Assembly: GCF_012910715.1 (NCBI RefSeq) | Contig: NZ_JABBHF010000015.1 | Coordinates: forward strand, 1 to 64,000 | DNA from: Flavivirga algicola | GTDB lineage: Bacteria > Bacteroidota > Bacteroidia > Flavobacteriales > Flavobacteriaceae | DNA: 64,000 bases | Direction: 5' to 3' | Part shown: in pieces, positions 1 to 64,000 of the stretch | Position numbering within the stretch: the first letter of the stretch is position 1 | Layout of the letters: every line of letters starts with the position of its first letter | Program-made: the position numbers and the translations under genes | The notes under the pieces: generated by a model | Databases searched by the model: none | Told to the model about the DNA's origin: nothing | Seen by the model: the letters and a program-made list of their open reading frames with translations, nothing else

Positions 1-422
1 TAACTCGTCTAGATGGAAGTGGTTCTTCCCCTGTGGATGTAACAATGGATTCTGGGGGTGGAGCTCCAGGATTAGTTCCTGTAGATTTGAATTGGCCAGG
101 TGTTACTTCCTTTACAATGACCGCTTTATCTGCTACTATAATGGCTTTTGATAATTTATCGGTCAATACTTCAGGTGCTTTGTCCGTTACAAATTTTAAT
201 AAGAATCAAAAAGCATTAATTTATCCAAATCCTGTAGAAAATGTTATCAATATTAAAAATGTTTCAGACCTAAAATTGGTTGGTCTTTATAATAATTTAG
301 GGCAGTATATATTACAAAGTAAGCGCGATAGTATTGATATGAGTCATTTGCAAAAAGGTATGTATTTTTTGAAAATACACACAGGTTATGGTATAGAAAT
401 CAGAAAGATCATTAAAAAGTAA
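1..422 (+). CDS. C-terminal part of a secreted protein with a T9SS type A sorting domain (5' partial)
   Basis: The frame is open from base 3 with no convincing start, so the N-terminus lies left of the window. About 140 residues are visible. The last 65-70 residues are a Por/type IX secretion C-terminal sorting domain: a YPNP motif near base 224, then LYNNLGQ, LQKGMYFLKI and a basic KIIKK tail. This domain targets cargo across the outer membrane through the T9SS, where it is normally cleaved. The preceding Gly/Ser-rich stretch ending in FDNLSV looks like the end of a beta-rich passenger whose activity cannot be judged here. The C-terminal call is firm; the function of the protein is unknown. 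Confidence 0.85.
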   Translation, partial: TRLDGSGSSPVDVTMDSGGGAPGLVPVDLNWPGVTSFTMTALSATIMAFDNLSVNTSGALSVTNFNKNQKALIYPNPVENVINIKNVSDLKLVGLYNNLGQYILQSKRDSIDMSHLQKGMYFLKIHTGYGIEIRKIIKK

Positions 423-428
423 ATGAAG

Positions 429-475
429 CTCAACTTTGGAGAATCTCGAAGGGAATACTCACAAAGTTTTGGTTG
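429..475. repeat. REP-like inverted repeat, family shared with 9302-9350
   Basis: CAACTTTG at 431-438 pairs with CAAAGTTTTGGTTG at 462-475. By eye it matches the element at 9302-9350, with the same order of CTCAAyTTTG, AAG-rich loop, TACTCA and GTTGAA. Two copies of the same imperfect palindrome in intergenic DNA suggest a small dispersed REP family. The copy sits just after the T9SS protein and may double as a weak terminator. Confidence 0.5.
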
Positions 476-779
476 AATTATTCCGATTATTACTAAACTT
501 GCTTAGTTATTAATTAGGATTCTAAAATAGGTTAAGCAAATATATCCTGAGTAGATAGGTTTGCTATGAAGAGTAAGTCGTTGTGGTAAAATCAATTATT
601 AAATGTTACATTGATAAAATATTTTCAATACTATCAAGATTGTTAATTATGCCATACTTCTAAACAATTACTAAGGAAGGTAATTTCTATTAGTACTTCA
701 TTGGTAAACATAAACTTAAGAGAAGTACAAAGAGACAATTTCATGAACCTAAATATTATGATAAAAAAATCAAAAAGAT

Positions 780-828
780 AAAGGAACGAGGTTTAGATCT
801 CGCTAAAAATTTAAGACCTCGTCCCTTT
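780..828. terminator. Imperfect hairpin upstream of susC copy 1
   Basis: AAAGGAACGAGGT at 780-792 pairs with ACCTCGTCCCTTT at 816-828 with one mismatch, giving a 13-bp stem around a 23-base loop. It ends 40 bases before the SusC start. It could end transcription from the left or act as a leader hairpin of the SusC mRNA. No long T-tract follows, so terminator activity is uncertain. Confidence 0.4.
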
Positions 829-868
829 AATAATAATATCAATTAATCAATAAGAAATTAACTAATCA

Positions 869-3800
869 ATGATTCGTAAATTTAATGAAATAATAGTTAA
901 CATTTTTTTTTTTTCAGTAGTCTCTGATAGATTTTGTAGATGTACAAGAAAAGAACCAATAAAACTCATGATACGAACCTTTATTTTTCTGTTTTGTACG
1001 GCCTTATTCAGTTTAACACCAAAACATGTCTTATCTCAAAATGACAAGATCGTTATTAGTGAAAATAAAATGATTTCTATAGACGAAATATTCAAAATTA
1101 TTAAATCACAAACAGACTTTTCTTTCGTATACCATGAGGATTTGTTTAAAGGGTTTCCTAAAATTAAGCTCACGAAAGGAACAATTAGGCTTAATAAATT
1201 ACTTAAGCAAAGTCTTTCAGCAAGTAGTGTCAATGTCATTTTTACTACTAACAATACCATTCTTATAAAAGAGAGAAATTTGCAAGAGCAATATCAAGTT
1301 TCGGGTACTGTTACTGATCAATTGGGTTTTCCATTACCAGGGGTTACAGTTTCAATAAAAGGTACCAATAAAGGAACCGCTACGAATTTTGAAGGCAATT
1401 ATACAATTACAATACCAGATCCAGCTAACGTATTGGTGTTTTCATCTTTAGGTTTTGAAATAAAGGAGATAACGGTAGGTAATCAAGTCACTATTAATAT
1501 TCGTCTTAAAGAAAGTATTAGTGCACTGGACGAGGTAACAATCAATGCTGGTTATTACAATACATCCGAAAGAGAAAGAACAGGAAATATTAGTAAAATT
1601 GACGCGAAAATCATAGAAAAACAACCTGTCAATAATCCCTTGGCAGCCATGCAAGGTCACCTACCTGGTGTTAATATTTCACAGAAATCTGGAGTTAATG
1701 GTGGAAATTATCGAATTCGGATTCGGGGCTCAAACTTCTTTGGTTTTGCAAATGGATTAATCGATCCAAATACTGAAATTAATAATCCATTATATATAAT
1801 AGATGGGGTGCCTTATAACAGTAATGCTTTGTCATTGCGATCTATGAATTCTAATGTTTTTACCAATGCAGGAACGAGTCCACTAAATACGATAAATCCA
1901 GCCGATATTAAAAGTATCGAAGTACTCAAAGATGCCGATGCCACAGCTATTTATGGATCTCGAGGGGCAAATGGGGTAATACTTATCACTACCAAAAAAG
2001 GTCGTGTAGGGAAAACACAGATTAAAGTAAATGTCAGTACAGGAATAGGGGAAGTCACTCGTTTACCTAATTTAATGAATACCCAACAGTATATGGTAAT
2101 GAGATTAGAGGCTCTAGCAAATGAGGGCTATACTTTAGAAACATTCCCAGACGCGTTTAAATCCCGATACCCTGATTTATATGTTTGGGATAGGAATAGA
2201 TATACTAATTGGCATGAGGTCTTGATTGGTGGTTCGGCTTTTAGGCAGAATATGCAAGTGTCTTTTTCAGGCGGTAGTGAACACACCCAGTTTTTATTAA
2301 GTGGTTCTCATTCAAATGCAGGTAATGTATTTCCTGGGGAATTTAAATATAAAAATAGCTCCGTTCTTCTAAATATTAGCCACAAATCCCAAAATGAATG
2401 TTTTAAACTAGATTTCTCTAGTAATTATGGAGCAGATTCTAATGATTTACCTTCTAATGTAAATCAATTTATGACTAGGGCATCTACGTTAGCTCCTAAC
2501 GCTCCTGCAATTTATGATAACCGTGGTAATTTGAATTGGGAAAATTCAACTTTCCTAAATCCTTTTGCAGCATTAGAGGCAGAATATAATGCGACTAGCT
2601 ATAGTCTTATTGCGAGCACATCCCTTTCTTATCGCCCAATTAAGTCGTTAGAATTTAAAACAAGTCTTGGCTATACTAGGAATGTTTTAGAAGATTATAG
2701 AACTAGTCCAGTAGCTAGTAAAGATCCTGCTACAATAGGGGGGCAGAATAGCAGTGAATCATCTATTATAACCAGTACAGGAAACAATAACTCTTGGTCC
2801 ATTGAACCACAAATTAATTGGGGACATAAATGGAAAAATAATCGTTTAGAGATACTTATTGGAGCTACATTTCAACAGAATACTCGTCAGCAAATTCAGG
2901 AATCAGCAAGTAACTTTCCCAGTGATGCTTTACTTCATAATTTAACTTCTGGATTAGAAAGAAAAATTTTATTAGATCAGGAATCAGAGTATAGATATCA
3001 AGCAGTCTTTGGCAGAATTAACTTCAATTTAAAAGATAAATATATATTAAACCTAACAGGACGTCGGGATGGGTCTTCACGTTTTGGACCAGGCAAAAGA
3101 TTTGGTAATTTTGGTGCTGTGGGTGTAGCTTGGATCTTTTCAGATGAAAAGGTTTTTAAAGATAGTCATATTTTAACTCTTGGTAAGCTACGTGCCAGTT
3201 ATGGTCTTACAGGTAGTGATAATTCACCTGATTATGCGTTTTATGACACCTATGTTGTTTCCCCAGAAACATCCTATAATGGGTCGGCATTAAGACCCAC
3301 ACGCCTTTTTAATTCGAATCGTGCTTGGGAATCAAACAAAAAGTTAGAAATAGGTTTAGAGCTCGGGCTTTTTAATAATCGTATTTCAATAAGCTCTGCA
3401 TGGTATCGTAATCGCTCTTCAAATCAACTGATTGACGTGCCTTTGCCAACCACAACAGGTTTCTCTTCTATCAATACTAATTTTGATGCAGTTGTGCAAA
3501 ACAGTGGTGTTGAGTTTGATCTGCGTGCGACAAGTATTCAGAAAGATGCTTTTAGTTGGCGAACCACATTTAATATATCAGCTAATAGAAACAAATTGGT
3601 ATCATTCCCTGGATTGGAAGATACTTCCTTTGCTAATAGGCTTGTTGTAGGGGAGCCACTAACCATTAATAAAAGATATAATTTGCTGGGTGTTGATCCA
3701 GAATCTGGACTTTGGCAGTACGAAGATTATAATAACGATGGAGAAATTAACAATGATGATAGTTACTTAATTGTAGACTGGTCTCCTAAATATACAGGAG

Positions 3801-4258
3801 GCCTAGGTAATATATTTACTTATAGGAATTTACAATTAGATGTTTTTTTTCAATTTGTAAAACAAAAAGGACGTCCTTATTTTAATTCTGGGATTTTAAA
3901 TCTTGGAGGGATTAATCAAAATATGCCAGTAAGTATTTTAAATCGTTGGCAGCAACCAGGTGATCAAAGTCCAATTCAAAGATATTATGTGTTTGATCAG
4001 GAAGCAGATAGAGCCGCTGGTAGATATGCTAGTAGTAATGCGTCAGTCACAGATGCTTCTTTTATTAGATTGCGTAATGTGTCTTTAGCCTATAGAGTTC
4101 CAAAAGATGTGGTAAAGGAATTGGATTTAAACATTTATATCCAGGGGCAAAACTTATTTTTGATTACAAAATATGATGATGTAGACCCAGAAATTCAGAG
4201 TTCGGCAGTTTTGCCTCCATTGCGACAGCTTACTTTAGGTTTGAATATAACATTTTAA
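869..4258 (+). CDS. SusC/RagA-family TonB-linked outer membrane protein with STN domain (copy 1)
   Basis: TonB-dependent outer-membrane transporter that with its SusD partner imports glycans or peptides. Order in the 1129-residue frame: hydrophobic export segment near residues 34-55, STN (secretin/TonB short N-terminal) domain 60-135, carboxypeptidase D-regulatory-like beta sandwich 142-214, TonB-box-like LDEVTI near 220, plug 240-375 with the SusC signature SIEVLKDADATAIYGSRGAN, then a barrel ending in aromatic LNITF. The first ATG is at 869; ATG 968 directly before the hydrophobic segment is an alternative start. A run of 12 T (903-914) lies between the two. susD begins 15 bases downstream. 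STN domains usually signal to an anti-sigma factor, but no sigma/FecR pair is in the window. The paralogue at 11539-14691 is closely similar but lacks STN. Confidence 0.95.
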   Translation: MIRKFNEIIVNIFFFSVVSDRFCRCTRKEPIKLMIRTFIFLFCTALFSLTPKHVLSQNDKIVISENKMISIDEIFKIIKSQTDFSFVYHEDLFKGFPKIKLTKGTIRLNKLLKQSLSASSVNVIFTTNNTILIKERNLQEQYQVSGTVTDQLGFPLPGVTVSIKGTNKGTATNFEGNYTITIPDPANVLVFSSLGFEIKEITVGNQVTINIRLKESISALDEVTINAGYYNTSERERTGNISKIDAKIIEKQPVNNPLAAMQGHLPGVNISQKSGVNGGNYRIRIRGSNFFGFANGLIDPNTEINNPLYIIDGVPYNSNALSLRSMNSNVFTNAGTSPLNTINPADIKSIEVLKDADATAIYGSRGANGVILITTKKGRVGKTQIKVNVSTGIGEVTRLPNLMNTQQYMVMRLEALANEGYTLETFPDAFKSRYPDLYVWDRNRYTNWHEVLIGGSAFRQNMQVSFSGGSEHTQFLLSGSHSNAGNVFPGEFKYKNSSVLLNISHKSQNECFKLDFSSNYGADSNDLPSNVNQFMTRASTLAPNAPAIYDNRGNLNWENSTFLNPFAALEAEYNATSYSLIASTSLSYRPIKSLEFKTSLGYTRNVLEDYRTSPVASKDPATIGGQNSSESSIITSTGNNNSWSIEPQINWGHKWKNNRLEILIGATFQQNTRQQIQESASNFPSDALLHNLTSGLERKILLDQESEYRYQAVFGRINFNLKDKYILNLTGRRDGSSRFGPGKRFGNFGAVGVAWIFSDEKVFKDSHILTLGKLRASYGLTGSDNSPDYAFYDTYVVSPETSYNGSALRPTRLFNSNRAWESNKKLEIGLELGLFNNRISISSAWYRNRSSNQLIDVPLPTTTGFSSINTNFDAVVQNSGVEFDLRATSIQKDAFSWRTTFNISANRNKLVSFPGLEDTSFANRLVVGEPLTINKRYNLLGVDPESGLWQYEDYNNDGEINNDDSYLIVDWSPKYTGGLGNIFTYRNLQLDVFFQFVKQKGRPYFNSGILNLGGINQNMPVSILNRWQQPGDQSPIQRYYVFDQEADRAAGRYASSNASVTDASFIRLRNVSLAYRVPKDVVKELDLNIYIQGQNLFLITKYDDVDPEIQSSAVLPPLRQLTLGLNITF

Positions 4259-4273
4259 TTATAGGAATAGTTT

Positions 4274-5695
4274 ATGAAACATCTAAGAAACAGAATGTTA
4301 AAATATTTATTTGGAATCAAAAAAATTTCATTAAAAAAGCTTACTAACATATTCAGTTTTGTATATATAACCAATTGCTTAATAGCAACGAGTGTTTTAG
4401 TTGGGTGTGACAGTTTTGTAAATGTTGATTTGCCAAAGGATCAATTGGTCAAAGAATCAGTTTTTGAAAATAAGGCAACAGCGACAGCAGCTTTACGGAA
4501 TATTTATGGGAATTTGCGCTCAATTACAAATTTTGATAGATTACTAGGAATGTATGCCGATGAATTGGATGCTCCAAATGACCGAACTTCATTTTTTGAC
4601 CATTCCATTATACAGTCAAACCAAAGTATAGCTAACTTATGGAGTAGTTATTATAGTATAATTTTTTCCACTAATTCTCTAATTGAAGGGGTTGAAGGTT
4701 CATCTGCACTGGAATTAGAAGATAAAACTCAATTAACAGGGGAGGCGCTGTTTATTAGAGCATATGTTCATACCAAACTGGTTGAGCTTTTTGGGCCAAT
4801 TCCCTATATCAATACCACAAATTATAAGACAAACTCTGAAGTGTCGCGCATATCAGAAGATGATGTTTATAGTTATGTAATACAAGATTTGAATAATGCA
4901 TTGGGCTCATTAGGCGAAGACGTTTCAAAATTCCCTGAGAAACGGATTAGAGTTTATAATACTACTGTAAAGGCTTTACTAGCAAGGGTGTATCTATATA
5001 CTTTCAAATGGGAACAAGCAGAGAGAATGGCTTCAGAAGTCATAGATGAAGTTATGTTAGAGCAGAATTTAGATGAAGTTTTTTTGAAAGATTCATCGGG
5101 AACAATATGGCAGTTCGTACCTGATGTTGCTGGCGAAAACACCTCAGTGGCAGAGACATTTATCTTTATCAATAATCCAAGTTTCACTCAGCCTACCTTA
5201 AGTACGCTATTGGTTGAAGGGACTTTCGAATCTAATGACTTGCGTAAATCTAATTGGGTTGGGCAAGGAACAGGAGGAGCTTATTATGCTTTTAAGTATA
5301 AAGAAGTTACTAATACACAGCCAGAGTCTTTAGAGTATTTAGTTGAATTTCGTTTGGCTGAACAATATTTAATTCGAGCTGAGGCCAGAGCAGAGCTTGA
5401 TAAAATATCAGAATCACAAGCAGATTTAAATGTCATTAGAAACCGAGCTGGTTTAGCTAACACTACGGCATCTACACCAAATCAATTGCGGGAGGCAATT
5501 TTGCGAGAGCGCTTCGTTGAATTATTCACAGAAGGAGGGCATCGTTGGTTCGATTTAAAAAGAATGCGAAAAGCTGAAGAAGTCTTGGCTCCCATAAAAC
5601 CAGGCTGGAGAAAGACAGACATTTTACTCCCTATTCCAGAATCTGAAATTTTATTAAACCCAAATTTATTGCCTCAAAATGAAGGCTATAACTAG
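4274..5695 (+). CDS. SusD/RagB-family substrate-binding outer-membrane lipoprotein
   Basis: Surface lipoprotein that forms the lid of the SusC channel and captures substrate. The 473-residue protein has a hydrophobic segment ending in the lipobox LVGC (Cys45), then the SusD N-terminal half (LPKDQLVKESVF, ALRNIYGNL) and TPR-like helices (GEALFIRAYVHTKLVELFGPIPYI). The C-terminal RagB signature follows (LNVIRNRAGL, ILRERFVELFTEGGHRWFDLKR). The leader is longer than usual, and an internal start nearer the hydrophobic segment is possible. It lies 15 bases after susC and almost certainly shares its transcript. The substrate is not predictable, since no polysaccharide-degrading enzyme is linked to the pair. 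Confidence 0.95.
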   Translation: MKHLRNRMLKYLFGIKKISLKKLTNIFSFVYITNCLIATSVLVGCDSFVNVDLPKDQLVKESVFENKATATAALRNIYGNLRSITNFDRLLGMYADELDAPNDRTSFFDHSIIQSNQSIANLWSSYYSIIFSTNSLIEGVEGSSALELEDKTQLTGEALFIRAYVHTKLVELFGPIPYINTTNYKTNSEVSRISEDDVYSYVIQDLNNALGSLGEDVSKFPEKRIRVYNTTVKALLARVYLYTFKWEQAERMASEVIDEVMLEQNLDEVFLKDSSGTIWQFVPDVAGENTSVAETFIFINNPSFTQPTLSTLLVEGTFESNDLRKSNWVGQGTGGAYYAFKYKEVTNTQPESLEYLVEFRLAEQYLIRAEARAELDKISESQADLNVIRNRAGLANTTASTPNQLREAILRERFVELFTEGGHRWFDLKRMRKAEEVLAPIKPGWRKTDILLPIPESEILLNPNLLPQNEGYN

Positions 5696-5804
5696 TGATA
5701 GTCTATAATTTTCTAATCACAAGTTGACAAAAACGTCTTAAGAAAACTAAAACTAGTTACTAATCTGAATTTTTTAATTATAACAATTCTAAAAATATAT
5801 TATA

Positions 5805-7124
5805 ATGATAAAACATAATAAAAAAAGAGCTGCAACAACATTAAGAATCTTATTATTACTGTTGGCTTTTAAAATTACAATGGTGCAAGCACAAGAATCA
5901 ATTATCAAGCCTCAGGTTGTAAAAACACAAGCAGATAAAGATTGGGACGTGTTACAGCAGACTATGTATAGTCTAGGTACAGAGTATCAAAAAGCAGTTG
6001 ATTTAGGTTATATAGAAATGCGAAAATATGAGGATAAAATATATAAAAATCGTTCTAGGCTGGCAAAAGCCTTTTGGGATAATTACCCTGAAGATGAACG
6101 CCGAGATAAAGCACTATACTTATTCTTTAATGCTTATGCAGAACCTCATTTTTTACCAGACATTGTCTCTGATAGTATTCTTGCCCTTATAGAGAATACA
6201 TCACGCGGGCGGGGTTATAAAACCCGTTTAAAACCAGTGGATTATTCGTCCATGAAATTGTGGCGAGAAACAGGCGATGCAATGGTGGAAAGTATACTTA
6301 ATTCTAATGCAAGTATTGAACGTAAAGAGCTTGCATCACTTCAATTGATTTCGCGTGAGCTTCGATATGCTATAAAATTAGGTAATGCTCTGCCAAAAAA
6401 TAAAATTGAGGCTGAGTACTGGAATAATTTGGAGATACACCACTATAAACATATCTGTTTACTCTTAGAAGATCATATCAATAAATATGCTGACTTGGAA
6501 CAAGCTGCACATCATATAAAAAGTATATTGAATTTGCTTAAAAATTTTTCCCCTTCAGCATCAGCTTCCTATTGGAAATACTTTTATAGAGTAACAGGAA
6601 ATGATCACCCAAAATCAAATCAGTTAGGGATAAAAGTCTTGCATGAAATTGCAAAAGAGAATGTAGGAGCTATTGAGTTACTTAAAAAAATAGATTACAC
6701 TAAGCCATTAGAAATGGAATTTATCGCAATGGATGGGAGTAAAATAAATCTAGTCAACATGCGAGGAAAAGTAATATTAATTGACTTTTGGGCAACTAAT
6801 TGTGCTCCCTGTATTAAAGAGATGCCCCATGTCAGGGCTATGTATGATAAATACAGAGATGTTGGTTTTGAGGTAATTGGTATTGCTGCTGATAGTGATG
6901 ACGCCAAAGAACGGGTAGAAAATATTCTCAAGAAAACGAATGTTAACTGGCCACAACGTTTAGACGGTGGAACAGATGCTTTGGTAAGCTATCATGCTTT
7001 GTATAAAATTAATGTATTGCCAACTGTTTGGTTGTTAAATAAGGACGGCATTATCGTAGATAGAAATGCACGTGGAGAAAGACTAGAAATGCTTATTCTT
7101 AAATATTTAGATTTAGAAAAATGA
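5805..7124 (+). CDS. Secreted TlpA/AhpC-TSA-type thioredoxin-fold protein downstream of susCD
   Basis: A 439-residue exported thiol-disulfide protein. Residues 1-30 form a signal peptide (basic start, LLLLLAF core, AQA-like end). Residues 31-300 are helical and of unknown fold. Residues about 305-439 are a TlpA-like thioredoxin domain: GKVILIDFWATNCAPC, with the active pair Cys333 and Cys336, and the cis-proline region LPTVWLLN. The CAPC motif suggests a periplasmic reductase or isomerase rather than a peroxidase. It lies 109 bases after susD in the same direction. The long N-terminal helical part plus C-terminal thioredoxin is a common Bacteroidota arrangement near SusCD pairs. A role in disulfide handling for the neighbouring cysteine peptide is inference. 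Confidence 0.85.
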   Translation: MIKHNKKRAATTLRILLLLLAFKITMVQAQESIIKPQVVKTQADKDWDVLQQTMYSLGTEYQKAVDLGYIEMRKYEDKIYKNRSRLAKAFWDNYPEDERRDKALYLFFNAYAEPHFLPDIVSDSILALIENTSRGRGYKTRLKPVDYSSMKLWRETGDAMVESILNSNASIERKELASLQLISRELRYAIKLGNALPKNKIEAEYWNNLEIHHYKHICLLLEDHINKYADLEQAAHHIKSILNLLKNFSPSASASYWKYFYRVTGNDHPKSNQLGIKVLHEIAKENVGAIELLKKIDYTKPLEMEFIAMDGSKINLVNMRGKVILIDFWATNCAPCIKEMPHVRAMYDKYRDVGFEVIGIAADSDDAKERVENILKKTNVNWPQRLDGGTDALVSYHALYKINVLPTVWLLNKDGIIVDRNARGERLEMLILKYLDLEK

Positions 7125-7194
7125 TTACTTTATATTTTTAGTATTGTTTTTCTTGATTATTTTTGAGGTTATTGTATCTATCTGAATTTAGTAT

Positions 7195-7225
7195 GAAAGG
7201 GTACTCTCTTTTAGGGTACCCTTTC
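7195..7225. terminator. Bidirectional terminator hairpin between convergent genes
   Basis: GAAAGGGTAC at 7195-7204 pairs perfectly with GTACCCTTTC at 7216-7225 around an 11-base loop. It lies between the stop of the thioredoxin gene and the stop of the convergent DUF6520 gene, the expected place for a shared terminator. Confidence 0.7.
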
Positions 7226-7244
7226 TAAATCATCTTATAAAAGA

Positions 7245-7529
7245 TTATTGTTCATCGTCTTTATATAAAATAATAGTAGGCTCTCCTGAAGCGTCTTTGT
7301 AAAAAACTTGTTCTTGGAAAGGTCCTCGTTGTACAGTACAAACTGGATTTTCTTCAAGTATAGTATTACAAGGAACTGTAGCAGGTAATTGAACAGCTAA
7401 AACACTATCAGCAAACCATACATCTTGAGTTGTTATGTCATCTTCTGCAGGCGTAAAAGCAAGAGAAGCCGTGATAGCTAACATTAATGCGAAAGCTGGT
7501 AAAACGATTTTAAAAAAATTAGATTTCAT
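7245..7529 (-). CDS. DUF6520 family small secreted peptide (copy 1)
   Basis: A 94-residue protein that I match to DUF6520, a Flavobacteriia family of unknown function. Residues 1-25 are a signal peptide (KIVLPAFALMLAITASLAF). The mature part is short, acidic and has two cysteines, one in PCN and one in NPVCTV. It is the last gene of the minus-strand unit MauE, unrecognised 392-aa protein, DUF6520, and lies 36 bases after the 392-aa gene. The signal region and NPVC motif recur in the paralogue at 14909-15208. It is likely exported, and its cysteines make it a possible client of the MauE and TlpA redox proteins beside it (inference). Confidence 0.75.
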   Translation of the reverse strand: MKSNFFKIVLPAFALMLAITASLAFTPAEDDITTQDVWFADSVLAVQLPATVPCNTILEENPVCTVQRGPFQEQVFYKDASGEPTIILYKDDEQ

Positions 7530-7565
7530 AATATAGATATTTAAAAATTAATGACCTACTCTTTT

Positions 7566-8744
7566 TTACAGGTTTTCGGTCTTAGCCCTGACTGCAGTAT
7601 TGTTAACCAATATTCTGGTATTATTTTTAATGTTTTTTATATTTAGAGTATTTTGAGCTGTTATGAAAGTTTTTTTTTCTTCCTTAACCTTAAAATGTTT
7701 ATTTAGTTGATAAACAACGATATGATTTCCAATAAGCCCTATAAATTTATCACTCAAGGTTTGGAATGTTTTAAGTTTATTTTTTTCAATATCTTCTACG
7801 TAAAAACTAAATTCGTAGTGATTTTTCACTAAATTATAGATGTCAATTACTGAAGATTTATCCCACATATCTATAGATTCTGCTTTTCCAAGTAGTAGAG
7901 AGTTTACAAACAAGTAATTTCCAGAAGTAGAACTATATTTATTTACCCTAAGAGCAGGTGTCTCCATTTTTTGTTGATTTTTTGAAGCTATGGTACTCAC
8001 TTTTATTTGAGCTTGGCTAATGGTATCTATGGTCGTTCCAAGGTTTTGTAATTGCAGATTGTCATTAGCCACTATATATTTGTTGCGATAACGATAGGTG
8101 TATACTAATTGATGCTGCTGTTTATTATATTGAAGTGTTCCATCTACATCAAAAACACCATCCACCTGTTTTTTTAAAAGTTCGTGAGAGAGTATCATGG
8201 TTGCAGAGTCTGCAAGGTGTATGGTGCCAAGAGCAAATTCTCTTGTTTTGCTGCTCATGGTTCGTATAGCCAAAGTAACTGAGTCCATAGGTTGTGCATT
8301 GTTAAAATAAAGCGGGTTTTCAAGTATGGAATACCCCTTCCAATCTCTAGTTTTTCCTCTAAGGACATACGGAACAGTCCCATCCATCAAAAAGAAATAA
8401 GGAGGCACTACTCGTACCTGTGGAGAACGAAGCGGTAAACTATCTTGATCCATGGTTATATGAATCACCTCTTTACTTTGAAGTGCTGTATCTACAACCG
8501 TGAGGTATAAAGGCGATTTTGGATTCCCCAGATAGATTTTATCTTTATAGGCTCCCGCAATATAATACCCGTTATATTTAAGATCCATTTCATGAATTTT
8601 CTTAGGAGCATCATAAAGGAACCCCCGTTTAAAACTCATATCCCGTTCTGGACCTTTATTTGTAAAGGCAAATAAGAGGGAAATGAATCCTATACTACCA
8701 ATAGCAGAGATAAATAGCAATATATAAAGTTTCTTCTGTGTCAT
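7566..8744 (-). CDS. Unrecognised membrane-anchored periplasmic protein of the MauE-DUF6520 operon
   Basis: No family was recognised with confidence. The 392-residue protein starts with one hydrophobic segment (about residues 6-26, LYILLFISAIGSIGFISLLF), probably a membrane anchor or uncleaved signal. Several hundred beta-rich residues follow, with repeated strand-turn patterns (YYIAGAYKDKIYLGN, HQLVYTYRYRNKYIVANDN) that suggest a beta-propeller-like domain. The C-terminus is VRAKTENL. Its ATG overlaps the TGA of the upstream MauE-like gene (ATGA, 8741-8744), so translation is probably coupled. A decayed copy of its last codons sits in the same position upstream of the second DUF6520 gene. 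Amine dehydrogenase heavy chains, the classical MauE partners, are propellers, but no specific similarity was established. Confidence 0.6.
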   Translation of the reverse strand: MTQKKLYILLFISAIGSIGFISLLFAFTNKGPERDMSFKRGFLYDAPKKIHEMDLKYNGYYIAGAYKDKIYLGNPKSPLYLTVVDTALQSKEVIHITMDQDSLPLRSPQVRVVPPYFFLMDGTVPYVLRGKTRDWKGYSILENPLYFNNAQPMDSVTLAIRTMSSKTREFALGTIHLADSATMILSHELLKKQVDGVFDVDGTLQYNKQQHQLVYTYRYRNKYIVANDNLQLQNLGTTIDTISQAQIKVSTIASKNQQKMETPALRVNKYSSTSGNYLFVNSLLLGKAESIDMWDKSSVIDIYNLVKNHYEFSFYVEDIEKNKLKTFQTLSDKFIGLIGNHIVVYQLNKHFKVKEEKKTFITAQNTLNIKNIKNNTRILVNNTAVRAKTENL

Positions 8745-9208
8745 GAGAGGGCATATTTTGGGGTTGTTACGTAACTATTCTTTTGTCCATTTATAATAAG
8801 AATCCCTATAAAGGCCAGAATAACAAAAGCAATATTAAAAATTAAATGCTCGGTCCAACCCAATTTTTCAATAACGCCACCACAAGAGCATGGCACATCA
8901 TTACTAAAATTTAAAATAATAAAAATATAAGCGGTAAACATAACCATAAGATTAAAGGCTGCAAATAATCCTAAAAGTTTAAATCGCGGAATAATTAAAA
9001 GTAAGGCAATTAAAATTTCGAGAGAAGGGATTGCCCAGGCTACAATACTAGTAAAAGGCGTTAGCATGGCAGATTGTCCTATTTGAATCTTAAATTCATC
9101 AAAAACCAATAATTTACTCATTGCTGCATAAACAAATAGAAGTATATACAGAAAACAAATAAATTCTAATAAGATGTTTTTATATTTACTATTAATTTTC
9201 ATAACCAT
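8741..9208 (-). CDS. MauE/DoxX-family redox-associated integral membrane protein
   Basis: A 155-residue inner-membrane protein with about four transmembrane helices (near 12-33, 50-74, 76-98 and 117-140). A C-x-C pair in PCSCGG lies between helices 3 and 4, as in MauE-type proteins that help form disulfides in periplasmic partners. It is first in a three-gene minus-strand operon and overlaps the next gene by ATGA. An internal ATG at 9202 is an alternative start. The direct-repeat promoter element at 9237-9291 lies immediately upstream and gives a predicted leader of about 25 bases. Family assignment is good; its partner is presumed to be the 392-aa protein or the DUF6520 peptide. Confidence 0.8.
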   Translation of the reverse strand: MVMKINSKYKNILLEFICFLYILLFVYAAMSKLLVFDEFKIQIGQSAMLTPFTSIVAWAIPSLEILIALLLIIPRFKLLGLFAAFNLMVMFTAYIFIILNFSNDVPCSCGGVIEKLGWTEHLIFNIAFVILAFIGILIINGQKNSYVTTPKYALS

Positions 9209-9236
9209 GTTATAATGCCTTGATTTATTAACAATA

Positions 9237-9291
9237 CAAAGGTGCGAGATAAAATTTATTTTAAATGGATAAATAATTGTCTTAGAGGGAT
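9237..9291 (-). promoter_or_regulatory. Direct-repeat promoter element E1 (drives the MauE-like operon)
   Basis: On the minus strand this reads ATCC-N17-ATCC-N26-TTTG: GGAT at 9288-9291 and 9267-9270, CAAA at 9237-9240 on the + strand. The TTTG is the end of a -7-like box (CACCTTTG, second base A as in TAnnTTTG). Transcription would start near 9230, about 25 bases before the MauE-like start at 9208. The ATCC-to-ATCC period of 21 bp places both half-sites on one face of the helix. Eight related elements occur between 15.4 and 23.8 kb. Confidence 0.65.
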
Positions 9292-9301
9292 TTTAGTGAA
9301 A

Positions 9302-9371
9302 CTCAATTTTGAGAAGCCTGCAAGGCGTACTCAAAATTGTAAGTTGAACTAATCCCGCTTTTGGGCGGGAT
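9302..9371. repeat. Two adjacent palindromes (REP-like)
   Basis: CAATTTTGAG at 9304-9313 pairs with CTCAAAATTG at 9330-9339, and a second hairpin ATCCCGC/GCGGGAT spans 9352-9371. The first is related to the palindrome at 429-475. They lie just behind element E1 and separate the MauE operon from the tandem repeat array. Confidence 0.55.
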
Positions 9372-9446
9372 CTCAGAGTTTAACTAATACTGAACTTGTT
9401 TCGGTATCTAATGTAGTGGAGTTAAAACGTGGTCGTTGATATCTTT

Positions 9447-10610
9447 ATGATGTCCGTTCATTTTTTTCTTGATAAAAAAACGAACCAAAAAAATCAAGTC
9501 AGTCAAAGGAAATTGCTGCGCACCATTCGCTTAAAAAGCTACATGCTTCAAGCTGCGCTTGGCAGTTTCGCTTTCCGCTCTTTATTTCTGAGGTCTGACA
9601 TAGTTCCTATTCAACATTATATAATTGTTTAGAGTATTTAGCCTCCAAGTTTATTTAGAATGAAGACTATTAATTAACTGTCATACCGAAACGTGGACGT
9701 TGAGCGTAGTCGAAACGAGGTATGGTCGTGATATCACAACATCATTTTATTTTTATGATGTCCGTTCATTTTTTTCTTGATAAAAAAACGAACCAAAAAA
9801 TCAAGTCAGCCAAGGGAAATTGCTGCGCACCATTCGCTTTAAAAGCTGCATGCTTCAAGCTGCGCTTGGCAGTTACGCTTTTCGCTCATTATTTCTGGGG
9901 TCTGACATAGTTCCTATTCAACATTATATAATTGTTTAGAGTATTTAGCCTCCAAGTTTATTTGGAATGAAGACTATTAATTAACTGTCATACCGAAACG
10001 TGGACGTTGAGCGTAGTCGAAACGGGGTATGGTCGTGATACCACAACATCATTTTATTTTTATGATATCTGTTCATTTTTTTCTTGATAGAAAAACGAAC
10101 CAAAAAAATCAAGTCGGCCAAAGGAAATTGCAGCGCACCATTCGCTTAAAAAGCTGCATGCTTCAAGCTGCGCTTGGCAGTTCCGCTTTTCGCTCATTAT
10201 TTCTGAGGTCTGACAGAGTTCCTATTCAGCATTATATAATTGTTTAGAATATTTAGTTTCCAAATTTATTTAGAATAAAGACTATTAATTAACTGTCATA
10301 CCGAAATGCGGTCGTTGAGCGAAGTCGAAATGTGGGTGTTGAGCGTAGTCGAAACACAGTATGGTCATGACATCTCATCTTCATTTTATTTTTATGATAT
10401 CCGTTCATTTTTTTCTTGATAAAAAAACGAACCAAAAAATCAAGTCAGCCAAAGGAAATTGCTGAGCACCATTCGCTCTAAAAGCTGCATGCTTCAAGCT
10501 GCGCTTGGCAGTTCCGCTTTCCGCTCTTTATTTCTGAGGTCTGACAAAGGTTCTATTCAGCATTGTATAATTGTTTTAGAATATTTAGTCTCCAAATTTG
10601 GTTAGTGCTG
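9447..10610. repeat. Four-copy tandem repeat, unit about 308 bp
   Basis: Copies begin at 9447, 9755, 10062 and 10394, each opening with ATGATRTCYGTTCATTTTTT. Steps are 308, 307 and 332 bp; the third step is longer because of an extra copy of a GTCGTTGAGCG-type segment near 10310-10340. Each unit holds a T-run/A-run hairpin with CTTGAT...ATCAAG arms, a GC-richer stretch with AAGCTGCATGCTTCAAGCTGCG, and except in the last copy a REP-like tail (CATACC...GGTATG arms around TTGAGCGTAGTCGAAA). Copies are roughly 90 percent alike by eye. Short open frames inside the units are translations of the repeat and are not called as genes. Similar T-run/A-run elements are, as I recall, dispersed in Flavobacteriaceae genomes. 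Confidence 0.9.
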
Positions 10611-11538
10611 GATTTATTGAAAAAATGAAAATTGTTGATTAGCTGTTATATTGAACAGAGTGAGATATCATAAACGATGCTTTTCTTTATAATTTATGCA
10701 AATAAACAGTGACACATTTAAACAAGTTTAAATAATTGAAATGTTTATTTGTTTGAAAATGAGTGTTTTGAATATTTTTGTAAAAATACACCCACCCGCT
10801 TTTGTGTTTTTGTTGTATTGATTTTAGATAGAACGCGTCTTTTCATTTTATTAAAGTAAAAACGATGTTCCAATTTAAATAGGTTCTATTTATTTCCCTT
10901 AGCGTTGCTAAAGTATCAAGTGAAAAAGATAAATTTAGAGACCTACACATAGGTAAGTAGGATTGTTTTGAATGATAAAAAGGCAGATTTCATGGCTATG
11001 ATGTCTGTATAAACCGTGACAACCAAATAAAGCCTCTCTCAAAAAATTAGCGGCTTGGCTAATTAGAAATAAAATGCTTAAAAGGAATGGGAATGAATAA
11101 TCTGTGTTTTGCCCATAAACAAGTTATAACAGTAAAAAAAATAACTAAAATACGTATGGAATAAAGAGCTTTTAAACGAAAAGTGTCCTGATGTTAAGCT
11201 TTGGTTTTATTAAAATTATAAGTCTTATGCATTTAACCACGGGGCACAGTCGGATGTTTCAAAAATACCTTATTATAAATTAGGACATATAATAAAGCAT
11301 GATTCGAATAAAGACTTTTAACGTCATTTATTGAATATCTAACCATCAATATTAGGACGAAAATCTCGTTTTGTCAATATACATAAGAAACTAAGAGATT
11401 TTTCTTTTTAGGGGGAGTAAAGTAATAAATCGTTTTGAATACGCTTCATGGCGGATTCTTAAAAACAATGTGTTGCAAAAAAAGGTAGGTGCATAGTTTT
11501 TGCATTTATGCAGGTAACTAGTTAGAGCCACTTCTAAA
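10611..11538. other. Long intergenic region upstream of susC copy 2
   Basis: No gene could be supported in about 930 bases. Only very short open frames occur. A stem of AAAATCTC (11360-11367) with GAGATTTT (11395-11402), followed by a T-rich stretch, could end transcription from the left. The length is unusual for this otherwise compact genome and fits decay of former genes between the repeat array and the second SusC gene. Confidence 0.5.
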
Positions 11539-14500
11539 ATGAATAAATTAAAAGACTTAATGAACCTGATGCTCCATAAATCTGAGGAAATTAAATTTGC
11601 GGGTGTATTTTGCTATATAAAAAAAGGACTAGAAAGGCTTATAATAGAATCCTTTATACGGTTGTTCTGTATGATACTATTCTGCTTTATATCCACGTAT
11701 ATTGTATCTCAAAATAAAACCTTCTTTATAAAAGAGATGCCAGAACTTAAAATTTCTGGTACGGTCAAAGATCAATCAGGGCTTCCCATCCCCCATGCAA
11801 CTGTCTTAATAAAGGACACGGGTAGCGGTAAACCCACTAATTTAGATGGTCAGTATACTATCAAGGTATCCGAGACTTCTCAGGTATTGGTCTTTTCGTC
11901 CATAGGTTTTGAAACACAAGAAATAATGGTTGGTAATCAAACGACTATTAATATTGTTCTTAAAGAAGGCGTTGACCAATTGGACGAAATAACCATTGAA
12001 GCTGGATATTATAAAACGTCTCAAAGGTTGGCTACTGGTAGCATTAGTAAGCTAGAGGCAAAAACCATAGAAAAACAGACCGTTAATAACCCTTTGGCTG
12101 CTATCCAAGGGCATCTGCCTGGTGTGAATATCACCCAAAATACGGGAGTTCCTGGTAGTGGGTATCAGATCCGAATTCGCGGACAAAACTTTATAGGCCC
12201 AGGTGGGCCTTTAGATGAGGTTAACGATCCGTTATATATAATAGATGGTGTGCCTTACAATTCTGGGTCGTTGGAATTGAGTTCTTTAACAGGGAATATT
12301 ATTCCTGGTGGCAAGGTGAGTCCGTTAAACACGATAAATCCAGCAGACATAAAAAGTATTGAAGTACTGAAGGATGCCGATGCCACTGCTATCTATGGGG
12401 CACGTGGCGCTAATGGTGTGATACTGATTACGACCAAGAAAGACAGGATTGGAAAAACACAGGTTAAACTCCATGTGAGCAGTACATTAAGCGAAGTGCC
12501 CCGTTTTGTAGATGTATTAAATGCAAAACAGTATCTAGAAATGCGTAAGGAAGCTATTGAAAATGAAGGTTTCACCCTTCAAACGATACCAGCTTCATCA
12601 CGATCGGCCTTTCCAGATTTATATGTATGGGATCAGGAACGCAATACAGATTGGCAAGAAGTACTTATTGGAGGGACTGCTTATAGGCAGCGTGCCCAAC
12701 TATCCTTTTCGGGAAGCGATGCCCAAACACAGTTTTTGTTAAGTGGTGGTTATGTAACAGAGACTACCGTGTTTATAGGAGATTCAAAATATGATAAAGC
12801 GTCCTTACTTGTTAATGTAAATCATCAATCGGAAGACCGTCGCTTTAAACTTCGTTTTTCTGGAAATTATGGATCGGATACTAATAATCTACCGCCTCAG
12901 GATTTTACAAAGAGTGCATTGATTTTACCGCCAAATGCTCCAGCACTTTACAATGCTACTGGTAATTTAAATTGGGAAAATTCTACTTGGAGAAATCCTT
13001 TGTCTATGTTGGAGCAGGATTATCAGGCAAGAACACATAACCTTATTGCGAATACGGTATGGTCTTACCATCCAATTCCATCGCTGGAGTTTAAAACCAG
13101 TTTGGGTTATACCGATTACCGCTTGCAGTCTTATGCAGCATTTCCACATACTAGTTTTGACCCTAATAGCGCTTCGGGGCAGGATAGCAGTCGGTCTAGT
13201 ATTAGTACAAATAGTAGTAAACGTGAGTCTTGGATTGTAGAGCCTCAAATTAATTGGAACTATCATTTGGGAAATATCAACTTAAAATTACTTCTGGGTA
13301 CTACTTTTCAACAAGAGAAAGATCAGCAGTTGGGGCTGTCTGCATCTAATTTTCCAAGCAATGCCTTATTGCAAAATCTAGCCGCAGCCAAAGATAAAAG
13401 GGTTATTCTTGATACGGATACCGAGTATAAATATCAGGCATTTTTTGGCAGGATTAATTTTAATTGGAAAGATAGACTTATCCTAAACATAACAGGGCGT
13501 CGAGATGGTTCCTCCAGATTTGGACCTGGTAAGCAATTCGGCAAATTTGGAGCTATTGGGACGGCATGGCTGTTTTCTGAGGAACGCTTCTTTGAGAATC
13601 ATGCGGTTTTGAGTTTTGGGAAATTGCGAGCCAGTTATGGTATAACAGGAAGTGACAAGCCGCCAGACTATGCTTTTTTAGATACTTATGAGGTTTCGGG
13701 TAATTACAACGGATCTGGCTTGGCACCTACCCGCTTGTTTAACCCTAATCGTGCCTGGGAAGAAAATAAAAAATTGGAAACAGCTTTAGAGTTAGGTTTT
13801 TTTAAGGACCGTGTCTTCCTGTCAGCGGTCTGGTATCGCAACCGTTCTTCCAATCAATTGCTTTCCGTTCCTTTGCCTGGTACTACAGGGTTTTCCAGTA
13901 TCAATGCAAATTTAGATGCCATCATAGAAAATAAAGGAGTTGAGATTGATCTACGTACGGTAAATATTCAAAACGATTCTTTTAAATGGCGTACAACCTT
14001 TAATATTTCGACAAATAGAAATAAACTGGTAGCATTCCCAGAACTAGAGAAATCTACCTTGGCCAGTGAGTATTTAGTAGAGAAGCCTTTGGGAATTTGG
14101 CAATTATATCATGTTCTGGGGGTTGATCCTGAAACGGGTGTGTGGCAGTTTGAAGATTATAATGATGATGGGGTTATAAATAAAGATGATCGTCAATGGC
14201 TTGAGGATCTAACACCAAAATATTTTGGGGGCATGGGGCATACCATAACCTATAAAAATATGCAATTGGATATGTTTTTTCAATTTGTAAAACAAAAAGG
14301 AAGAAGTTTTATTCAATCTGGTGTTTTAAACCTTGGAGGGATGGCTCAAAATATGCCTGTATCCATATGGGATCGCTGGCAGCAAGTAGGTGATGAAAAT
14401 TCGATCCAACGTTTTTTTCTGCCTATTAACAATACCGCTGCAATAGCATCAAATACGTATAGACATAGTAATGCATCTGTAACGGATGCTTCCTTTATTA

Positions 14501-14691
14501 GGTTACGAAATGCTTCACTAAGTTATACGATGCCTAAAGCCATAACAAAACATATGGACATAAATATCTATTTACAGGGGCAGAACTTATTTATTATTAC
14601 AAGATACGATGGCGCAGATCCAGAAGTACAGAGTGCATCCGTTTTACCACCATTACGACAATTTACTTTAGGCTTCAATGTCACATTTTGA
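11539..14691 (+). CDS. SusC/RagA-family TonB-linked outer membrane protein, no STN domain and no SusD partner (copy 2)
   Basis: A 1050-residue paralogue of the SusC protein at 869-4258, with long near-identical stretches. Order: hydrophobic export segment about residues 35-58, carboxypeptidase D-regulatory-like domain from about 72 to 145, TonB-box-like LDEITI, plug with SIEVLKDADATAIYGARGAN, and a barrel ending in LGFNVTF. The STN domain of copy 1 is absent, and no susD follows: 91 bases after the stop lies a palindrome and then the convergent DUF6520 gene. The exact start is uncertain, since ATG codons also occur a few residues into the frame. The barrel looks intact, so the protein is probably functional, perhaps using a SusD encoded elsewhere. 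Confidence 0.93.
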   Translation: MNKLKDLMNLMLHKSEEIKFAGVFCYIKKGLERLIIESFIRLFCMILFCFISTYIVSQNKTFFIKEMPELKISGTVKDQSGLPIPHATVLIKDTGSGKPTNLDGQYTIKVSETSQVLVFSSIGFETQEIMVGNQTTINIVLKEGVDQLDEITIEAGYYKTSQRLATGSISKLEAKTIEKQTVNNPLAAIQGHLPGVNITQNTGVPGSGYQIRIRGQNFIGPGGPLDEVNDPLYIIDGVPYNSGSLELSSLTGNIIPGGKVSPLNTINPADIKSIEVLKDADATAIYGARGANGVILITTKKDRIGKTQVKLHVSSTLSEVPRFVDVLNAKQYLEMRKEAIENEGFTLQTIPASSRSAFPDLYVWDQERNTDWQEVLIGGTAYRQRAQLSFSGSDAQTQFLLSGGYVTETTVFIGDSKYDKASLLVNVNHQSEDRRFKLRFSGNYGSDTNNLPPQDFTKSALILPPNAPALYNATGNLNWENSTWRNPLSMLEQDYQARTHNLIANTVWSYHPIPSLEFKTSLGYTDYRLQSYAAFPHTSFDPNSASGQDSSRSSISTNSSKRESWIVEPQINWNYHLGNINLKLLLGTTFQQEKDQQLGLSASNFPSNALLQNLAAAKDKRVILDTDTEYKYQAFFGRINFNWKDRLILNITGRRDGSSRFGPGKQFGKFGAIGTAWLFSEERFFENHAVLSFGKLRASYGITGSDKPPDYAFLDTYEVSGNYNGSGLAPTRLFNPNRAWEENKKLETALELGFFKDRVFLSAVWYRNRSSNQLLSVPLPGTTGFSSINANLDAIIENKGVEIDLRTVNIQNDSFKWRTTFNISTNRNKLVAFPELEKSTLASEYLVEKPLGIWQLYHVLGVDPETGVWQFEDYNDDGVINKDDRQWLEDLTPKYFGGMGHTITYKNMQLDMFFQFVKQKGRSFIQSGVLNLGGMAQNMPVSIWDRWQQVGDENSIQRFFLPINNTAAIASNTYRHSNASVTDASFIRLRNASLSYTMPKAITKHMDINIYLQGQNLFIITRYDGADPEVQSASVLPPLRQFTLGFNVTF

Positions 14692-14782
14692 CTTTGAATT
14701 ATTTTGGTTTTATAGATGCCGGGTAGTTATTTTGTCAATCAAAGCTTAATGAGAATAATCCTTTCAAACGGCTTAACTAAAG

Positions 14783-14837
14783 GAGCGTATTCGAAAGTTT
14801 CTTTATGTGTTGGAATGATGCGCTTTCGAATACGCTC
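14783..14837. terminator. Perfect 15-bp palindrome between convergent genes
   Basis: GAGCGTATTCGAAAG at 14783-14797 pairs perfectly with CTTTCGAATACGCTC at 14823-14837, around a 25-base loop. It lies between the convergent SusC copy 2 and DUF6520 copy 2, where a bidirectional terminator is expected. The long loop and lack of a T-tract also fit a REP-type palindrome. Confidence 0.5.
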
Positions 14838-14908
14838 AAGCAGATATACTTTCTTAACTTAAAGATATTGAAATAAAATAGACAGCTTATTTACGAATCT
14901 TTTCAAAA

Positions 14909-15208
14909 CTAATCCAAGCCTTCATACAGAAGCACGTTACATGGCGATATACTGTTAATTCTTTGATATACTTGATGAACATTAAACCCTACTATAATGG
15001 TACATACAGGATTGTATGAAGATGTACAATCACAGTTAATGGGTGATGCAACTGCGCAGCTAAGCTCATCGGGGTTTTGGTACCATCCAGAAGTAACTAC
15101 AATAGCATCGGCCATATTATTACCGTTAGGAGTAAAAGCTAATGAAGCAGTAACAGCTAGTGTCAATGCTAAAGCAGGTAAAACGATTTTAAAAATTTTT
15201 GTTTTCAT
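14909..15208 (-). CDS. DUF6520 family small secreted peptide (copy 2)
   Basis: A 99-residue paralogue of the peptide at 7245-7529. The signal peptide is nearly the same (KIVLPALALTLAVTASLAF), and the mature part keeps an NPVC motif but has five cysteines (LSCAV, NCDC, NPVC, PCNV) instead of two. Only the export signal and the NPVC region are conserved between the copies, so the mature peptide has diverged fast. Upstream it retains the 54-bp relic of the unrecognised 392-aa gene and, further out, direct-repeat element E2. No MauE-like gene remains in this copy of the locus. Confidence 0.7.
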   Translation of the reverse strand: MKTKIFKIVLPALALTLAVTASLAFTPNGNNMADAIVVTSGWYQNPDELSCAVASPINCDCTSSYNPVCTIIVGFNVHQVYQRINSISPCNVLLYEGLD

Positions 15209-15226
15209 AATAAGGTATTTTAAAAG

Positions 15227-15280
15227 TTAATGACCTACTCTCTTTTACAGGTTTTCGGTCTTAGCCCTGACTATAGTATT
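15227..15280 (-). pseudogene. 54-bp relic of the 3' end of the unrecognised 392-aa gene
   Basis: These 54 bases match 7548-7601 with three differences. In copy 1 the segment encodes the C-terminus (AVRAKTENL and stop) of the 392-aa protein plus the spacer to the DUF6520 gene. Here the same residues (IVRAKTENL and stop) are still legible, but the similarity ends abruptly beyond 15281 and no longer frame continues. This shows that the second locus once held the same gene order. A conserved leader element of DUF6520 genes is the alternative reading. Confidence 0.6.
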
Positions 15281-15493
15281 TTTTAGGTACTTGGTCTTTT
15301 GATTGTAGTAGTAGGTAGAAAGCATAAAAGAGTTTAGTATGTACCTTGGTTTTGTCTTGTTTTTATATAGTTGCTGTCTAAAAGTACCCTAAGCCTTAGG
15401 TTTTGCCTTCAAAAATAGGCGTAATAATATCTTTAAAAATTAATAATTAAATGGTAATTAATTGTGTGTCAGCAGTATATGTGCTAAGTTAGA

Positions 15494-15548
15494 ATTTATT
15501 AAGAATAAAAACTTACTCTAAAAGGATAATAATTTGCCTGAGAGGGAT
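15494..15548 (-). promoter_or_regulatory. Direct-repeat element E2 (degenerate)
   Basis: GGAT at 15524-15527 and 15545-15548 gives ATCC-N17-ATCC on the minus strand, as in the other elements. No TTTG lies at the expected place (15494-15497), so the promoter may be dead. It lies upstream of the gene relic and DUF6520 copy 2, the position equivalent to E1 in copy 1. Confidence 0.5.
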
Positions 15549-15551
15549 TAG

Positions 15552-15740
15552 TTAGATGTATTCAATTTTGAAGTGTTTTTTATATAAATAAAATGTAAGA
15601 GATAGATTGTTGATTGAACAGGTCGCCTGACTACCAGCAACCACCTCACCGAGGTCTTCTATAGATAATACATTGTGGCATTCTATTTTTGATATCTCAA
15701 TATATGCTCTTTTATTCTTTTTAAAGTGAAATAGTTTTGG
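15552..15740 (-). pseudogene. Start-less reading-frame fragment ending IEDLGEVVAGSQATC...
   Basis: The minus strand holds an open frame of about 60 codons that ends at TAA 15552-15554 and includes EISKIECHN, LSIEDLGEVVAG and SQATCSINN. No ATG, GTG or TTG in a sensible position precedes it, and upstream it runs into the terminator at 15761-15831, so it is most likely the 3' relic of a gene. The amphipathic IEDLGEVVAG stretch before a cysteine-containing tail recalls double-glycine-type leader peptides, but this is only a resemblance. Confidence 0.3.
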
Positions 15741-15760
15741 TTCTACTACAAAACAAAAAG

Positions 15761-15831
15761 AAAAAACCAGAGTTTACTCTATTTTTCTAAAAGGATTCTA
15801 AAAATATAAATAGATTTTACTCTGGTTTTTT
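15761..15831 (-). terminator. Terminator hairpin after the orphan 206-aa gene
   Basis: AAAAAACCAGAGT at 15761-15773 pairs perfectly with ACTCTGGTTTTTT at 15819-15831. Inner CTATTT/AAATAG arms extend the structure. On the minus strand the stem is followed by T-rich sequence. It starts 47 bases after the stop of the gene at 15878-16498. Confidence 0.65.
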
Positions 15832-15877
15832 GGGGTCTGTTTGATCCGTAACGTTGCATGCAAATGACTTCATCTCT

Positions 15878-16498
15878 CTATAAAGTAATAAGAGGCAGGT
15901 TATCTAATTTGGACAAAGACTCGCTCGATTTTATTTGTTTAATAAGTTCAGATCTATCAATACCAAAGGCACTGGACAAGTAATGAAGTTGTGTTTTGTC
16001 TCCATTGGTATCATTATGAGTTGTGAAAAAGCAATGCCAGTGTTCACCACAATCGATAATTCTAGCAACCGATTTGAAATCTTTTTTAGAAAATTCAGGG
16101 ATATATTGACTTAGTGTATACCCAAATTTATGATAAGCCGTAAAAATAAAAGAGGTTAGGGTTTCCAAAGGGAGCAAGCATCCGTCAAGTAATTTTTCTT
16201 GATCTTTTTTCTTATTGGTTTTTAAAAGCTTTATTAAATTATTGGGGATTTTTATTTTTTGAAAGTCACTTTTTAGTTTTAGCCAATGTATATGGGCGCT
16301 TTTAAATATTTCGCTGCTCGTAGTAGTAAGTTCCTTTTCTCCTGTAATTTCTTCTTTAGGAACACCATTTAAAATCATTTGTTTTACAATAATGTTACTA
16401 CCATATTGTTTGATAGGATTTTCCTTTTCAAATTCACTGTCATCAAATGTAATCAGTTGTTTGTTGGTTTTCTTATGTGTAAATATACGGTGTAACAT
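15878..16498 (-). CDS. Hypothetical protein (206 aa) under direct-repeat promoter E3
   Basis: Not recognised. The protein has no signal peptide or membrane helix and appears to be a soluble cytoplasmic protein rich in Lys, Ser and Thr. Notable stretches are MLHRIFTHKKTNKQL at the start, CGEHWHCFFTTHND near residue 155 (a His/Cys-rich patch that could bind metal) and SAFGIDRSELIKQIKS near the end. It is a single gene bounded by its own terminator (15761-15831) and promoter element E3. The predicted leader is about 25 nt, the same as for the MauE-like gene under E1. The sharing of the promoter type suggests co-regulation with that operon. Confidence 0.65.
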   Translation of the reverse strand: MLHRIFTHKKTNKQLITFDDSEFEKENPIKQYGSNIIVKQMILNGVPKEEITGEKELTTTSSEIFKSAHIHWLKLKSDFQKIKIPNNLIKLLKTNKKKDQEKLLDGCLLPLETLTSFIFTAYHKFGYTLSQYIPEFSKKDFKSVARIIDCGEHWHCFFTTHNDTNGDKTQLHYLSSAFGIDRSELIKQIKSSESLSKLDNLPLITL

Positions 16499-16529
16499 TG
16501 TTTTTATTTAGATTGAAGGCGACTATATA

Positions 16530-16584
16530 CAAAAATCGAAAATTAAACTTACTTTAAAAGGATAATAAATTGCCTGAGAAGGAT
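16530..16584 (-). promoter_or_regulatory. Direct-repeat promoter element E3
   Basis: On the minus strand ATCC-N17-ATCC-N26-TTTG: GGAT at 16581-16584 and 16560-16563, CAAA at 16530-16533. The -7-like octamer is GATTTTTG. Predicted transcription start near 16524, 26 bases before the start of the 206-aa gene. Confidence 0.65.
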
Positions 16585-16762
16585 TCGTTAACCTATGTTT
16601 GAGGTGTGGTAGGAAAACTTGATTTCATTCTTTTTCATTAGAATCTTAATTAATATTGTTAAAAACTAGGTAGCTTAACTTGAAAAGTAATTTATTAGGA
16701 CAATCACAAATTATAACTACCCAGCTTAGGGGGGATGATTATAAGTAAATTTAAATCGATAA

Positions 16763-16817
16763 CAAATGTAGATGAAGGAACTTAGTTGATAAGGAATAAA
16801 AATTGCCTGAGAGGGAT
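16763..16817 (-). promoter_or_regulatory. Direct-repeat promoter element E4
   Basis: The distal half-site is GGAT at 16814-16817; the proximal one is degenerate (GGAA at 16793-16796); CAAA lies at 16763-16766, with exactly the spacing of E1 and E3. The -7-like octamer on the minus strand is TACATTTG, a perfect TAnnTTTG. It lies 233 bp upstream of E3. The only frame between them is a 16-codon ORF on the minus strand (16588-16638), which is not convincing as a gene. Confidence 0.55.
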
Positions 16818-16918
16818 TAATATTTTTAAGAGCTGAAAAAATATGATTCGTTTGTCGTATAAATTTTGTTTGATTTTTTAACTTAAATAATCCAAAATTG
16901 TAGAAAGGGAGGCTATTC

Positions 16919-17893
16919 ATAAGATTCTGTATTGGAACAGCTGAGAAAAAGAAGTTCCTATGTCACGCTGAGCTTGTGGAAGCGCAAGTTTATAAAGGGT
17001 TGTTGCACTTGTAGGTATTGTTTCGTGTGTTATGCTTCGACAAGCTCAGCAAGACAAGGTAACTCTAAATAGTCTTTTTTGTTTAGTTGGTCATTAGTAA
17101 CTATTTTGGCTCCTTGGCTTAGTGAAAGAATGGCCTACTCATAAGATTTCTTATTGAAAAGAATTGAGACAAAAAGAAGTTGTAGTGTCACGCTGAGCTT
17201 GTCGAAGCGTAAATTTGAAGTTAAAATGAAATTTTATTACGTATACATATTACTTTGCTCTGATAAAACCTATTATACAGGAATGACCAACGATTTAGAA
17301 AGAAGAATTAATCAGCATAAATCTGGTTATAGAAAAGATGGTTATACATTTTTTGAGAAGACCTATAGAACTTAAATGGTATTTACAGTGTACAAGTCCA
17401 TCAGAAGCTATAAAAATTGAAAAGCAAATTAAAGGATGGTCGCGACGAAAAAAAGAAGCTTTAATTAATGATAATTGGGAAGATTTAATCGAGTTTTCTA
17501 AAAATTATACAGAATATAAACATCCTGATAACCGATAATGGCCTTCTTGTTCTTCGACAAGCTCAGCAAGACAAGGTGACATTAAATAGTCTTTTTTGTT
17601 TAGTTGGCATTAACAATTATTTTGTCAACCTAGTATCGTGGAAGCGTTGCCTATTATATAAGGTTTCTTATTGAAAGAGTTAAGGTAAAAAGAAGTTCCT
17701 ATGTCATACTATGCTTCGACAAGCTCAGCAAGACAGGGTAGCTTTATATAGTCTTTTATGCTTAGTTGGTAATTAACAATTATTTTGTCAACCTAGTATC
17801 GTGGAAGCGTTGCCTATTTTTAAGATTTCTTCTTGAAAAGAACTAAGACAAAACAAAATTCCTATGTCACGCTGAGCTTGTCGAAGCTCAAAT
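16919..17893. repeat. REP palindrome cluster (GCTGAGCTTGTCGAAGC type)
   Basis: Six copies of a palindromic REP core occur. GTCACGCTGAGCTTGT-type copies lie at 16962-16988, 17186-17210 and 17865-17887. Inverted GCTTCGACAAGCTCAGC-type copies lie at 17031-17056, 17549-17580 and 17702-17738. They sit in a larger repeated module that also contains AGTCTTTTTTGTTTAGTTGG, a GTGGAAGCGTTGCC-type segment, AAGATTTCTTATTGAAA and AAGAAGTTCCTATGTCA. The frameshifted GIY-YIG gene lies between an inverted pair of these REPs. Outside that gene no coding sequence was seen in 16499-18609. Confidence 0.85.
17226..17538 (+). pseudogene. GIY-YIG nuclease (UPF0213-like), frameshifted
   Basis: The start MKFYYVYILLCSDKTYYTG carries the family motif YVYIL...YYTG. 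The frame then breaks after HKSGYRKDGYT. A second frame continues the same protein (LRRPIELKWY, SEAIKIEKQIKGWSRRKKEALI) to a stop at 17538. One extra T in the T6 run at 17349-17354 explains the break: with five T the gene reads as one normal-length GIY-YIG protein of about 103 residues. A homopolymer sequencing error or real slippage are both possible. The gene is flanked by inverted REP copies at 17186-17210 and 17549-17580. GIY-YIG proteins of this size are single-domain endonucleases of unknown cellular role. Confidence 0.85.
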
Positions 17894-17935
17894 TTAATAA
17901 CATACTTTTTTGAAAGAAAAACCTTGCTAAGATTA

Positions 17936-17996
17936 ATTTCAGCTACGCTCAATCTCCTAAATCCCTATAAAAAAGAAGATCGTGCGCAACCGAAAT
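17936..17996 (-). repeat. Hairpin H1 (CTACGCTCAATC/GCGCAACCG type)
   Basis: First of four related hairpins, each lying directly downstream (minus strand) of a direct-repeat promoter element, here E5. Arms are TCAGCTACGCTCAATC and a diverged CGTGCGCAACCGAA. This copy is the least symmetrical. Confidence 0.55.
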
Positions 17997-18012
17997 TAGA
18001 TATCAGACGACA

Positions 18013-18067
18013 CAAATATCGATGATAAGTTTTAACTAAAAGGGATTAAGACTTGTCTGAAAAGGAT
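18013..18067 (-). promoter_or_regulatory. Direct-repeat promoter element E5
   Basis: GGAT at 18064-18067 and 18043-18046 and CAAA at 18013-18016 give ATCC-N17-ATCC-N26-TTTG on the minus strand. The -7-like octamer is GATATTTG. No protein gene follows; the transcript would run into hairpin H1. Confidence 0.6.
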
Positions 18068-18156
18068 GTCTTTAAAAGTCATTAGGTAATATATGATTGA
18101 GGTTTTGTGTGTTGTTAATGAGGTGTTTAGGGGTGTTGGTGCTAATTATTTTTTTG

Positions 18157-18215
18157 TTTCGGCTACGCTCAATCTGAAGAATCCAATGAACTGGTGATTG
18201 GGCGCAACCGAAGTC
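18157..18215 (-). repeat. Hairpin H2 (second unit of the E5-E7 array)
   Basis: On the minus strand TTCGGTTGCGCCCAATC pairs with GATTGAGCGTAGCCGAA. The 17-bp stem has two G-U wobbles and one C-A mismatch, so it is better paired as minus-strand RNA than as + strand RNA. It starts about 25 bases after the predicted start of transcription from E6. Confidence 0.65.
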
Positions 18216-18241
18216 AAAAAGACAAAAATTACTAACCGCAA

Positions 18242-18296
18242 CAAATATCGATGATAAGATTTAACTTAAAAGGATTAAAACTTGTCCGAAAAGGAT
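18242..18296 (-). promoter_or_regulatory. Direct-repeat promoter element E6
   Basis: GGAT at 18293-18296 and 18272-18275 and CAAA at 18242-18245, with the same exact spacing on the minus strand. The -7-like octamer is GATATTTG. It lies 229 bp from E5. Confidence 0.6.
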
Positions 18297-18384
18297 GTCT
18301 TTTGAATGTTGTTTGCTACTAGGAGTGATATGTTAAATGTCATTGATGGGTTTTTTGTGTTGTAGTGATACTAATTTATTTTTG

Positions 18385-18443
18385 TTTCGGCTACGCTCAA
18401 TCTGAAGAATCCAATTAACTGGTGATTGGGCGCAACCGAAGTC
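18385..18443 (-). repeat. Hairpin H3 (third unit of the E5-E7 array)
   Basis: Nearly identical to H2 over its full length, including the loop apart from one base. It lies downstream of E7 on the minus strand at the same distance as H2 from E6. Confidence 0.65.
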
Positions 18444-18469
18444 AAAAAGACAAAAATTACTAACCGAAA

Positions 18470-18524
18470 CAAAGATCGATGATAGGATTTAATTTAAATG
18501 GATTAAAGCTTATCTGAAAAGGAT
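18470..18524 (-). promoter_or_regulatory. Direct-repeat promoter element E7
   Basis: GGAT at 18521-18524 and 18500-18503 and CAAA at 18470-18473 keep the exact spacing. The -7-like octamer is GATCTTTG. It lies 228 bp from E6 and 86 bases after the 3' end of the outer-membrane gene at 18610-21273. Confidence 0.6.
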
Positions 18525-18609
18525 TTTGCGAAATTACTGCCGGTTTTTAATTGAAAAACATTCCCCTAGTTGCTGGTCAACCTCTATAAACACAAGCATT
18601 TAAATGCCT

Positions 18610-21273
18610 CTAGAAATTGTTAAACTTCCAACTAAAACTTAGCATAAAATATTGCTTAAGAACTTTGCTTTGAGAATCTTGAATGTAGTTTTTCGTGGCA
18701 ATACGCCTAACGTTTGTGTTTTGGTTTAATAAATCGTAAATCTTTAAAGATAAAATACCATGGTCTTTAAACATGGTATAGGCTAAAGTGGTGTTCCAAA
18801 ACCAGACGCTTTTTTGAAATCCCTCAGCGACATTTGGGTTATAATTGAAGCTAATGTCATGCTGCCATTCTAATTTTTTAGGAACGAATGTGGTTATTTG
18901 TAACCCAGCGGAATGATTTATAAACTCTTGGTTATTAAAATCTTCCAGATCGAACGTGGTTTTATTAAATGATAGCCTGTAATTTGGAGCTATTGTCATA
19001 ACGTGATCCCATGCAAAGGTGATACTAGTATGAGGTGTTAAGGTGGTATTGTTTGAAACATACAACACATCATTATTAAAGTTAATCGATTTGTTAATGC
19101 CCGAGGATAGCCCAACACTATATCTAAACGTTTTTAGGGAGTCAATTTTTATCGTTTTATTATAGCTGGCACCAGTGTTTAAACTAAAACCTCCATTTAC
19201 ATTAACATAGCTTGTGTTTCTCACAAAATTATCATCAATAGTTGTTTTAGTTACTACCTGATTGTTGTTTAAATTGGCATAGACATGACCAAAAAAACCA
19301 TGACGTTTTTGAAAATTGAACGTATTAAAACCAAGATAAAAGCTATGCGTATTTGTCGGTTTTAAATTAGGATTTCCTGTTATTGTATTTAAAGGGTTTG
19401 ATATATCTTGAAAAGGCTGTAGTTGTGACAACTGTGGTGGTATGTTATCTAAGCCATAGCTGGCATATAAATACGATTTTGGATTATATTGATAATGAAA
19501 ATTCGATCGCAGCTCTAGAGTTTCAAAATTACGGGCTAAACTTAAATCGGGTCTTAAAAAATCGATGTTTTTTAAGGTTCTTAATACATACCCTATTTGA
19601 GAACTAGCAGACCATTTTTCTTTTTTATAAGTTAGTTTTAAAGCCGGGGTACTTCGCTTATTTGTATACTCAAAATCTGTACTTAGATCTTCATTAAATA
19701 TGGTGAAGCCTTGTGTGTCTGGATCAAAAGCGTAAGAGCTCTTTATATTTTTTTGTTTGTCATATCTATAATTAAACTTAAGATCTAAAAACAGGATCTT
19801 CACAATTAATGGCCATCTAAGAGTAGCGCCTGTATAAATTCCTTTTGACTTTTGGTCACTATCCGTAAATAAGTTTCTGTTAATTTCTTCTGGATTATCT
19901 CCAAAAATACTGGTTTCAGAATTTAGGTAATTATCAGTTTCTGTAGTTTGATATTTATTTGATATATTGAATTTAAAATAAGCCCCATACCTACCAAATC
20001 GTTTTGTAACATCAACATGGTTGTTGAGGTTTTTATTAGTTGTTTCAGAAAATGAAGACAAACTGGATTGGTTTGTCAAGGTGTTATCTTCATTTCGGGA
20101 AGCTTCACTACCTGATGTTTCCATTTTATTTTTAACCATGTTAAATGCTGGGTTAATATTGATTAAAAGCATAGAATCGACTTCGATGTTAAACCCTAAA
20201 TGGATACTGTGGTTTTTCCCTTCATCATGTGACTTTGTATTGGAATTGCTTGTGTATCTCGAATCTGGGAGAATATTGATTTGTTGTGTTGTACGTTCGT
20301 TTTCAGAACGCGTACCAGAGAAAAAATAATTGGCAGAAATATCATGCCTTTTTCTCAATTTATCAACGTAATTGGCACCATAATTTTGAGATGTAGTAAT
20401 CCCTTGCCTGCTTGCAAGACCGTTTCTAAAGTTAAAGCCAGGTACATTTATATTGTTGCCTCCAGCAAGGAGGCTCATGCGTTGATCGTTATTAAAAAGA
20501 TTAAACATACCAACAAATTCATAACGCTTGTTGGTTCCTGTCCCGGCTGCTACCTGTCCAAAAGTACCATCGTTGTTTTCTTCCTTTATAACGAGGTTGA
20601 TCGTTTTTTTTTCTTTGCTACCTTCATCACCAGCAAAAGCTTCTGCCTTTGTTTTTGTATCTGTGATTTGAATGTTATCAATAATTTCTTTACTTAAATG
20701 CCTGGTTGTTATAGTCGGGTCATTACTAAAAAATGGTTTTCCATTTACCAAAATATTATCGACCTCTTTTCCATTGATACTTATCTTGCCTGCATCATTA
20801 ACTTCTACGCCAGGTAATTGTTTTAGTAAATCTTCAACATTGGCATTTTTTTTAGTTTTAAAAGAGTTGGCATTGAATTTTAAAGTGTCTTTTTTTATAA
20901 CGACAGGTGGATTAACCTTTATAAGAACCTCCTTTAAGGCATTAAGGTCTGTTTTTAGATTAATAGTATTTAAATTAATGGTTACTTTGTCTAAATAAAC
21001 AGTTTGAAAGTGGGTTTGATACCCAACGTACGAGATATAGAGGTTTAAATGTTTGTCTGCCGTTTTGCCTTCTAAAGAAAAATACCCATTTTTATCTGAA
21101 ATGGCATAAGTGACCAAAGAACTGTCCTTAGCACGTTCTAAATGAATTGTTGCTGACTCTAGAGCTATTTTATCGGTTTCTGTTATCAAGGCTCCCGAGA
21201 TTTTAAAAGGCTTCGTTTGTGAGAAAGACATCGTTATGCAAAGTATTGTATAGACAAAAAAGCAATGTTTCAC
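18610..21273 (-). CDS. Outer membrane beta-barrel protein of the TonB-dependent receptor type (OMP_b-brl_3-like)
   Basis: An 887-residue exported protein. Residues 1-19 are a signal peptide (MSFSQ end). Residues 22-105 are a carboxypeptidase-regulatory-like domain (SDKNGYFSLEG, YISYVGYQTHFQTV). Residues about 120-235 are a plug-like domain (NANVEDLLKQLPGVEVNDAGKI, ILVNGKPFF). The remainder is a large barrel of the outer membrane protein beta-barrel family ending in aromatic FSWKFNNF. It is not a SusC protein and has no partner lipoprotein beside it. Its role is unknown; relatives are found as stand-alone barrels in Bacteroidota. It is a single gene with element E8 and hairpin H4 365 bases upstream and the E5-E7 array directly beyond its 3' end. 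Confidence 0.88.
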   Translation of the reverse strand: MKHCFFVYTILCITMSFSQTKPFKISGALITETDKIALESATIHLERAKDSSLVTYAISDKNGYFSLEGKTADKHLNLYISYVGYQTHFQTVYLDKVTINLNTINLKTDLNALKEVLIKVNPPVVIKKDTLKFNANSFKTKKNANVEDLLKQLPGVEVNDAGKISINGKEVDNILVNGKPFFSNDPTITTRHLSKEIIDNIQITDTKTKAEAFAGDEGSKEKKTINLVIKEENNDGTFGQVAAGTGTNKRYEFVGMFNLFNNDQRMSLLAGGNNINVPGFNFRNGLASRQGITTSQNYGANYVDKLRKRHDISANYFFSGTRSENERTTQQINILPDSRYTSNSNTKSHDEGKNHSIHLGFNIEVDSMLLININPAFNMVKNKMETSGSEASRNEDNTLTNQSSLSSFSETTNKNLNNHVDVTKRFGRYGAYFKFNISNKYQTTETDNYLNSETSIFGDNPEEINRNLFTDSDQKSKGIYTGATLRWPLIVKILFLDLKFNYRYDKQKNIKSSYAFDPDTQGFTIFNEDLSTDFEYTNKRSTPALKLTYKKEKWSASSQIGYVLRTLKNIDFLRPDLSLARNFETLELRSNFHYQYNPKSYLYASYGLDNIPPQLSQLQPFQDISNPLNTITGNPNLKPTNTHSFYLGFNTFNFQKRHGFFGHVYANLNNNQVVTKTTIDDNFVRNTSYVNVNGGFSLNTGASYNKTIKIDSLKTFRYSVGLSSGINKSINFNNDVLYVSNNTTLTPHTSITFAWDHVMTIAPNYRLSFNKTTFDLEDFNNQEFINHSAGLQITTFVPKKLEWQHDISFNYNPNVAEGFQKSVWFWNTTLAYTMFKDHGILSLKIYDLLNQNTNVRRIATKNYIQDSQSKVLKQYFMLSFSWKFNNF

Positions 21274-21549
21274 GCGTTTAAATTTTAGTTGCCTGTTTAT
21301 AAACTATTCTTAAAAATGGAATCTGTATGTACACGGTATTTTCACTTGGGAGCTTTTTAAACAGTAAAAAATGAACGTCTCGTTTTATAGAGACTTTGAT
21401 GCGTATCCCTGCTTTTTACACATGAACGTTATTTTTAGCCTTGTAATAAGGCTTTTAAAGCGAATGTCTTTTTGTTAATACGCAATAATATACCTGTCAA
21501 TACGTACCAATTGATCTATTGTTGAGTCTTGAAAATTTTGATCCTTTCA
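21274..21549. other. Possible long 5' leader of the outer-membrane barrel gene
   Basis: No gene was seen between the barrel gene start (21273) and hairpin H4. If E8 is the promoter, this stretch is a leader of roughly 350 bases. I saw no known riboswitch pattern in it. Confidence 0.4.
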
Positions 21550-21609
21550 ATTCCAGCTACGCTCAATCCCTAAAATCCCAATAAAGATGATTGGGCGCAA
21601 CCGAATTCG
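21550..21609 (-). repeat. Hairpin H4 downstream of element E8
   Basis: Same family as H1-H3: CAGCTACGCTCAATC pairs with GATTGGGCGCAACCG. It lies between E8 and the outer-membrane barrel gene. Confidence 0.6.
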
Positions 21610-21637
21610 AAAAGACAACTAACTAACAACTATAGAA

Positions 21638-21692
21638 CAAATATCGAGGATAAAACTTAACTTAAATGGATTAAAACTTGTCTGAAAAGGAT
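21638..21692 (-). promoter_or_regulatory. Direct-repeat promoter element E8
   Basis: GGAT at 21689-21692 and 21668-21671 and CAAA at 21638-21641 give ATCC-N17-ATCC-N26-TTTG on the minus strand, with octamer GATATTTG. The next gene on that strand is the barrel protein at 21273. It lies 153 bases beyond the stop of the AraC-type regulator gene. Confidence 0.6.
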
Positions 21693-21844
21693 GTTGTGAT
21701 TAATATAGTGTTCAGTGTTTGGTAGTCGAATGTTTATAGGGAGAATTGGGTATTCTTTATTTAGAACTTCGCATCAGGAATTTGATATTTGAATTTTCAA
21801 ACTGCAAATTAGTACCTAATGCTTAATACTTTTTTCACTTGTAA

Positions 21845-22831
21845 CTAAATATCGGGGTTTTGATTGGATTGTTTTCTTAAATCCCTTGGTGTAAATCCAT
21901 ATTTCTCTTTGAAAGCTTTAGAAAAATGAGGCGCACTTATAAATCCAGTTACATGTGCCACTTCCTTTATGGATGTATCTGTATGTTGAATTAAAACACT
22001 GGCTTTTCTCAATCGTTCGTTTATTAAAAAACGAAATACTGTTTGCCCATACAATTGTTTGAAACCATATTTTAGTTTGTATTCATTAGTTCCAAAAGCA
22101 TGTGCCAACTCAATCAATGGAGCGAGTGGTTTGTCTAAATTATTTATAATGTGATCATGTACTTTTCGGATTTTTCTAATATCGGTAAAACTTAAATTTA
22201 ACTGTTTGCTTTTATTACCATTATAAGAATGCTTTGCTGCTTTATTCTTTCCTGTACTTACAATTTTTCGTAATTCAGCTTCCCTTTCGGTACTATTTTT
22301 AATAATTTCTATAGATGTGACTACGATTCTTTCCGATTGATTCACTCGATCGACAAATTTACTTACTAAACAATTGGATGTTAAAATTAATTGTTGTTTG
22401 GTTTTAAAAGATAGTACGATAAATTCTTCATGAGCATCAAGGTTTGCTTGCACTAATTTAGATTTTAAACCATTCCAAGCTAATTTTGATTCTTGAGTGA
22501 GGAATGTAGAAAAATCTTTTTCTTGCAATTCATTATCATCAAAGAATAACATTTGTTTAATGCGGGAATTAAAGGCTATAATAGTGTCCTTTGTGTCTAG
22601 AACAAAGAACATTTGAACCAGATGTTTGTAGGTTTCATTTAAGTTTGCATAGCCTTGATGGAGAAAAGAAGTTTTTATTTCTTCAAAGGTCATGTTAATC
22701 AGCGCGATGAGGGCTTCGATATCATCATTCAAATCAGACCTTTCAACCTTGTAAGCAAAATTCCCACTGGCAAACTCCATAAGCATAGTATGGATTTGTT
22801 TTATTCTTTGTTTGTTATTGAGTTTCATCAC
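21845..22831 (-). CDS. PAS-domain AraC-family transcriptional regulator
   Basis: A 328-residue cytoplasmic regulator. The N-terminal 60 residues are helical, followed by a PAS-like sensor region (about 65-175: MFFVLDTKDTIIAFN) and a linker. A C-terminal AraC-type double helix-turn-helix occupies about 220-320, with the signatures LAHAFGTNEYKLKYGFKQLYG, IKEVAHVTGFISAPHFSKAFKEKYGFTPRDLR. AraC proteins usually bind direct-repeat half-sites about two helical turns apart and activate. This is the only activator-type gene near the nine direct-repeat elements with 21-bp period, so it is the best candidate for binding them (inference). ATG at 22828 is an equal alternative start. A STAS/SEC14-like gene lies 102 bases upstream on the same strand. 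Confidence 0.88.
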   Translation of the reverse strand: MMKLNNKQRIKQIHTMLMEFASGNFAYKVERSDLNDDIEALIALINMTFEEIKTSFLHQGYANLNETYKHLVQMFFVLDTKDTIIAFNSRIKQMLFFDDNELQEKDFSTFLTQESKLAWNGLKSKLVQANLDAHEEFIVLSFKTKQQLILTSNCLVSKFVDRVNQSERIVVTSIEIIKNSTEREAELRKIVSTGKNKAAKHSYNGNKSKQLNLSFTDIRKIRKVHDHIINNLDKPLAPLIELAHAFGTNEYKLKYGFKQLYGQTVFRFLINERLRKASVLIQHTDTSIKEVAHVTGFISAPHFSKAFKEKYGFTPRDLRKQSNQNPDI

Positions 22832-22933
22832 AGATACATACTAATTTGTAGATTTTTATACTGATTTTAAAACAGGAAAAATAGACGGTTATTGTATTCT
22901 AAAAATAAGGAGGTGCACTAGTCTCATAAATAA

Positions 22934-23317
22934 TTATTTAGAGATGATATAACTGTTTAGAAAATTTAAAGCATCCTCTTCGCTTGTAAATATCTGGGTT
23001 GTGATTGCTGGATTACTGGTTTTAACATAAAAACCTGATATCGTATTGGTCAAAGGGTTATTAACTAACAAAGCAACAGCTTTAATTAAGGCAGAGCCTT
23101 CTATTGCTAAGTAGTTTCTGGCGCTTTTATTGACGCTTTTAACGCCTCTCATATCACAAAAGATTAAAAACTCTTTACCTTGTTGTAATAAAAGCCTATC
23201 TTCAACAACTTGCATGGCTACGGATTGATCTATAGAAATTCCATTTTTGTAAACAAAATAAAGAATGTCTTTTTCAATCCAAAACTTCGCATACTCATTT
23301 TCTATATGATCTATCAA
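22934..23317 (-). CDS. STAS/SEC14-like small soluble protein
   Basis: A 127-residue protein that fits the family of STAS/SEC14-type proteins often found in flavobacteria (DUF7793-like by my recollection). It has alternating beta strands and helices (FWIEKDILYFVYKNGI, FLIFCDMRGVKSVNKSARNYLAIEG) and ends with FTSEEDALNFLNSYI. No signal peptide or membrane helix. The start codon is TTG at 23317. It precedes the AraC-type regulator on the same strand with a 102-base gap, so the two may be co-transcribed. A partner-switching or ligand-sensing role beside the regulator is only a guess. Confidence 0.65.
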   Translation of the reverse strand: MIDHIENEYAKFWIEKDILYFVYKNGISIDQSVAMQVVEDRLLLQQGKEFLIFCDMRGVKSVNKSARNYLAIEGSALIKAVALLVNNPLTNTISGFYVKTSNPAITTQIFTSEEDALNFLNSYIISK

Positions 23318-23681
23318 ACTATTTTAAAATTTTTGGGGTTAAAAGATTTCATGACTTAATTAAATTTAAATACATATTTTTACGATTATTATTTGTATTA
23401 ATTTACCTTAAGAGAGAGAATGTTCTTTTTATTAATGTGATACAAATTAAAACAACATTAACATAGAACTAAACAAATATAAATACAATTATTTTAACTT
23501 AACTGAGGTAAAACCGTACATTTAACTTTTTAGGAATAATTTTAGTGCCAATTGTGTTTTCCTCGTTTATGCCCAACTATAAAGATACTTTTTTTTATTT
23601 TAGGAAGTGTCAATTGTCTGTTTTTAAGTAGTTTAATATTTTTTATATTTATCTTATAACGTCAAAATATATTTTTTTGTT
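23318..23681. other. Intergenic region between divergent STAS-like and PLP-enzyme genes
   Basis: No coding frame was supported. It is very AT-rich with many T-runs. Element E9 lies at its right side. Promoters for both divergent genes must lie in 23318-23852, but no full TTTG-N19-TAnnTTTG match was recognised. Confidence 0.5.
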
Positions 23682-23727
23682 TGTACAAAACTTGTCTTAG
23701 AAGGATAAAAACTTGTCTGTAAGGGAT
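23682..23727. promoter_or_regulatory. Direct-repeat element E9 in the divergent STAS/PLP-enzyme intergenic region
   Basis: AACTTGTCTTAGAAGGAT and AACTTGTCTGTAAGGGAT follow each other with a 21-base period (GGAT at 23703-23706 and 23724-23727), so here the whole half-site is repeated almost exactly. TTTG at the standard N26 distance is missing. The site could control either the minus-strand STAS/AraC genes or the + strand PLP-enzyme gene 125 bases away. Confidence 0.5.
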
Positions 23728-23852
23728 TTTTTATATAATACTTGTAGGGATAGCAAAATAGAGCTATAAATTTTTATAGTTTTATATTCCATGATTTAGC
23801 CAATGGAATATAATAGCCTCCCTAATTGCATTAACCATTAATAAATCTTGAA

Positions 23853-26276
23853 ATGGCAAAAATTAAACATAACAACTTTTTGGATACTGTAAATGAGGTG
23901 TTTACAGATGCTAAAAAACAAGGCGTATTGCATTTATATGCAGAGGGAGATCACTTTACAGGAAGAAAGATAAAGGTCAAACAAAAAGACCTTTTTCATT
24001 TCGGAACCACAGGTTATTTAGGATTAGAGCAGGATAAGCGCTTAAAAGACGCAGCGATGGATGCTATTTATAAGTACGGAACTCAGTTTCCTCTTTCTAA
24101 AAGCTATATCTCAAATCCGTTATATCGAAAGTTAGAAGAAAAAATAACCCAGTTATATCATGCGCCTATTATTATTACTAAAAATAGTACATTAGGACAC
24201 CTTGGGGTCATCCCTAGTGCCGTTAATGACGGAGATGCCATTATTTTAGATCATCAAGTTCATTGGAGTGTGCAAAGTGCAGCGAATGTACTTAAAACAC
24301 GAAGCGTACCCATTGAAATGATTCGACATAGTAACCTGGATATGTTGGAGGATAAAATCAAAAAATTATCCTCTAAATATAAAAAAATCTGGTATATGGC
24401 AGATGGTGTTTATTCTATGTACGGAGATGTGGCTCCTTTAGAAGAACTGATGCAATTGTGTAATAAATACCCGCAGCTACATTTGTATTTAGATGATGTT
24501 CATGGCATGAGTTGGGCTGGTAAGCATGGTACGGGTTATGTGCTTAGCAAACTTGGCGAATTACCTGACAATATACTGTTGTTTGGAACACTAAGTAAAA
24601 CCTTTGGAGCCAGTGGTGCTGTGGCTGTTTGCACCCATAAGAAAAGATACCATAAAATAAAAACCTTTGGAGGTCCTTTAACTTTTTCTGCTCAGTTAGA
24701 GCCTGCCTCTGTAGCAGCGGCAATAGCATCTGCTAATATCCACCTTTCTCCCGAGATTTATATGCTCCAAAACGAGTTGTTAGAACGAATAACATTGTTT
24801 AATACCCTATTGGCAAATACAGACCTGCCTTTAGTTGAGGAAAATAATTCTCCAGTATTCTACATAGGTACAGGGATGCCAGTTACTGGGTATAATTTTG
24901 TAAATAGATTGATGAAGGAAGGTTTTTTTGTGAATTTAGGAATTTTTCCAGCCGTGCCAGTAAAGAATACTGGTGTGAGAATAACCATTTCCAGACATAA
25001 TCAGGCAGAAGAAATTAAAAGCTTGGTAGAAGCAATGGTTTACCACTACCCGAAAGCTTTGGAAGATACACATACCACGCCAGATAAAGTGAGGAAAGCT
25101 TTTAAATTGCCTGTTTTGGAAGCATTGCCAAAAAAGAAAATCGTTGAAGAGTTTCATGTTAAATATGAAACAACCATACAAAACATCGATAAAAAGGAAT
25201 GGAATAAGCTTATGGGTAGGCAAGGGGCCTTTGATTGGGATGGTCTGCTTTTTCTTGAAAACGTTTTTACACAAAACGAACTTCCTGAAAATAATTGGGA
25301 CTTTCACTATATTATCATTAAAGATGCAGATAAAACACCTATACTAGCTACATTTTTTACATATGCGTTATGGAAAGAAGATATGCTTGCACCAGTTTCT
25401 GTTTCCATCAAATTAGAAGAAACACGGAAAAAAGATCCTTACCATCTCACTTCTTATGTATTAGGTATGGGGTCACCATTTACTGAAGGCGCCCACCTTT
25501 ATTTAAATAAATCTCACCCCCATTGGAAATTGGCAATGAAGCAGATGTTGGACAAACTTGAAGATTTGGAGCAGCAATTTAATTCAAATTGGATGGTGTT
25601 GAGGGATTTTGAACACGATGATCAATTAAGTCAATTATGCCACCAACAAGGGTTTATTAAGACAGTAATGCCCGATTCGTGTCAGATACTTGATCTTAAT
25701 TGGAAAACTATGGATGACTACCCAGACTCATTGTCCACGCGTTCCAGGAAACACTTTAAAAAAGATATCCAGCCTTATGAAGCGCATTTTAAGATAGTTG
25801 TATATAATGAAACGACCGATCAAGAGCAAATAGATAAGTTCTATGAGTTATATAGTAATGTGAACAGGCATAATCTTGCCTTGAACATGTTTCCATTACC
25901 TAAAAAACTGTTTGCCATGATGTCTCAACACCCAAATTGGGAGTTTTTAACACTGTATTTAAAAGAGGAATTCAATAAAGGAAAATCACATATACCAGTA
26001 GGTGTTATGTTTTGTTATAAGAATTTAAAAGAAACATATACACCAGCTTTTATTGGCATGGATTACGATTACAAGGATGAGCATCAGATTTACAGGCAGT
26101 TATTGTATCAAACCATAAAGCGTGCTACAAAACTTGGGTTTAAAAAAATAGATTTTGGTATGACCGCTTCCTTTGAAAAGAAAAAAGTAGGCGCTACTAT
26201 CATTCCCAAAGCAGCTTATATACAAGCAAAAGATAACTTTTCTTTAGAGTTAATGGGAGTTATGGAGAATAACTAG
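23853..26276 (+). CDS. Fusion of a KBL/SPT-type PLP acyltransferase with a C-terminal GNAT-like acyltransferase domain
   Basis: An 807-residue cytoplasmic protein about twice the length of single-domain relatives. Residues about 40-400 form an alpha-oxoamine synthase fold (class of 8-amino-7-oxononanoate synthase, KBL and serine palmitoyltransferase): DDVHGMSW binds the cofactor pyridine, and GTLSKTFGASGA carries the predicted PLP lysine Lys249. Residues about 420-800 look like a GNAT/FemAB-like acyltransferase region (SRKHFKKDI, FYELYSNVNRHN, IDFGMTASFEKKKVGA). The enzyme type joins an acyl thioester to an amino acid with loss of CO2, and the second domain may transfer another acyl group, as in sphingoid- or sulfonolipid-like synthesis. 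The product cannot be named. It stands alone, divergent from the STAS/AraC pair. A terminator follows. Confidence 0.8.
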   Translation: MAKIKHNNFLDTVNEVFTDAKKQGVLHLYAEGDHFTGRKIKVKQKDLFHFGTTGYLGLEQDKRLKDAAMDAIYKYGTQFPLSKSYISNPLYRKLEEKITQLYHAPIIITKNSTLGHLGVIPSAVNDGDAIILDHQVHWSVQSAANVLKTRSVPIEMIRHSNLDMLEDKIKKLSSKYKKIWYMADGVYSMYGDVAPLEELMQLCNKYPQLHLYLDDVHGMSWAGKHGTGYVLSKLGELPDNILLFGTLSKTFGASGAVAVCTHKKRYHKIKTFGGPLTFSAQLEPASVAAAIASANIHLSPEIYMLQNELLERITLFNTLLANTDLPLVEENNSPVFYIGTGMPVTGYNFVNRLMKEGFFVNLGIFPAVPVKNTGVRITISRHNQAEEIKSLVEAMVYHYPKALEDTHTTPDKVRKAFKLPVLEALPKKKIVEEFHVKYETTIQNIDKKEWNKLMGRQGAFDWDGLLFLENVFTQNELPENNWDFHYIIIKDADKTPILATFFTYALWKEDMLAPVSVSIKLEETRKKDPYHLTSYVLGMGSPFTEGAHLYLNKSHPHWKLAMKQMLDKLEDLEQQFNSNWMVLRDFEHDDQLSQLCHQQGFIKTVMPDSCQILDLNWKTMDDYPDSLSTRSRKHFKKDIQPYEAHFKIVVYNETTDQEQIDKFYELYSNVNRHNLALNMFPLPKKLFAMMSQHPNWEFLTLYLKEEFNKGKSHIPVGVMFCYKNLKETYTPAFIGMDYDYKDEHQIYRQLLYQTIKRATKLGFKKIDFGMTASFEKKKVGATIIPKAAYIQAKDNFSLELMGVMENN

Positions 26277-26319
26277 CTTGTTATATTAAACGAAAGTCAT
26301 AGATAGGCTAAAAAGAAGT

Positions 26320-26350
26320 AAAACCTTCAACTTTAAGTTGGAGGTTTTTT
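26320..26350 (+). terminator. Terminator of the PLP-enzyme fusion gene
   Basis: AAAACCTTCAACTT and AAGTTGGAGGTTTTTT form a strong hairpin with a T6 tail, 44 bases after the stop at 26276. Confidence 0.8.
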
Positions 26351-26614
26351 ATTTCCAATAACTAAAGCTGAGGCTTAATTGTATGTAGCATCATCGTTTC
26401 TAACACGATTTTATAAGTAATTGATACGACATTATAAGTAATAGGGTATCTCCTACAATACCTTTGTTTAAAGTATTAATAGGTTCTCCTCTAGGAGAGA
26501 TTCTGCTTAAATAGTAAAAGTGACAGAAGGAAAGAGGTATTTGGACAATATGAATACCATGTCTTGTATAACTACAGGCTATTTTTACTCTTAAGAATAT
26601 GCCTAATTATATAA
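26351..26614. other. Intergenic region upstream of the glycosidase pair
   Basis: No gene is supported. A small palindrome TCTCCT/AGGAGA lies near 26490. The promoter of the following glycosidase gene presumably lies here; no LacI-type GCTTAAACGTTTAAGC site was seen. Confidence 0.5.
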
Positions 26615-27967
26615 ATGAAATCAAATATGATAAGATCAAGAAAAGATATGAGAAAAAAAATAGTTATTCTATGTAGTATATGTACTTTGGTATTTGCTTG
26701 CCAAACTGTAGAAAAAAAACAAATAAAAATTGAAAGTACCAAAGAAATAAAAGAGATGGATGCAGAAAACCTTCGCCCTTTGTTAACAAGTATTACTTCT
26801 AAATATGATGAACTTAGGCAAAAAGTTGTTCAACCTGCTGAAGGATATTTAAAATACCCATACCTGATTCCAGCAGGTTTTTATAAGCAAATGTGGGATT
26901 GGGATGGGTTTTTTATGGGAAATCATTTTGTAAGTATAGGAAAACCAGAGTACCTAAAATATTGGGCGCTCAATTTAATAGAAGGTATTGACGAAGAGGG
27001 TTATGCTTCTGGTTGCGCCACAACTAAAGGACCACGTTTGCTTTTTGGGAAATTTGCAATGAAACCATTTTTATCTCAAGGTGTGCATTTTGCTTCCAAA
27101 GGATTGGAAGATTACAAATGGGTAGCGCCTTATTACGAAGCTCTTAAAAAAGTACTAGCTTATAGAGAAAAGACACAGCAAGATGAAAAAACAGGGTTGT
27201 TTTTCTGGGATAATGGTATGCAAAGTGGTGCCGATAATAATGTAGCAATGAACTATTTTACTGATGATAAACGATCGTTTTTAGCACCAGATGCGAGTGC
27301 TTTTCAATATAAAGAATACCTAGCTCAAGCTCAAATAGCTAAGAATTTAGGGAAGCTGGAAGAAGCAAGCACATATAAAACAAAAGCAGATGATTTAAAG
27401 AAAGCCATTAATAAATATCTTTGGTCTGAAGCGGATAAAATTTACTATACGATAGATAGAGAAACGGGCGATTTTTATAAAAGAGTTAGTTATTCTTCTT
27501 TTGTGCCATTAATGCACAATATAGCACCCCAAGAAAAAGGAAAATTAATGATATCAGAATATCTAATAAACTCAGACCATATGAAAGCTAAATATGGATT
27601 CAGAACATTATCATTACAGGATCCAGATTATAACAATAAGAATATTATTGTACCCTTTTCCAATTGGCAAGGCCCCGTTTGGCCTATAGCAAATTATATT
27701 TACTCCGTTGGATTAAAAAATTATGGTTTTGATGAAGCTCTTTATTGGCAAGCAGAGACTGTTGGGACATTATTGTTGAATGATATCAAAAAATATAACA
27801 CCATGCATGAAAACTACCATGCAGATACAGGAGAACCATTAGCTCCTAGTCATGACCATGTAGATAAAGATGGAAATATTGTAGGGTTCATTAGTTGGAA
27901 TCTTTGTATTCAAAACCTTTTGGAAGGTGTTGTTGACGATAAATGGATGCTGCTGGAAATAGAATAA
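26615..27967 (+). CDS. Exported GH63/trehalase-like (alpha/alpha)6-barrel glycosidase lipoprotein
   Basis: A 450-residue lipoprotein. ATG 26648 (Met12) gives a standard leader MRKKIVILCSICTLVFAC with lipobox Cys and is the likelier start. The body is an (alpha/alpha)6 barrel of the trehalase/GH63 type: QMWDWDGFFMGNH near 91, NGMQSGADNN near 200, NWQGPVWPIANY near 350 and HENYHADTGEP near 400. By analogy with GH63, the catalytic acid would be Asp207 (in GADNN) and the base Glu399 (in HENY), numbered from 26615. Substrates in this clan are alpha-linked gluco- or mannosides and glycerates. It lies 55 bases before a second exported glycosidase, followed by lacI and the KDG genes. The specific substrate is unknown. 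Confidence 0.78.
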   Translation: MKSNMIRSRKDMRKKIVILCSICTLVFACQTVEKKQIKIESTKEIKEMDAENLRPLLTSITSKYDELRQKVVQPAEGYLKYPYLIPAGFYKQMWDWDGFFMGNHFVSIGKPEYLKYWALNLIEGIDEEGYASGCATTKGPRLLFGKFAMKPFLSQGVHFASKGLEDYKWVAPYYEALKKVLAYREKTQQDEKTGLFFWDNGMQSGADNNVAMNYFTDDKRSFLAPDASAFQYKEYLAQAQIAKNLGKLEEASTYKTKADDLKKAINKYLWSEADKIYYTIDRETGDFYKRVSYSSFVPLMHNIAPQEKGKLMISEYLINSDHMKAKYGFRTLSLQDPDYNNKNIIVPFSNWQGPVWPIANYIYSVGLKNYGFDEALYWQAETVGTLLLNDIKKYNTMHENYHADTGEPLAPSHDHVDKDGNIVGFISWNLCIQNLLEGVVDDKWMLLEIE

Positions 27968-28040
27968 AAGAATAGTTGCCTTCTTATTTTGATATATTTG
28001 AAAGAGATAAATAATAATAAAAATGCTGGGAGTTACTATT

Positions 28041-30095
28041 ATGAATAATAAAAGAATAACTTTATTATTACTGTTTTTCCTTGTGCAATTTTCCTTGTTT
28101 CCTCAGGATAATACTAATAATGCACGAGGAAAGCATTGGCATATTTCTGGAGATACAGCGATTACTTTCAATATAGATAATAAAGATAACTTACCTTATA
28201 CCGATGATATTGAGATGGCTGGTAAGCGTGTTGCAGGTATCGTTAAATACAGTATAGATGATAAAGGAAAGTTGTCTTTGAATAGAACCGTGTTTTTTCC
28301 ACAATTACATGAATTTAAGGCATCTGAAGATACATGGTTTCATGATTATAGAGCTTATTTAAAAGGGGAGTATACCGATGCGTTGTTGCCCAAGCTCTAT
28401 ATAAAGGATGAGCAATTTGTACCAGGTACTGTAAAAACGGTATCAATAAATGGCATACTCAATTTTGAACATGATCCATCTAAAAATGGATTAATGTTAA
28501 CCCGGTCGCTTTTTCCATCCATGGACGAACGGCTTTTTAGAGAAATGTGGACTATAAAAAATACCACCGATTCTATCATGAAAATTCAAGTTGGTAATAC
28601 AGCTCTTGAATTTAATGACTATGGAGCCAAAGGGAAATATAGCAGGCTTATTAAAACAAACGCGCCAGAGAGTATGGTGTTAAAGCCAGGAGAGGCAACG
28701 TCATTTTCATTAGACATTATGGCAAAAACTCCTGAAGAAAAGTTTCCAGAAGAATCAGTTGAAATAACCTTGTCAAAACGAAAAGCGTTTCTTAGTTTAA
28801 TGTCAGGATCCTTACAACTAGATACACCAAACCCTATATTGAATACCTTATTTGAATTTTCAAAAACAAGGGCATCAGAAAGTATTTTTGAGTCGGAATT
28901 AGGTTTAATTCATTCGCCAGGAGGTGGTCGGTATTATGTAGGCATCTGGGCGAATGACCAGGCAGAGTATATCAATCCATTTTTTCCCTATTTGGGTTAT
29001 GCTCTGGGTAACGAATCTGCGATGAACACCTTTAGAGCATTTGCCAAAGAAACGAACGCTGAATACAAAAAAATCAGATATTCTTTTGAAATTGAAGGCT
29101 TGGTAAAACCTTTCTTAAAGGATAGAGGAGATGCAGCCATGATAGCCTATGGAGCGGCGCACTATGCCATGGCATTTGGTGATATTCCTACTGCAAATGA
29201 GTTGTGGCCACTTATAGAGTGGTGTCTCGAATATTGCAACAGGCAGCTTAATGAAGAAGGTGTCGTTATGTCGGAGTCGGACGAAATGGAAGGGCGTATT
29301 GAAACAGGAAATGCTAATTTATCAACATCTTCTCTATATTATGGCGCATTAAATCATGCTGGAGATTTAGCCAAATCTCTTAATAAACCAAAAGCGTTAC
29401 AGAATAAATATAAAGAACAGGCGAGCAAGCTTAGTCTAGCCATAGAAAACTATTTTGGGGCTCATGTAGAAGGTTTGGATACTTACAAATATTATAAAGA
29501 GCATAAATATTTACGTCACTGGATTTGCCTTCCATTAGTTGTTGGTCTTAACAAAAGAAAGGATGCGACTGTTACAGCGCTTTTTGATCGCCTTTGGACC
29601 GATAATGGGGTGCATGTCGAAAAAAATAGTGATGATGAAGCTATAACCAAAATATTTTGGGACCGGGGGACCTTATACGCCTTACGTGGTACATTTGCTT
29701 CTGGAGAGACAAAGAAATCCTTAGAAAAGCTAGAACAGTTTTCAGAAAAAAGACTATTGGGAAATAGGGTGCCTTACGTGGTTGAAGCTTTTCCCGAAGG
29801 TAATATGGCACATTTATCTGCAGAGAGTGCCTTGTATTGCAGAGTCTTTACCGAAGGTGTTTTTGGTATAACTCCCACGGGACTTAGTAGTTTTATTTGC
29901 ACACCTAGATTGCCTGAAAATTGGGACCATATGTATTTAAATAATATTAAGGCATTTGGAGAAGATTTTAGTATAAAAGTAAATCGAGCTGGAAGACAAA
30001 TAAAGGTAAAAGTGGTTAAGAGCAATGGGAATGTAGTACTTAACAAGAAAATTGCTAAAGGAAACTCAATAAACGTGACATTTATAAAGAATTAA
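28041..30095 (+). CDS. Exported six-hairpin glycosidase-like protein
   Basis: About 684 residues. The frame opens at 28023, but ATG 28041 directly precedes a normal signal peptide (NNKRITLLLLFFLVQFSLFPQ), so it is preferred. An N-terminal beta-sandwich (to about residue 265) is followed by an (alpha/alpha)6 six-hairpin catalytic region with GIWANDQAEYINPFFPY and SESDEMEGRIETGN, whose acidic residues are likely catalytic. A small C-terminal beta domain ends at KGNSINVTF. The layout resembles GH78-like rhamnosidases and related uncharacterised families. No exact family is claimed. It is transcribed with the upstream glycosidase. Its stop overlaps the convergent lacI stop by 4 bases, so there is no room for a terminator between them. 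Confidence 0.7.
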   Translation: MNNKRITLLLLFFLVQFSLFPQDNTNNARGKHWHISGDTAITFNIDNKDNLPYTDDIEMAGKRVAGIVKYSIDDKGKLSLNRTVFFPQLHEFKASEDTWFHDYRAYLKGEYTDALLPKLYIKDEQFVPGTVKTVSINGILNFEHDPSKNGLMLTRSLFPSMDERLFREMWTIKNTTDSIMKIQVGNTALEFNDYGAKGKYSRLIKTNAPESMVLKPGEATSFSLDIMAKTPEEKFPEESVEITLSKRKAFLSLMSGSLQLDTPNPILNTLFEFSKTRASESIFESELGLIHSPGGGRYYVGIWANDQAEYINPFFPYLGYALGNESAMNTFRAFAKETNAEYKKIRYSFEIEGLVKPFLKDRGDAAMIAYGAAHYAMAFGDIPTANELWPLIEWCLEYCNRQLNEEGVVMSESDEMEGRIETGNANLSTSSLYYGALNHAGDLAKSLNKPKALQNKYKEQASKLSLAIENYFGAHVEGLDTYKYYKEHKYLRHWICLPLVVGLNKRKDATVTALFDRLWTDNGVHVEKNSDDEAITKIFWDRGTLYALRGTFASGETKKSLEKLEQFSEKRLLGNRVPYVVEAFPEGNMAHLSAESALYCRVFTEGVFGITPTGLSSFICTPRLPENWDHMYLNNIKAFGEDFSIKVNRAGRQIKVKVVKSNGNVVLNKKIAKGNSINVTFIKN

Positions 30096-31126
30096 GGAGT
30101 TTTTTTATTATTTGAAGAATCTCTAATAATCAATTCAGCATCCAAAATTATTTTATTCAGTTTTTGCTTGACGACCGTTTTTTTGGCATGTTGCAAAAAT
30201 GTTTTGGCAGCCTGTTTTCCTATTTCACTGCTGTGTTGATTAATGCTTGTAATAGTAGGCGTTACCATGCCAGTAAAAGGTTCGTTGCCAAATCCTACCA
30301 AAGCGATATCTTCAGGAATCCTAATACCACGTTCGTTTAATACTTGAAGGGCGCCTAAAGCAGCATAATCACCTGCAACATAAACAGCATCTGGTCTATC
30401 TTTTAAAGCTAATAATTGAGTCATTTTATCTCTTCCATCTTCAGTGGTAAGGCTACTCTCAATTAACAGGTTATCCTCTATAGGGAGCTGATGTTTTTTC
30501 AGGGCATCAATATACCCCCGAATTCTATTATTGAAGATCCGCGTACGTTTATAACCACCAATATGAGCAATTCGTTTACAGCCCTGCTGCACCAAATGCT
30601 CAACGATCATATGGCTGCTATCATAATCATTAATACCTATATAATCTACATTTAAATCATTTTCACCACGATCGAACAGAATTAAAGGAATACCTTTAGA
30701 TTTAATTTTTTCGTAATAATCCAAATGAATGGTTTCATTGGCCATAGAAGCTATAATACCGTCAACTTGTGTAAATAATAATGTATCAATATTACGACAT
30801 TCCTTTTTGTAAGATTCATTGGATTGGGTGATAATGATGTTATAACCCTCTTTATCTAATGCTTCTTCTATATTTTGAATCACTGAAGAAAAAAAGTTGC
30901 TATTCGTTCTGGGAACAATAACCCCTACTAGATGACTTTTTCCTTTGCGTAAGGCACTGGCAAGATGATTTGGTTGATAATTCAGGTTTTTGGCAACCTG
31001 TCTAACAGCCTTTTTGGTTTTTTCACTAATACGGGAGTCGTCATGCAAAGCCTTAGAAACCGCAGCGGGAGAGATGTTTAAAACGTTCGCAATATCTTTT
31101 ATGGTGGTTTTCTTTTTGATATTCAA
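30092..31126 (-). CDS. LacI-family repressor of the KDG catabolic genes
   Basis: LacI/GalR repressor: helix-turn-helix TIKDIANVLNISPAAVSKALHD at the N-terminus, hinge LNYQPNHLASALRKG, then a periplasmic-binding-protein-like effector domain (IGVIVPR-like VGVIVPRTNSNFFSSVIQNIEEAL). The frame extends up to ATG 31192, but a perfect -33/-7 promoter and its operator lie inside that extension (31157-31187), so translation from 31192 is unlikely. TTG 31126, directly before NIKKKTTIKD, gives the usual LacI N-terminus and is chosen. It is divergent from kdgK with two shared palindromes, suggesting repression of itself and kdgK-kdgA, with a KDG-type inducer inferred from context. Confidence 0.9.
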   Translation of the reverse strand: MNIKKKTTIKDIANVLNISPAAVSKALHDDSRISEKTKKAVRQVAKNLNYQPNHLASALRKGKSHLVGVIVPRTNSNFFSSVIQNIEEALDKEGYNIIITQSNESYKKECRNIDTLLFTQVDGIIASMANETIHLDYYEKIKSKGIPLILFDRGENDLNVDYIGINDYDSSHMIVEHLVQQGCKRIAHIGGYKRTRIFNNRIRGYIDALKKHQLPIEDNLLIESSLTTEDGRDKMTQLLALKDRPDAVYVAGDYAALGALQVLNERGIRIPEDIALVGFGNEPFTGMVTPTITSINQHSSEIGKQAAKTFLQHAKKTVVKQKLNKIILDAELIIRDSSNNKKTP

Positions 31127-31134
31127 TTTTTTTA

Positions 31135-31164
31135 TATATTTGCTTAAACGTTTAAGCAAATATA
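31135..31164. promoter_or_regulatory. LacI operator O1, perfect 30-bp palindrome over the lacI -7 box
   Basis: A perfect palindrome of 15-bp arms with core GCTTAAACGTTTAAGC (31142-31157). The centre CG and AAACGTTT are typical of LacI-family operators. It covers the -7 box and start point of the lacI promoter, so binding should block lacI transcription. Confidence 0.88.
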
Positions 31165-31187
31165 CAGCGTTAGTTTTTATAATCAAA
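31157..31187 (-). promoter_or_regulatory. lacI promoter, TTTG-N19-TATATTTG
   Basis: On the minus strand the -33 TTTG (+ strand CAAA 31184-31187), a 19-base spacer and the -7 TATATTTG (31157-31164) match the Bacteroidota consensus fully. The start point would fall near 31150, inside operator O1 and about 25 bases before TTG 31126. Confidence 0.8.
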
Positions 31188-31229
31188 ATCATATATTTTT
31201 AATGACTTTGATTATATTTTAACTTATTT

Positions 31230-31245
31230 GCTTAAACGTTTAAGC
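31230..31245. promoter_or_regulatory. LacI operator O2 upstream of kdgK
   Basis: The 16-bp core GCTTAAACGTTTAAGC is identical to that of O1. Centre-to-centre distance is 88 bp, suitable for looping or for separate control of the two divergent promoters. It lies 36 bases before kdgK. Confidence 0.85.
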
Positions 31246-31280
31246 GTAAAATAAATCAAGCTAAAATAATAATTAAAACA

Positions 31281-32327
31281 ATGGGTAAAGTAGTAACATT
31301 TGGAGAGATCATGTTAAGATTGGCTCCTCAAGGATTTTTAAGATTTTCACAAGCAAATAATTTTGATGTTATTTATGGTGGAGGAGAATCGAACGTAGCA
31401 GTGTCATTAGCCAATTATGGTGTGTCAGTAGATTTCGTAACACGTATACCAAAAAATGATATTGGAGAGTGTGCTATGATGGAAATGCGCAAAAGAGGTG
31501 TTGGTGTCGATAAGATTGTTTATGGAGGAGATCGTTTAGGAATTTACTTTTTAGAAACGGGAGCTGTTTCTAGAGGTAGTAAAGTGGTTTATGACAGAGC
31601 GCATTCTGCTATGGCAGAAATTGAATCAGGAATGATTGATTGGGATGCGGTTTTTGAAGGTGTAGAGTGGTTTCACTGGACAGGTATAACCCCTGCAATT
31701 TCTCAAGGGTCTGCAGATGTATGTTTAGAGGCTGTAAAAGCGGCAAGTGCTAAAGGTATTACTATTTCTACCGATTTAAATTACCGTGCGAAACTATGGA
31801 AATACTGTGATGATGCTCATAGAGAAGCGGTTATGACAGAATTAACTTCATACTGTGATATTGTATTAGGAAACGAAGAAGATGCAGAAATGCACTTTGG
31901 TATTAAGCCAGAAGGTATTACTGTTCAAACTCAAGGTCATGATGTGAAAGCTGAGGCATTTTTATCTGTTTGCAAGCAAATGATGGAAAAATTCCCTAGA
32001 GCTAAAAAAGTTATTACAACTTTAAGAGGATCTATTTCTGCATCTCACAATACATGGGCTGGTGTTTTATATGATGGAAAGAAAATGTACGAAACACGTC
32101 AATACCAAATTACTGATATAGTTGATAGAGTAGGTGGTGGTGATAGTTTTATGGGTGGTCTAATCTACGGATTATTGAAATACCCTGAAGATGACCAGAA
32201 CGCTTTAGATTTTGCTGTAGCTGCGTCTTGTTTAAAACACACTATAAAAGGAGATGCTAACTTGGTTACAGTTAGTGAAGTAGAAAAATTAATGGGTGGT
32301 GACGCTTCAGGTCGAGTTGCAAGATAA
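31281..32327 (+). CDS. kdgK: 2-keto-3-deoxygluconate kinase (PfkB family)
   Basis: PfkB/ribokinase-family sugar kinase of 348 residues. It opens with VVTFGEIMLRLAPQG, has the substrate region YGGGESNVAVSLANYG, and ends with the anion-hole and catalytic-base motif GGGDSFMGGLIYG. It should phosphorylate 2-keto-3-deoxygluconate to KDPG. The assignment to KDG rather than another sugar rests on similarity and on the aldolase gene 11 bases downstream. The two form one operon under operator O2. It is slightly longer than many KdgK proteins (about 310-340). Confidence 0.88.
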   Translation: MGKVVTFGEIMLRLAPQGFLRFSQANNFDVIYGGGESNVAVSLANYGVSVDFVTRIPKNDIGECAMMEMRKRGVGVDKIVYGGDRLGIYFLETGAVSRGSKVVYDRAHSAMAEIESGMIDWDAVFEGVEWFHWTGITPAISQGSADVCLEAVKAASAKGITISTDLNYRAKLWKYCDDAHREAVMTELTSYCDIVLGNEEDAEMHFGIKPEGITVQTQGHDVKAEAFLSVCKQMMEKFPRAKKVITTLRGSISASHNTWAGVLYDGKKMYETRQYQITDIVDRVGGGDSFMGGLIYGLLKYPEDDQNALDFAVAASCLKHTIKGDANLVTVSEVEKLMGGDASGRVAR

Positions 32328-32338
32328 ATAATAAAGAA

Positions 32339-33007
32339 ATGGCACAATATACAAGAATAGAAGTTGCAGAAGTTATGAAAAGCACAGGATTGGTTCCTCT
32401 GTTTTATAATAGCGATATAGAAGCAAGTAAAAAAGTATTAAAAGCGTGTTACGATGGTGGTGCGAGGTTGCTTGAGTTTACAGCTCGTGGTGATTTTGCT
32501 CATGAGGTTTTTGGTGAGTTGGTAAAATACGCGATTAAAGAATTGCCTGGGATGGTATTAGGTGTTGGATCTGTAACAGATGCTGCTGCTGCCTCAAGGT
32601 TTATGGCCTTAGGAGCTAATTTTATTGTTACACCAGTATTAAGAGAAGATATTGCCATTGCCTGTAACAGAAGAAAGGTTTTATGGTCTCCTGGATGTGG
32701 TACTTTAACAGAAATTACCAGAGCAGAGGAGTTAGGGTGCGAGATTGTTAAGTTGTTCCCTGGAGATATTTATGGACCACAATTTGTAAAAGGGATTAAA
32801 GGACCACAACCTTGGACGAGCATTATGCCAACAGGAGGCGTGTCCCCAACAAAAGAAAATTTAGAGGCTTGGTTTAATGCAGGGGTTACTTGTGTTGGTA
32901 TGGGATCTAAATTAATGGCTAAAGATGCTAATGGTCAGTTTGACTATGATAAAATAGAAGAACAGGTAAGATTTTCTATTAACCTAATTAAAGAGGTTAG
33001 AAGTTAA
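32339..33007 (+). CDS. KDPG/KHG aldolase
   Basis: A 222-residue class I aldolase of the Eda/KdgA type. LLEFTARGD, VLGVGSVTD and SPGCGTLTE are family motifs, and the Schiff-base lysine is in IVKLFPGD. IMPTGGV binds the phosphate. It splits KDPG to pyruvate and glyceraldehyde 3-phosphate and completes the pathway begun by the kinase 11 bases upstream. Transcription ends at the hairpin at 33020-33040. Confidence 0.9.
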   Translation: MAQYTRIEVAEVMKSTGLVPLFYNSDIEASKKVLKACYDGGARLLEFTARGDFAHEVFGELVKYAIKELPGMVLGVGSVTDAAAASRFMALGANFIVTPVLREDIAIACNRRKVLWSPGCGTLTEITRAEELGCEIVKLFPGDIYGPQFVKGIKGPQPWTSIMPTGGVSPTKENLEAWFNAGVTCVGMGSKLMAKDANGQFDYDKIEEQVRFSINLIKEVRS

Positions 33008-33019
33008 TCGAAAAGAATT

Positions 33020-33040
33020 CCTCGACGCTTTGCGTCGAGG
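33020..33040 (+). terminator. Terminator of the kdgK-aldolase operon
   Basis: CCTCGACGC/GCGTCGAGG form a perfect 9-bp stem with a TTT loop and a short T-run, 12 bases after the aldolase stop. Confidence 0.8.
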
Positions 33041-33057
33041 TTTCTGTTGAAATTATC

Positions 33058-33123
33058 ATTCCCGTGAAAACGGGAATCTAAATAACATAATTTCGATTTT
33101 TGCTTGAAAAAGCAAAACGAAAT
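33058..33123. other. Two GAAA-tetraloop hairpins in the kdg-FKBP intergenic region
   Basis: ATTCCCGT-GAAA-ACGGGAAT (33058-33077) is a perfect 8-bp hairpin. TTTTGCTT-GAAA-AAGCAAAA (33098-33117) is a second one, extended by outer ATTTCG/CGAAAT arms (33090-33123). They could be REP-type palindromes or part of a structured RNA. No open frame lies here; nothing else was seen in 33008-33355 apart from the two terminators. Confidence 0.5.
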
Positions 33124-33207
33124 AACCGAAATACCTCTATGACTCTGCCTCGAGGATAGTTCGTTTCAAGAAATTATTTTACTTAAAGTATATTTTATAC
33201 ATACTTA

Positions 33208-33245
33208 AAAGCCTTCCTGAATTCAAGGAAGGCTTTCTTTTTTTA
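33208..33245 (+). terminator. Strong terminator hairpin without an adjacent protein gene
   Basis: AAAGCCTTCCT/AGGAAGGCTTT form a perfect 11-bp stem followed by CTTTTTTTT. The nearest upstream gene already has its own terminator 170 bases earlier, so this one may end an unannotated small RNA or act as a second stop. Confidence 0.7.
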
Positions 33246-33355
33246 TGCGCGTAAATTTGTTACTTTTGGCATCAATTGAAAAATAACTAAAATATAATGT
33301 AACGTTTATAACCAAAATCATAAATGTTTCATATTAATAACTAAAAAATAAAAAG

Positions 33356-34084
33356 ATGAAAACAGTTAAAATTTTAAGCATAGTAATGACCGCATTACTT
33401 ATGGTATCGTGTAACAAGAATGGTGTTACAAATTTACCGTTGAAAACTCAAATAGATTCCGTGAGTTATGCTATAGGTTTAAGTAATGGACATCAAGTAA
33501 GAGCAGGTTTTGAGGAGATTAATATAGACCTTTTTGTACAAGGGCTTAAAAATGGAGCTGATTCAACAAATATTTTAATAGAATCAGGCAAAATCAATCC
33601 TATTATTCAAACTTATTTCCAGAAAAAGCAGCAAGAAGAGGCTGAGAAAAAACAAGCGGAGGCCCTTAAAAAAGCTGAAGAAAAATTTGGAGAAAATAAA
33701 GCTGAAGGTGAAAAGTTTTTAGCTGAAAATATTTCAAAAGAAGGTGTTGAAACAACAGAAAGTGGTTTGCAATACATTGTTTTAAAAGAAGGAGATGGAG
33801 AGAAACCAACAGCAACTTCAAGAGTTAAAGTACATTACCATGGAACTAGAATTGATGGAACTGTATTTGATAGTTCTGTTGAGAAAGGGAATCCTTTTAC
33901 AACTCCTTTAAATCGAGTTATTAAGGGGTGGACTGAAGGTCTTCAGCTTATGAAAGTTGGTTCTAAATATAGATTTTTCATTCCACAAGATTTAGCATAT
34001 GGTGCTTTCCCTCAGCCAGGTGGAGTCATCAAGCCTTTTGATACTTTAATTTTTGAAATCGAGTTATTGGAAATAGTTAAGTAA
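33356..34084 (+). CDS. FKBP-type peptidyl-prolyl cis-trans isomerase lipoprotein
   Basis: A 242-residue exported lipoprotein: leader MKTVKILSIVMTALLMVSC with lipobox Cys. An FKBP N-terminal dimerisation-type domain (VSYAIGLSNGHQVRAGF, coiled QQEEAEKKQAEALKKAEEKFG) covers about 30-135, and an FKBP catalytic domain (VKVHYHGTRIDGTVFDSS, VIKGWTEGLQLMKVGSKYRFFIP, LAYG) covers about 145-242. It catalyses prolyl isomerisation and acts as a chaperone in the periplasm, as Mip/FkpA proteins do. A terminator at 34114-34147 follows. Confidence 0.92.
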   Translation: MKTVKILSIVMTALLMVSCNKNGVTNLPLKTQIDSVSYAIGLSNGHQVRAGFEEINIDLFVQGLKNGADSTNILIESGKINPIIQTYFQKKQQEEAEKKQAEALKKAEEKFGENKAEGEKFLAENISKEGVETTESGLQYIVLKEGDGEKPTATSRVKVHYHGTRIDGTVFDSSVEKGNPFTTPLNRVIKGWTEGLQLMKVGSKYRFFIPQDLAYGAFPQPGGVIKPFDTLIFEIELLEIVK

Positions 34085-34113
34085 TTTTATAACGACTTAA
34101 CCTTAATATTTTA

Positions 34114-34147
34114 AAAAGAACAGGAAGCATATGCCTCCTGTTCTTTT
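34114..34147 (+). terminator. Terminator of the FKBP gene
   Basis: AAAAGAACAGGA and TCCTGTTCTTTT form a perfect 12-bp stem with a 10-base loop, 30 bases after the stop. Confidence 0.85.
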
Positions 34148-34187
34148 GTTTTATACGTATTCATGGTGTGATAAGATACAAACATTG

Positions 34188-34195
34188 TAAATTTG
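34188..34195 (+). promoter_or_regulatory. -7 box candidate for era
   Basis: TAAATTTG matches TAnnTTTG and lies 20 bases before the era start, leaving a very short leader. No clear TTTG is seen at the -33 position. Confidence 0.4.
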
Positions 34196-34215
34196 TACAC
34201 TAAACAAAAGAACTT

Positions 34216-35097
34216 ATGGGGCACAAAGCAGGTTTTGTAAATATCATTGGAAATCCTAACGTAGGTAAATCAACATTAATGAATGCCTTTGTAGGCGAAA
34301 AATTGTCTATTATAACATCGAAGGCGCAAACCACGCGCCATAGAATTTTGGGTATTGTAAATGGAGATAATTTTCAAGTGTTGTTTAGTGATACCCCTGG
34401 TATTATAAAGCCAGCTTATGAGTTGCAGGAGTCTATGATGGGTTTTGTAAAGTCTGCTTTTGAAGATGCCGATATATTAATTTATATGGTGGAAATTGGA
34501 GAGCAGGCGTTAAAAGATGAAGCTTTTTTCAAAAAAATTACAAGTTCAAAAATTCCTGTACTGTTACTTTTAAATAAAATTGACACCTCAAATCAAGAAC
34601 AATTAGAAGTTCAAGTGCCACTTTGGGCAGAAAAAGTACCCAATGCCGAAATTATTCCTATTTCTGCATTAGAGGGCTTTCAGGTAAAAGAAGTTTTTGA
34701 TAGAATTATAGAGTTACTTCCAGAATCTCCACCTTTTTATCCAAAAGATCAACTTACCGATAAGCCGGAACGTTTTTTTATAAATGAAAGTATAAGAGAA
34801 AAAATTCTCCTTCATTATAAAAAAGAGATTCCATATGCTGTTGAAGTCGATACCGAAGAATTTTTAGAGGAAGAAAAAATTATTAGAATTCGTTCTGTTA
34901 TTATGGTAGAACGTGACACTCAAAAAGGGATTATTATTGGACATAAAGGAAGTGCTCTAAAACGAGTAGGGGTTGAGGCTAGAAAAGATCTAGAGAAATT
35001 TTTTGGTAAACAAATCCATCTGGAACTTTATGTTAAAGTAAATAAAAATTGGAGAAGTAATCAAAATCAATTGAAACGTTTTGGTTACAATCAGTAG
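34216..35097 (+). CDS. era: GTPase Era
   Basis: A 293-residue ribosome-assembly GTPase. G1 is GNPNVGKST, G3 is DTPG, G4 is NKID and G5 lies in ISALEG. The C-terminal KH domain has GIIIGHKGSALKRVG and binds the 3' end of 16S rRNA during 30S maturation. Length is normal. It is followed by a hairpin at 35219-35250 and a convergent small membrane protein gene, beyond which lies der, another ribosome GTPase. Confidence 0.97.
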   Translation: MGHKAGFVNIIGNPNVGKSTLMNAFVGEKLSIITSKAQTTRHRILGIVNGDNFQVLFSDTPGIIKPAYELQESMMGFVKSAFEDADILIYMVEIGEQALKDEAFFKKITSSKIPVLLLLNKIDTSNQEQLEVQVPLWAEKVPNAEIIPISALEGFQVKEVFDRIIELLPESPPFYPKDQLTDKPERFFINESIREKILLHYKKEIPYAVEVDTEEFLEEEKIIRIRSVIMVERDTQKGIIIGHKGSALKRVGVEARKDLEKFFGKQIHLELYVKVNKNWRSNQNQLKRFGYNQ

Positions 35098-35218
35098 CAA
35101 AAGCTAATACTTTCTTCTTAATAAGGTAACATTAACTTTAAGCATTAGTATGATATTTGTTCCTATAAAATATTCAATAATGTTTAGTTTAGTTTATTGA
35201 GTTTTTAGTTAGTTGTTG

Positions 35219-35250
35219 AAGCACTTTAATTTTTAAGATTAAGGTGCTTT
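35219..35250 (+). terminator. Hairpin between era and the convergent membrane-protein gene
   Basis: AGCACTTTAAT and ATTAAGGTGCT form an 11-bp stem (one G-T pair) followed by TTTT on the + strand. It overlaps the stop codon of the minus-strand gene at 35239. Confidence 0.6.
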
Positions 35251-35745
35251 TGCATTTTCTATAACGCTATTCATAAAATCATTTAATGCACGCATTTCAT
35301 CTTTACTAGAAGCTTTTCCAATACTACCAGCAAAGTATAAGCTAATCCAAATAATGATCATTAAAAGCATAAAACTAACTTGCATGGCATAACTTTTATC
35401 TAAAGACGAATTGGTATACGCCCATATTCCAAAAGCTATAAATAAACCTGCAACTATGAAATGAAAAAACATAAACATGGTCCAAACGGTTGGATTGGGT
35501 CCGAATAACCCATGAAGTAAACTCGAATTTTCGTCAATTTCATCAATTTCCAGATGCAGTTGCGGGGACCAAAAATGTTGTTTTTCTTTTGGGAATTTAA
35601 TAAAAACATGGTTGTCTAACCGCGTTACTATAAAATTAGATTGGGTGGTTTTTAAAGCTTCAAAATCTCTTAAAACAGATTGGTTATCCGTATTAAGTTT
35701 AATTTTAAAACGCGGTCTTAAAGCAATATCATTATCTATTGGCAT
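35239..35745 (-). CDS. Hypothetical small membrane protein (168 aa)
   Basis: Not recognised. Residues 1-85 are soluble and beta-rich (ALRPRFKIKLNTDN, FIVTRLDNHVFIKFPKEK). Two transmembrane helices follow (about 90-115, TMFMFFHFIVAGLFIAFGIWAY, and 122-145, MLLMIIIWISLYFAG), with a short C-terminal tail. No signal peptide. It lies alone between era and der on the opposite strand and is probably a conserved inner-membrane protein of unknown role. Confidence 0.7.
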   Translation of the reverse strand: MPIDNDIALRPRFKIKLNTDNQSVLRDFEALKTTQSNFIVTRLDNHVFIKFPKEKQHFWSPQLHLEIDEIDENSSLLHGLFGPNPTVWTMFMFFHFIVAGLFIAFGIWAYTNSSLDKSYAMQVSFMLLMIIIWISLYFAGSIGKASSKDEMRALNDFMNSVIENAKAP

Positions 35746-35837
35746 GTCTTTATAAATTTAAGCATAGTAAATTACTGTTTTTTTTATAAAACATAAATAG
35801 TTTTAATCTGAACTCACCTTAGGTAGACTATATTTCC

Positions 35838-35845
35838 TATTTTTG
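35838..35845 (+). promoter_or_regulatory. -7 box candidate for der
   Basis: TATTTTTG matches TAnnTTTG and lies 68 bases before the der start. No matching -33 TTTG was found. Confidence 0.35.
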
Positions 35846-35912
35846 CAAAATATTTCAAATAAAGAAATATAAATAAATCAGCTTGAGGCTGTTGTATACC
35901 ACTTAATAGATT

Positions 35913-37217
35913 ATGAGCAATATAGTAGCTATAGTAGGAAGACCAAATGTAGGGAAGTCAACTTTTTTCAATCGTTTAATACAGCGAAGAGAAGCCATAG
36001 TTGATGCTGTGAGTGGTGTTACAAGAGATCGTCATTATGGGAAGAGTGATTGGAACGGCAAAGAGTTTTCTCTTATCGATACTGGAGGTTATGTGTTGGG
36101 TAGTGACGATGTTTTTGAAGCTGAAATTGATAAACAGGTTGAATTGGCCATTGATGAGGCAGATGCTATTATTTTTATGGTAGATGTTGAGAATGGTGTT
36201 ACAGGTATGGATGAAGATGTTGCCAATTTACTTCGAAAGGTAAGTAAACCTGTATTTTTGGTCGTTAATAAAGTTGATAATGCTAAACGTTCTGAAGATG
36301 CTGTTGAGTTCTACTCATTGGGATTGGGCGAATATTATAGCATTGCAAGTATTAACGGAAGTGGTACGGGCGAGTTATTAGATGCTTTAGTAGAAGCACT
36401 GCCCGAAAAGGAAGAAATCGAGGAGGAGGAGTTGCCACGCTTTGCTGTGGTTGGTCGACCCAATGCGGGGAAATCATCATTTATCAATGCATTGATTGGA
36501 GAAGATCGATATATAGTAACCGACATTGCAGGTACAACAAGAGATGCTATTGATACCAAATATAACCGTTTTGGCTTTGAGTTTAATTTAGTCGATACCG
36601 CAGGGATACGTAGAAAATCTAAGGTGAAGGAAGACTTAGAGTTTTATTCGGTTATGCGCAGTGTCAGAGCAATTGAGCATGCAGATGTGTGTCTTTTGGT
36701 TTTAGATGCCACGCGAGGTTTTGATGGCCAGGTTCAAAATATATTTTGGCTGGCAGAACGAAACCGAAAAGGTATTGTTATTTTGGTCAATAAGTGGGAC
36801 TTGGTAGAGAAAGACCATAAATCGATGAAGGCATACGAAAAGGTTATTAGAAAGCAAATAGAGCCTTTTACAGATGTTCCCATCATATTTATTTCGGCTT
36901 TATCGAAACAACGTATTTTTAAAGCAATTGAAACAGCTGTTGAGGTTTATAAAAACCGTTCTAAAAAAATAAAAACAAGTCAGCTTAATGATGTCCTGTT
37001 ACCCATCATCGAAAACTACCCGCCACCAGCTTTCAAGGGAAAATTTGTAAAGATTAAATACATTATGCAGTTGCCAACGCCGCAACCGCAGTTTGCTTTT
37101 TTCTGTAATTTACCACAATATATAAAAGATCCCTACAAACGTTTTTTGGAAAATAAACTTCGTGAACACTTTGACTTTACTGGGGTTCCCGTGAGTGTTT
37201 ATATGCGGAAGAAGTAG
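35913..37217 (+). CDS. der: GTPase Der (EngA)
   Basis: A 434-residue double GTPase for 50S ribosome assembly. The first G domain has [13 protein letters not shown] and NKVD. The second has [17 protein letters not shown] and NKWD. A C-terminal KH-like domain (about 350-434) includes [16 protein letters not shown]. All nucleotide-binding motifs are intact. It is transcribed alone, 168 bases from the divergent membrane-protein gene. Confidence 0.97.
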
Positions 37218-37233
37218 TTTTTTTATTATTTTA

Positions 37234-37264
37234 TTTGGAGGTTCTAGATATAAATGTATATTTG
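37234..37264 (+). promoter_or_regulatory. Promoter of the ABC-GntR operon, TTTG-N19-TATATTTG
   Basis: TTTG at 37234-37237, a 19-base spacer and TATATTTG at 37257-37264 are a full match to the Bacteroidota -33/-7 consensus. The next start codon is 35 bases away. TAGTACACTAATAC between the -7 box and the gene might hold the GntR half-site, but it is not a convincing palindrome. Confidence 0.75.
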
Positions 37265-37298
37265 TGTCATAGTTAAATAGTACACTAATACATTAGAT

Positions 37299-38120
37299 AT
37301 GATTTCAACTCAAAACCTTACTTATGGTTATAGCAAAAAAGAACTTTTATTTAAAGATTTAAATTTTACTCAAAGCGCTGGAAGTATTATAGGGCTATTA
37401 GGGAAAAATGGTGCTGGAAAATCGACATTATTAAAGCTCATCTCTGGATTATTGTACGTAAAAGATGAGCAGATAAAAGTTAACGGATATATACCGCATA
37501 AAAGAGATCCTGATTTTTTAAGTGATATATTTTTTGTGAATGACACACCATTTTTACCGTCGTTAACAATAAAAACATATTTACAAATTTATGGTGCACT
37601 GTACAAAAGTTTTGATATTGAGAAGATGTATAAGATTTTATTGGAATTCGAGCTTCAGGAAGATCAAAACTTGAAAAAGCTATCTCATGGTCAGCAAAAA
37701 AAGTTCATAATAGCCTTTGCACTATCAACAAATTGTAAACTTTTAATGTTAGATGAACCTACGAACGGTCTTGATATCCCCTCTAAAAGCGTGTTTAGAA
37801 AAGTATTGGTCAACTCTGTGGAAGACGATCAATTGGTCATTATATCAACACATCAAGTCAAAGATGTTGAAACCCTTATTGATAAAATTATTGTAGTTGA
37901 AAACGGATCTATTGTTTTTAATGAAGATGTGTATCGTATTACTGAAAAATTACAGTTTAAAATATTGAATCATTTAGATGATATTTCTGGAATTATATAT
38001 TCCGAAAAATCGCCAATGGGTTATAAGGTTATTCTGCCTGTAAATAATGATGAAGAAACAGAAATGGACATAGAACTTATGTTTAACGCCATTTGTAACA
38101 AAACAGAAATTAATTTATAA
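37299..38120 (+). CDS. ABC transporter ATP-binding protein
   Basis: A 273-residue ABC ATPase. Walker A is GKNGAGKST, the signature is KLSHGQQKK (a variant of LSGGQ), Walker B is LLMLDEPTNGLD and the switch His lies in ISTHQ. An extra C-terminal region of about 60 residues follows. It is the first gene of a tight four-gene operon (ATPase, permease, GntR regulator, exported protein) with gaps of 3, 1 and 0 bases. This layout matches YtrA/YtrB-type transporters controlled by their own GntR repressor. The substrate is unknown. Confidence 0.9.
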   Translation: MISTQNLTYGYSKKELLFKDLNFTQSAGSIIGLLGKNGAGKSTLLKLISGLLYVKDEQIKVNGYIPHKRDPDFLSDIFFVNDTPFLPSLTIKTYLQIYGALYKSFDIEKMYKILLEFELQEDQNLKKLSHGQQKKFIIAFALSTNCKLLMLDEPTNGLDIPSKSVFRKVLVNSVEDDQLVIISTHQVKDVETLIDKIIVVENGSIVFNEDVYRITEKLQFKILNHLDDISGIIYSEKSPMGYKVILPVNNDEETEMDIELMFNAICNKTEINL

Positions 38121-38123
38121 ATT

Positions 38124-38924
38124 ATGAATTTGCAAAAACACTTTCATGTTAAACGTTTTTACACATACTTAAAATTCGATTTAAGATTAAATGGGAAGAC
38201 CTATTTGTTTTATTTTACGGGTTTAATAATTTTCTTATTCATTTTAGCTTTTTTTACATTAGCTACCGCTAGTAATCGTGTAGATTTCAATGAGAGCTAT
38301 TATTCTCCTTTGGGTGTTTTTTTACAGTCGTTAACATGTGTTTTGGTGTCAGGGACCAGCTTTCCTGCTTTAAGGTCACACAGTAAGAGTATTAATTACC
38401 TTTTATTGCCTGCTTCAATTTTTGAAAAATTTTTGGTCCAATTTATTATAAGAATTTTAGTTTTTGTTTCATTGTTCTTGCCTTTGTATTGGCTTAGTTA
38501 TAAATGTGCTTATGGTATATACGATTTATTCTCCTGGGAAAATCCTCTTAAAATAGATTCTTTTCATTTATTAAGTCCTATCGATTGGCACAAAGATAAT
38601 ATTGATACGTTAGTGGCAGTATCCACTGTTATTGCATTAAGTGTTTTTGCGTTTACTGGTGCAGCTTACTTTAAAAAATATGCTTTATTTAAAAGTGTAT
38701 TTGTGTTTATGCTGGTTGCACTAGGTTATTTTTTGTTTATGGTATGCCTCTCCCATTTGTATTATTATCATAAGCCCAAAGAATTATTTGACATCAAATT
38801 AAGGTCCTATAATATGATCGAAAACATAAAAAGCTCTGATTTTTTTATTATTATACAGCTTATAGGAACAACATTGTTTTTAATCCCAATGTCATATTTT
38901 TACTTAAAAGAAAGAAAAGTTTAA
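38124..38924 (+). CDS. ABC-2-type membrane protein of the GntR-controlled transporter
   Basis: A 266-residue membrane protein with about six transmembrane helices (near 28-48, 66-85, 105-130, 165-185, 190-215 and 240-260). It lies 3 bases after the ATPase gene. No substrate-binding motif was recognised. It is the presumed permease half of the transporter. Confidence 0.85.
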   Translation: MNLQKHFHVKRFYTYLKFDLRLNGKTYLFYFTGLIIFLFILAFFTLATASNRVDFNESYYSPLGVFLQSLTCVLVSGTSFPALRSHSKSINYLLLPASIFEKFLVQFIIRILVFVSLFLPLYWLSYKCAYGIYDLFSWENPLKIDSFHLLSPIDWHKDNIDTLVAVSTVIALSVFAFTGAAYFKKYALFKSVFVFMLVALGYFLFMVCLSHLYYYHKPKELFDIKLRSYNMIENIKSSDFFIIIQLIGTTLFLIPMSYFYLKERKV

Positions 38925-38925
38925 T

Positions 38926-39291
38926 ATGGAATTTAAGTCTAATAGAGGTATTTTTTTACAGATTGCCGACAATCTCTGCAATCAGATTTTAGAGGGCAAA
39001 TTATGCCCAGAAGAAAGAGTGCCTTCAGTACGGGATTTGGCAGTTGAATTGGAGGTAAATAGAAATACCGTGATGAGGAGCTATGCTTATTTGCAGGATG
39101 AGGGTATTTTCGAAAATAAAAGAGGAGTAGGATTTTTTGTTGCTAAACATGCTATGGTAAAAATAAAAGAGAAAGAGAAAACAACTTTTTTTGAAAACGA
39201 ACTGCCTTTTTTACTTCAAAAAATAAAACTGCTCAAGCTAAACAGCAAAGATTTAAATCAAGTTATAAAAGAAATTAAAAATAATGACTAA
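38926..39291 (+). CDS. GntR-family transcriptional regulator (YtrA type)
   Basis: A 121-residue regulator. The winged helix-turn-helix of the GntR family takes up residues 1-70 (FLQIADNLCNQILEGKL, VPSVRDLAVELEVNRNTVMRSYAYLQDEGIF, KRGVGFFV). A short helical dimerisation tail follows instead of a large effector domain, as in YtrA. It lies inside the transporter operon and probably represses it. Confidence 0.9.
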   Translation: MEFKSNRGIFLQIADNLCNQILEGKLCPEERVPSVRDLAVELEVNRNTVMRSYAYLQDEGIFENKRGVGFFVAKHAMVKIKEKEKTTFFENELPFLLQKIKLLKLNSKDLNQVIKEIKNND

Positions 39292-39963
39292 ATGAAAACA
39301 TCAAGATATATACAAATAGCGCTACTTATATTTGTTATGAGTACGACAGTAATTCTGTTTGCAAATGCTAAAGAATCTTTAAAAAAAAAGGATTCTTTTT
39401 ATCAATCAATGAAATTGGATAACTTTTCTGTAGTGGTTGCTGAAGAAAACTCCAATTTTTTGATAGGATCGAATAGTGCGAATACTGTTTTGGGGGTTAG
39501 TGCTCCTGGAAGACCCTATAAATTCAATGAAATTAGAATAAGTAATGATACTTTATTTATTAAGGAAGTAAAAAAATCTACTGATAAATTAATAATATAT
39601 GGTAATTCAATCAAAAAGATCATTGGAAAGGCGAATTCTAATATCCATTTAAATCAGTTATTTAATGACAGTATTTTCTTTGAATTAAGTGCAAGTAAGT
39701 TGTCTGGAGTGTTTAAAGCTGATTCAATCAATACGGTAAGCATAATGGCAACTAATCATTCTGATATTCGTCTCAAATCGCTGGTTTATAAACTACCAGA
39801 AGATAAAAAAAGCGATACCAGATATAAATACCCAGAAAAACAACATGTGGAAAACTTAAAAGTATCTCTTAAGAATCATTCAAAAATATCAATGAGGATG
39901 AAAAAACCAAAACGCCTCATCGTTGAACTGGATAGTACCAGTAATTATGAAACTTCTAAATAG
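39292..39963 (+). CDS. Exported hypothetical protein, last gene of the GntR operon
   Basis: A 223-residue protein starting directly after the GntR stop. Residues 1-26 form a signal peptide (IQIALLIFVMSTTVILFANA). The rest is beta-strand rich with short repeats (SNIHLNQLF, DSINTVSIMATNHSDIRLKSL, LKVSLKNHSKISM) that resemble the right-handed beta-helix of GIN/DUF2807 head domains. That similarity is weak. The C-terminus is basic. Its place in the operon suggests a function tied to the transporter or to envelope stress. Confidence 0.6.
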   Translation: MKTSRYIQIALLIFVMSTTVILFANAKESLKKKDSFYQSMKLDNFSVVVAEENSNFLIGSNSANTVLGVSAPGRPYKFNEIRISNDTLFIKEVKKSTDKLIIYGNSIKKIIGKANSNIHLNQLFNDSIFFELSASKLSGVFKADSINTVSIMATNHSDIRLKSLVYKLPEDKKSDTRYKYPEKQHVENLKVSLKNHSKISMRMKKPKRLIVELDSTSNYETSK

Positions 39964-40115
39964 AATTTTAAAACTCAAATAATTAAGTTTTATGCATGAT
40001 TTAACATAAAGCTTATATGTTTTACAATTTAATTAAGAACCTTCATGCAGCTTATGCTTTACATTCGTTAATAACAAGAGATAATTAATAATTAATCAAT
40101 CAATTAACAATCAGT

Positions 40116-42689
40116 ATGAAAAAACACTCTTTCATCTATTTATTATTAATGCTTATATGCACTAACGTATTCGCACAAAAAATTATTGAAAACCCCGATT
40201 ACGGCAACAGTACTGTTTCGGGGGATGTAACTAAAATAGAAATATTAGAAGATGCTACTGTACTGCATTTTCACATTAAATACAGGCCAGGATATTGGAT
40301 TTCTATTCCTAAAAAGACATTCATAAAAAGTGTTGACTCTGAAGAAAAGCTCTTTGTTACAAAAGCCGAGGGAATTCCTTTGAACAAGCGCTATTTTATG
40401 CCAGAGTCAGGTGAAGTAGATTATAAATTATACTTTCCTAAATTAAATAAATCCATTAACGAAATTGATTTTGGAGAAGCTAACGATGGTGGTACTTGGT
40501 ATATCTATAATATCATTATTAATGAAGAGGAAGGAGGTATCCCTAAAGTGCTTAGAGGCAATTGGATGTTGACAGATGGAAGCAATCAATGGCACTATGG
40601 GTTTCATTCGAAAAAAGCCATTATAAATAAGAAGATCTGGAATTATAAGTCAGTAGAAAAGAAAGGAAAAAAAATCACTGTTGTTTTAGAAAATGGGAGT
40701 AATGTTAAAACAGTATACGCAAAACTTCTTAAAAACGGAAGAGTCGCGTTGGGTGAAGATTCAAAAAACTTACAAAATTATAGTTTAGAGAAAACAGATA
40801 ACCCCAATTATGAGCTAGCTAATAATATTGAATATAAAGAACCTATATTTAGTTTAGGTGAGACAACATATTCTGGTGCTATTAAAGGTTTCACAAGTCG
40901 TGCCGAACAGAAAACGGGAACCCTACATATTAATAATGCCTTTTTAGGGAACCAAGAATCGCATTTAATTAAAATAGCTGACGACGGCAGTTTTTCCATA
41001 AAGATTCCAATTACCCACCCACAGTCTGCTTTTGTAAGAATGTCTAATGGCGCCTATACGGTTTTTCTAGAGCCAGGAAGGGAAACCTTTCACTATATCC
41101 ATGGCAACAAATCATTTTTTATGGGCGAATGCGCACAATTGAATACAGATTTGCAAGCTTTAGAATTTATAAGATATTTTAATCATCAAAAAACAAGAAA
41201 AAACATAGGGGTTACCTCACCAGAGGATTATAAAAAAATATGCCTGGATGTAAGGGATAAGGAATTAAAAGCACTGGAAGAGTATGCTAAAGAACATTTT
41301 GTAAGCAAGAAGGCGTTGCAGATTAAAAAGTTACAAATAGAACTCTCTGCTTATCAAAATGTATTGGGATATGATATGTTTAGAGGAAGTTTAAAGCGGC
41401 AAAATGAAAAGGCAAAATCAGAAAAAAAGAAGAAGCCTTTTGAAAATTTTGAAGTTAATGAAGATTATTATGATTTCCTTCCAAAGGATATTATAAACAA
41501 TAAATTGGCTTTATTATCTAATGATTACTACTTTTTTGTAAACCGATTGATATATGCAGATATTTTTAAAGTAGATCAATCTTCGAGACTAATTTTGGCA
41601 GACATTACAGATTGGTTACAAAAAAATAATAAAGAGCTTAGTGTTGAAGAGTTGGAGATGGTTGAAATGAGTAAACAAATAGAGACACCAGAAATCATAA
41701 AGAAAGAACAGCTTTTTAGAAAAGCTCATGGCAAAGTTATGCAGGCTTTTTATAAAAAGTATCAAGAGGACATAAAAAATTATAGTCACTCTTTAAAAGA
41801 AAATACTCTTAAACCTAAACATAGGCATTTTCTTGTAAATATGGCTGAGTACTTAAAAGATAAAGGGAAAATATTGTCTGATGAAGAGAAGAAGATGGTA
41901 GAAGCTGCTAAAATAATGAAAACCAAAGAAGAACTTGAAAAAGAGCGTGTTTTTAATGAAATATATTGGGAAGTACGAAATCAATTTTATAAGAAACATC
42001 AAACTGATATTTCAACGATGAGTAGAGAAAAGCATTATGCCAAAAGAGATAAAAAAATAAAGGCATTTTTCGGTAAATCGGATGCATTTTTATATGATCT
42101 AATTCGCCTACAAAGGGCTGGTAAAAAACTGGAAGATTATCAAGTGTATTCAGATGATGAGTTGACACGTGTGCAGGGTGAATTAAAAGACCCATTTTTA
42201 GCAAACTATCTGGCTAAAGCTAACGAGCGAACAAAAGCAAGTATAGAAGAAAATAAAACGAAAGGTGGTTATACGGTAAATGAAGTCAACAAAACAGAAG
42301 GCGATGAGTTGTTTGACTCTATGGTGAAAAAGTTTAAGGGTAAAGTCGTTTATGTCGATTTTTGGGCAACCTGGTGTGGTCCATGCAAATCAGGCATTAG
42401 AAAAATTATACCGTTAAAAGAAGAAATGAAAAATGAAGATGTCGTGTTTTTGTATATAACCAATCAAACCTCTCCTGAAGGCACATGGAAAAATGCTATT
42501 GCAAATATAAAAGGGGAACATTATAGGGTATCTGCCGATGAATGGAATTACTTGTCCGATAAATTTAAAATATCAGGGATACCGCATTATACTTTGGTAA
42601 ATAAAAAAGGAGAAATAGTAAAACCTAAAATGGGGCATAACTCAAATGCAAGGTTAAAAACAATTTTAAAAGCTGAAATGGAGAAATAG
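40116..42689 (+). CDS. Large exported TlpA-family thiol-disulfide protein (857 aa)
   Basis: Residues 1-21 are a signal peptide (YLLLMLICTNVFAQ). Residues 22-350 are beta-rich, with a part typical of DUF4369-like domains near 270-345. Residues 350-720 are highly charged and helical, and contain an imperfect internal repeat (ILADITDWLQKNNKELSVEELEMVEMSKQ near 490 and LVNMAEYLKDKGKILSDEEKKMVEAAK near 570). The C-terminal thioredoxin domain (735-857) has YVDFWATWCGPCKSG with Cys754 and Cys757, and the cis-proline stretch SGIPHYTLV. The length is well above the 350-450 usual for TlpA proteins. It is a single gene and its partner is unknown. Confidence 0.82.
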   Translation: MKKHSFIYLLLMLICTNVFAQKIIENPDYGNSTVSGDVTKIEILEDATVLHFHIKYRPGYWISIPKKTFIKSVDSEEKLFVTKAEGIPLNKRYFMPESGEVDYKLYFPKLNKSINEIDFGEANDGGTWYIYNIIINEEEGGIPKVLRGNWMLTDGSNQWHYGFHSKKAIINKKIWNYKSVEKKGKKITVVLENGSNVKTVYAKLLKNGRVALGEDSKNLQNYSLEKTDNPNYELANNIEYKEPIFSLGETTYSGAIKGFTSRAEQKTGTLHINNAFLGNQESHLIKIADDGSFSIKIPITHPQSAFVRMSNGAYTVFLEPGRETFHYIHGNKSFFMGECAQLNTDLQALEFIRYFNHQKTRKNIGVTSPEDYKKICLDVRDKELKALEEYAKEHFVSKKALQIKKLQIELSAYQNVLGYDMFRGSLKRQNEKAKSEKKKKPFENFEVNEDYYDFLPKDIINNKLALLSNDYYFFVNRLIYADIFKVDQSSRLILADITDWLQKNNKELSVEELEMVEMSKQIETPEIIKKEQLFRKAHGKVMQAFYKKYQEDIKNYSHSLKENTLKPKHRHFLVNMAEYLKDKGKILSDEEKKMVEAAKIMKTKEELEKERVFNEIYWEVRNQFYKKHQTDISTMSREKHYAKRDKKIKAFFGKSDAFLYDLIRLQRAGKKLEDYQVYSDDELTRVQGELKDPFLANYLAKANERTKASIEENKTKGGYTVNEVNKTEGDELFDSMVKKFKGKVVYVDFWATWCGPCKSGIRKIIPLKEEMKNEDVVFLYITNQTSPEGTWKNAIANIKGEHYRVSADEWNYLSDKFKISGIPHYTLVNKKGEIVKPKMGHNSNARLKTILKAEMEK

Positions 42690-42769
42690 TTTGTAATTAA
42701 TAAGAGTTGTCCTAAAACTGACAGGTTTTAATAAAATTAAATCAAGTCAAAGGTTTTTTTATTGAGAAT

Positions 42770-43606
42770 TTACCAGCCACCAGAAGCTCCGCCACCACCG
42801 CCAGAACCTCCACCGAAGCCGCCTCCAAAACCACCTCCAGAAGACCAACCACCTCCAGAACTGCCGCCCCAACCGCTACTTGATCCACCTCCATAGTCCC
42901 CACGACCCATATTACTGAGTATGATGGCTTCTAAAATATCACTGCCTCTAGATCTGTTTCCTCTATTTCCTCCACCACCGCGTCTGTTTTTAGAAATAGA
43001 AATAAGAATGATGATAAAAATAAAAATGAAAACAAAAACAAGTCCAACCGGGAAGCCATTATCTGATGATTTTCGAGTTCCTTTATATTCATCTTTTAAA
43101 ACTTGAAAAATAGCATCCACACCACTATTTAACCCTCCATAGTAGTTGTTCTGTTTAAAAAAAGGTATAATGTCCCTTTCTATAATACGTTTTGATAATG
43201 CATCTGTTAAAAGGTGTTCAATACCATAACCAGTATTTATTCCAATTTTTCGATCATTTTTGGCCAACAAGATCAAAATTCCATTGTCTTCTTTTTCTTG
43301 TCCAATCCCCCATTTTTTCAACCATTGTGCCCCTAAGAAATTAATATATTCTCCTTCAGTAGAATTTATTATAGCTACTACGATTTGTGTTGAAGTAGTA
43401 TCCGCATATTTTTTTAGTTTAATCGCAAGATTTGTGCTATCAGTTTTTGAAAGTAACTTAGGGTTTGTATAATCGTACACAAAAGTTTGCTTCTTGTCAG
43501 AGGGCCTTTTAGGTATTTTATATTGCGCGGAAGATATTCCAAATGCAAAAAGAGAAAGGAACGAAAAAAGGATAATATTTTTTTGTTTTAAAAAAGTTGG
43601 TATCAT
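42770..43606 (-). CDS. TPM-domain exported protein with Gly-rich C-terminus (YgcG-like)
   Basis: The open frame begins at 43648, but that extension overlaps the upstream gene. ATG 43606 gives a proper signal peptide (LKQKNIILFSFLSLFAFGISSAQ) and is chosen. A TPM domain follows (about 40-165: STQIVVAIINSTEGEYINFLGAQWLKKWGIG, NDRKIGINTGYGIE, ERDIIPFFKQNNYYGGL), then one transmembrane helix (VGLVFVFIFIFIIILISI), a basic stretch and a very Gly/Ser-rich tail ending GGASGGW. It is the last gene of the LemA-TPM-TPM operon, a common envelope module whose function is not settled. Confidence 0.85.
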   Translation of the reverse strand: MIPTFLKQKNIILFSFLSLFAFGISSAQYKIPKRPSDKKQTFVYDYTNPKLLSKTDSTNLAIKLKKYADTTSTQIVVAIINSTEGEYINFLGAQWLKKWGIGQEKEDNGILILLAKNDRKIGINTGYGIEHLLTDALSKRIIERDIIPFFKQNNYYGGLNSGVDAIFQVLKDEYKGTRKSSDNGFPVGLVFVFIFIFIIILISISKNRRGGGGNRGNRSRGSDILEAIILSNMGRGDYGGGSSSGWGGSSGGGWSSGGGFGGGFGGGSGGGGGASGGW

Positions 43607-43616
43607 AAGTTGAATT

Positions 43617-44054
43617 CTATCCTTTTGAAATTTCATTCGATAGCTCATTTGTGTCTAAATCTGAATAAGGAAAATGTTGTTTAAGTTGTTCACCAGATTT
43701 TAGTATGCCCTCAACTAATCCTTGTTTAAAGTTTCCTAATTTAAAATGATCTTGTATGATATCTTTTGTACTATTCCAAAAATCGACACTTACAATATCA
43801 TTAATACCTTTATCTCCATAAATAACGAAGGATTTGTCTTCAACAGCGACGTATATAAGGACGCCATTTTGAAGCTTTGTGTTATCCATTTTTAACATAT
43901 GGAATACTTCTAAAGCCCGATTGGATGGAGCGTTATTTGAGGTTTTCTCTATATGGACCCTTATTTCACCAGAAGTATTTAGTTCGGCTAATCTTATAGC
44001 CTCAACTATTTCTTGTTCTTCTTCGGGAGAAAGGAAGTCTTCAATTTTTGACAT
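43617..44054 (-). CDS. Short TPM-domain protein
   Basis: A 145-residue protein made up of one TPM domain without signal peptide or membrane helix: EEQEIVEAIRLAELNTSGEIRVHIE, VLIYVAVEDKSFVIYGDKGIND, IIQDHFKLGNFKQGLVEGI. It lies between the LemA gene, whose stop shares one base with its ATG (TAATG), and the longer TPM gene 10 bases downstream. Likely translationally coupled to LemA. Confidence 0.87.
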   Translation of the reverse strand: MSKIEDFLSPEEEQEIVEAIRLAELNTSGEIRVHIEKTSNNAPSNRALEVFHMLKMDNTKLQNGVLIYVAVEDKSFVIYGDKGINDIVSVDFWNSTKDIIQDHFKLGNFKQGLVEGILKSGEQLKQHFPYSDLDTNELSNEISKG

Positions 44055-44641
44055 TAAAACTCTACTTTAGGGGCATTCTCACTGCCATCGTCAGATTTAA
44101 ATAAAGGCATACCTTTAAACCCTCCTATACTCGCAATAAAGTTTGTAGGTATTTTTTGTATAATGATATTGTATTCTCCTGCTATTTCATTAAACCTATT
44201 CCGTTCAACATTAATTCTGTTTTCCGTACCTTCTAATTGTGATTGTAGTTCTGAAAAACTTTTATCAGCTTTCAAATCAGGATAACGTTCAACTGTCACT
44301 AATAATTTAGATAAAGCACTGCTTAAACCTTGTTGCGCTTGTTGAAATTGTGCTATTTTCTCGGGAGTCAAATTATCAACATTAATAGTGGTTTTGGTTG
44401 CTTCAGAACGTGCTTTAATAACTCCTTCCAAGGTTTCTTTTTCATGGGCTGCATAACCTTTTACGGTAGCCACTAAATTCGGGATTAAATCTGCTCTTCG
44501 CTGATATGAACTTTCAACATTAGCCCATTGAACTTTAGCTAAGCCTTCTTTTTCAATAAGCATATTGTTAACTCCTATTCCCCATTTAACTAACAGTAGA
44601 ATAAAAGCAATTATAATTATTAATGGTAGCCATTTCTTCAT
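44054..44641 (-). CDS. LemA family protein
   Basis: A 195-residue membrane-anchored protein. One N-terminal helix (WLPLIIIIAFILLLVKWGIGVNNML) is followed by the LemA helical bundle: QWANVESSYQRRADLIPNLV, VKGYAAHEKETLEGVIKARSEA, LSALSKLLVTVERYPDLKAD, NRINVERNRFNEIAGEYN. All family landmarks are present. It is the first gene of the operon with two TPM proteins, the usual partners of LemA. Confidence 0.95.
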   Translation of the reverse strand: MKKWLPLIIIIAFILLLVKWGIGVNNMLIEKEGLAKVQWANVESSYQRRADLIPNLVATVKGYAAHEKETLEGVIKARSEATKTTINVDNLTPEKIAQFQQAQQGLSSALSKLLVTVERYPDLKADKSFSELQSQLEGTENRINVERNRFNEIAGEYNIIIQKIPTNFIASIGGFKGMPLFKSDDGSENAPKVEF

Positions 44642-44745
44642 AATAGTATTATTTTAAAGATATTATTTCAATTGTTAATAGTAAGATACATAATTTTTAG
44701 AAACGTTACATTAGTAAGTGCGCTTTTATGTCCTAGTGTTTATGG

Positions 44746-45075
44746 TTAAAGATATTGCTTTATTTTAATAAGTTGATTTTTTACATTTTCTAATTTACTA
44801 ATAATCTCAAAATTAGAAAGCGTGTCCTTTTTGCCTTCTTTTAAATGAATTTTAGCACCTTCAAGGGTAAATCCACGTTCCTTAACAAGATGGTAAATTA
44901 ATTTAAGGTTTTTTATGTCTTCAGGGGTAAACTTGCGATTGCCTTTAGCATTCTTTTTAGGCTTTAGTATGTCAAATTCTTTTTCCCAAAAACGAATTAA
45001 AGAGGTGTTAACATCAAATGCTTTGGCAACCTCGCCAATACCGTAATATCGTTTTTCGGGCAGATCTATATGCAT
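44746..45075 (-). CDS. MerR-family transcriptional regulator
   Basis: A 109-residue regulator with a MerR helix-turn-helix (YYGIGEVAKAFDVNTSLIRFWEKEFDILKPKKNAKGNRKFTPEDI, quoted in parts only for position: residues 9-55) and a short coiled-coil tail. It lacks an effector domain. Its ATG shares one base with the stop of the upstream M23 peptidase gene (45075), so both are co-translated. This peptidase-MerR pair before alaS is common in flavobacteria as far as I recall. Confidence 0.88.
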   Translation of the reverse strand: MHIDLPEKRYYGIGEVAKAFDVNTSLIRFWEKEFDILKPKKNAKGNRKFTPEDIKNLKLIYHLVKERGFTLEGAKIHLKEGKKDTLSNFEIISKLENVKNQLIKIKQYL

Positions 45076-46046
45076 TAATCCAGAGATTGATTTTCTAAAG
45101 AAGCATGCTCCAATAGTTTGTTGAATTCTTCGGCTGTTAAACTTCCATAGTAGAAGTTTATAGGGTTGATACGTTCCCCGTCTTTAAAAATCTCATAGTG
45201 CAGATGAGGCGCTTCAGAACGTCCTGTGCTACCAACAAACCCTATAATATCACCACGTTTAACCTTTTGGTTTTTTCTCACGTTATATTTGTACAAATGC
45301 GCATACAAACTAGTATATCCAAAACCGTGATCAATTCTTATGTGTTTACCGTAACCACTAGACCCAGAATCTGCTCGAACAACTTTGCCATCGCCACTAG
45401 CATAAACAGGCGTGCCTCTAGGCGCAGTAAAATCCATGCCCCAGTGCATTTTTCGGGCTTTGGTAAAAGGATCGGATCGCATACCATATCCAGAGGCCAT
45501 TCTGGTTAAGTCTTCATTGCTTACGGGTTGAATTGCAGGGATGGCAGCTAATATCTTTTCCTTTTTTTCTGCTAAAACGGCAATTTCATCAAGTGATTTA
45601 GATTGTACGACAATTTGTTTTTGTAATATATCGATGCGTTTATTGCTTTCTATGATTAATTTGGAGTTATCGAACCCTTCTAAATCCTTATATCTGTTTA
45701 TGCCTCCAAACCCAGCTCTACGTTGGGCTTCTGGGATAGGGTTGGCCTCAAAATAAACACGATAAATATTATTGTCTCTGTCTTCAATATTGGCTAGTAC
45801 CGTTTCAGCCTCTGCCATTTTTTTATTAAGCAATTCAAATTGGAGCTGCATATTATGTAACTCTCTTTTTATAGCTTTCTCTTTTGGAGACTCAACGTAT
45901 TGACTTGCAATAAAAACAAAGATAAAAGCAAAAAAAGCACAGCCCAAAATAAAAAAGGAAGCATACTTAAAAGTGGTCCTCTTTTTTCGCTCTATTTTTC
46001 GGTAGGAAAGCGATTCGGAATCGTAATAATATTTTACCTTACTCAT
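45075..46046 (-). CDS. M23-family metallopeptidase (peptidoglycan endopeptidase-like)
   Basis: A 323-residue envelope protein. One transmembrane anchor (about 26-48, YASFFILGCAFFAFIFVFIA) is followed by a coiled coil (60-110) and a C-terminal LytM/M23 domain (about 195-300). The zinc motif is HWGMDFTAP (HxxxD) and the second is HLHYE (HxH), so the catalytic set is complete. Predicted to cut peptidoglycan cross-links or to control an amidase. The gene is divergent from alaS. Confidence 0.92.
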   Translation of the reverse strand: MSKVKYYYDSESLSYRKIERKKRTTFKYASFFILGCAFFAFIFVFIASQYVESPKEKAIKRELHNMQLQFELLNKKMAEAETVLANIEDRDNNIYRVYFEANPIPEAQRRAGFGGINRYKDLEGFDNSKLIIESNKRIDILQKQIVVQSKSLDEIAVLAEKKEKILAAIPAIQPVSNEDLTRMASGYGMRSDPFTKARKMHWGMDFTAPRGTPVYASGDGKVVRADSGSSGYGKHIRIDHGFGYTSLYAHLYKYNVRKNQKVKRGDIIGFVGSTGRSEAPHLHYEIFKDGERINPINFYYGSLTAEEFNKLLEHASLENQSLD

Positions 46047-46060
46047 TTCTTAAATTATAC

Positions 46061-46068
46061 TATTTTTG
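46061..46068 (+). promoter_or_regulatory. -7 box candidate upstream of alaS and the short leader frame
   Basis: TATTTTTG matches TAnnTTTG on the + strand. Transcription would start near 46075, 14 bases before a 16-codon frame at 46089 and about 195 bases before alaS. Confidence 0.35.
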
Positions 46069-46088
46069 CATCTAAATTGGGTCATACA

Positions 46089-46139
46089 ATGACTGCATTT
46101 AATATGCAAACGGACAAACCTACAAAAAAATTATTATAA
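46089..46139 (+). CDS. Possible 16-residue leader peptide upstream of alaS
   Basis: ATG at 46089 opens MTAFNMQTDKPTKKLL and stops at 46139. It starts 21 bases after a good -7 box, the usual spacing for a first gene in this window, and lies in the 222-base leader of alaS. It could be a regulatory leader peptide or chance. No attenuator hairpin was recognised after it. Confidence 0.2.
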   Translation: MTAFNMQTDKPTKKLL

Positions 46140-46268
46140 TCTATATTACGATTATTGCTCATAGTAGGTTTAAGGCATCCTAAATTTAAAATAAATTAGA
46201 AAGTAAATATAAAAATTGTTTCTTATAAATAGTAATTAAAATAGAAACAAAGGTTTTAATAAGAACAC

Positions 46269-48884
46269 ATGAAGTCACAAGATATACGATCAAAGTTTTT
46301 AAGTTTTTTTGAAGAAAAGAAACATAGTATAGTTGCATCTGCCCCAATGGTTTTAAAAGATGATCCTACCCTAATGTTTGTGAATTCAGGAATGGCGCCC
46401 TTTAAGGAGTTTTTTTTAGGAAATGCACAACCAAAAAATAACCGTATTGCCGATTCCCAAAAATGTTTACGTGTTTCGGGGAAGCATAATGATTTAGAGG
46501 AAGTGGGATATGATACATATCACCATACACTTTTTGAAATGCTTGGTAATTGGAGTTTTGGGGATTACTTTAAAAAAGAAGCCATTGCTTGGGCCTGGGA
46601 ACTATTAACAGAAGTTTACGGTATTGATAAAGATATATTGTATGTGACTGTTTTTGAGGGAAGTGATGATGCAGATAACCTTTCAATGGATACAGAAGCG
46701 TATGATTTTTGGAAGCAGTACATCGCTGAAGACCGTATCTTAAAAGGCAATAAAAAGGATAATTTCTGGGAGATGGGAGAGCAGGGGCCCTGTGGTCCTT
46801 GTAGTGAAATACATGTAGATATTCGTTCTGAAGAAGAAAAAGCAAAAGTATCAGGGAAAGATTTAGTAAATCAAGACCATCCGCAAGTTGTAGAAATTTG
46901 GAATTTGGTTTTTATGCAATACAATCGGAAAGCGAATGGTAGCTTAGAAAACCTTCCCGATAAGCATATTGATACAGGTATGGGCTTTGAACGTTTATGT
47001 ATGGTGTTACAAGGTGTTCAATCTAATTACGATACCGATGTTTTCACGCCTTTAATTAGGGAGATAGAAACGATTACCAAAAAGAAATATGGTAAACTTG
47101 AAGATGTAGATATAGCCATTCGTGTTATAGCCGATCATGTTAGAGCTGTAGCATTTTCTATAGCAGATGGTCAACTACCTAGTAATACAGGTGCTGGCTA
47201 TGTGATTCGTAGAATTTTAAGACGAGCTGTGCGTTACGGTTTTACTTTTTTGGATAAAAAAGAAGCATTCATTTACAGGTTGGTTGATATTATGAGTAAG
47301 AAAATGGGAGCAGCCTTTCCTGAATTGAAAGCTCAAAAACAACTTATCGAAAATGTTATAAAAGAAGAAGAACAGTCTTTTTTAAGAACCTTGGACCAAG
47401 GTTTGGTATTGTTAAACAGAATTGTTGAGGAAACGAAAGACGATACGGTATCTGGAGAAAAAGCTTTCGAACTATATGATACCTATGGTTTTCCAATAGA
47501 TTTAACAGCACTTATTTTAAGTGAAAAAGGATTAAAACTTGATGAAAAAGGTTTTAACATAGAACTGCAAAAGCAAAAAAGCCGATCTCGTGCAGCTAGC
47601 GAAATGTCAACTGACGATTGGACCATTTTATTTGATGATACCGAAGAAGAGTTTATAGGCTACGATACCCTTGAAGCTCAAGTTAAATTAACCCGATATA
47701 GAAAAGTGGTTTCTAAAAAGGATGGTGAAATGTACCAGTTGGTATTTAATATCACACCGTTCTATCCAGAAGGAGGAGGGCAGGTAGGTGATAAAGGGTA
47801 TTTAGAAGATGCACATGGTGATGTTATTTATATTTTGGATACGAAGAAAGAAAATAATGTGATTATTCACTTTGCTAAAAACCTACCAAAACATATTGAA
47901 GAAACATTTAAGGCGGTTGTAGATGCAAAACAACGCTATAGAACGGAATGTAACCATACCGCTACACATTTATTACATCAGGCTTTAAGAGAGGTTCTGG
48001 GTACGCATGTGGAGCAAAAGGGAAGTGCCGTGCACTCAAAATATTTACGTTTCGATTTTTCACATTTTTCTAAACTAACGCTTGAAGAATTACGAGATGT
48101 TGAAAATTTTGTAAATGCTAGGATAGAAGGAAAGTTGCCATTAGTGGAGAAACGAGACATTCCTAAAGAAGAAGCCATTGCAGATGGTGCCATGAGTTTG
48201 TTTGGAGAGAAGTATGGAGACACGGTTCGTGCAATTCGTTTTGGTCAGTCTATAGAACTTTGTGGAGGGACTCATGTGAAAAACACTGCCGATATTTGGC
48301 ATTTTAAAATTGTATCTGAAAGTGCAGTTGCTGCTGGAATTCGTCGTATTGAAGCTATTACCAATGATGCTGTTAAGGATTTTTATTTTGAAAATAATCG
48401 CGCTTATTTTGAAATGAAAGATTTGCTTAACAATGCCAAGGAGCCCGTAAAAGCATTACAGAATTTGCAGGAAGAAAATACGAGTCTTAAAAAGCAAATA
48501 GAATCACTTTTAAAAGATAAAGCTAAAAATATAAAAGGAGCCCTTAAAAATGAATTGAAAGATGTTAATGGCATTCAGTTTTTAGCCAAGAAATTAGATT
48601 TAGATGCAGGAGGAATAAAAGATGTTGCTTTTGAGCTAGGAAGTCAATTTGATAATTTATTTCTATTATTTGGAGCAGAGCAAAAAGGGAAAGCCCTATT
48701 ATCTTGTTACATTTCAAAAGAATTGGTAGCAAGTAAAGCATTAAATGCAGGGCAAGTTGTTAGAGAGCTTGGGAAATATATTCAAGGCGGTGGTGGCGGA
48801 CAACCATTTTTTGCAACGGCTGGAGGTAAGAATCCAGCTGGGATTGAAGAGGCTTTAGAAAAGGTCAGGGATTATCTGAACTAA
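46269..48884 (+). CDS. alaS: Alanyl-tRNA synthetase
   Basis: A full-length 871-residue class II synthetase. The catalytic domain has [13 protein letters not shown] and the motif region [13 protein letters not shown]. The editing domain carries the zinc set HTATHLLHQ and CGGTH. A C-Ala domain with [14 protein letters not shown] ends the protein. It charges tRNA-Ala and edits Ser/Gly mischarging. Transcribed alone and divergent from the M23-MerR pair, followed at once by an inverted repeat and a decayed GxxExxY gene. Confidence 0.98.
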
Positions 48885-49268
48885 TCTCGCAAAGACGCGG
48901 AGTCACAAAGTTATATAAAGAAGAGGTTTGTTGGAGCCTGTTTATGAAGAAATTTTATATTCGGAAATAAGCGACATGGGATTTGAAGTAAAAAGACAAA
49001 AGCAATTACCAGTGGTTTGGAAAGGAAAAACATTAGATTTAGAGTTTCGAACCGATTTAATTGTTGAAAATAAAGTGATTATTGAGATAAAATCAGTACA
49101 AGAAATTCACCCTGTCTATCCTAAACAATTTAAAACTATCAGGATTAAAACTTGGGCTTTTAATTAATTTTAACAGCCCTTTAATAAAAACAGGAATCAC
49201 CAGAATAGTTAGTGGATTGTAATAAAGAGGTTCTTTGCGTCTTAGAGCCTTAGAGCCTTGGCGAGAAA
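48885..49268. repeat. Imperfect inverted repeats flanking the GxxExxY pseudogene
   Basis: The left arm TCTCGCAAAGACGCGGAGTC... (48885-48910) and the right arm CTTTGCGTCTTAGAGCC...GGCGAGAAA (49233-49268) are similar when one is reversed and complemented: both begin TCTCGCnAAG and end AAG. The right arm holds an internal duplication of CTTAGAGC. The arms enclose the pseudogene closely, like the REP pair around the GIY-YIG gene. Confidence 0.5.
48928..49222 (+). pseudogene. GxxExxY protein (PD-(D/E)XK nuclease-like), decayed
   Basis: LEPVYEEILYSEISDMGFEV, LDLEFRTDLIVENKVIIEIKSV and HPVYPKQ match the middle of GxxExxY-family proteins, which belong to the PD-(D/E)XK nuclease clan as I recall. The usual N-terminus is missing upstream; only TTG codons at 48928 and 48931 are available. 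After PKQ the frame is lost (the open frame stops at 49167), but the next frame continues with LKLSGLKLGLLINFNS and PLIKTGITRIVSGL to a stop at 49222. A deletion of about 10-13 bases after PKQ explains this. It is a pseudogene with both ends damaged, inserted between alaS and the GSCFA gene. Confidence 0.85.
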
Positions 49269-49294
49269 AAGCATAGTTCTTTAATAAGAAAAAA

Positions 49295-50260
49295 ATGAAG
49301 CTACAAACAAAAATACCATTAGAAAAACAGTCTGAAAACCTCATAGACTACCGTTCAAATATCTTGCTAATTGGTTCTTGTTTTGTAGAAAACATGGGTA
49401 AGAAGCTAGACTATTTTAAGTTTCAAAATACTCAAAACCCATGGGGTGTTTTATTTCATCCTAAGGCTATTGAAAATTTAGTTTCTCACGCAATAAATAA
49501 AAAGGGATACTCTGAAGATGATATCTTTTTTCACAATGAGCAATGGCATTGTTTTGATGTACATTCAAAGTTGAGCAATGTCTCTAAACAGGATTTGTTG
49601 AATGATTTAAATGAAGGTATTCAATTAACAAATCAACAAATTAAAAAAGCCACTCATATTGTTATTACTTTGGGAACAGCCTGGGTCTATCGCTCTATAA
49701 ACACAAAAGAGATTGTAGCAAACTGCCATAAGGTGCCTCAAAAACAATTTACAAAAGAATTACTTTCGGTTGATGAAATTTCCAAATCAATAGAAACAAT
49801 AGTTCGTTTAATTGGAAGTGTAAACACTAAGGCATCAATTATCTTTACTGTATCTCCTGTGCGACATATAAAAGATGGTTTTATTGAAAACACACAAAGT
49901 AAAGCACATTTAATTTCGGCTATTCATCAGTTTATTAATCAAAAATCGTCAATCGTCAATCGTCAACCATTCTACTTCCCCGCCTATGAAATTATGATGG
50001 ACGAACTTCGTGATTATCGTTTTTATAAAGAAGATATGATTCACCCAAATGGGGTTGCTGTTAGTTATATTTGGAATCGTTTCTACGAGGTTTGGATCTC
50101 CTCAAAGGCAGAAAAAACAATGAAAGAAGTTGATGCCGTTCAAAAAGGGTTGCAGCATAAGCCATTTAATCCAAATTCTGAAACCCATCAAAAATTTCTT
50201 CAAAACATAGAAGCAAAAAAAAATCGAATTAAGGCTCAATTTTCACACATCGTATTTTAA
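49295..50260 (+). CDS. GSCFA-domain protein
   Basis: A 321-residue protein with the family motif IGSCFVENMG near residue 28, plus NPWGVLFHPKAI, ITLGTAWVYRS and TVSPVRHIKDG, and a late FPAYEIMMDELRDYRFYKEDMIHPN. GSCFA proteins belong to the SGNH hydrolase superfamily. The GSC serine and the DMIHPN His/Asp pair fit that fold. No signal peptide. The substrate is unknown. Confidence 0.92.
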   Translation: MKLQTKIPLEKQSENLIDYRSNILLIGSCFVENMGKKLDYFKFQNTQNPWGVLFHPKAIENLVSHAINKKGYSEDDIFFHNEQWHCFDVHSKLSNVSKQDLLNDLNEGIQLTNQQIKKATHIVITLGTAWVYRSINTKEIVANCHKVPQKQFTKELLSVDEISKSIETIVRLIGSVNTKASIIFTVSPVRHIKDGFIENTQSKAHLISAIHQFINQKSSIVNRQPFYFPAYEIMMDELRDYRFYKEDMIHPNGVAVSYIWNRFYEVWISSKAEKTMKEVDAVQKGLQHKPFNPNSETHQKFLQNIEAKKNRIKAQFSHIVF

Positions 50261-50776
50261 GATGTATCTAATTAAAAACAGGTTTTGAATAAAAAATAAC
50301 ACCTAATTTATAATTTTGAAAGGCAAAACATATAGTTGGGATTCGTTGCTCGTGAGTCTCAAAAATATTATTACGGTTAATCTTTTTTAATAACGTTTTA
50401 TCGAAAAATTACGAATTCTAAAACTAATAATTGTAGATTTAAAACGCTATTAATCAGTTCATATCAAAAACATCAATTGTACGATCAGTAAAATGATTAG
50501 CGATTGGTGTTTTTTTTATGCGACTTTTGATTTTGAATATAAAGTTTTAAAATTCTATCACATTGAAGTTATCAATTCAAGAGTTTTATTGTTGTTTAAA
50601 ATAACTTTTGTTTAACGTTCAGTTAATACCTTCTGAAGAGAAGTTGATTAGTTTTGTCTCGTTAATTTATATTTCAAAACTACATTGGTTAGACTTCTTA
50701 TGTCGAAGGAAACTAATGTTTTTTTGTTTTATATATAAAGATCAAGAATACTATAGAATTATTTTTAAATTAGTGC
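50261..50776. other. Intergenic region with an isolated terminator-like hairpin
   Basis: No protein gene is supported in these 516 bases; a 74-codon frame from 50608 overlaps the DUF4230 start and has no coding character. The hairpin at 50466-50517 is listed separately. The segment 50330-50465 before it might be a small RNA. Confidence 0.45.
50466..50517 (+). terminator. Terminator-like hairpin with T8 tail
   Basis: AAAAACATCAAT (50466-50477) pairs with ATTGGTGTTTTT (from 50503) with one mismatch, and eight T close it. It lies 206 bases after the GSCFA stop, far for its terminator. Confidence 0.6.
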
Positions 50777-51391
50777 ATGCGAAAAATTCTATTTGGGGTC
50801 ATCATTACCTTGGTTATTCTGTTTTCCTTTAAATATTGTGGGGATAAGCATGAAGATAAAATAGTACTTCAGGAAAGTTCTGCGCTCATTCAGGAACAAA
50901 TAAAAAATGTTGGAAAGTTGGTGGTTACCGAAGGACATTTTAGTGAGGTTTTTAACTATAAGAATTCTAAAGACATTTTTGGAGATTATTTTACTTCAGA
51001 AAAAAAAGCGCTTGTGGTTGTTAATGCAGAAGTTTCTATAGCTTATGACTTAAGTAAAATTGAATTTGAAGTAGATGAGGTTGGTAAGACACTCACTATT
51101 TTAAGCATTCCCAAAGAAGAAATCAAAATCAATCCAGATTTGGAGTATTACGATATTCAATCAGATTTTTTTAATCCCTTCGAGGCCAAAGATTATAATG
51201 ATATAAAAAAAATAGTAAAAGCATCATTGAATCAAAAATTAGAAGCCTCCGATTTAAAAACAAACGCTAAAAATAGATTAATAAGCGAGCTCTCAAAATT
51301 CTATATTCTAACAAATTCTTTAGGATGGACTTTGAAATATAATGAAAACCCAGTATCGACAATTGATGCTTTAGGGAAAATAAAATTATAG
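50777..51391 (+). CDS. DUF4230 family protein
   Basis: A 204-residue membrane-anchored protein. One N-terminal helix (KILFGVIITLVILFSFKY) is followed by the DUF4230 region: LVVTEGHFSEVFNYKNS, KALVVVNAEVSIAYDLSKIEFEVDE, FNPFEAKDYNDIKKIVKASLNQK. The function of the family is unknown. Eight bases separate it from the dehydratase gene downstream, so the three genes to 53110 probably form an operon. Confidence 0.88.
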   Translation: MRKILFGVIITLVILFSFKYCGDKHEDKIVLQESSALIQEQIKNVGKLVVTEGHFSEVFNYKNSKDIFGDYFTSEKKALVVVNAEVSIAYDLSKIEFEVDEVGKTLTILSIPKEEIKINPDLEYYDIQSDFFNPFEAKDYNDIKKIVKASLNQKLEASDLKTNAKNRLISELSKFYILTNSLGWTLKYNENPVSTIDALGKIKL

Positions 51392-51399
51392 TAGTAAAT

Positions 51400-52335
51400 A
51401 TGGATAAACCTACATTACAAAAGGTACATAATCTTATAAAGCCCTACATTCATAGAACGCCAGTTTTAACATCAGAGTTGTTAAATGAATTATGTGAAGC
51501 CGAGGTTTTTTTTAAATGTGAGAACTTTCAAAAGACAGGAGCATTTAAAATGAGAGGCGCAACACATGCTATTTTAAATTTAACCAAAGAACAAAAAAGT
51601 AAAGGCGTTGTTACACATTCTTCTGGTAATTTTGCCCAGGCACTGTCATTAGCCGCCAAAAACCTTAATGTAAAAGCTTATATAGTGATGCCCGAGAATG
51701 CCCCTGAAGTCAAAAAGAGTGCGGTTAGAGGATATGGAGGTGTTATTATTGAATGTGGTTCTGGTGTGAATGCTAGGGAACATGAAGCAGTACGTATCCA
51801 AAAAGAAAAGGGAGCAACCTTTATCCATCCTTCAAATGATGACGATGTTATTTATGGGCAAGCAACGGCAGCTATAGAGTTGTTGGAAGATTATAACGAT
51901 TTAAATTATATATTCGCACCAGTTGGTGGTGGAGGGTTGTTAGCAGGTACTATTTTGGCAGCGAATCATTTTTCGGATACTTGTAAGGTTATTGCAGGAG
52001 AACCTTTTGAGGTTGATGATGCTTATCGATCATTAATTTCTGGAAGGATTGAAAAAAACAAGACTTCTAATACTATAGCAGATGGGTTACGGACTTATTT
52101 AGGGGATCGGAATTTCCCAATTATAAAGGAGCACGTTGAAGATATAACACGTGTTGAGGAAGATGAGATTATTAAATCTCTGAGGCTCATTTGGGAGCGC
52201 ATGAAAATAGTAGTAGAACCATCTAGTGCCGTTGCCTTTGCTGCGGTTTTAAAAGATAAAAAAAGAATAAGAAATAAAAGAATAGGTGTTATAATATCAG
52301 GAGGAAATGTAGATGTATCTAATCTTCCTTTTTAA
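51400..52335 (+). CDS. Threonine/serine dehydratase (PLP fold type II)
   Basis: A 311-residue PLP enzyme of the threonine dehydratase/serine racemase type. KCENFQKTGAFKMRGA holds the PLP lysine, SSGNFAQALSLAA is the substrate serine/asparagine loop, GGGGLLAG binds the phosphate, and IISGGNVD is near the end. It lacks the C-terminal ACT-like domain of biosynthetic IlvA, so a catabolic dehydratase or a racemase is likely. It lies 8 bases after the DUF4230 gene and 22 bases before an enoyl-CoA hydratase gene. Confidence 0.88.
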   Translation: MDKPTLQKVHNLIKPYIHRTPVLTSELLNELCEAEVFFKCENFQKTGAFKMRGATHAILNLTKEQKSKGVVTHSSGNFAQALSLAAKNLNVKAYIVMPENAPEVKKSAVRGYGGVIIECGSGVNAREHEAVRIQKEKGATFIHPSNDDDVIYGQATAAIELLEDYNDLNYIFAPVGGGGLLAGTILAANHFSDTCKVIAGEPFEVDDAYRSLISGRIEKNKTSNTIADGLRTYLGDRNFPIIKEHVEDITRVEEDEIIKSLRLIWERMKIVVEPSSAVAFAAVLKDKKRIRNKRIGVIISGGNVDVSNLPF

Positions 52336-52357
52336 ATAAATACCGTAATTTGTAGTT

Positions 52358-53110
52358 ATGTTAGAGTCTTACGTTAAGTTAACCGTTAGTAGCAATATAG
52401 GGTATATTGAATTCTTTCACCCGAATCGAAATTCTATGCCAAGTGATGTTTTGTCTAAATTATCAAAAACCATACAGGAAGCAGGAAATAATGATGCTGT
52501 TAAGGTTATTGTTTTAAAAAGTGGTGGAGATAGAACTTTTTGTGCTGGTGCCAGCTTCAATGAATTAATAGATGTCGAAGATGCTGAAGCTGGAAAGGTT
52601 TTTTTCTCTGGATTTGCTCATGTTATTAATGCCATGCGTAAATGTCCAAAGCTCATCATTGGTCGCATTCAAGGAAAAACCGTTGGAGGAGGTGTAGGTT
52701 TGGCTGCTGCAACCGATTATTGTATGACAACTAAATATGCCTCTATAAGATTAAGTGAGCTAAGTATTGGTATTGGGCCTTTTGTAATAGAACCAGTAGT
52801 TACAAGGAAAATAGGGCTGTCGGCTATGTCGCAAATGACTATAGATGCCGAAACTTTCTTTTCTGCAGAATTTGCTAAAGAAAAAGGGCTATATGCTGAT
52901 GTTTTTGAAACTGCAGAAGAGCTTGATGAAGCAGTTGAAAGTTTGGCTACTAAACTAGCATCCTACAATCCTGAAGCTTTAGCAGATATGAAAACTGTTT
53001 TTTGGAAAGGCACAGATGATTGGGATACACTATTAATAGAGCGTGCAGCGATAAGTGGTAAACTCGTGCTGAGTAAGTTTACCAAAAAGACTTTAAAACG
53101 TTTTCGGTGA
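52358..53110 (+). CDS. Enoyl-CoA hydratase/isomerase family protein
   Basis: A 250-residue crotonase-fold enzyme. The oxyanion-hole segments are DRTFCAGASFNEL and GRIQGKTVGGGVGLAAATDYCM. The later region (RLSELSIGIGPFVIEPVV) has no obvious second glutamate of hydratases in the usual place, so isomerase or another crotonase reaction is possible. The C-terminal trimerisation helix is present. Likely role in fatty- or amino-acid CoA metabolism. It is convergent with the aromatic amino acid hydroxylase gene, with 6 bases between stops. Confidence 0.87.
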   Translation: MLESYVKLTVSSNIGYIEFFHPNRNSMPSDVLSKLSKTIQEAGNNDAVKVIVLKSGGDRTFCAGASFNELIDVEDAEAGKVFFSGFAHVINAMRKCPKLIIGRIQGKTVGGGVGLAAATDYCMTTKYASIRLSELSIGIGPFVIEPVVTRKIGLSAMSQMTIDAETFFSAEFAKEKGLYADVFETAEELDEAVESLATKLASYNPEALADMKTVFWKGTDDWDTLLIERAAISGKLVLSKFTKKTLKRFR

Positions 53111-53116
53111 TTTGTA

Positions 53117-54874
53117 TTAAGCATTAACCGCCTGTCTAATAATTTCTAACCCATCATCAATTAAATGACCAACATTAGGTCTGTTTTGTTTTACAGTTTC
53201 TAAATGATTCAAAATACTCTTACAGAGGTTAGATTCGTTAGCTATAGCTGCCAATTCATAGAGCTCTACGGATAATAACCAATCGTCAGGGTGTCTCTCA
53301 ATCAATTGCTCTAATACTTTTGTTCTGGAAATCGTTTTGTTTTTATGGTCTCTATAATCTCTTATTTGTTGGTAAAGTGTATCTAACTCTACACGTTCTT
53401 CCGATTTTTTTGCCTGAATGGTTTTAGTTGATGGTATATGTGTTATTAAATTAAAGCTATTTAAATCTGCAATTCCAGAGAAAGCTGAAACGATCTCCTT
53501 GCCTATAGCCATATCATAAATACCCCATTCTGGTCGAAAGAGTACATTATCATTGTGTGTAACGGTACAGTTTTTAAAGCTAATTAATATTATTTTTCCT
53601 TGAAGGTTGCGTTTGCCAGTAATAATTTCACCAGAAACTTTCACCCCGCCTTCAAACTCTAAAGTAATGCTTTGCTCTTCATAAATAGCATAAGCACTTA
53701 AGTCGCGAGGGCTCATGTCTTCAATAGCTAAGTTGATGCCTTTAAGTTTTCCAATAGGAGACCCAAACCCTTTATGGTGGGTATTTGTGCCATGTCCAAC
53801 CAATTCCTTTTCTCTATAAGCCAAAGCGGTCTCTCCTGTCGTTTGAATATAAATTGGGTTGCCATTATTTTCAATAACACTGGTGAATATGCCAGAAATT
53901 TGTAACCCTGTACTTAACTCTACGGTACCTAAAGCCTTTGAGTCTATGAGCTTGTTGACTCCTTGAAGGCCTCCTTTTCGTAAAGCCATGGTATTTGCAA
54001 ATTCTTCTAAAATAAGGCTTAAATGCGCAAAATCTGGCGTGACAAATAGTTGAGGTTGTGGTTTGGTAATATCGAAATCTTTATATGTGGCACTAATATC
54101 GTAAGGAAGCTTTTTGACGTCATTGGTCATACACCAGGCACTTTCGCCAATAGAAGATAAAAGCCCTGCTCCATATATGTTAGGGTTTTCTAGAGTACCA
54201 ATTAGACCGTATTCAACCGTCCACCAATGTAAATTCCTTATCAGAGCCATTTCACTTGGTTCTCCCATGTTTTGTTGTAAGTCCTCCACTTTTTTTTCAG
54301 CAGCAGTAATATCGCTTTCGTTTGAATTTGGCGCTTCTTTTATGATAGATAAATGCCGTACGGCTTCATATAATTCATAGTCTTTAGCAGATGAAATAGC
54401 TTTACATCCAATCTCTCCAAAACGTCTTAAATACTCTGCGTATTCTGGATTTGCGATAATAGGAGCATGTCCGGCACCTTCATGAATAATATCTGGGGCA
54501 GGCGTATATTCTATATGTTCCAACTGCCTAATGTCACTGGCAATGACTAATACATTGTATGCCTGGAATTCCATAAATGCATTTGGTGGGATAAAACCAT
54601 CAACAGCTACAGCCGCCCAACCTATATCCTTTAAAATCCTATTCATGCCATACATGTTAGGAATACTATCAATAGAAATCCCCGTTTGTTTTAAGCCTTC
54701 TAGGTAAGATTTGTGAGCTACTGTACTTAAAAAGTCCACATTTTTACGCATGACATAGCGCCAAACAGCCTGGTCTATGGCAGAGTAGTCCTCGTAGTTT
54801 TGAGGTTTTATAAACTGCATTAAATGCTTAGGTAAGCGATTTAATATGTCGTTAGATTCAATTGAATTAGACAT
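53117..54874 (-). CDS. Aromatic amino acid hydroxylase (phenylalanine 4-monooxygenase type) with C-terminal extension
   Basis: ATG 54874 (Met17 of the longer frame from 54922) begins MSNSIESNDILNRLPKHL and is preferred. A biopterin-dependent hydroxylase domain runs from about 20 to 330. PDIIHEGAGHAPI supplies the two iron histidines (HEGAGH near residues 131-136), and WWTVEYGLIG the iron glutamate. After the catalytic domain comes about 250 residues unique to the long Bacteroidota form (GHGTNTHHKGFGSPIG, EFEGGVKVSGEIITGKR and a helical end). It converts Phe to Tyr. The extension is of unknown use; typical bacterial enzymes have about 270-300 residues. Confidence 0.92.
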   Translation of the reverse strand: MSNSIESNDILNRLPKHLMQFIKPQNYEDYSAIDQAVWRYVMRKNVDFLSTVAHKSYLEGLKQTGISIDSIPNMYGMNRILKDIGWAAVAVDGFIPPNAFMEFQAYNVLVIASDIRQLEHIEYTPAPDIIHEGAGHAPIIANPEYAEYLRRFGEIGCKAISSAKDYELYEAVRHLSIIKEAPNSNESDITAAEKKVEDLQQNMGEPSEMALIRNLHWWTVEYGLIGTLENPNIYGAGLLSSIGESAWCMTNDVKKLPYDISATYKDFDITKPQPQLFVTPDFAHLSLILEEFANTMALRKGGLQGVNKLIDSKALGTVELSTGLQISGIFTSVIENNGNPIYIQTTGETALAYREKELVGHGTNTHHKGFGSPIGKLKGINLAIEDMSPRDLSAYAIYEEQSITLEFEGGVKVSGEIITGKRNLQGKIILISFKNCTVTHNDNVLFRPEWGIYDMAIGKEIVSAFSGIADLNSFNLITHIPSTKTIQAKKSEERVELDTLYQQIRDYRDHKNKTISRTKVLEQLIERHPDDWLLSVELYELAAIANESNLCKSILNHLETVKQNRPNVGHLIDDGLEIIRQAVNA

Positions 54875-55008
54875 AATTGATTTAAAATAGGGTTTTGTTA
54901 AGTAAAAATACGAAATATTCAAACAATTGTTTGTTTTTTTGTGTTTTTAACAATGTTGATGGCGCGGCATATTTTAGTATTTTTATATTTTTTAAACTTT
55001 AAAATATT

Positions 55009-56112
55009 ATGTATACAAGACGTATATTTCCAGTGGCTGGAGTTTTAAGATGGACTCGCAGGCACATTTTTTTATTTATATTTCTAGCTTTAATCCCTGT
55101 TTTTTTATTTGATGTGCTAGGTTTAAAATGGTTGCACGTGCCTTGGTTGCCGCTAGGTGTTTTGGGTACTGCTGTGGCATTTGTTATTAGTTTTAAAAAT
55201 AATGCTTCTTACGATAGGCTTTGGGAAGCTCGAAAAATATGGGGAGGTATAGTCAACGCCTCACGTTCCTGGACGATCATGGTGAAGGATTTTATTAACA
55301 ATGATCATACTACCGAAAACAGAACAGAAGAAGAAATGCAGCGCATTAAACGAGAGTTGGTGCATAGACATGTGGCGTGGCTTACAGCTTTGCGCTATCA
55401 GTTAAGGCAAGATAAGCCATGGGAAATGCATCTTAAAGCAGGTAAATCCAATAAAGAGTTTAGAGCTAGAAACTATAGGGTTTGTGAAGATGTTGAAGGT
55501 TTAGATGGAGCTATAAAACCGTATCTTTCGGAGGCAGATTACAAAGAAGTGTTTGCCAAAGGAAATCAAGCCTCTCAATTATTAGGAATTCAATCCAGAC
55601 GTTTAAAAGAGTTGATGAGCCAAGGTTTGATAGAAGACTTTAGGCACATGGAAATGATGAATATGCTGGTGGAGTTTTATACCCTCCAAGGTAAGAGTGA
55701 ACGTATTAAGAATTTTCCATACCCCAGACAATTTGCAACACTTAATTATTTGTTTGTTTGGATTTTTATTTTGTTAATTCCTTATGGCATTATGGAAGGG
55801 TTTGAAAGTTTTGGAGAGAAAATCTTAGCAATGCTAAGCAAGCACAAGGAGCAGGAATCTTTAATGCATATAGCACAACAAACCATTGCGAAGCATTTTG
55901 TATGGTTTTCTGTACCTTTTAGTGCTTTGATATCTTGGGTGTTTCATACCATGGAAGCTATTGGAGAAAATACCGAAAATCCATTTGAAGGAGGTCCTAA
56001 TGATGTGCCTATTACTGATTTAAGTCGAGGTATCGAGATAGATATCAGGCAGCTTATTGATGATACCGATATTCCTGAGCCTTACGTTTGGGAAAATGAT
56101 ATTGTTATGTAG
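55009..56112 (+). CDS. Bestrophin-family anion channel
   Basis: A 367-residue bestrophin/RFP-TM membrane protein. Transmembrane segments lie near 20-45 (HIFLFIFLALIPVFLFDVLGL), 52-70, 238-262 (LNYLFVWIFILLIPYGIM) and 298-318. FKNNASYDRLWEARKIWGGIVNASR is the signature between helices 1 and 2. The C-terminus has ENPFEGGPNDVPITDLSRGIEIDIRQL. It likely forms a chloride or bicarbonate channel in the inner membrane. A strong terminator follows. Confidence 0.93.
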   Translation: MYTRRIFPVAGVLRWTRRHIFLFIFLALIPVFLFDVLGLKWLHVPWLPLGVLGTAVAFVISFKNNASYDRLWEARKIWGGIVNASRSWTIMVKDFINNDHTTENRTEEEMQRIKRELVHRHVAWLTALRYQLRQDKPWEMHLKAGKSNKEFRARNYRVCEDVEGLDGAIKPYLSEADYKEVFAKGNQASQLLGIQSRRLKELMSQGLIEDFRHMEMMNMLVEFYTLQGKSERIKNFPYPRQFATLNYLFVWIFILLIPYGIMEGFESFGEKILAMLSKHKEQESLMHIAQQTIAKHFVWFSVPFSALISWVFHTMEAIGENTENPFEGGPNDVPITDLSRGIEIDIRQLIDDTDIPEPYVWENDIVM

Positions 56113-56113
56113 C

Positions 56114-56164
56114 AAAAAAGCGACTTTTGGTCACTGAGCGTAGCCGAAGTAAGTCGCTTTTTTT
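56114..56164. terminator. Terminator hairpin carrying a REP-like loop
   Basis: AAAAAAGCGACTT (56114-56126) pairs with AAGTCGCTTTTTTT (56151-56164); T- and A-runs on both sides let it work in both directions. The loop includes TGAGCGTAGCCGAAG, the same core as in the REP units at 9.4-10.4 kb. It sits between convergent genes. Confidence 0.85.
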
Positions 56165-56172
56165 ATTTTTTT

Positions 56173-56748
56173 TTATCGTTGAGCGATTGGAGGGTACTTA
56201 GTCATAATTTCTGTGACAAACTCTTTAATGCGTGCTTCTTTTTTCTCCATATTTCTACTCAGGTAACCAGTTCCCATACCTTGCCATACAAGCTCTTTTT
56301 TATTGGCATCAATAAGATCAATATATAAGGTGCCTTGTGTACTGGTACTAACACTGGGTTGATTCCAACCCCAGCCCCAGCCAGGTCCGAAGCCTCCCCA
56401 GCCCCAACCAGGTCCAAAACCTCCCCAGCCCCAACCGCCATAACCCCAAGAGTTATTGTAAACATCAACGCGTTGCTGAGATTTTGTAAAAAGACTTATT
56501 AATAGATCAGGCTTTTCAGATTTTGTAAAACCTTTAGCTAACAATTCAGCTTCAATGGCACGAAGAATTCTTCGTTTATCTAAATCACTAATTTCTGCTT
56601 TGTCAATACCGGTTTTAAAAAATGCAAAGGTTTTGTATTCTTCAAAACGGGCATTCTTATCATAATCTGCTGCAACACGCACAGAACTGCATGAGGTAAC
56701 CACAATGAGCAATGCTAAAAGTGGTAGAGTGTTTAATAGTTTTTTCAT
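56173..56748 (-). CDS. DUF4136 lipoprotein with WGWGGFGPG repeats
   Basis: A 191-residue lipoprotein: leader LLNTLPLLALLIVVTSC with lipobox Cys. The DUF4136 fold follows (FEEYKTFAFFKTG, RRILRAIEAELLAKGFTKSEKPDLLISL, LYIDLIDANKKELVWQGMGTGYLS). A Gly/Trp-rich insert of about 30 residues near 108-137 has three copies of GWGGFGPGW-like sequence. DUF4136 proteins are envelope lipoproteins of unknown role. Confidence 0.9.
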   Translation of the reverse strand: MKKLLNTLPLLALLIVVTSCSSVRVAADYDKNARFEEYKTFAFFKTGIDKAEISDLDKRRILRAIEAELLAKGFTKSEKPDLLISLFTKSQQRVDVYNNSWGYGGWGWGGFGPGWGWGGFGPGWGWGWNQPSVSTSTQGTLYIDLIDANKKELVWQGMGTGYLSRNMEKKEARIKEFVTEIMTKYPPIAQR

Positions 56749-56890
56749 AGCCTTTTATTTTAGTTCTACATTACTTAAATAACCTTTAAAACAATGATTT
56801 TAAGTGCTTTTTAGTTTAATAATAGCATCAATAATCGTACCAAGCCACTATTAACGAATTTGTTACAGGGTTCGTTAAACCACTTTAATG

Positions 56891-57040
56891 CTATTTATTT
56901 CGATCGTATCCGTACGGACAATGTCTGCATCCGCTTTCACAGCAATACCCTCTTCTTAAGTGGTACTGTTCGGTGAAACAGCGATAACCTTCTGGTGTTA
57001 AGTAGTAATCACCTTCCTCTATGGGGATTATTTTTTTCAT
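56891..57040 (-). CDS. DUF5522 small cysteine-rich protein (49 aa)
   Basis: ATG at 57040 opens a 49-codon frame ending TAG at 56891. It reads MKKIIPIEEGDYYLTPEGYR and then YCCESGCRHCPYGY. The CC-x3-C-x2-C pattern is the mark of DUF5522, a small family widespread in Bacteroidota, which probably binds a metal or metal cluster. It fills the gap between the DUF4136 gene and the divergent HExxH gene. Function unknown, recognition of the family strong. Confidence 0.87.
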   Translation of the reverse strand: MKKIIPIEEGDYYLTPEGYRCFTEQYHLRRGYCCESGCRHCPYGYDRNK

Positions 57041-57098
57041 TTGATTGTATTATAACAAAGATAATGTAATTTGGATTGATTTTTGATTGTTGTATAAT

Positions 57099-57440
57099 AT
57101 GATTTTAATTTCGAAATATTTAGTCCCGAAAGGTTATACAGGCTTAACTATTTTTCCTTTTGTGTTTTTGAGATCAAGACAATTAATAAAACATGCTGTT
57201 TTAATAAATCATGAAAAAATACATTTAAAGCAGCAATTAGAAATGCTTATAATCCCTTTTTATTTAATCTATGGCATCGAATTTTTAGTGCGGTTGTGCC
57301 AATATAAAGAATGGGATTTGGCGTATAGAAATATTTCTTTTGAACGGGAAGCTTATGCTAATGAACTAAACTTGGTTTATTTAAAACATCGTCCATTTTG
57401 GGCATTTTTAAAGTATTTTTTCATTAAGCATATAGAATAA
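57099..57440 (+). CDS. Small HExxH-motif protein
   Basis: The frame opens at 57087; ATG 57099 (MILISKYLVPKGYTG) is the likelier start, giving 113 residues. HEKIHLKQQLEML is a HExxH zinc-peptidase-like motif, followed by a hydrophobic helix (IIPFYLIYGIEFLVRLC) and NISFEREAYANE, whose glutamates could complete a metal site as in minimal gluzincins. Families of this kind are common in flavobacteria and uncharacterised. Activity is not established. Confidence 0.75.
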   Translation: MILISKYLVPKGYTGLTIFPFVFLRSRQLIKHAVLINHEKIHLKQQLEMLIIPFYLIYGIEFLVRLCQYKEWDLAYRNISFEREAYANELNLVYLKHRPFWAFLKYFFIKHIE

Positions 57441-57442
57441 AA

Positions 57443-57473
57443 AAGACCGCCAAATATTTTAAGGCAGTCTCTT
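57443..57473. terminator. Terminator between convergent genes
   Basis: AAGACCGCC and GGCAGTCT form a stem with one mismatch, with A-run and T-rich flanks. It serves the HExxH gene (stop 57440) and perhaps the convergent cytochrome-like gene. Confidence 0.6.
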
Positions 57474-57495
57474 TCATTTTTATAGAAGATCAGAA

Positions 57496-58947
57496 TTATT
57501 TTAATGTTCTGAGAAATTCCGCTGTTTTTTTATGTTGTTCGTCTTTCATTAAATCAATCTCTTCTTTGCTTTTTCCTTCACTTGATTTAATGTAAGCATC
57601 AAATATATGGCTTAAGTATATAGGGGACGTATTGCCAGCAAAACTTATTGGGTTATGGCAAGTAAAGCAATTTTGGAGATTTGTTACATTGATATCCGAA
57701 ATGTTTTTTTGAGAGGTTTGTGTGAACGTTTCCATGGTGACATTTGCACAATTTAAAGATCCACGAGCACTAGACCCTGGCGTTGCTGCACCTATTTTTC
57801 CTCCTAAACTCACAATTTTTTGAGCTTGTTGCTCTTGCGTTAAGCCGTCGGTATCAATCCATATAGAACCGTTATAAAAATAGTTCTTCCAAACATCTTT
57901 GAGGTTTTTTGCTACACTGGCATTTATTTCTTCTATATTATTAAAATTTTCGGGTTCTTTTTGGCTTGTTTGCATGTAGCCTGATGTGGTAACTGGAACA
58001 CCGTATTGAAATAAGTCAAAAGCCTTACTTGCCAACACGGGCTTGTCGTCTTTAATAAATGTAATGCCATCTAAACCTGTTGTACTGCCTTCTGCAAATA
58101 ATAATTTTTCGCTAGTTGAACTTGCTGAGTTTACTTTCCAATCGTAGTTTGGAGCCATATCGTTATGTTCAAAAGTAGCCCAGATAAATTCGGGGTGGTT
58201 TTCCACGACGCCCACTACATGCATGCCTAACAAGGCAACCTCGGTATTTGTATATGTTTTGCCATCTTTATTAATGATAGCAGCAGTGGTTGTGTAGTAA
58301 TTTTCTGTCTTGTCACTTGGTGTCGCTTTAGCATCTACCCAAGCCACTTTTAATTCTAAAGACCCTACTGGGAAAGCTTGTAAATTGTCTGCGGGTAATT
58401 CCCCTGATGCTAAAGCGGCTTTAAACGCTTCGGCCGATTTCTGCATAATCAAACTTGTGTGTATCGAATAGTGAACCGTAAAAGCTTTGTTTACAGTGCT
58501 ATTATAGGTTGGATTTACTTTTAGTACGCCGTGTTCAAAGCCTGCCTGTATTGTGTCTGTTAATACGACACTGGTACCTTGTTGCTGTGTAACAGGTTGC
58601 ATGGCATCGGTAACCTGAATGATTTCTTTTTGGTTAAGAAATAATGGTAAGCTTCCTTCAGGTTTTGTTACCCATAAAAACTTTTGCCATGACCACTGAT
58701 GAAAAATACAGTTCGTTGTTGAACTTACATCAAACGGACTGCCTTTTCCTTCTGCAGGAGGTGGTGTTTGGCTGTGGGGAAACCAACTTGCTTCCGATAA
58801 ACATAGGGAGTCATCATTTTTTTCGGTGTATGTTGCTCGAACTTCTGTTTTAACTTCTTCTTTCTTTTCTTTTTTACAAGACAAAAAGCATAAGGCTAAG
58901 ATAGTAGCCAGTACTGTAGTGTTTAGTGCGGTAATTGGTTTTTTCAT
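57496..58947 (-). CDS. Exported lipoprotein with one c-type heme motif
   Basis: A 483-residue protein not recognised beyond its motif. Residues 1-24 are a lipoprotein leader (TTVLATILALCFLSC). The long middle part has IFHQWSWQKFLWVTKPEGSLP, LELKVAWVDAKATPSDKTENYYTTTA and LLGMHVVGVVENHPEFIWATFEHND. One CFTCH heme-binding motif lies near residue 430 (LQNCFTCHNPISFAG), with a methionine available later as possible axial ligand. It is probably a periplasmic monoheme protein facing the outer membrane. The gene is alone. Confidence 0.7.
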   Translation of the reverse strand: MKKPITALNTTVLATILALCFLSCKKEKKEEVKTEVRATYTEKNDDSLCLSEASWFPHSQTPPPAEGKGSPFDVSSTTNCIFHQWSWQKFLWVTKPEGSLPLFLNQKEIIQVTDAMQPVTQQQGTSVVLTDTIQAGFEHGVLKVNPTYNSTVNKAFTVHYSIHTSLIMQKSAEAFKAALASGELPADNLQAFPVGSLELKVAWVDAKATPSDKTENYYTTTAAIINKDGKTYTNTEVALLGMHVVGVVENHPEFIWATFEHNDMAPNYDWKVNSASSTSEKLLFAEGSTTGLDGITFIKDDKPVLASKAFDLFQYGVPVTTSGYMQTSQKEPENFNNIEEINASVAKNLKDVWKNYFYNGSIWIDTDGLTQEQQAQKIVSLGGKIGAATPGSSARGSLNCANVTMETFTQTSQKNISDINVTNLQNCFTCHNPISFAGNTSPIYLSHIFDAYIKSSEGKSKEEIDLMKDEQHKKTAEFLRTLK

Positions 58948-59172
58948 TTTGAAAGTAGTTTATAGTTTGGTTAATGTAAGTAAGTATGATTTTCTCTATT
59001 TATTTAGACACTAATTTAAACAAATATCTTAAATGTAGGTTATTTTTTACTTTAATATTGTTTTTTCTTTCATTTAATTAATAATAGTTTAGATGTAAAG
59101 GCAATTTTTTTTGCTCAATAAGGAGCTGTGATAATATTCATTTTAGGAATTTTTTAAAGTATCTTCGTGCTA

Positions 59173-60084
59173 ATGGATTTTAAATTAAAACACAGTATTA
59201 ATCAGCAGGTTTCTTTGGTAAAAGAAATGGATGTAGAATTGTTTATAAAACGCGAAGATAAAATCCACCCATTTGTTTCTGGGAATAAATATAGAAAGCT
59301 CAAATATAACTTGATTGAAGCTAGAGAAAAAGGTTTTGAAACCTTGCTTACTTTTGGAGGTGCATTTTCTAACCATATAGCAGCTGTAGCTTCAGCAGGA
59401 AACCTATTAGGCTTTAAAACAATTGGTGTTATTAGGGGGGAGGAACTGGAAGATAAGATTTTAGAGAACGAAACCTTAAATTTTGCAAAACAGAATGGCA
59501 TGCAATTTAAATTTGTTTCTAGAGAAGATTATAGAAATAAAACGTCGGAGGCTTTTTTTAGTGCATTAAAAAAAGAATTTGGTGGTTTTTACCTAATTCC
59601 TGAAGGAGGCACCAATGCCCTAGCAATTAAAGGTTGTGAAGAAATATTAACAGTAACAGATAGAGCATTCGATTACATATGTTGTGCTGTTGGAACGGGT
59701 GGCACAATTTCTGGATTGATAAATTGTTCAAAACTTAGTCAACAAGTTTTAGGTTTTCCTGCTTTAAAAGGTGATTTTTTACAACAAGATATTAGTAAAT
59801 TTGTAACCAGTGCTAATTGGGATTTAATAAACAATTATCATTTTGGCGGGTATGCAAAAATAAATGAAGAGCTGGTGACGTTTATCAATCAGTTTAAAAA
59901 ATCGAATAATATTCCTTTGGATCCTGTATACACAGGTAAAATGATGTTTGGCATTTTTGATTTGATTCATAAGGGTTATTTTAAAAAAGGCTCAAGAATT
60001 TTAGCAATTCATACGGGAGGTTTGCAGGGTATTAAAGGGATGAATTCAGTGTTAAAAAATAAAAATTTATCAATAATTGAATAG
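59173..60084 (+). CDS. PLP-dependent ACC deaminase/D-cysteine desulfhydrase family enzyme
   Basis: A GTG at 59167 gives a frame two codons longer, but ATG 59173 (MDFKLKHS) is the likelier start, with a near -7 sequence TATCTTCG only a few bases before. The 303-residue protein has FVSGNKYRKLKYN with the PLP lysine, TFGGAFSNHIAAVASAG as substrate loop, AVGTGGTISGL for phosphate, and LAIHTGGLQG late. Family members desulfurate D-cysteine or deaminate ACC; which applies is open. The last 8 bases overlap the next gene. Confidence 0.87.
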   Translation: MDFKLKHSINQQVSLVKEMDVELFIKREDKIHPFVSGNKYRKLKYNLIEAREKGFETLLTFGGAFSNHIAAVASAGNLLGFKTIGVIRGEELEDKILENETLNFAKQNGMQFKFVSREDYRNKTSEAFFSALKKEFGGFYLIPEGGTNALAIKGCEEILTVTDRAFDYICCAVGTGGTISGLINCSKLSQQVLGFPALKGDFLQQDISKFVTSANWDLINNYHFGGYAKINEELVTFINQFKKSNNIPLDPVYTGKMMFGIFDLIHKGYFKKGSRILAIHTGGLQGIKGMNSVLKNKNLSIIE

Positions 60085-60883
60085 AATAATAGGAAAAATA
60101 ACGTTAGTATTATGTTTAGGGTGTTTTCTTTTTAGTTGCCGTTCTAAAAAAGGAATCGTTACAAAAAGACCTAATAATACGCCCACAGTAGTTATAGGTG
60201 GGGAAAGCAAAGAAGAAACAAAGCATGCACCTAAGACTTCATCTAAAGTCTATGCGAATGCCACAGAGAAATATATTGATGTTTACAAAGAAATTGCTCA
60301 GCAGGAAATGGACTTGTATGGCATCCCTGCTAGTATCACCTTGGCTCAAGGGATTCTTGAGTCGGGGTCTGGCAAAGGACGTCTTTCTGTAAAGGCTAAT
60401 AATCATTTTGGTATTAAATGCCATGGTTGGAAAGGAGGAAAGATTTATCATGATGATGACAAGGCGCAAGAATGTTTTAGAAAATATAAAGATGCCAAAT
60501 ATTCATTTAGAGATCATTCACTTTTCTTAAAAGATAGAAAGCGTTATGCGAAACTTTTCAAACTAAAAAAGAGTGATTATAAAGGCTGGGCCAGAGAATT
60601 AAGGTTAGCAGGATATGCTACCGATAAAAAATATCCTCAAAAATTAATTAGTATCATTGAACGTTACGAATTGTATAAGCTGGATAAAGGGGATGTAGGC
60701 AATTCAAGTGCAGAATTTAAGATGCCCGTAGTAGAGGAACAAATTACCTATACAGTCGCAAAAGGGGATACGTTATATTCTATTTCAAGAAAACATGGTA
60801 TCACAGTTGAAGAACTTCAAAAATTAAATGGATTGAACAGCACAGCCCTAAATATAGGGCAAGTATTAGTTGTAAAACCGTAA
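60077..60883 (+). CDS. Exported glucosaminidase with C-terminal LysM domain
   Basis: TTG 60077 is the only sensible start and gives a lipoprotein leader (ITLVLCLGCFLFSC). It overlaps the end of the preceding gene by 8 bases. A glucosaminidase domain covers about 60-210 (ASITLAQGILESGSGKGRL, NNHFGIKCH, FRDHSLFLKDRKRYAKLF) with the catalytic Glu in ILESG. A LysM domain (YTVAKGDTLYSISRKHGITV) ends the 268-residue protein and binds peptidoglycan. It hydrolyses the glycan backbone. hemL follows after 18 bases, so these three genes are likely one operon. Confidence 0.92.
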   Translation: MNRIIGKITLVLCLGCFLFSCRSKKGIVTKRPNNTPTVVIGGESKEETKHAPKTSSKVYANATEKYIDVYKEIAQQEMDLYGIPASITLAQGILESGSGKGRLSVKANNHFGIKCHGWKGGKIYHDDDKAQECFRKYKDAKYSFRDHSLFLKDRKRYAKLFKLKKSDYKGWARELRLAGYATDKKYPQKLISIIERYELYKLDKGDVGNSSAEFKMPVVEEQITYTVAKGDTLYSISRKHGITVEELQKLNGLNSTALNIGQVLVVKP

Positions 60884-60901
60884 GTAACCAATTATAAGTT
60901 T

Positions 60902-62194
60902 ATGAATTATAAAAGAAGCAGCGCACTATTTGTAGAAGCAGAAAAGGTTATTCCTGGAGGTGTGAATTCGCCAGTAAGAGCGTTTAAAGGAGTAGGGGGG
61001 ACGCCTATTTTTGTTAAAGAAGCAAAAGGAGCTTATTTATATGATGAAGATGATAATCGATTAATAGATTATATCAATTCTTGGGGTCCCATGATCTTAG
61101 GGCATGCCTATAAACCTGTTGTTGATGCTGTAGTAGAAAAAGCAAAAAAAGGAACTTCGTTTGGAATGCCAACCGAGATTGAAACTAAAATTGCCGAGTT
61201 GGCAGTCTCTATGGTGCCAAATATTGATAAAATACGATTTGTAAACTCAGGAACCGAAGCATGTATGAGTGCAGTGCGTCTGGCGCGTGGTTTTTCTGGA
61301 AAAGATAAAATTATAAAATTTGCTGGCTGCTATCATGGGCACAGTGATTCGTTTTTAATCCAAGCAGGTAGTGGGGCTAGTACTTTTGGAACACCTAATA
61401 GTCCAGGGGTTACAAAAGGAACAGCTAAAGATACTTTATTGGCTCGCTATAATGATATTGAAAATGTAACACAATTAATTGAGGCAAATAAGGGTGAAGT
61501 GGCCTGTATTATAATAGAGCCTGTTGCTGGAAATATGGGCTGTATTCCTCCTAAAGAAGGTTTTTTGGAAGCCTTAAGGGCTTTGTGCGATACTCATAAC
61601 ATCTTATTGATTTTTGATGAGGTTATGACAGGGTTTCGTTTGGCTAAAGGCGGGGCTCAAGAGCTATTGGGTATTGACGCAGATATAGTTTGCTTCGGAA
61701 AAGTTATAGGTGGTGGTTTACCTGTTGGGGCATTTGCTGCTAGGGATGAAATTATGAATCATTTGGCGCCTTTAGGACCTGTGTATCAAGCAGGAACTTT
61801 AAGCGGAAACCCATTAGCTATGGCAGCTGGCTTGGCGATGTTAAATGAGCTGAATAAAGACACTGAGGTTTTTAGTCGTTTGGCTCAAAAAACCGAGTAC
61901 TTGCACAAGGGTATTGCTAAAGTTTTAAATGATAATAATATTGTTCATACTATCAATCGAGTTGGTTCTATGATTTCGGTTCATTTTGATAGCTCTGAAG
62001 TCGTAGATTTTGAAACCTCTGCGAAAGGAAATAACGATACGTTTAAAAAGTTCTTCCATGGGATGTTGGATGAAGGTGTTTATATAGCGCCAAGTGCTTT
62101 TGAAACCTGGTTTATTACTGATGCTTTGACGTATGAAGATTTAGATTTTACTATTACTGCTGTTGATAAGGTTACTAACAAAGAAACCTTTTGA
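60902..62194 (+). CDS. hemL: Glutamate-1-semialdehyde 2,1-aminomutase
   Basis: A 430-residue class III PLP aminotransferase for the C5 route to 5-aminolevulinate. [18 protein letters not shown] at the N-terminus is specific for Hem[36 protein letters not shown] and DEVMTGFR follow, and the PLP lysine is Lys267 in [13 protein letters not shown]. Its partner hemA is not in the window. The stop codon lies inside a perfect 21-bp palindrome. Confidence 0.97.
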
Positions 62195-62219
62195 AAAATC
62201 AAAAGGTTTCTTTGTTAGT
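62174..62219. terminator. Perfect 21-bp hairpin overlapping the hemL stop codon
   Basis: Left arm 62174-62194 (the last six hemL codons and its TGA) pairs without mismatch with right arm 62199-62219 around an AAAA loop. It can act on both strands for hemL and the convergent ThuA gene. Confidence 0.8.
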
Positions 62220-62249
62220 ATATATAAGGATTTGATGGGGTAGTAAGTC

Positions 62250-63182
62250 CTAAGGATATCTTTCCATATTTGGAGAATCATCACATAAAAGATCTCCAGT
62301 AATATACTGCATGCCATCCAGAAGATATTGTAATAGCTTAGGGTTTTCATAACTCTGGGCATTATGTGAAGGCGAGCAATAGAAAACGTTTCCTTTACCG
62401 TGTTTTTTTATCCAAGAAATGTATTTGATATGATCTTTGGGCTTGCTCCTAAGACCATCCAGCTTTTCCGTATTCATGTAAAGTAATGGGTGAAAATTAT
62501 AATTAAAATAGGCATTTTTAAAGAAATAAGGCTCGTCTATATGTGTAAATCCTTGGCCATTAAAAGCTTGAACCAAAGGATGTTTAGGATCAACCAGATT
62601 AACTTCTATTTCCTGTTGTTTTGGATGGTAATCAAAACTGCCACCTACCATGTTTCCAAAACTTTCCGATTTATTTTGCATGACAATGGCGCCATGCAAA
62701 ACCATTAAACCGTGGCCTTTTTTTACATATTGCAAGAGGTTATTTTCTAATTCTTCTGCTTTTTTTAGCCTTTTTTTGTCAGATAAAGAAGCATTAGCAA
62801 GTGCATCCCAAAATAGATTGCGCTTAGCTCTGTCAGAACAGTTATTATTTAATACAATAGCGTCATATTTTTTTAGATTTTTTTTCTCGAAAGATGAAAT
62901 AGAATACGATATGGTAACCTCAAAGGCGTTCGATTTGTCTCCTAAAAGTTTAATGATGGCTTCCGTATGTGGTATGGTCCAGTGCTCGAAACCAGTATGC
63001 AATGAAAATACTAAAATCTGTTTTTTGAAGTTCGTTTGGATCCTAGGTTTAGAAGGAGCTAGCTTTTCTATTTTAGCTAGCCAATCTTCTGTGAGATCTA
63101 ATTCACTAAGATTTTGTGCTTTAATAAAGTTATTGCTTAGAGTAAATATTGCTAAGCATACAAGTACGATGTTTTTTTTCAT
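62250..63182 (-). CDS. ThuA-domain exported protein
   Basis: A 310-residue protein. Residues 1-22 form a signal peptide (LVCLAIFTLSNNFIKAQ). The ThuA (trehalose-utilisation-like, glutamine amidotransferase-fold) domain follows: LVFSLHTGFEHWTIPHTEAIIKLLG, YDAIVLNNNC, GLMVLHGAIV, WIKKHGKGNVFYCSPSHNAQSYENP. ThuA proteins occur with sugar-catabolic genes, and some act on keto-glycosides; the activity here is not known. It starts 3 bases after the stop of a LacI-type gene on the same strand, so both are co-transcribed. Confidence 0.9.
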   Translation of the reverse strand: MKKNIVLVCLAIFTLSNNFIKAQNLSELDLTEDWLAKIEKLAPSKPRIQTNFKKQILVFSLHTGFEHWTIPHTEAIIKLLGDKSNAFEVTISYSISSFEKKNLKKYDAIVLNNNCSDRAKRNLFWDALANASLSDKKRLKKAEELENNLLQYVKKGHGLMVLHGAIVMQNKSESFGNMVGGSFDYHPKQQEIEVNLVDPKHPLVQAFNGQGFTHIDEPYFFKNAYFNYNFHPLLYMNTEKLDGLRSKPKDHIKYISWIKKHGKGNVFYCSPSHNAQSYENPKLLQYLLDGMQYITGDLLCDDSPNMERYP

Positions 63183-63185
63183 AAT

Positions 63186-64000
63186 TTATTTAGATGTTGA
63201 TTCTCTTTTAATTAATTTGTGTCTTAGCGTAATAGCATTTATAGATTCTAGATTTATGTTTCCGTTCAAATGTGCAATTATGCTTTCTCCAGCTAACATG
63301 CCCATTTTAAAACCAGGGTAGTCTATCGTGCTTAAGTTGGGACTCACGATTTCGGAAACAAAGTCATTATTAAAGCCAATAACTTTTATGTCTTCAGGAA
63401 TACGATACCCTTCCTTTGTCAATTCTTTAATGCAACTAGCAGCAAAGTTATCGCTAGAAACAAATATGCCGTCAATTTTATTTGTGCTATTTTTAATGTG
63501 TTTCATTACTCTATCAATTTTTTTAGGATTCAAATCTGTTTCCAAAAAATTGGCTTCTTGAAAACTAATATTATTTGCTTGAAGCGCATTCTTATACCCT
63601 TCAAACCTTTCAGAGTATACATTTCTTTTTAAATGACCACTTATATGCAATATGTTCGTGCATCCTTGATGAATAAGATGTTCGGTAGCTTCGTATCCCG
63701 CAGCTTTGTTGTCTATAAGAACGGTATAGCATTCAGGTAAGTTCAGTACCCTATCGAAAAACAGCAAAGGAATATTTCGGCTGGTGTAGTCTATAAAATG
63801 GTCGTAATTTGAAGTCTCATAAGATAAGGAAACCAATAGAGCATCTACGCCACTATTGAGCAGCGTCTTGGCATTTATTTTCTCTTTTTCTTCAGATTCT
63901 AGTGATTGACTGATAATAAGGTTGTAACCGACCTTATTGATTACTTGTTCCATGCCCGCAAGCACTGTAGACATAAAATATGAATTTAATCTGGGTACGA
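63186..64000 (-). CDS. LacI-family transcriptional regulator (N-terminus beyond the window)
   Basis: The frame is open to the right edge. Beyond the internal ATG at 63974 it continues VPRLNSYFMSTVLAG, the usual start of the LacI effector domain, so the DNA-binding domain lies outside the window. Visible parts are GYNLIISQSLESEEKE, IPLLFFDRVL, VLIDNKAAGYEATEHLIHQG, IDGIFVSSDNFAASCI and IPEDIKVIGFNND. It is a paralogue of the kdg-cluster regulator and lies 3 bases upstream of the ThuA gene in one operon, presumably a local sugar-responsive repressor. Confidence 0.93.
   Translation of the reverse strand, partial: VPRLNSYFMSTVLAGMEQVINKVGYNLIISQSLESEEKEKINAKTLLNSGVDALLVSLSYETSNYDHFIDYTSRNIPLLFFDRVLNLPECYTVLIDNKAAGYEATEHLIHQGCTNILHISGHLKRNVYSERFEGYKNALQANNISFQEANFLETDLNPKKIDRVMKHIKNSTNKIDGIFVSSDNFAASCIKELTKEGYRIPEDIKVIGFNNDFVSEIVSPNLSTIDYPGFKMGMLAGESIIAHLNGNINLESINAITLRHKLIKRESTSK

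Follow-up and report, generated by a model that had tools for sequence, protein, structure and literature searches.

Nine direct-repeat elements, all in one orientation on the minus strand, lie between 9 and 24 kb of the window, the 64,000-nucleotide stretch of the Flavivirga algicola genome analyzed here. These elements are very probably tandem operators of a locally encoded PAS/AraC-family regulator, which would activate the weak -7 promoters that follow most of them. Our computational tests supported the original prediction that the elements form a class of activator-dependent promoters and define a regulon; their positions in 11 sister genomes are mostly ahead of orthologous genes or conserved RNAs. 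The accompanying idea of an "accessory zone" did not hold, as each of the 12 genus genomes searched contains the zone.

All nine elements were confirmed, and each contains two half-sites with a 21-bp period; one half-site of E4 reads GGAA, as claimed. In seven of them (E1, E3, E4, E5, E6, E7, and E8), CAAA lies exactly 30 bp 5' of the first GGAT, and all seven carry A at the second place of the -7–like octamer. A search of the 5.02-Mb genome with profile R1, which was built without E2 and E9, returned nine matches at E ≤ 1.1e-7, while the next one scored 0.015. Thus, the nine elements are the sole clear matches, and all of them lie within the window, in line with the claim that none occurs outside the zone. 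The genome-wide check for randomness, which had been set beforehand as the refuting test, showed that the R1 matches are non-random and confined to this locus.

The bare pattern GGAT-N17-GGAT occurred 11 times in the window as compared to 1.45 expected; 100 shuffles gave at most 5. Of the 11 window matches, eight belong to the element family, and E4, with its GGAA, is the ninth member. A position weight matrix derived from the nine scored them at 48.6 to 79, with nothing else in the window at ≥14; the recovery of the nine is by construction, and the information lies in the gap below 48, which is empty. On both strands of 1 Mb of Markov-simulated sequence, the matrix gave one match at 14 to 18 and none at ≥20. 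The longer pattern ATCC-N17-ATCC-N26-TTTG had seven exact matches in the whole genome, six in the zone and one on C12, as compared to three for the reversed-pattern control. On the basis of the shuffles, the Markov simulation, and the genome-wide profile, we rejected a chance origin of the elements. Repeats do occur in this region: E6 and E7 sit within a 146-nt tandem duplication (94% identical), and REP-like repeats lie nearby at 16943 to 17896. Nevertheless, it is scarcely credible that the elements originated as a mobile or REP-like repeat (MITE) whose copies happen to be intergenic. Apart from E5 to E8, they have in common a core of only about 60 bp, no dispersed clear copies are present elsewhere in the genome, and the elements recur at positions before the same genes and, in 12 genomes, at a fixed distance from a hairpin RNA termed RNA A. 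A dispersed repeat (REP/MITE) was thus rejected as their source.

The two half-sites agree with each other at 13.9 of 21 positions, as compared to 6.4 when slid, and follow the consensus ~ATCCyTTtcAGayAAGTTTT. Two direct half-sites of about 17 to 20 bp with a 21-bp period are the arrangement found in AraC/XylS-type operators. As judged from the sequence, the likely binder is an AraC-family regulator encoded among the elements (21845..22831, minus strand; start codon uncertain). Its C-terminal part matched Pfam HTH_18 (E = 3.8e-19, 69.2 bits, cut-off 33.6) and HTH_AraC (44.5 bits, cut-off 26.6) and contains the two HTH motifs of the AraC/XylS family; this DNA-binding part is related to SoxS, Rob, and RamA. 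The N-terminal part appears HAMP/PAS-like, with the Pfam matches to PAS_9 and HAMP both below cut-off. An AF2 model from eight close sequences, used for PAS-like topology only, showed such topology at residues about 74 to 174 with low confidence (mean pLDDT of 55.8). The gene before the regulator encodes a DUF7793 protein (22934..23317, minus strand; Pfam PF25056, E = 2.2e-46) and is syntenic in other genera.

ECF promoters can also carry GGAA/GGAT-like boxes, and LytTR sites have a 21- to 22-bp period. Still, it is quite improbable that the elements are bound by an ECF sigma, a LytTR-type, or another factor encoded elsewhere, with the AraC gene as a neighbor by chance. From genus to genus, the operators go with the AraC gene, and half-sites of ~20 bp spaced by a 21-bp period agree with the presence of two HTH motifs in each AraC monomer. 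In all 12 genus genomes, moreover, E9 (23665..23733) retains its two half-sites but has no -7 box at the customary position, which is operator-like and unlike a sigma promoter. The predicted operators of Bacteroides AraC-type HTCS are likewise direct repeats with an average distance of 21 bp, as given in PMC3878776. With these systems, the Flavivirga locus shares the AraC-type DNA-binding domain, the 21-bp direct repeats, SusC/SusD-type genes nearby, and the phylum Bacteroidota. In contrast, the Flavivirga regulator is a 328-aa one-component protein in which no histidine kinase or receiver domain was found (Pfam, E ≤ 1), and its assignment as an HTCS was thus ruled out. Its half-site also seems to differ, and the regulon contains small RNAs and DUF6520/MauE genes. 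In AraC I1-I2, an activator-dependent promoter is served by two direct half-sites that both have an A box and a B box. The same arrangement is described for XylS/Pm of Pseudomonas in PMC5481539, together with overlapping activator and polymerase sites, and the Flavivirga elements resemble it in these respects. They differ from both systems in half-site sequence and in their Bacteroidota-type core promoter. AraC-type 21-bp direct repeats are thus of a known kind; the new part is the RNA-rich regulon.

Regulator and elements were both present in 12 of 12 genus genomes. Among 149 genomes, an AraC homologue at E ≤ 1e-20 was found in 19, and the 14 genomes with R1 matches at E ≤ 1e-4 all belong to this group (Fisher p = 7e-16, with genomes treated as independent of relatedness). 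No strong match was found among the best candidates scored per genome in the 130 regulator-less relatives. Because each genome was scored only on the top candidates from an initial pass (36 in one search and at most 14 in the other), and filters were stricter beyond 40 genomes, the absence of elements in a genome is no proof. Five of the 19 genomes had no R1 match at E ≤ 1e-4 (G018, G031, G033, G059, and G125). Three of these have weaker operator matches (L081, L080, and L077), G033 had none in the 20 kb covered, and G125 was covered by a short locus only. In other genera, operator matches lie between AraC and MauE or before DUF7793 (L078, L079, L080, and L081; weakly L077). The loci of more distant AraC-domain proteins gave no operator match at ≥12 in 420 kb; these proteins have a different N-terminal part and were left unused. 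The paralogue locus L076 in G008 (36% identical) gave no match at ≥15.

A weak -7 box of the Bacteroidota type stands behind seven of the nine elements. According to PMC6847099 and PMC7366714, the primary-sigma promoter of the phylum consists of -33 TTTG and -7 TAnnTTTG, and in F. johnsoniae T-12 is nearly invariant while the -33 box is weak. The regulated -7 boxes retain the TTTG and, in 70 of 70 cases, A-11. However, T-12 is present in only 12 of the 70 and replaced by G or C in the other 58, and TTG near -33 was found in only 11. The canonical elements were picked partly on the TTT of the -7 box, which makes that part of the logo circular, but not A-11 and base -12. The regulator operon itself has the consensus -7 box TATATTTG (23474..23481, minus strand, before DUF7793-AraC) in 12 of 12 genus genomes. 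As expected for the phylum, neither sigma-70 style promoters (37 promoter-like sites as compared to a mean of 42.6) nor simple terminators (3 as compared to 4.4) were in excess over shuffles.

If the G of TTTG is placed at -5, the distal half-site would extend from about -59 to -40 and the proximal one from about -38 to -19, covering the -33 region together with some of the spacer. The predicted starts of the seven canonical elements lie near 9232 (E1), 16525 (E3), 16758 (E4), 18008 (E5), 18237 (E6), 18465 (E7), and 21633 (E8), ~4 to 5 nt past the TTTG. On sequence grounds, this resembles a class II arrangement, in which the proximal site lies over -35/-33 of a weak core promoter; here, half-site 2 covers the -33 place. 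The proximal half-site reaches about -19, ~13 bp nearer the start than in AraC/XylS promoters, which counts against the activator explanation. A half-site at -38 to -19 could also obstruct polymerase, and E9 lies between two divergent units. Even so, a regulator acting mainly as a repressor, or in a dual mode as activator at E1 to E8 and repressor at E9, seems distinctly unlikely to us, since non-consensus -7 boxes mostly lacking a -33 box fit promoters that need help rather than blocking. For activation, two monomers (or one dimer) would bind the two direct half-sites on the same DNA face, two helical turns apart. The bound regulator would substitute for the missing -33 contact and bring RNA polymerase with the Bacteroidota primary sigma to a -7 box that is too weak by itself, in response to a signal presumably sensed by the PAS-like domain.

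The putative protein targets, all encoded on the minus strand, include MauE/p392/DUF6520, p206, and probably an 887-aa outer-membrane protein. As predicted, E1 (9229..9297, TTTG 9240-9237, predicted start near 9232) and E3 (16522..16590, with a -7 box) closely precede the genes of a MauE-like membrane protein (8741..9208; Pfam MauE, E = 2.5e-30) and the 206-aa protein p206 (15878..16498), with predicted leaders of 24 and 27 nt, respectively. Elements also precede MauE in sister species as well as p206 orthologues; p206 itself had no Pfam, NCBIfam, or PDB match. The MauE-like gene is accompanied by those of the 392-aa protein p392 (7566..8744; no family at E ≤ 0.001, homologues in synteny) and of a small DUF6520 protein with a pseudoknot-like leader (7245..7529). 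A second DUF6520 gene with such a leader (14909..15208) has E2 (15486..15554; R1 E = 2e-8) ~280 bp 5' of it. The promoter-element claim would hold for the seven elements with canonical TTTG but not for E2 and E9, which lack it at the canonical place. E9, with two near-perfect half-sites between the regulator operon and a divergent 807-aa gene, is not a promoter of the canonical form, and the same possibly applies to E2; E9 could be a distal operator, perhaps for feedback on the regulator operon, which would use its own consensus -7 promoter. The DUF6520 leaders share the core CCGAAAA..CCU..AAAAGAGUAGG with DUF805b RNA (Rfam RF02914). Their assignment to this family was rejected at 17.8 and 19.7 bits, under the gathering score of 35.6, and the other leaders scanned gave no DUF805b match at E ≤ 1. 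A Csc3 match to a DUF6520 protein was far below cut-off and was ignored.

Downstream of E4 to E7, the features are RNAs and not proteins. E5 (18005..18073), E6 (18234..18302), E7 (18462..18530), and E8 (21630..21698), all with a -7 box, stand 10 to 32 nt 5' of the conserved hairpin RNA A (model R2, minus strand; 17930..18002, 18150..18220, 18378..18448, and 21544..21613, respectively). Beyond its RNA A copy, E8 is followed at a distance of ~365 nt by the gene of the 887-aa outer-membrane beta-barrel protein (18610..21273; Pfam OMP_b-brl_3, E = 6.6e-20). RNA A is present in three to five near-identical copies per genus genome, and all 45 strong copies in the 12 genomes sit behind elements. E4 (16755..16823), also with a -7 box, precedes RNA family B (16649..16737, minus strand; model R3), a stem followed by a T run that has an element before it in 11 of 11 copies.

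Some observations would suit DNA palindromes or transcription stops rather than functional RNAs behind E5 to E8. Hairpin A has no T run behind it, and its 15-pair stem showed double changes in only 2 of 540 cells (1 of 15 pairs), no better than shuffles. Weaker look-alikes (E from 1.6e-7 to 0.006) occur outside the locus in G000 (one), G004, G005, and mostly G011; in the F. algicola genome, the strong copies are not dispersed, and one weak match (E = 1.4e-5) lies outside the locus. We nevertheless consider palindromes or stops rather unlikely. Model R2 scored 78.5 to 87.9 bits on the transcribed strand as compared to 27 to 34.8 on the opposite one, and the stem cells contain 118 G-U pairs as compared to 5 would-be G-U pairs on the other strand. 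When the stem is extended to 20 pairs, 85.3% of its cells are paired, as lower-stem pairs differ among subclasses; its 13 double-change cells exceed any of 500 shuffles, while a version slid by one column gave 17. For RNA B, a double change occurred in 1 of 11 pairs, and 93 of 500 shuffles did equally well. Because covariation is weak for both, the case for functional RNAs draws on their linkage to elements and, for RNA A, on the strand asymmetry. Rfam gave three matches at E ≤ 1 within 7000 to 26500, none reaching the gathering score; one of them, AaHKsRNA41 at 16961 to 17056, matched both strands on the REP-like repeats and was rejected.

Hairpin RNA A (four copies in the window) and RNA B (one copy) would be the RNA targets of the PAS/AraC regulator; their lengths may be 90 to 120 nt. 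A parallel in arrangement is offered by Qrr of Vibrio, multicopy sibling small RNAs of which several similar ones are under one regulator. GibS of B. thetaiotaomicron, an intergenic sRNA of the same phylum described in PMC7366714, is similar in setting. Tentatively, and with slightly less than even confidence, we propose a genus-wide one-component PAS/AraC switch, in which the same operators drive sibling hairpin RNAs, a terminator-ended RNA, and membrane/secreted-protein genes. The RNAs would tune the same output post-transcriptionally, for example on DUF6520 messages with pseudoknot leaders, and a proximal half-site over the -33/-7 spacer would be AraC-type activation fitted to the Bacteroidota sigma factor.

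In a phylum whose promoters are unlike the textbook ones, the locus would provide a compact activator-promoter pair. Weak -7 boxes seem to be governed, via one 21-bp repeat code, by a local regulator operon that itself has a consensus -7 box, and two conserved small-RNA families are tied to the same operator code. A shared regulon would give a first handle on the function of MauE, DUF6520, the outer-membrane barrel, and two proteins whose family is unknown.

The original prediction described nine direct-repeat elements (E1 to E9; 9229-23733, minus strand), and a direct check of the window sequence bore out both their coordinates and their spacing. All nine share one orientation, as had been proposed: they sit on the minus strand, as do the genes downstream of them. 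The window contains 11 matches to GGAT-N17-GGAT versus an expectation of 1.45. Family members account for eight of these 11; the ninth element, E4, carries GGAA. For the whole-genome scan suggested with the prediction, we searched 5,023,467 bases in 37 contigs with R1, a 60-column element profile trained on 26 elements, including seven from the window. R1 returned nine strong sites, every one inside the window, and no clear distal copy in the genome. The E-values showed a gap from 1.1e-7 (ninth site) to 0.015 (next site); at E ≤ 1 there were 28 matches, with the remaining 19 spanning 0.015 to 0.78. Because E2 and E9 had been left out of the training set, their recovery by R1 was independent. 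A weak match at 47503-47551 (minus strand; 16.1 bits, genome-wide E = 0.054) is probably due to chance.

Each element is a pair of direct half-sites with a period of 21 bp. In the genus set of 12 genomes, which includes the window's own, we counted 89 elements (window plus 11 loci, PWM score >25; paralogue loci L073, L074, and L076 and the main locus of genome G009, L134, left aside). The -7-box rule was passed by 70 elements, termed canonical, and failed by 19, of which 12 were of the E9 type, one in each genus genome. Over the 70 canonical elements, the half-site consensuses were ATCCtTtTcAGacAAgTtTTa and ATCCnTTtaAatTAAaTttTA, agreeing at 13.9 of 21 positions as compared to 6.4 when one was slid by 1-6 bases. 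Downstream of the half-sites lies a -7 box, nAnnTTTG; the TTT in the element logo is circular because canonical elements were chosen by this rule. All 70 carried A at -11, base -12 was G in 45, C in 13, and T in 12, and TTG occurred near -33 in 11. According to PMC6847099, F. johnsoniae promoters have nearly invariant T-12, A-11, and TTTG with a weak -33; in our elements, the frequency of T-12 is 12/70. Taking the G of TTTG as -5, the first half-site would span roughly -59 to -40 and the second -38 to -19.

Behind E5, E6, E7, and E8 lies a predicted hairpin of 70-73 nt, RNA A (TTCGGTTGCGC...GAGCGTAGC(C/T)GAA). R2, a covariance model built from 36 sequences, detected 45 strong copies (E ≤ 1e-14), three to five in each of the 12 genus genomes and all at the main locus. 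None was found at E ≤ 1e-6 among the best first-look candidates scored per genome in 137 other genomes, and weaker look-alikes (E 1.6e-7 to 0.006) occurred elsewhere in genomes G000 (one), G004, G005, and mostly G011. Because 36 of the 45 copies were used to build R2, the test of RNA A is its position rather than the match: all 45 begin 10 to 32 nt past an element's TTTG position, which in one element reads TTCG. G-U cells made up 118 of 540 in the stem on the transcribed strand versus 5 on the opposite one, so the stem favours the transcribed strand; compensatory changes were few.

A second conserved sequence, RNA B, follows E4; it comprises a stem of 11 bp plus a run of T (CTGGGTAGT...CTACCCAGTTTTTAA) and looks like a short RNA that a putative intrinsic terminator would end. 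R3, a model built from ten of its 11 copies, located one copy in 11 of the 12 genus genomes, each behind an element, and none in G005. The gaps between element and RNA B, read from coordinates, were ~22-36 nt. In the same part of the window (16943-17900), REP-like repeats (TGTCACGCTGAGCTTGTCGAAGC) flank a frame-broken gene (17154-17538), recognised by eye as GIY-YIG, which has an unbroken relative in L134.

Protein genes also lie behind elements. E1 is followed by MauE, then by the 392-aa protein gene p392 and DUF6520, and E3 by the gene for a 206-aa protein, with predicted leaders of 24 and 27 nt, respectively. E8 lies ~365 nt upstream of an 887-aa outer-membrane protein gene, and a DUF6520 gene follows E2 at a distance of ~280 bp. 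Sister genomes carry additional elements outside the main locus; among the matches listed, 19 distal sites (L134 not counted among them) were examined, their genes being named by sequence resemblance, without family search. Seven of the 19 precede DUF6520 genes, with leaders 342-371 nt long. MauE follows three others, in one case with a disturbed reading frame, a p392 fragment follows one, and SusC-like genes follow two, with the ATG 28 nt past TTTG; one has a likely SusC remnant downstream, and five were left unassigned. Since the element in L124 and L128, two sister-genome loci, lies 28 nt upstream of the start codon (ATG) of a gene for a SusC-like receptor, the regulon seems to extend to transport genes in these genomes. 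By eye, distal elements in loci L120, L122, and L123 share a similar ~200-nt leader, although the genes behind it differ; this leader may be a third RNA. Reading by eye also showed, at 9429-10600 upstream of E1, a ~300-bp intergenic repeat in about four imperfect tandem copies, with TTTCGACTACGCTCAACG-type palindromes.

The DUF6520 genes themselves have a conserved, pseudoknot-like leader with a shared core sequence (7545-7590 and 15225-15270, minus strand). Shortly upstream of the start codon, both window genes carry CAGG-N5-GACCGAAAACCTG-N12-GGTC, which can, as judged from its sequence, pair as an H-type pseudoknot. Allowing ≤3 mismatches, a search of the genome gave no further occurrence of the core. 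It was present 22-31 nt before the ATG at 23 of 27 DUF6520-like starts in the window and loci, as collected by an expression that caught one of the two window genes; GACC was changed in three of the 23. Because the leader hardly varies, the pairing remains a candidate. The leader resembles Rfam DUF805b below gathering score; in the open-licence literature we found no papers on DUF6520, on DUF805b, or on DUF805 with structured RNAs and Bacteroidetes.

The candidate binder is the product of the gene at 21845-22831 (minus strand), an AraC-family protein (Pfam HTH_18, HTH_AraC) whose last ~110 residues show sequence kinship to the SoxS, Rob, RamA, and Rns structures. Its N-terminal part scored for HAMP and PAS, both below cut-off. 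A structure model of low confidence (mean pLDDT 55.8) has a PAS-like core, and its top PDB matches are PAS or LOV proteins. The gene is preceded by a DUF7793 gene (22934-23317, minus strand). In all 12 genus genomes, TATATTTG lies 140-174 nt upstream of DUF7793; unlike the -7 boxes of the elements, this one matches the consensus. Because E9 has no -7 box and ends ~184 nt upstream of TATATTTG in the window, it is best read as a putative distal operator. The AraC gene is tandemly duplicated in four sister genomes (loci L068, L070, L075, and L087); in G007 the second copy is split, and in G004 one of the copies carries a stop flag. Divergent from the operon, and in the same position in five other-genus loci, is a gene (23853-26276, plus strand) for an 807-aa fusion of alpha-oxoamine synthase-like and GNAT domains, whose NCBIfam matches, all below cut-off, include an autoinducer-synthase model.

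An AraC homologue (E ≤ 1e-20) was found in 19 of 149 genomes, own included, and R1 matches (E ≤ 1e-4) in 14, all within these 19 and none among the 130 genomes without the homologue (Fisher p = 7e-16, genomes treated as unrelated). Because multi-genome searches scored only the best first-look candidates per genome, with stricter filters above 40 genomes, weak sites may be missed. The R1-positive genomes outside the genus were G028 and G084. The DUF7793-AraC-MauE order is preserved in five other-genus loci, most of which also have p392 or DUF6520 and SusC/SusD. Loci L078, L079, L080, and L081 (with scores of 17.4-33.4), and L077 weakly, match the operator in the AraC-MauE interval or ahead of DUF7793. 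No operator match reached 15 in L082 or in L076, a 36%-identical paralogue locus in G008, and none reached 12 in loci totalling 420 kb that surround AraC-domain proteins of more distant kinship.

Most likely, the regulator would, on its signal, bind as two DNA-binding domains on one DNA face and replace the -33 contact of primary-sigma polymerase at weak -7 boxes; we infer binding, activation, and signal alike. PMC5481539 describes tandem direct repeats as sites for the AraC-type domain of XylS, PMC3878776 gives predicted Bacteroides HTCS motifs as direct repeats with an average distance of 21 bp, and PMC11253607 reports an AraC-type domain in HTCS proteins; the elements share tandem direct repeats with the XylS and HTCS motifs. 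Since such repeats are already known for AraC-type domains, the promoter architecture is of a known kind. Its position is nearer the start, the operator of AraC-type model promoters lying farther from it than in these elements. In the open-licence literature, the sole match to AraC, PAS domain, Bacteroidetes, outer membrane, and small RNA appears to concern iron, and among the Flavivirga papers listed no title dealt with regulation. As far as searched, the regulon, its linkage with two RNA families, and its tie to MauE/DUF6520 are new. Given the predicted RNA output, the arrangement suggests a regulon that mixes protein and RNA outputs.
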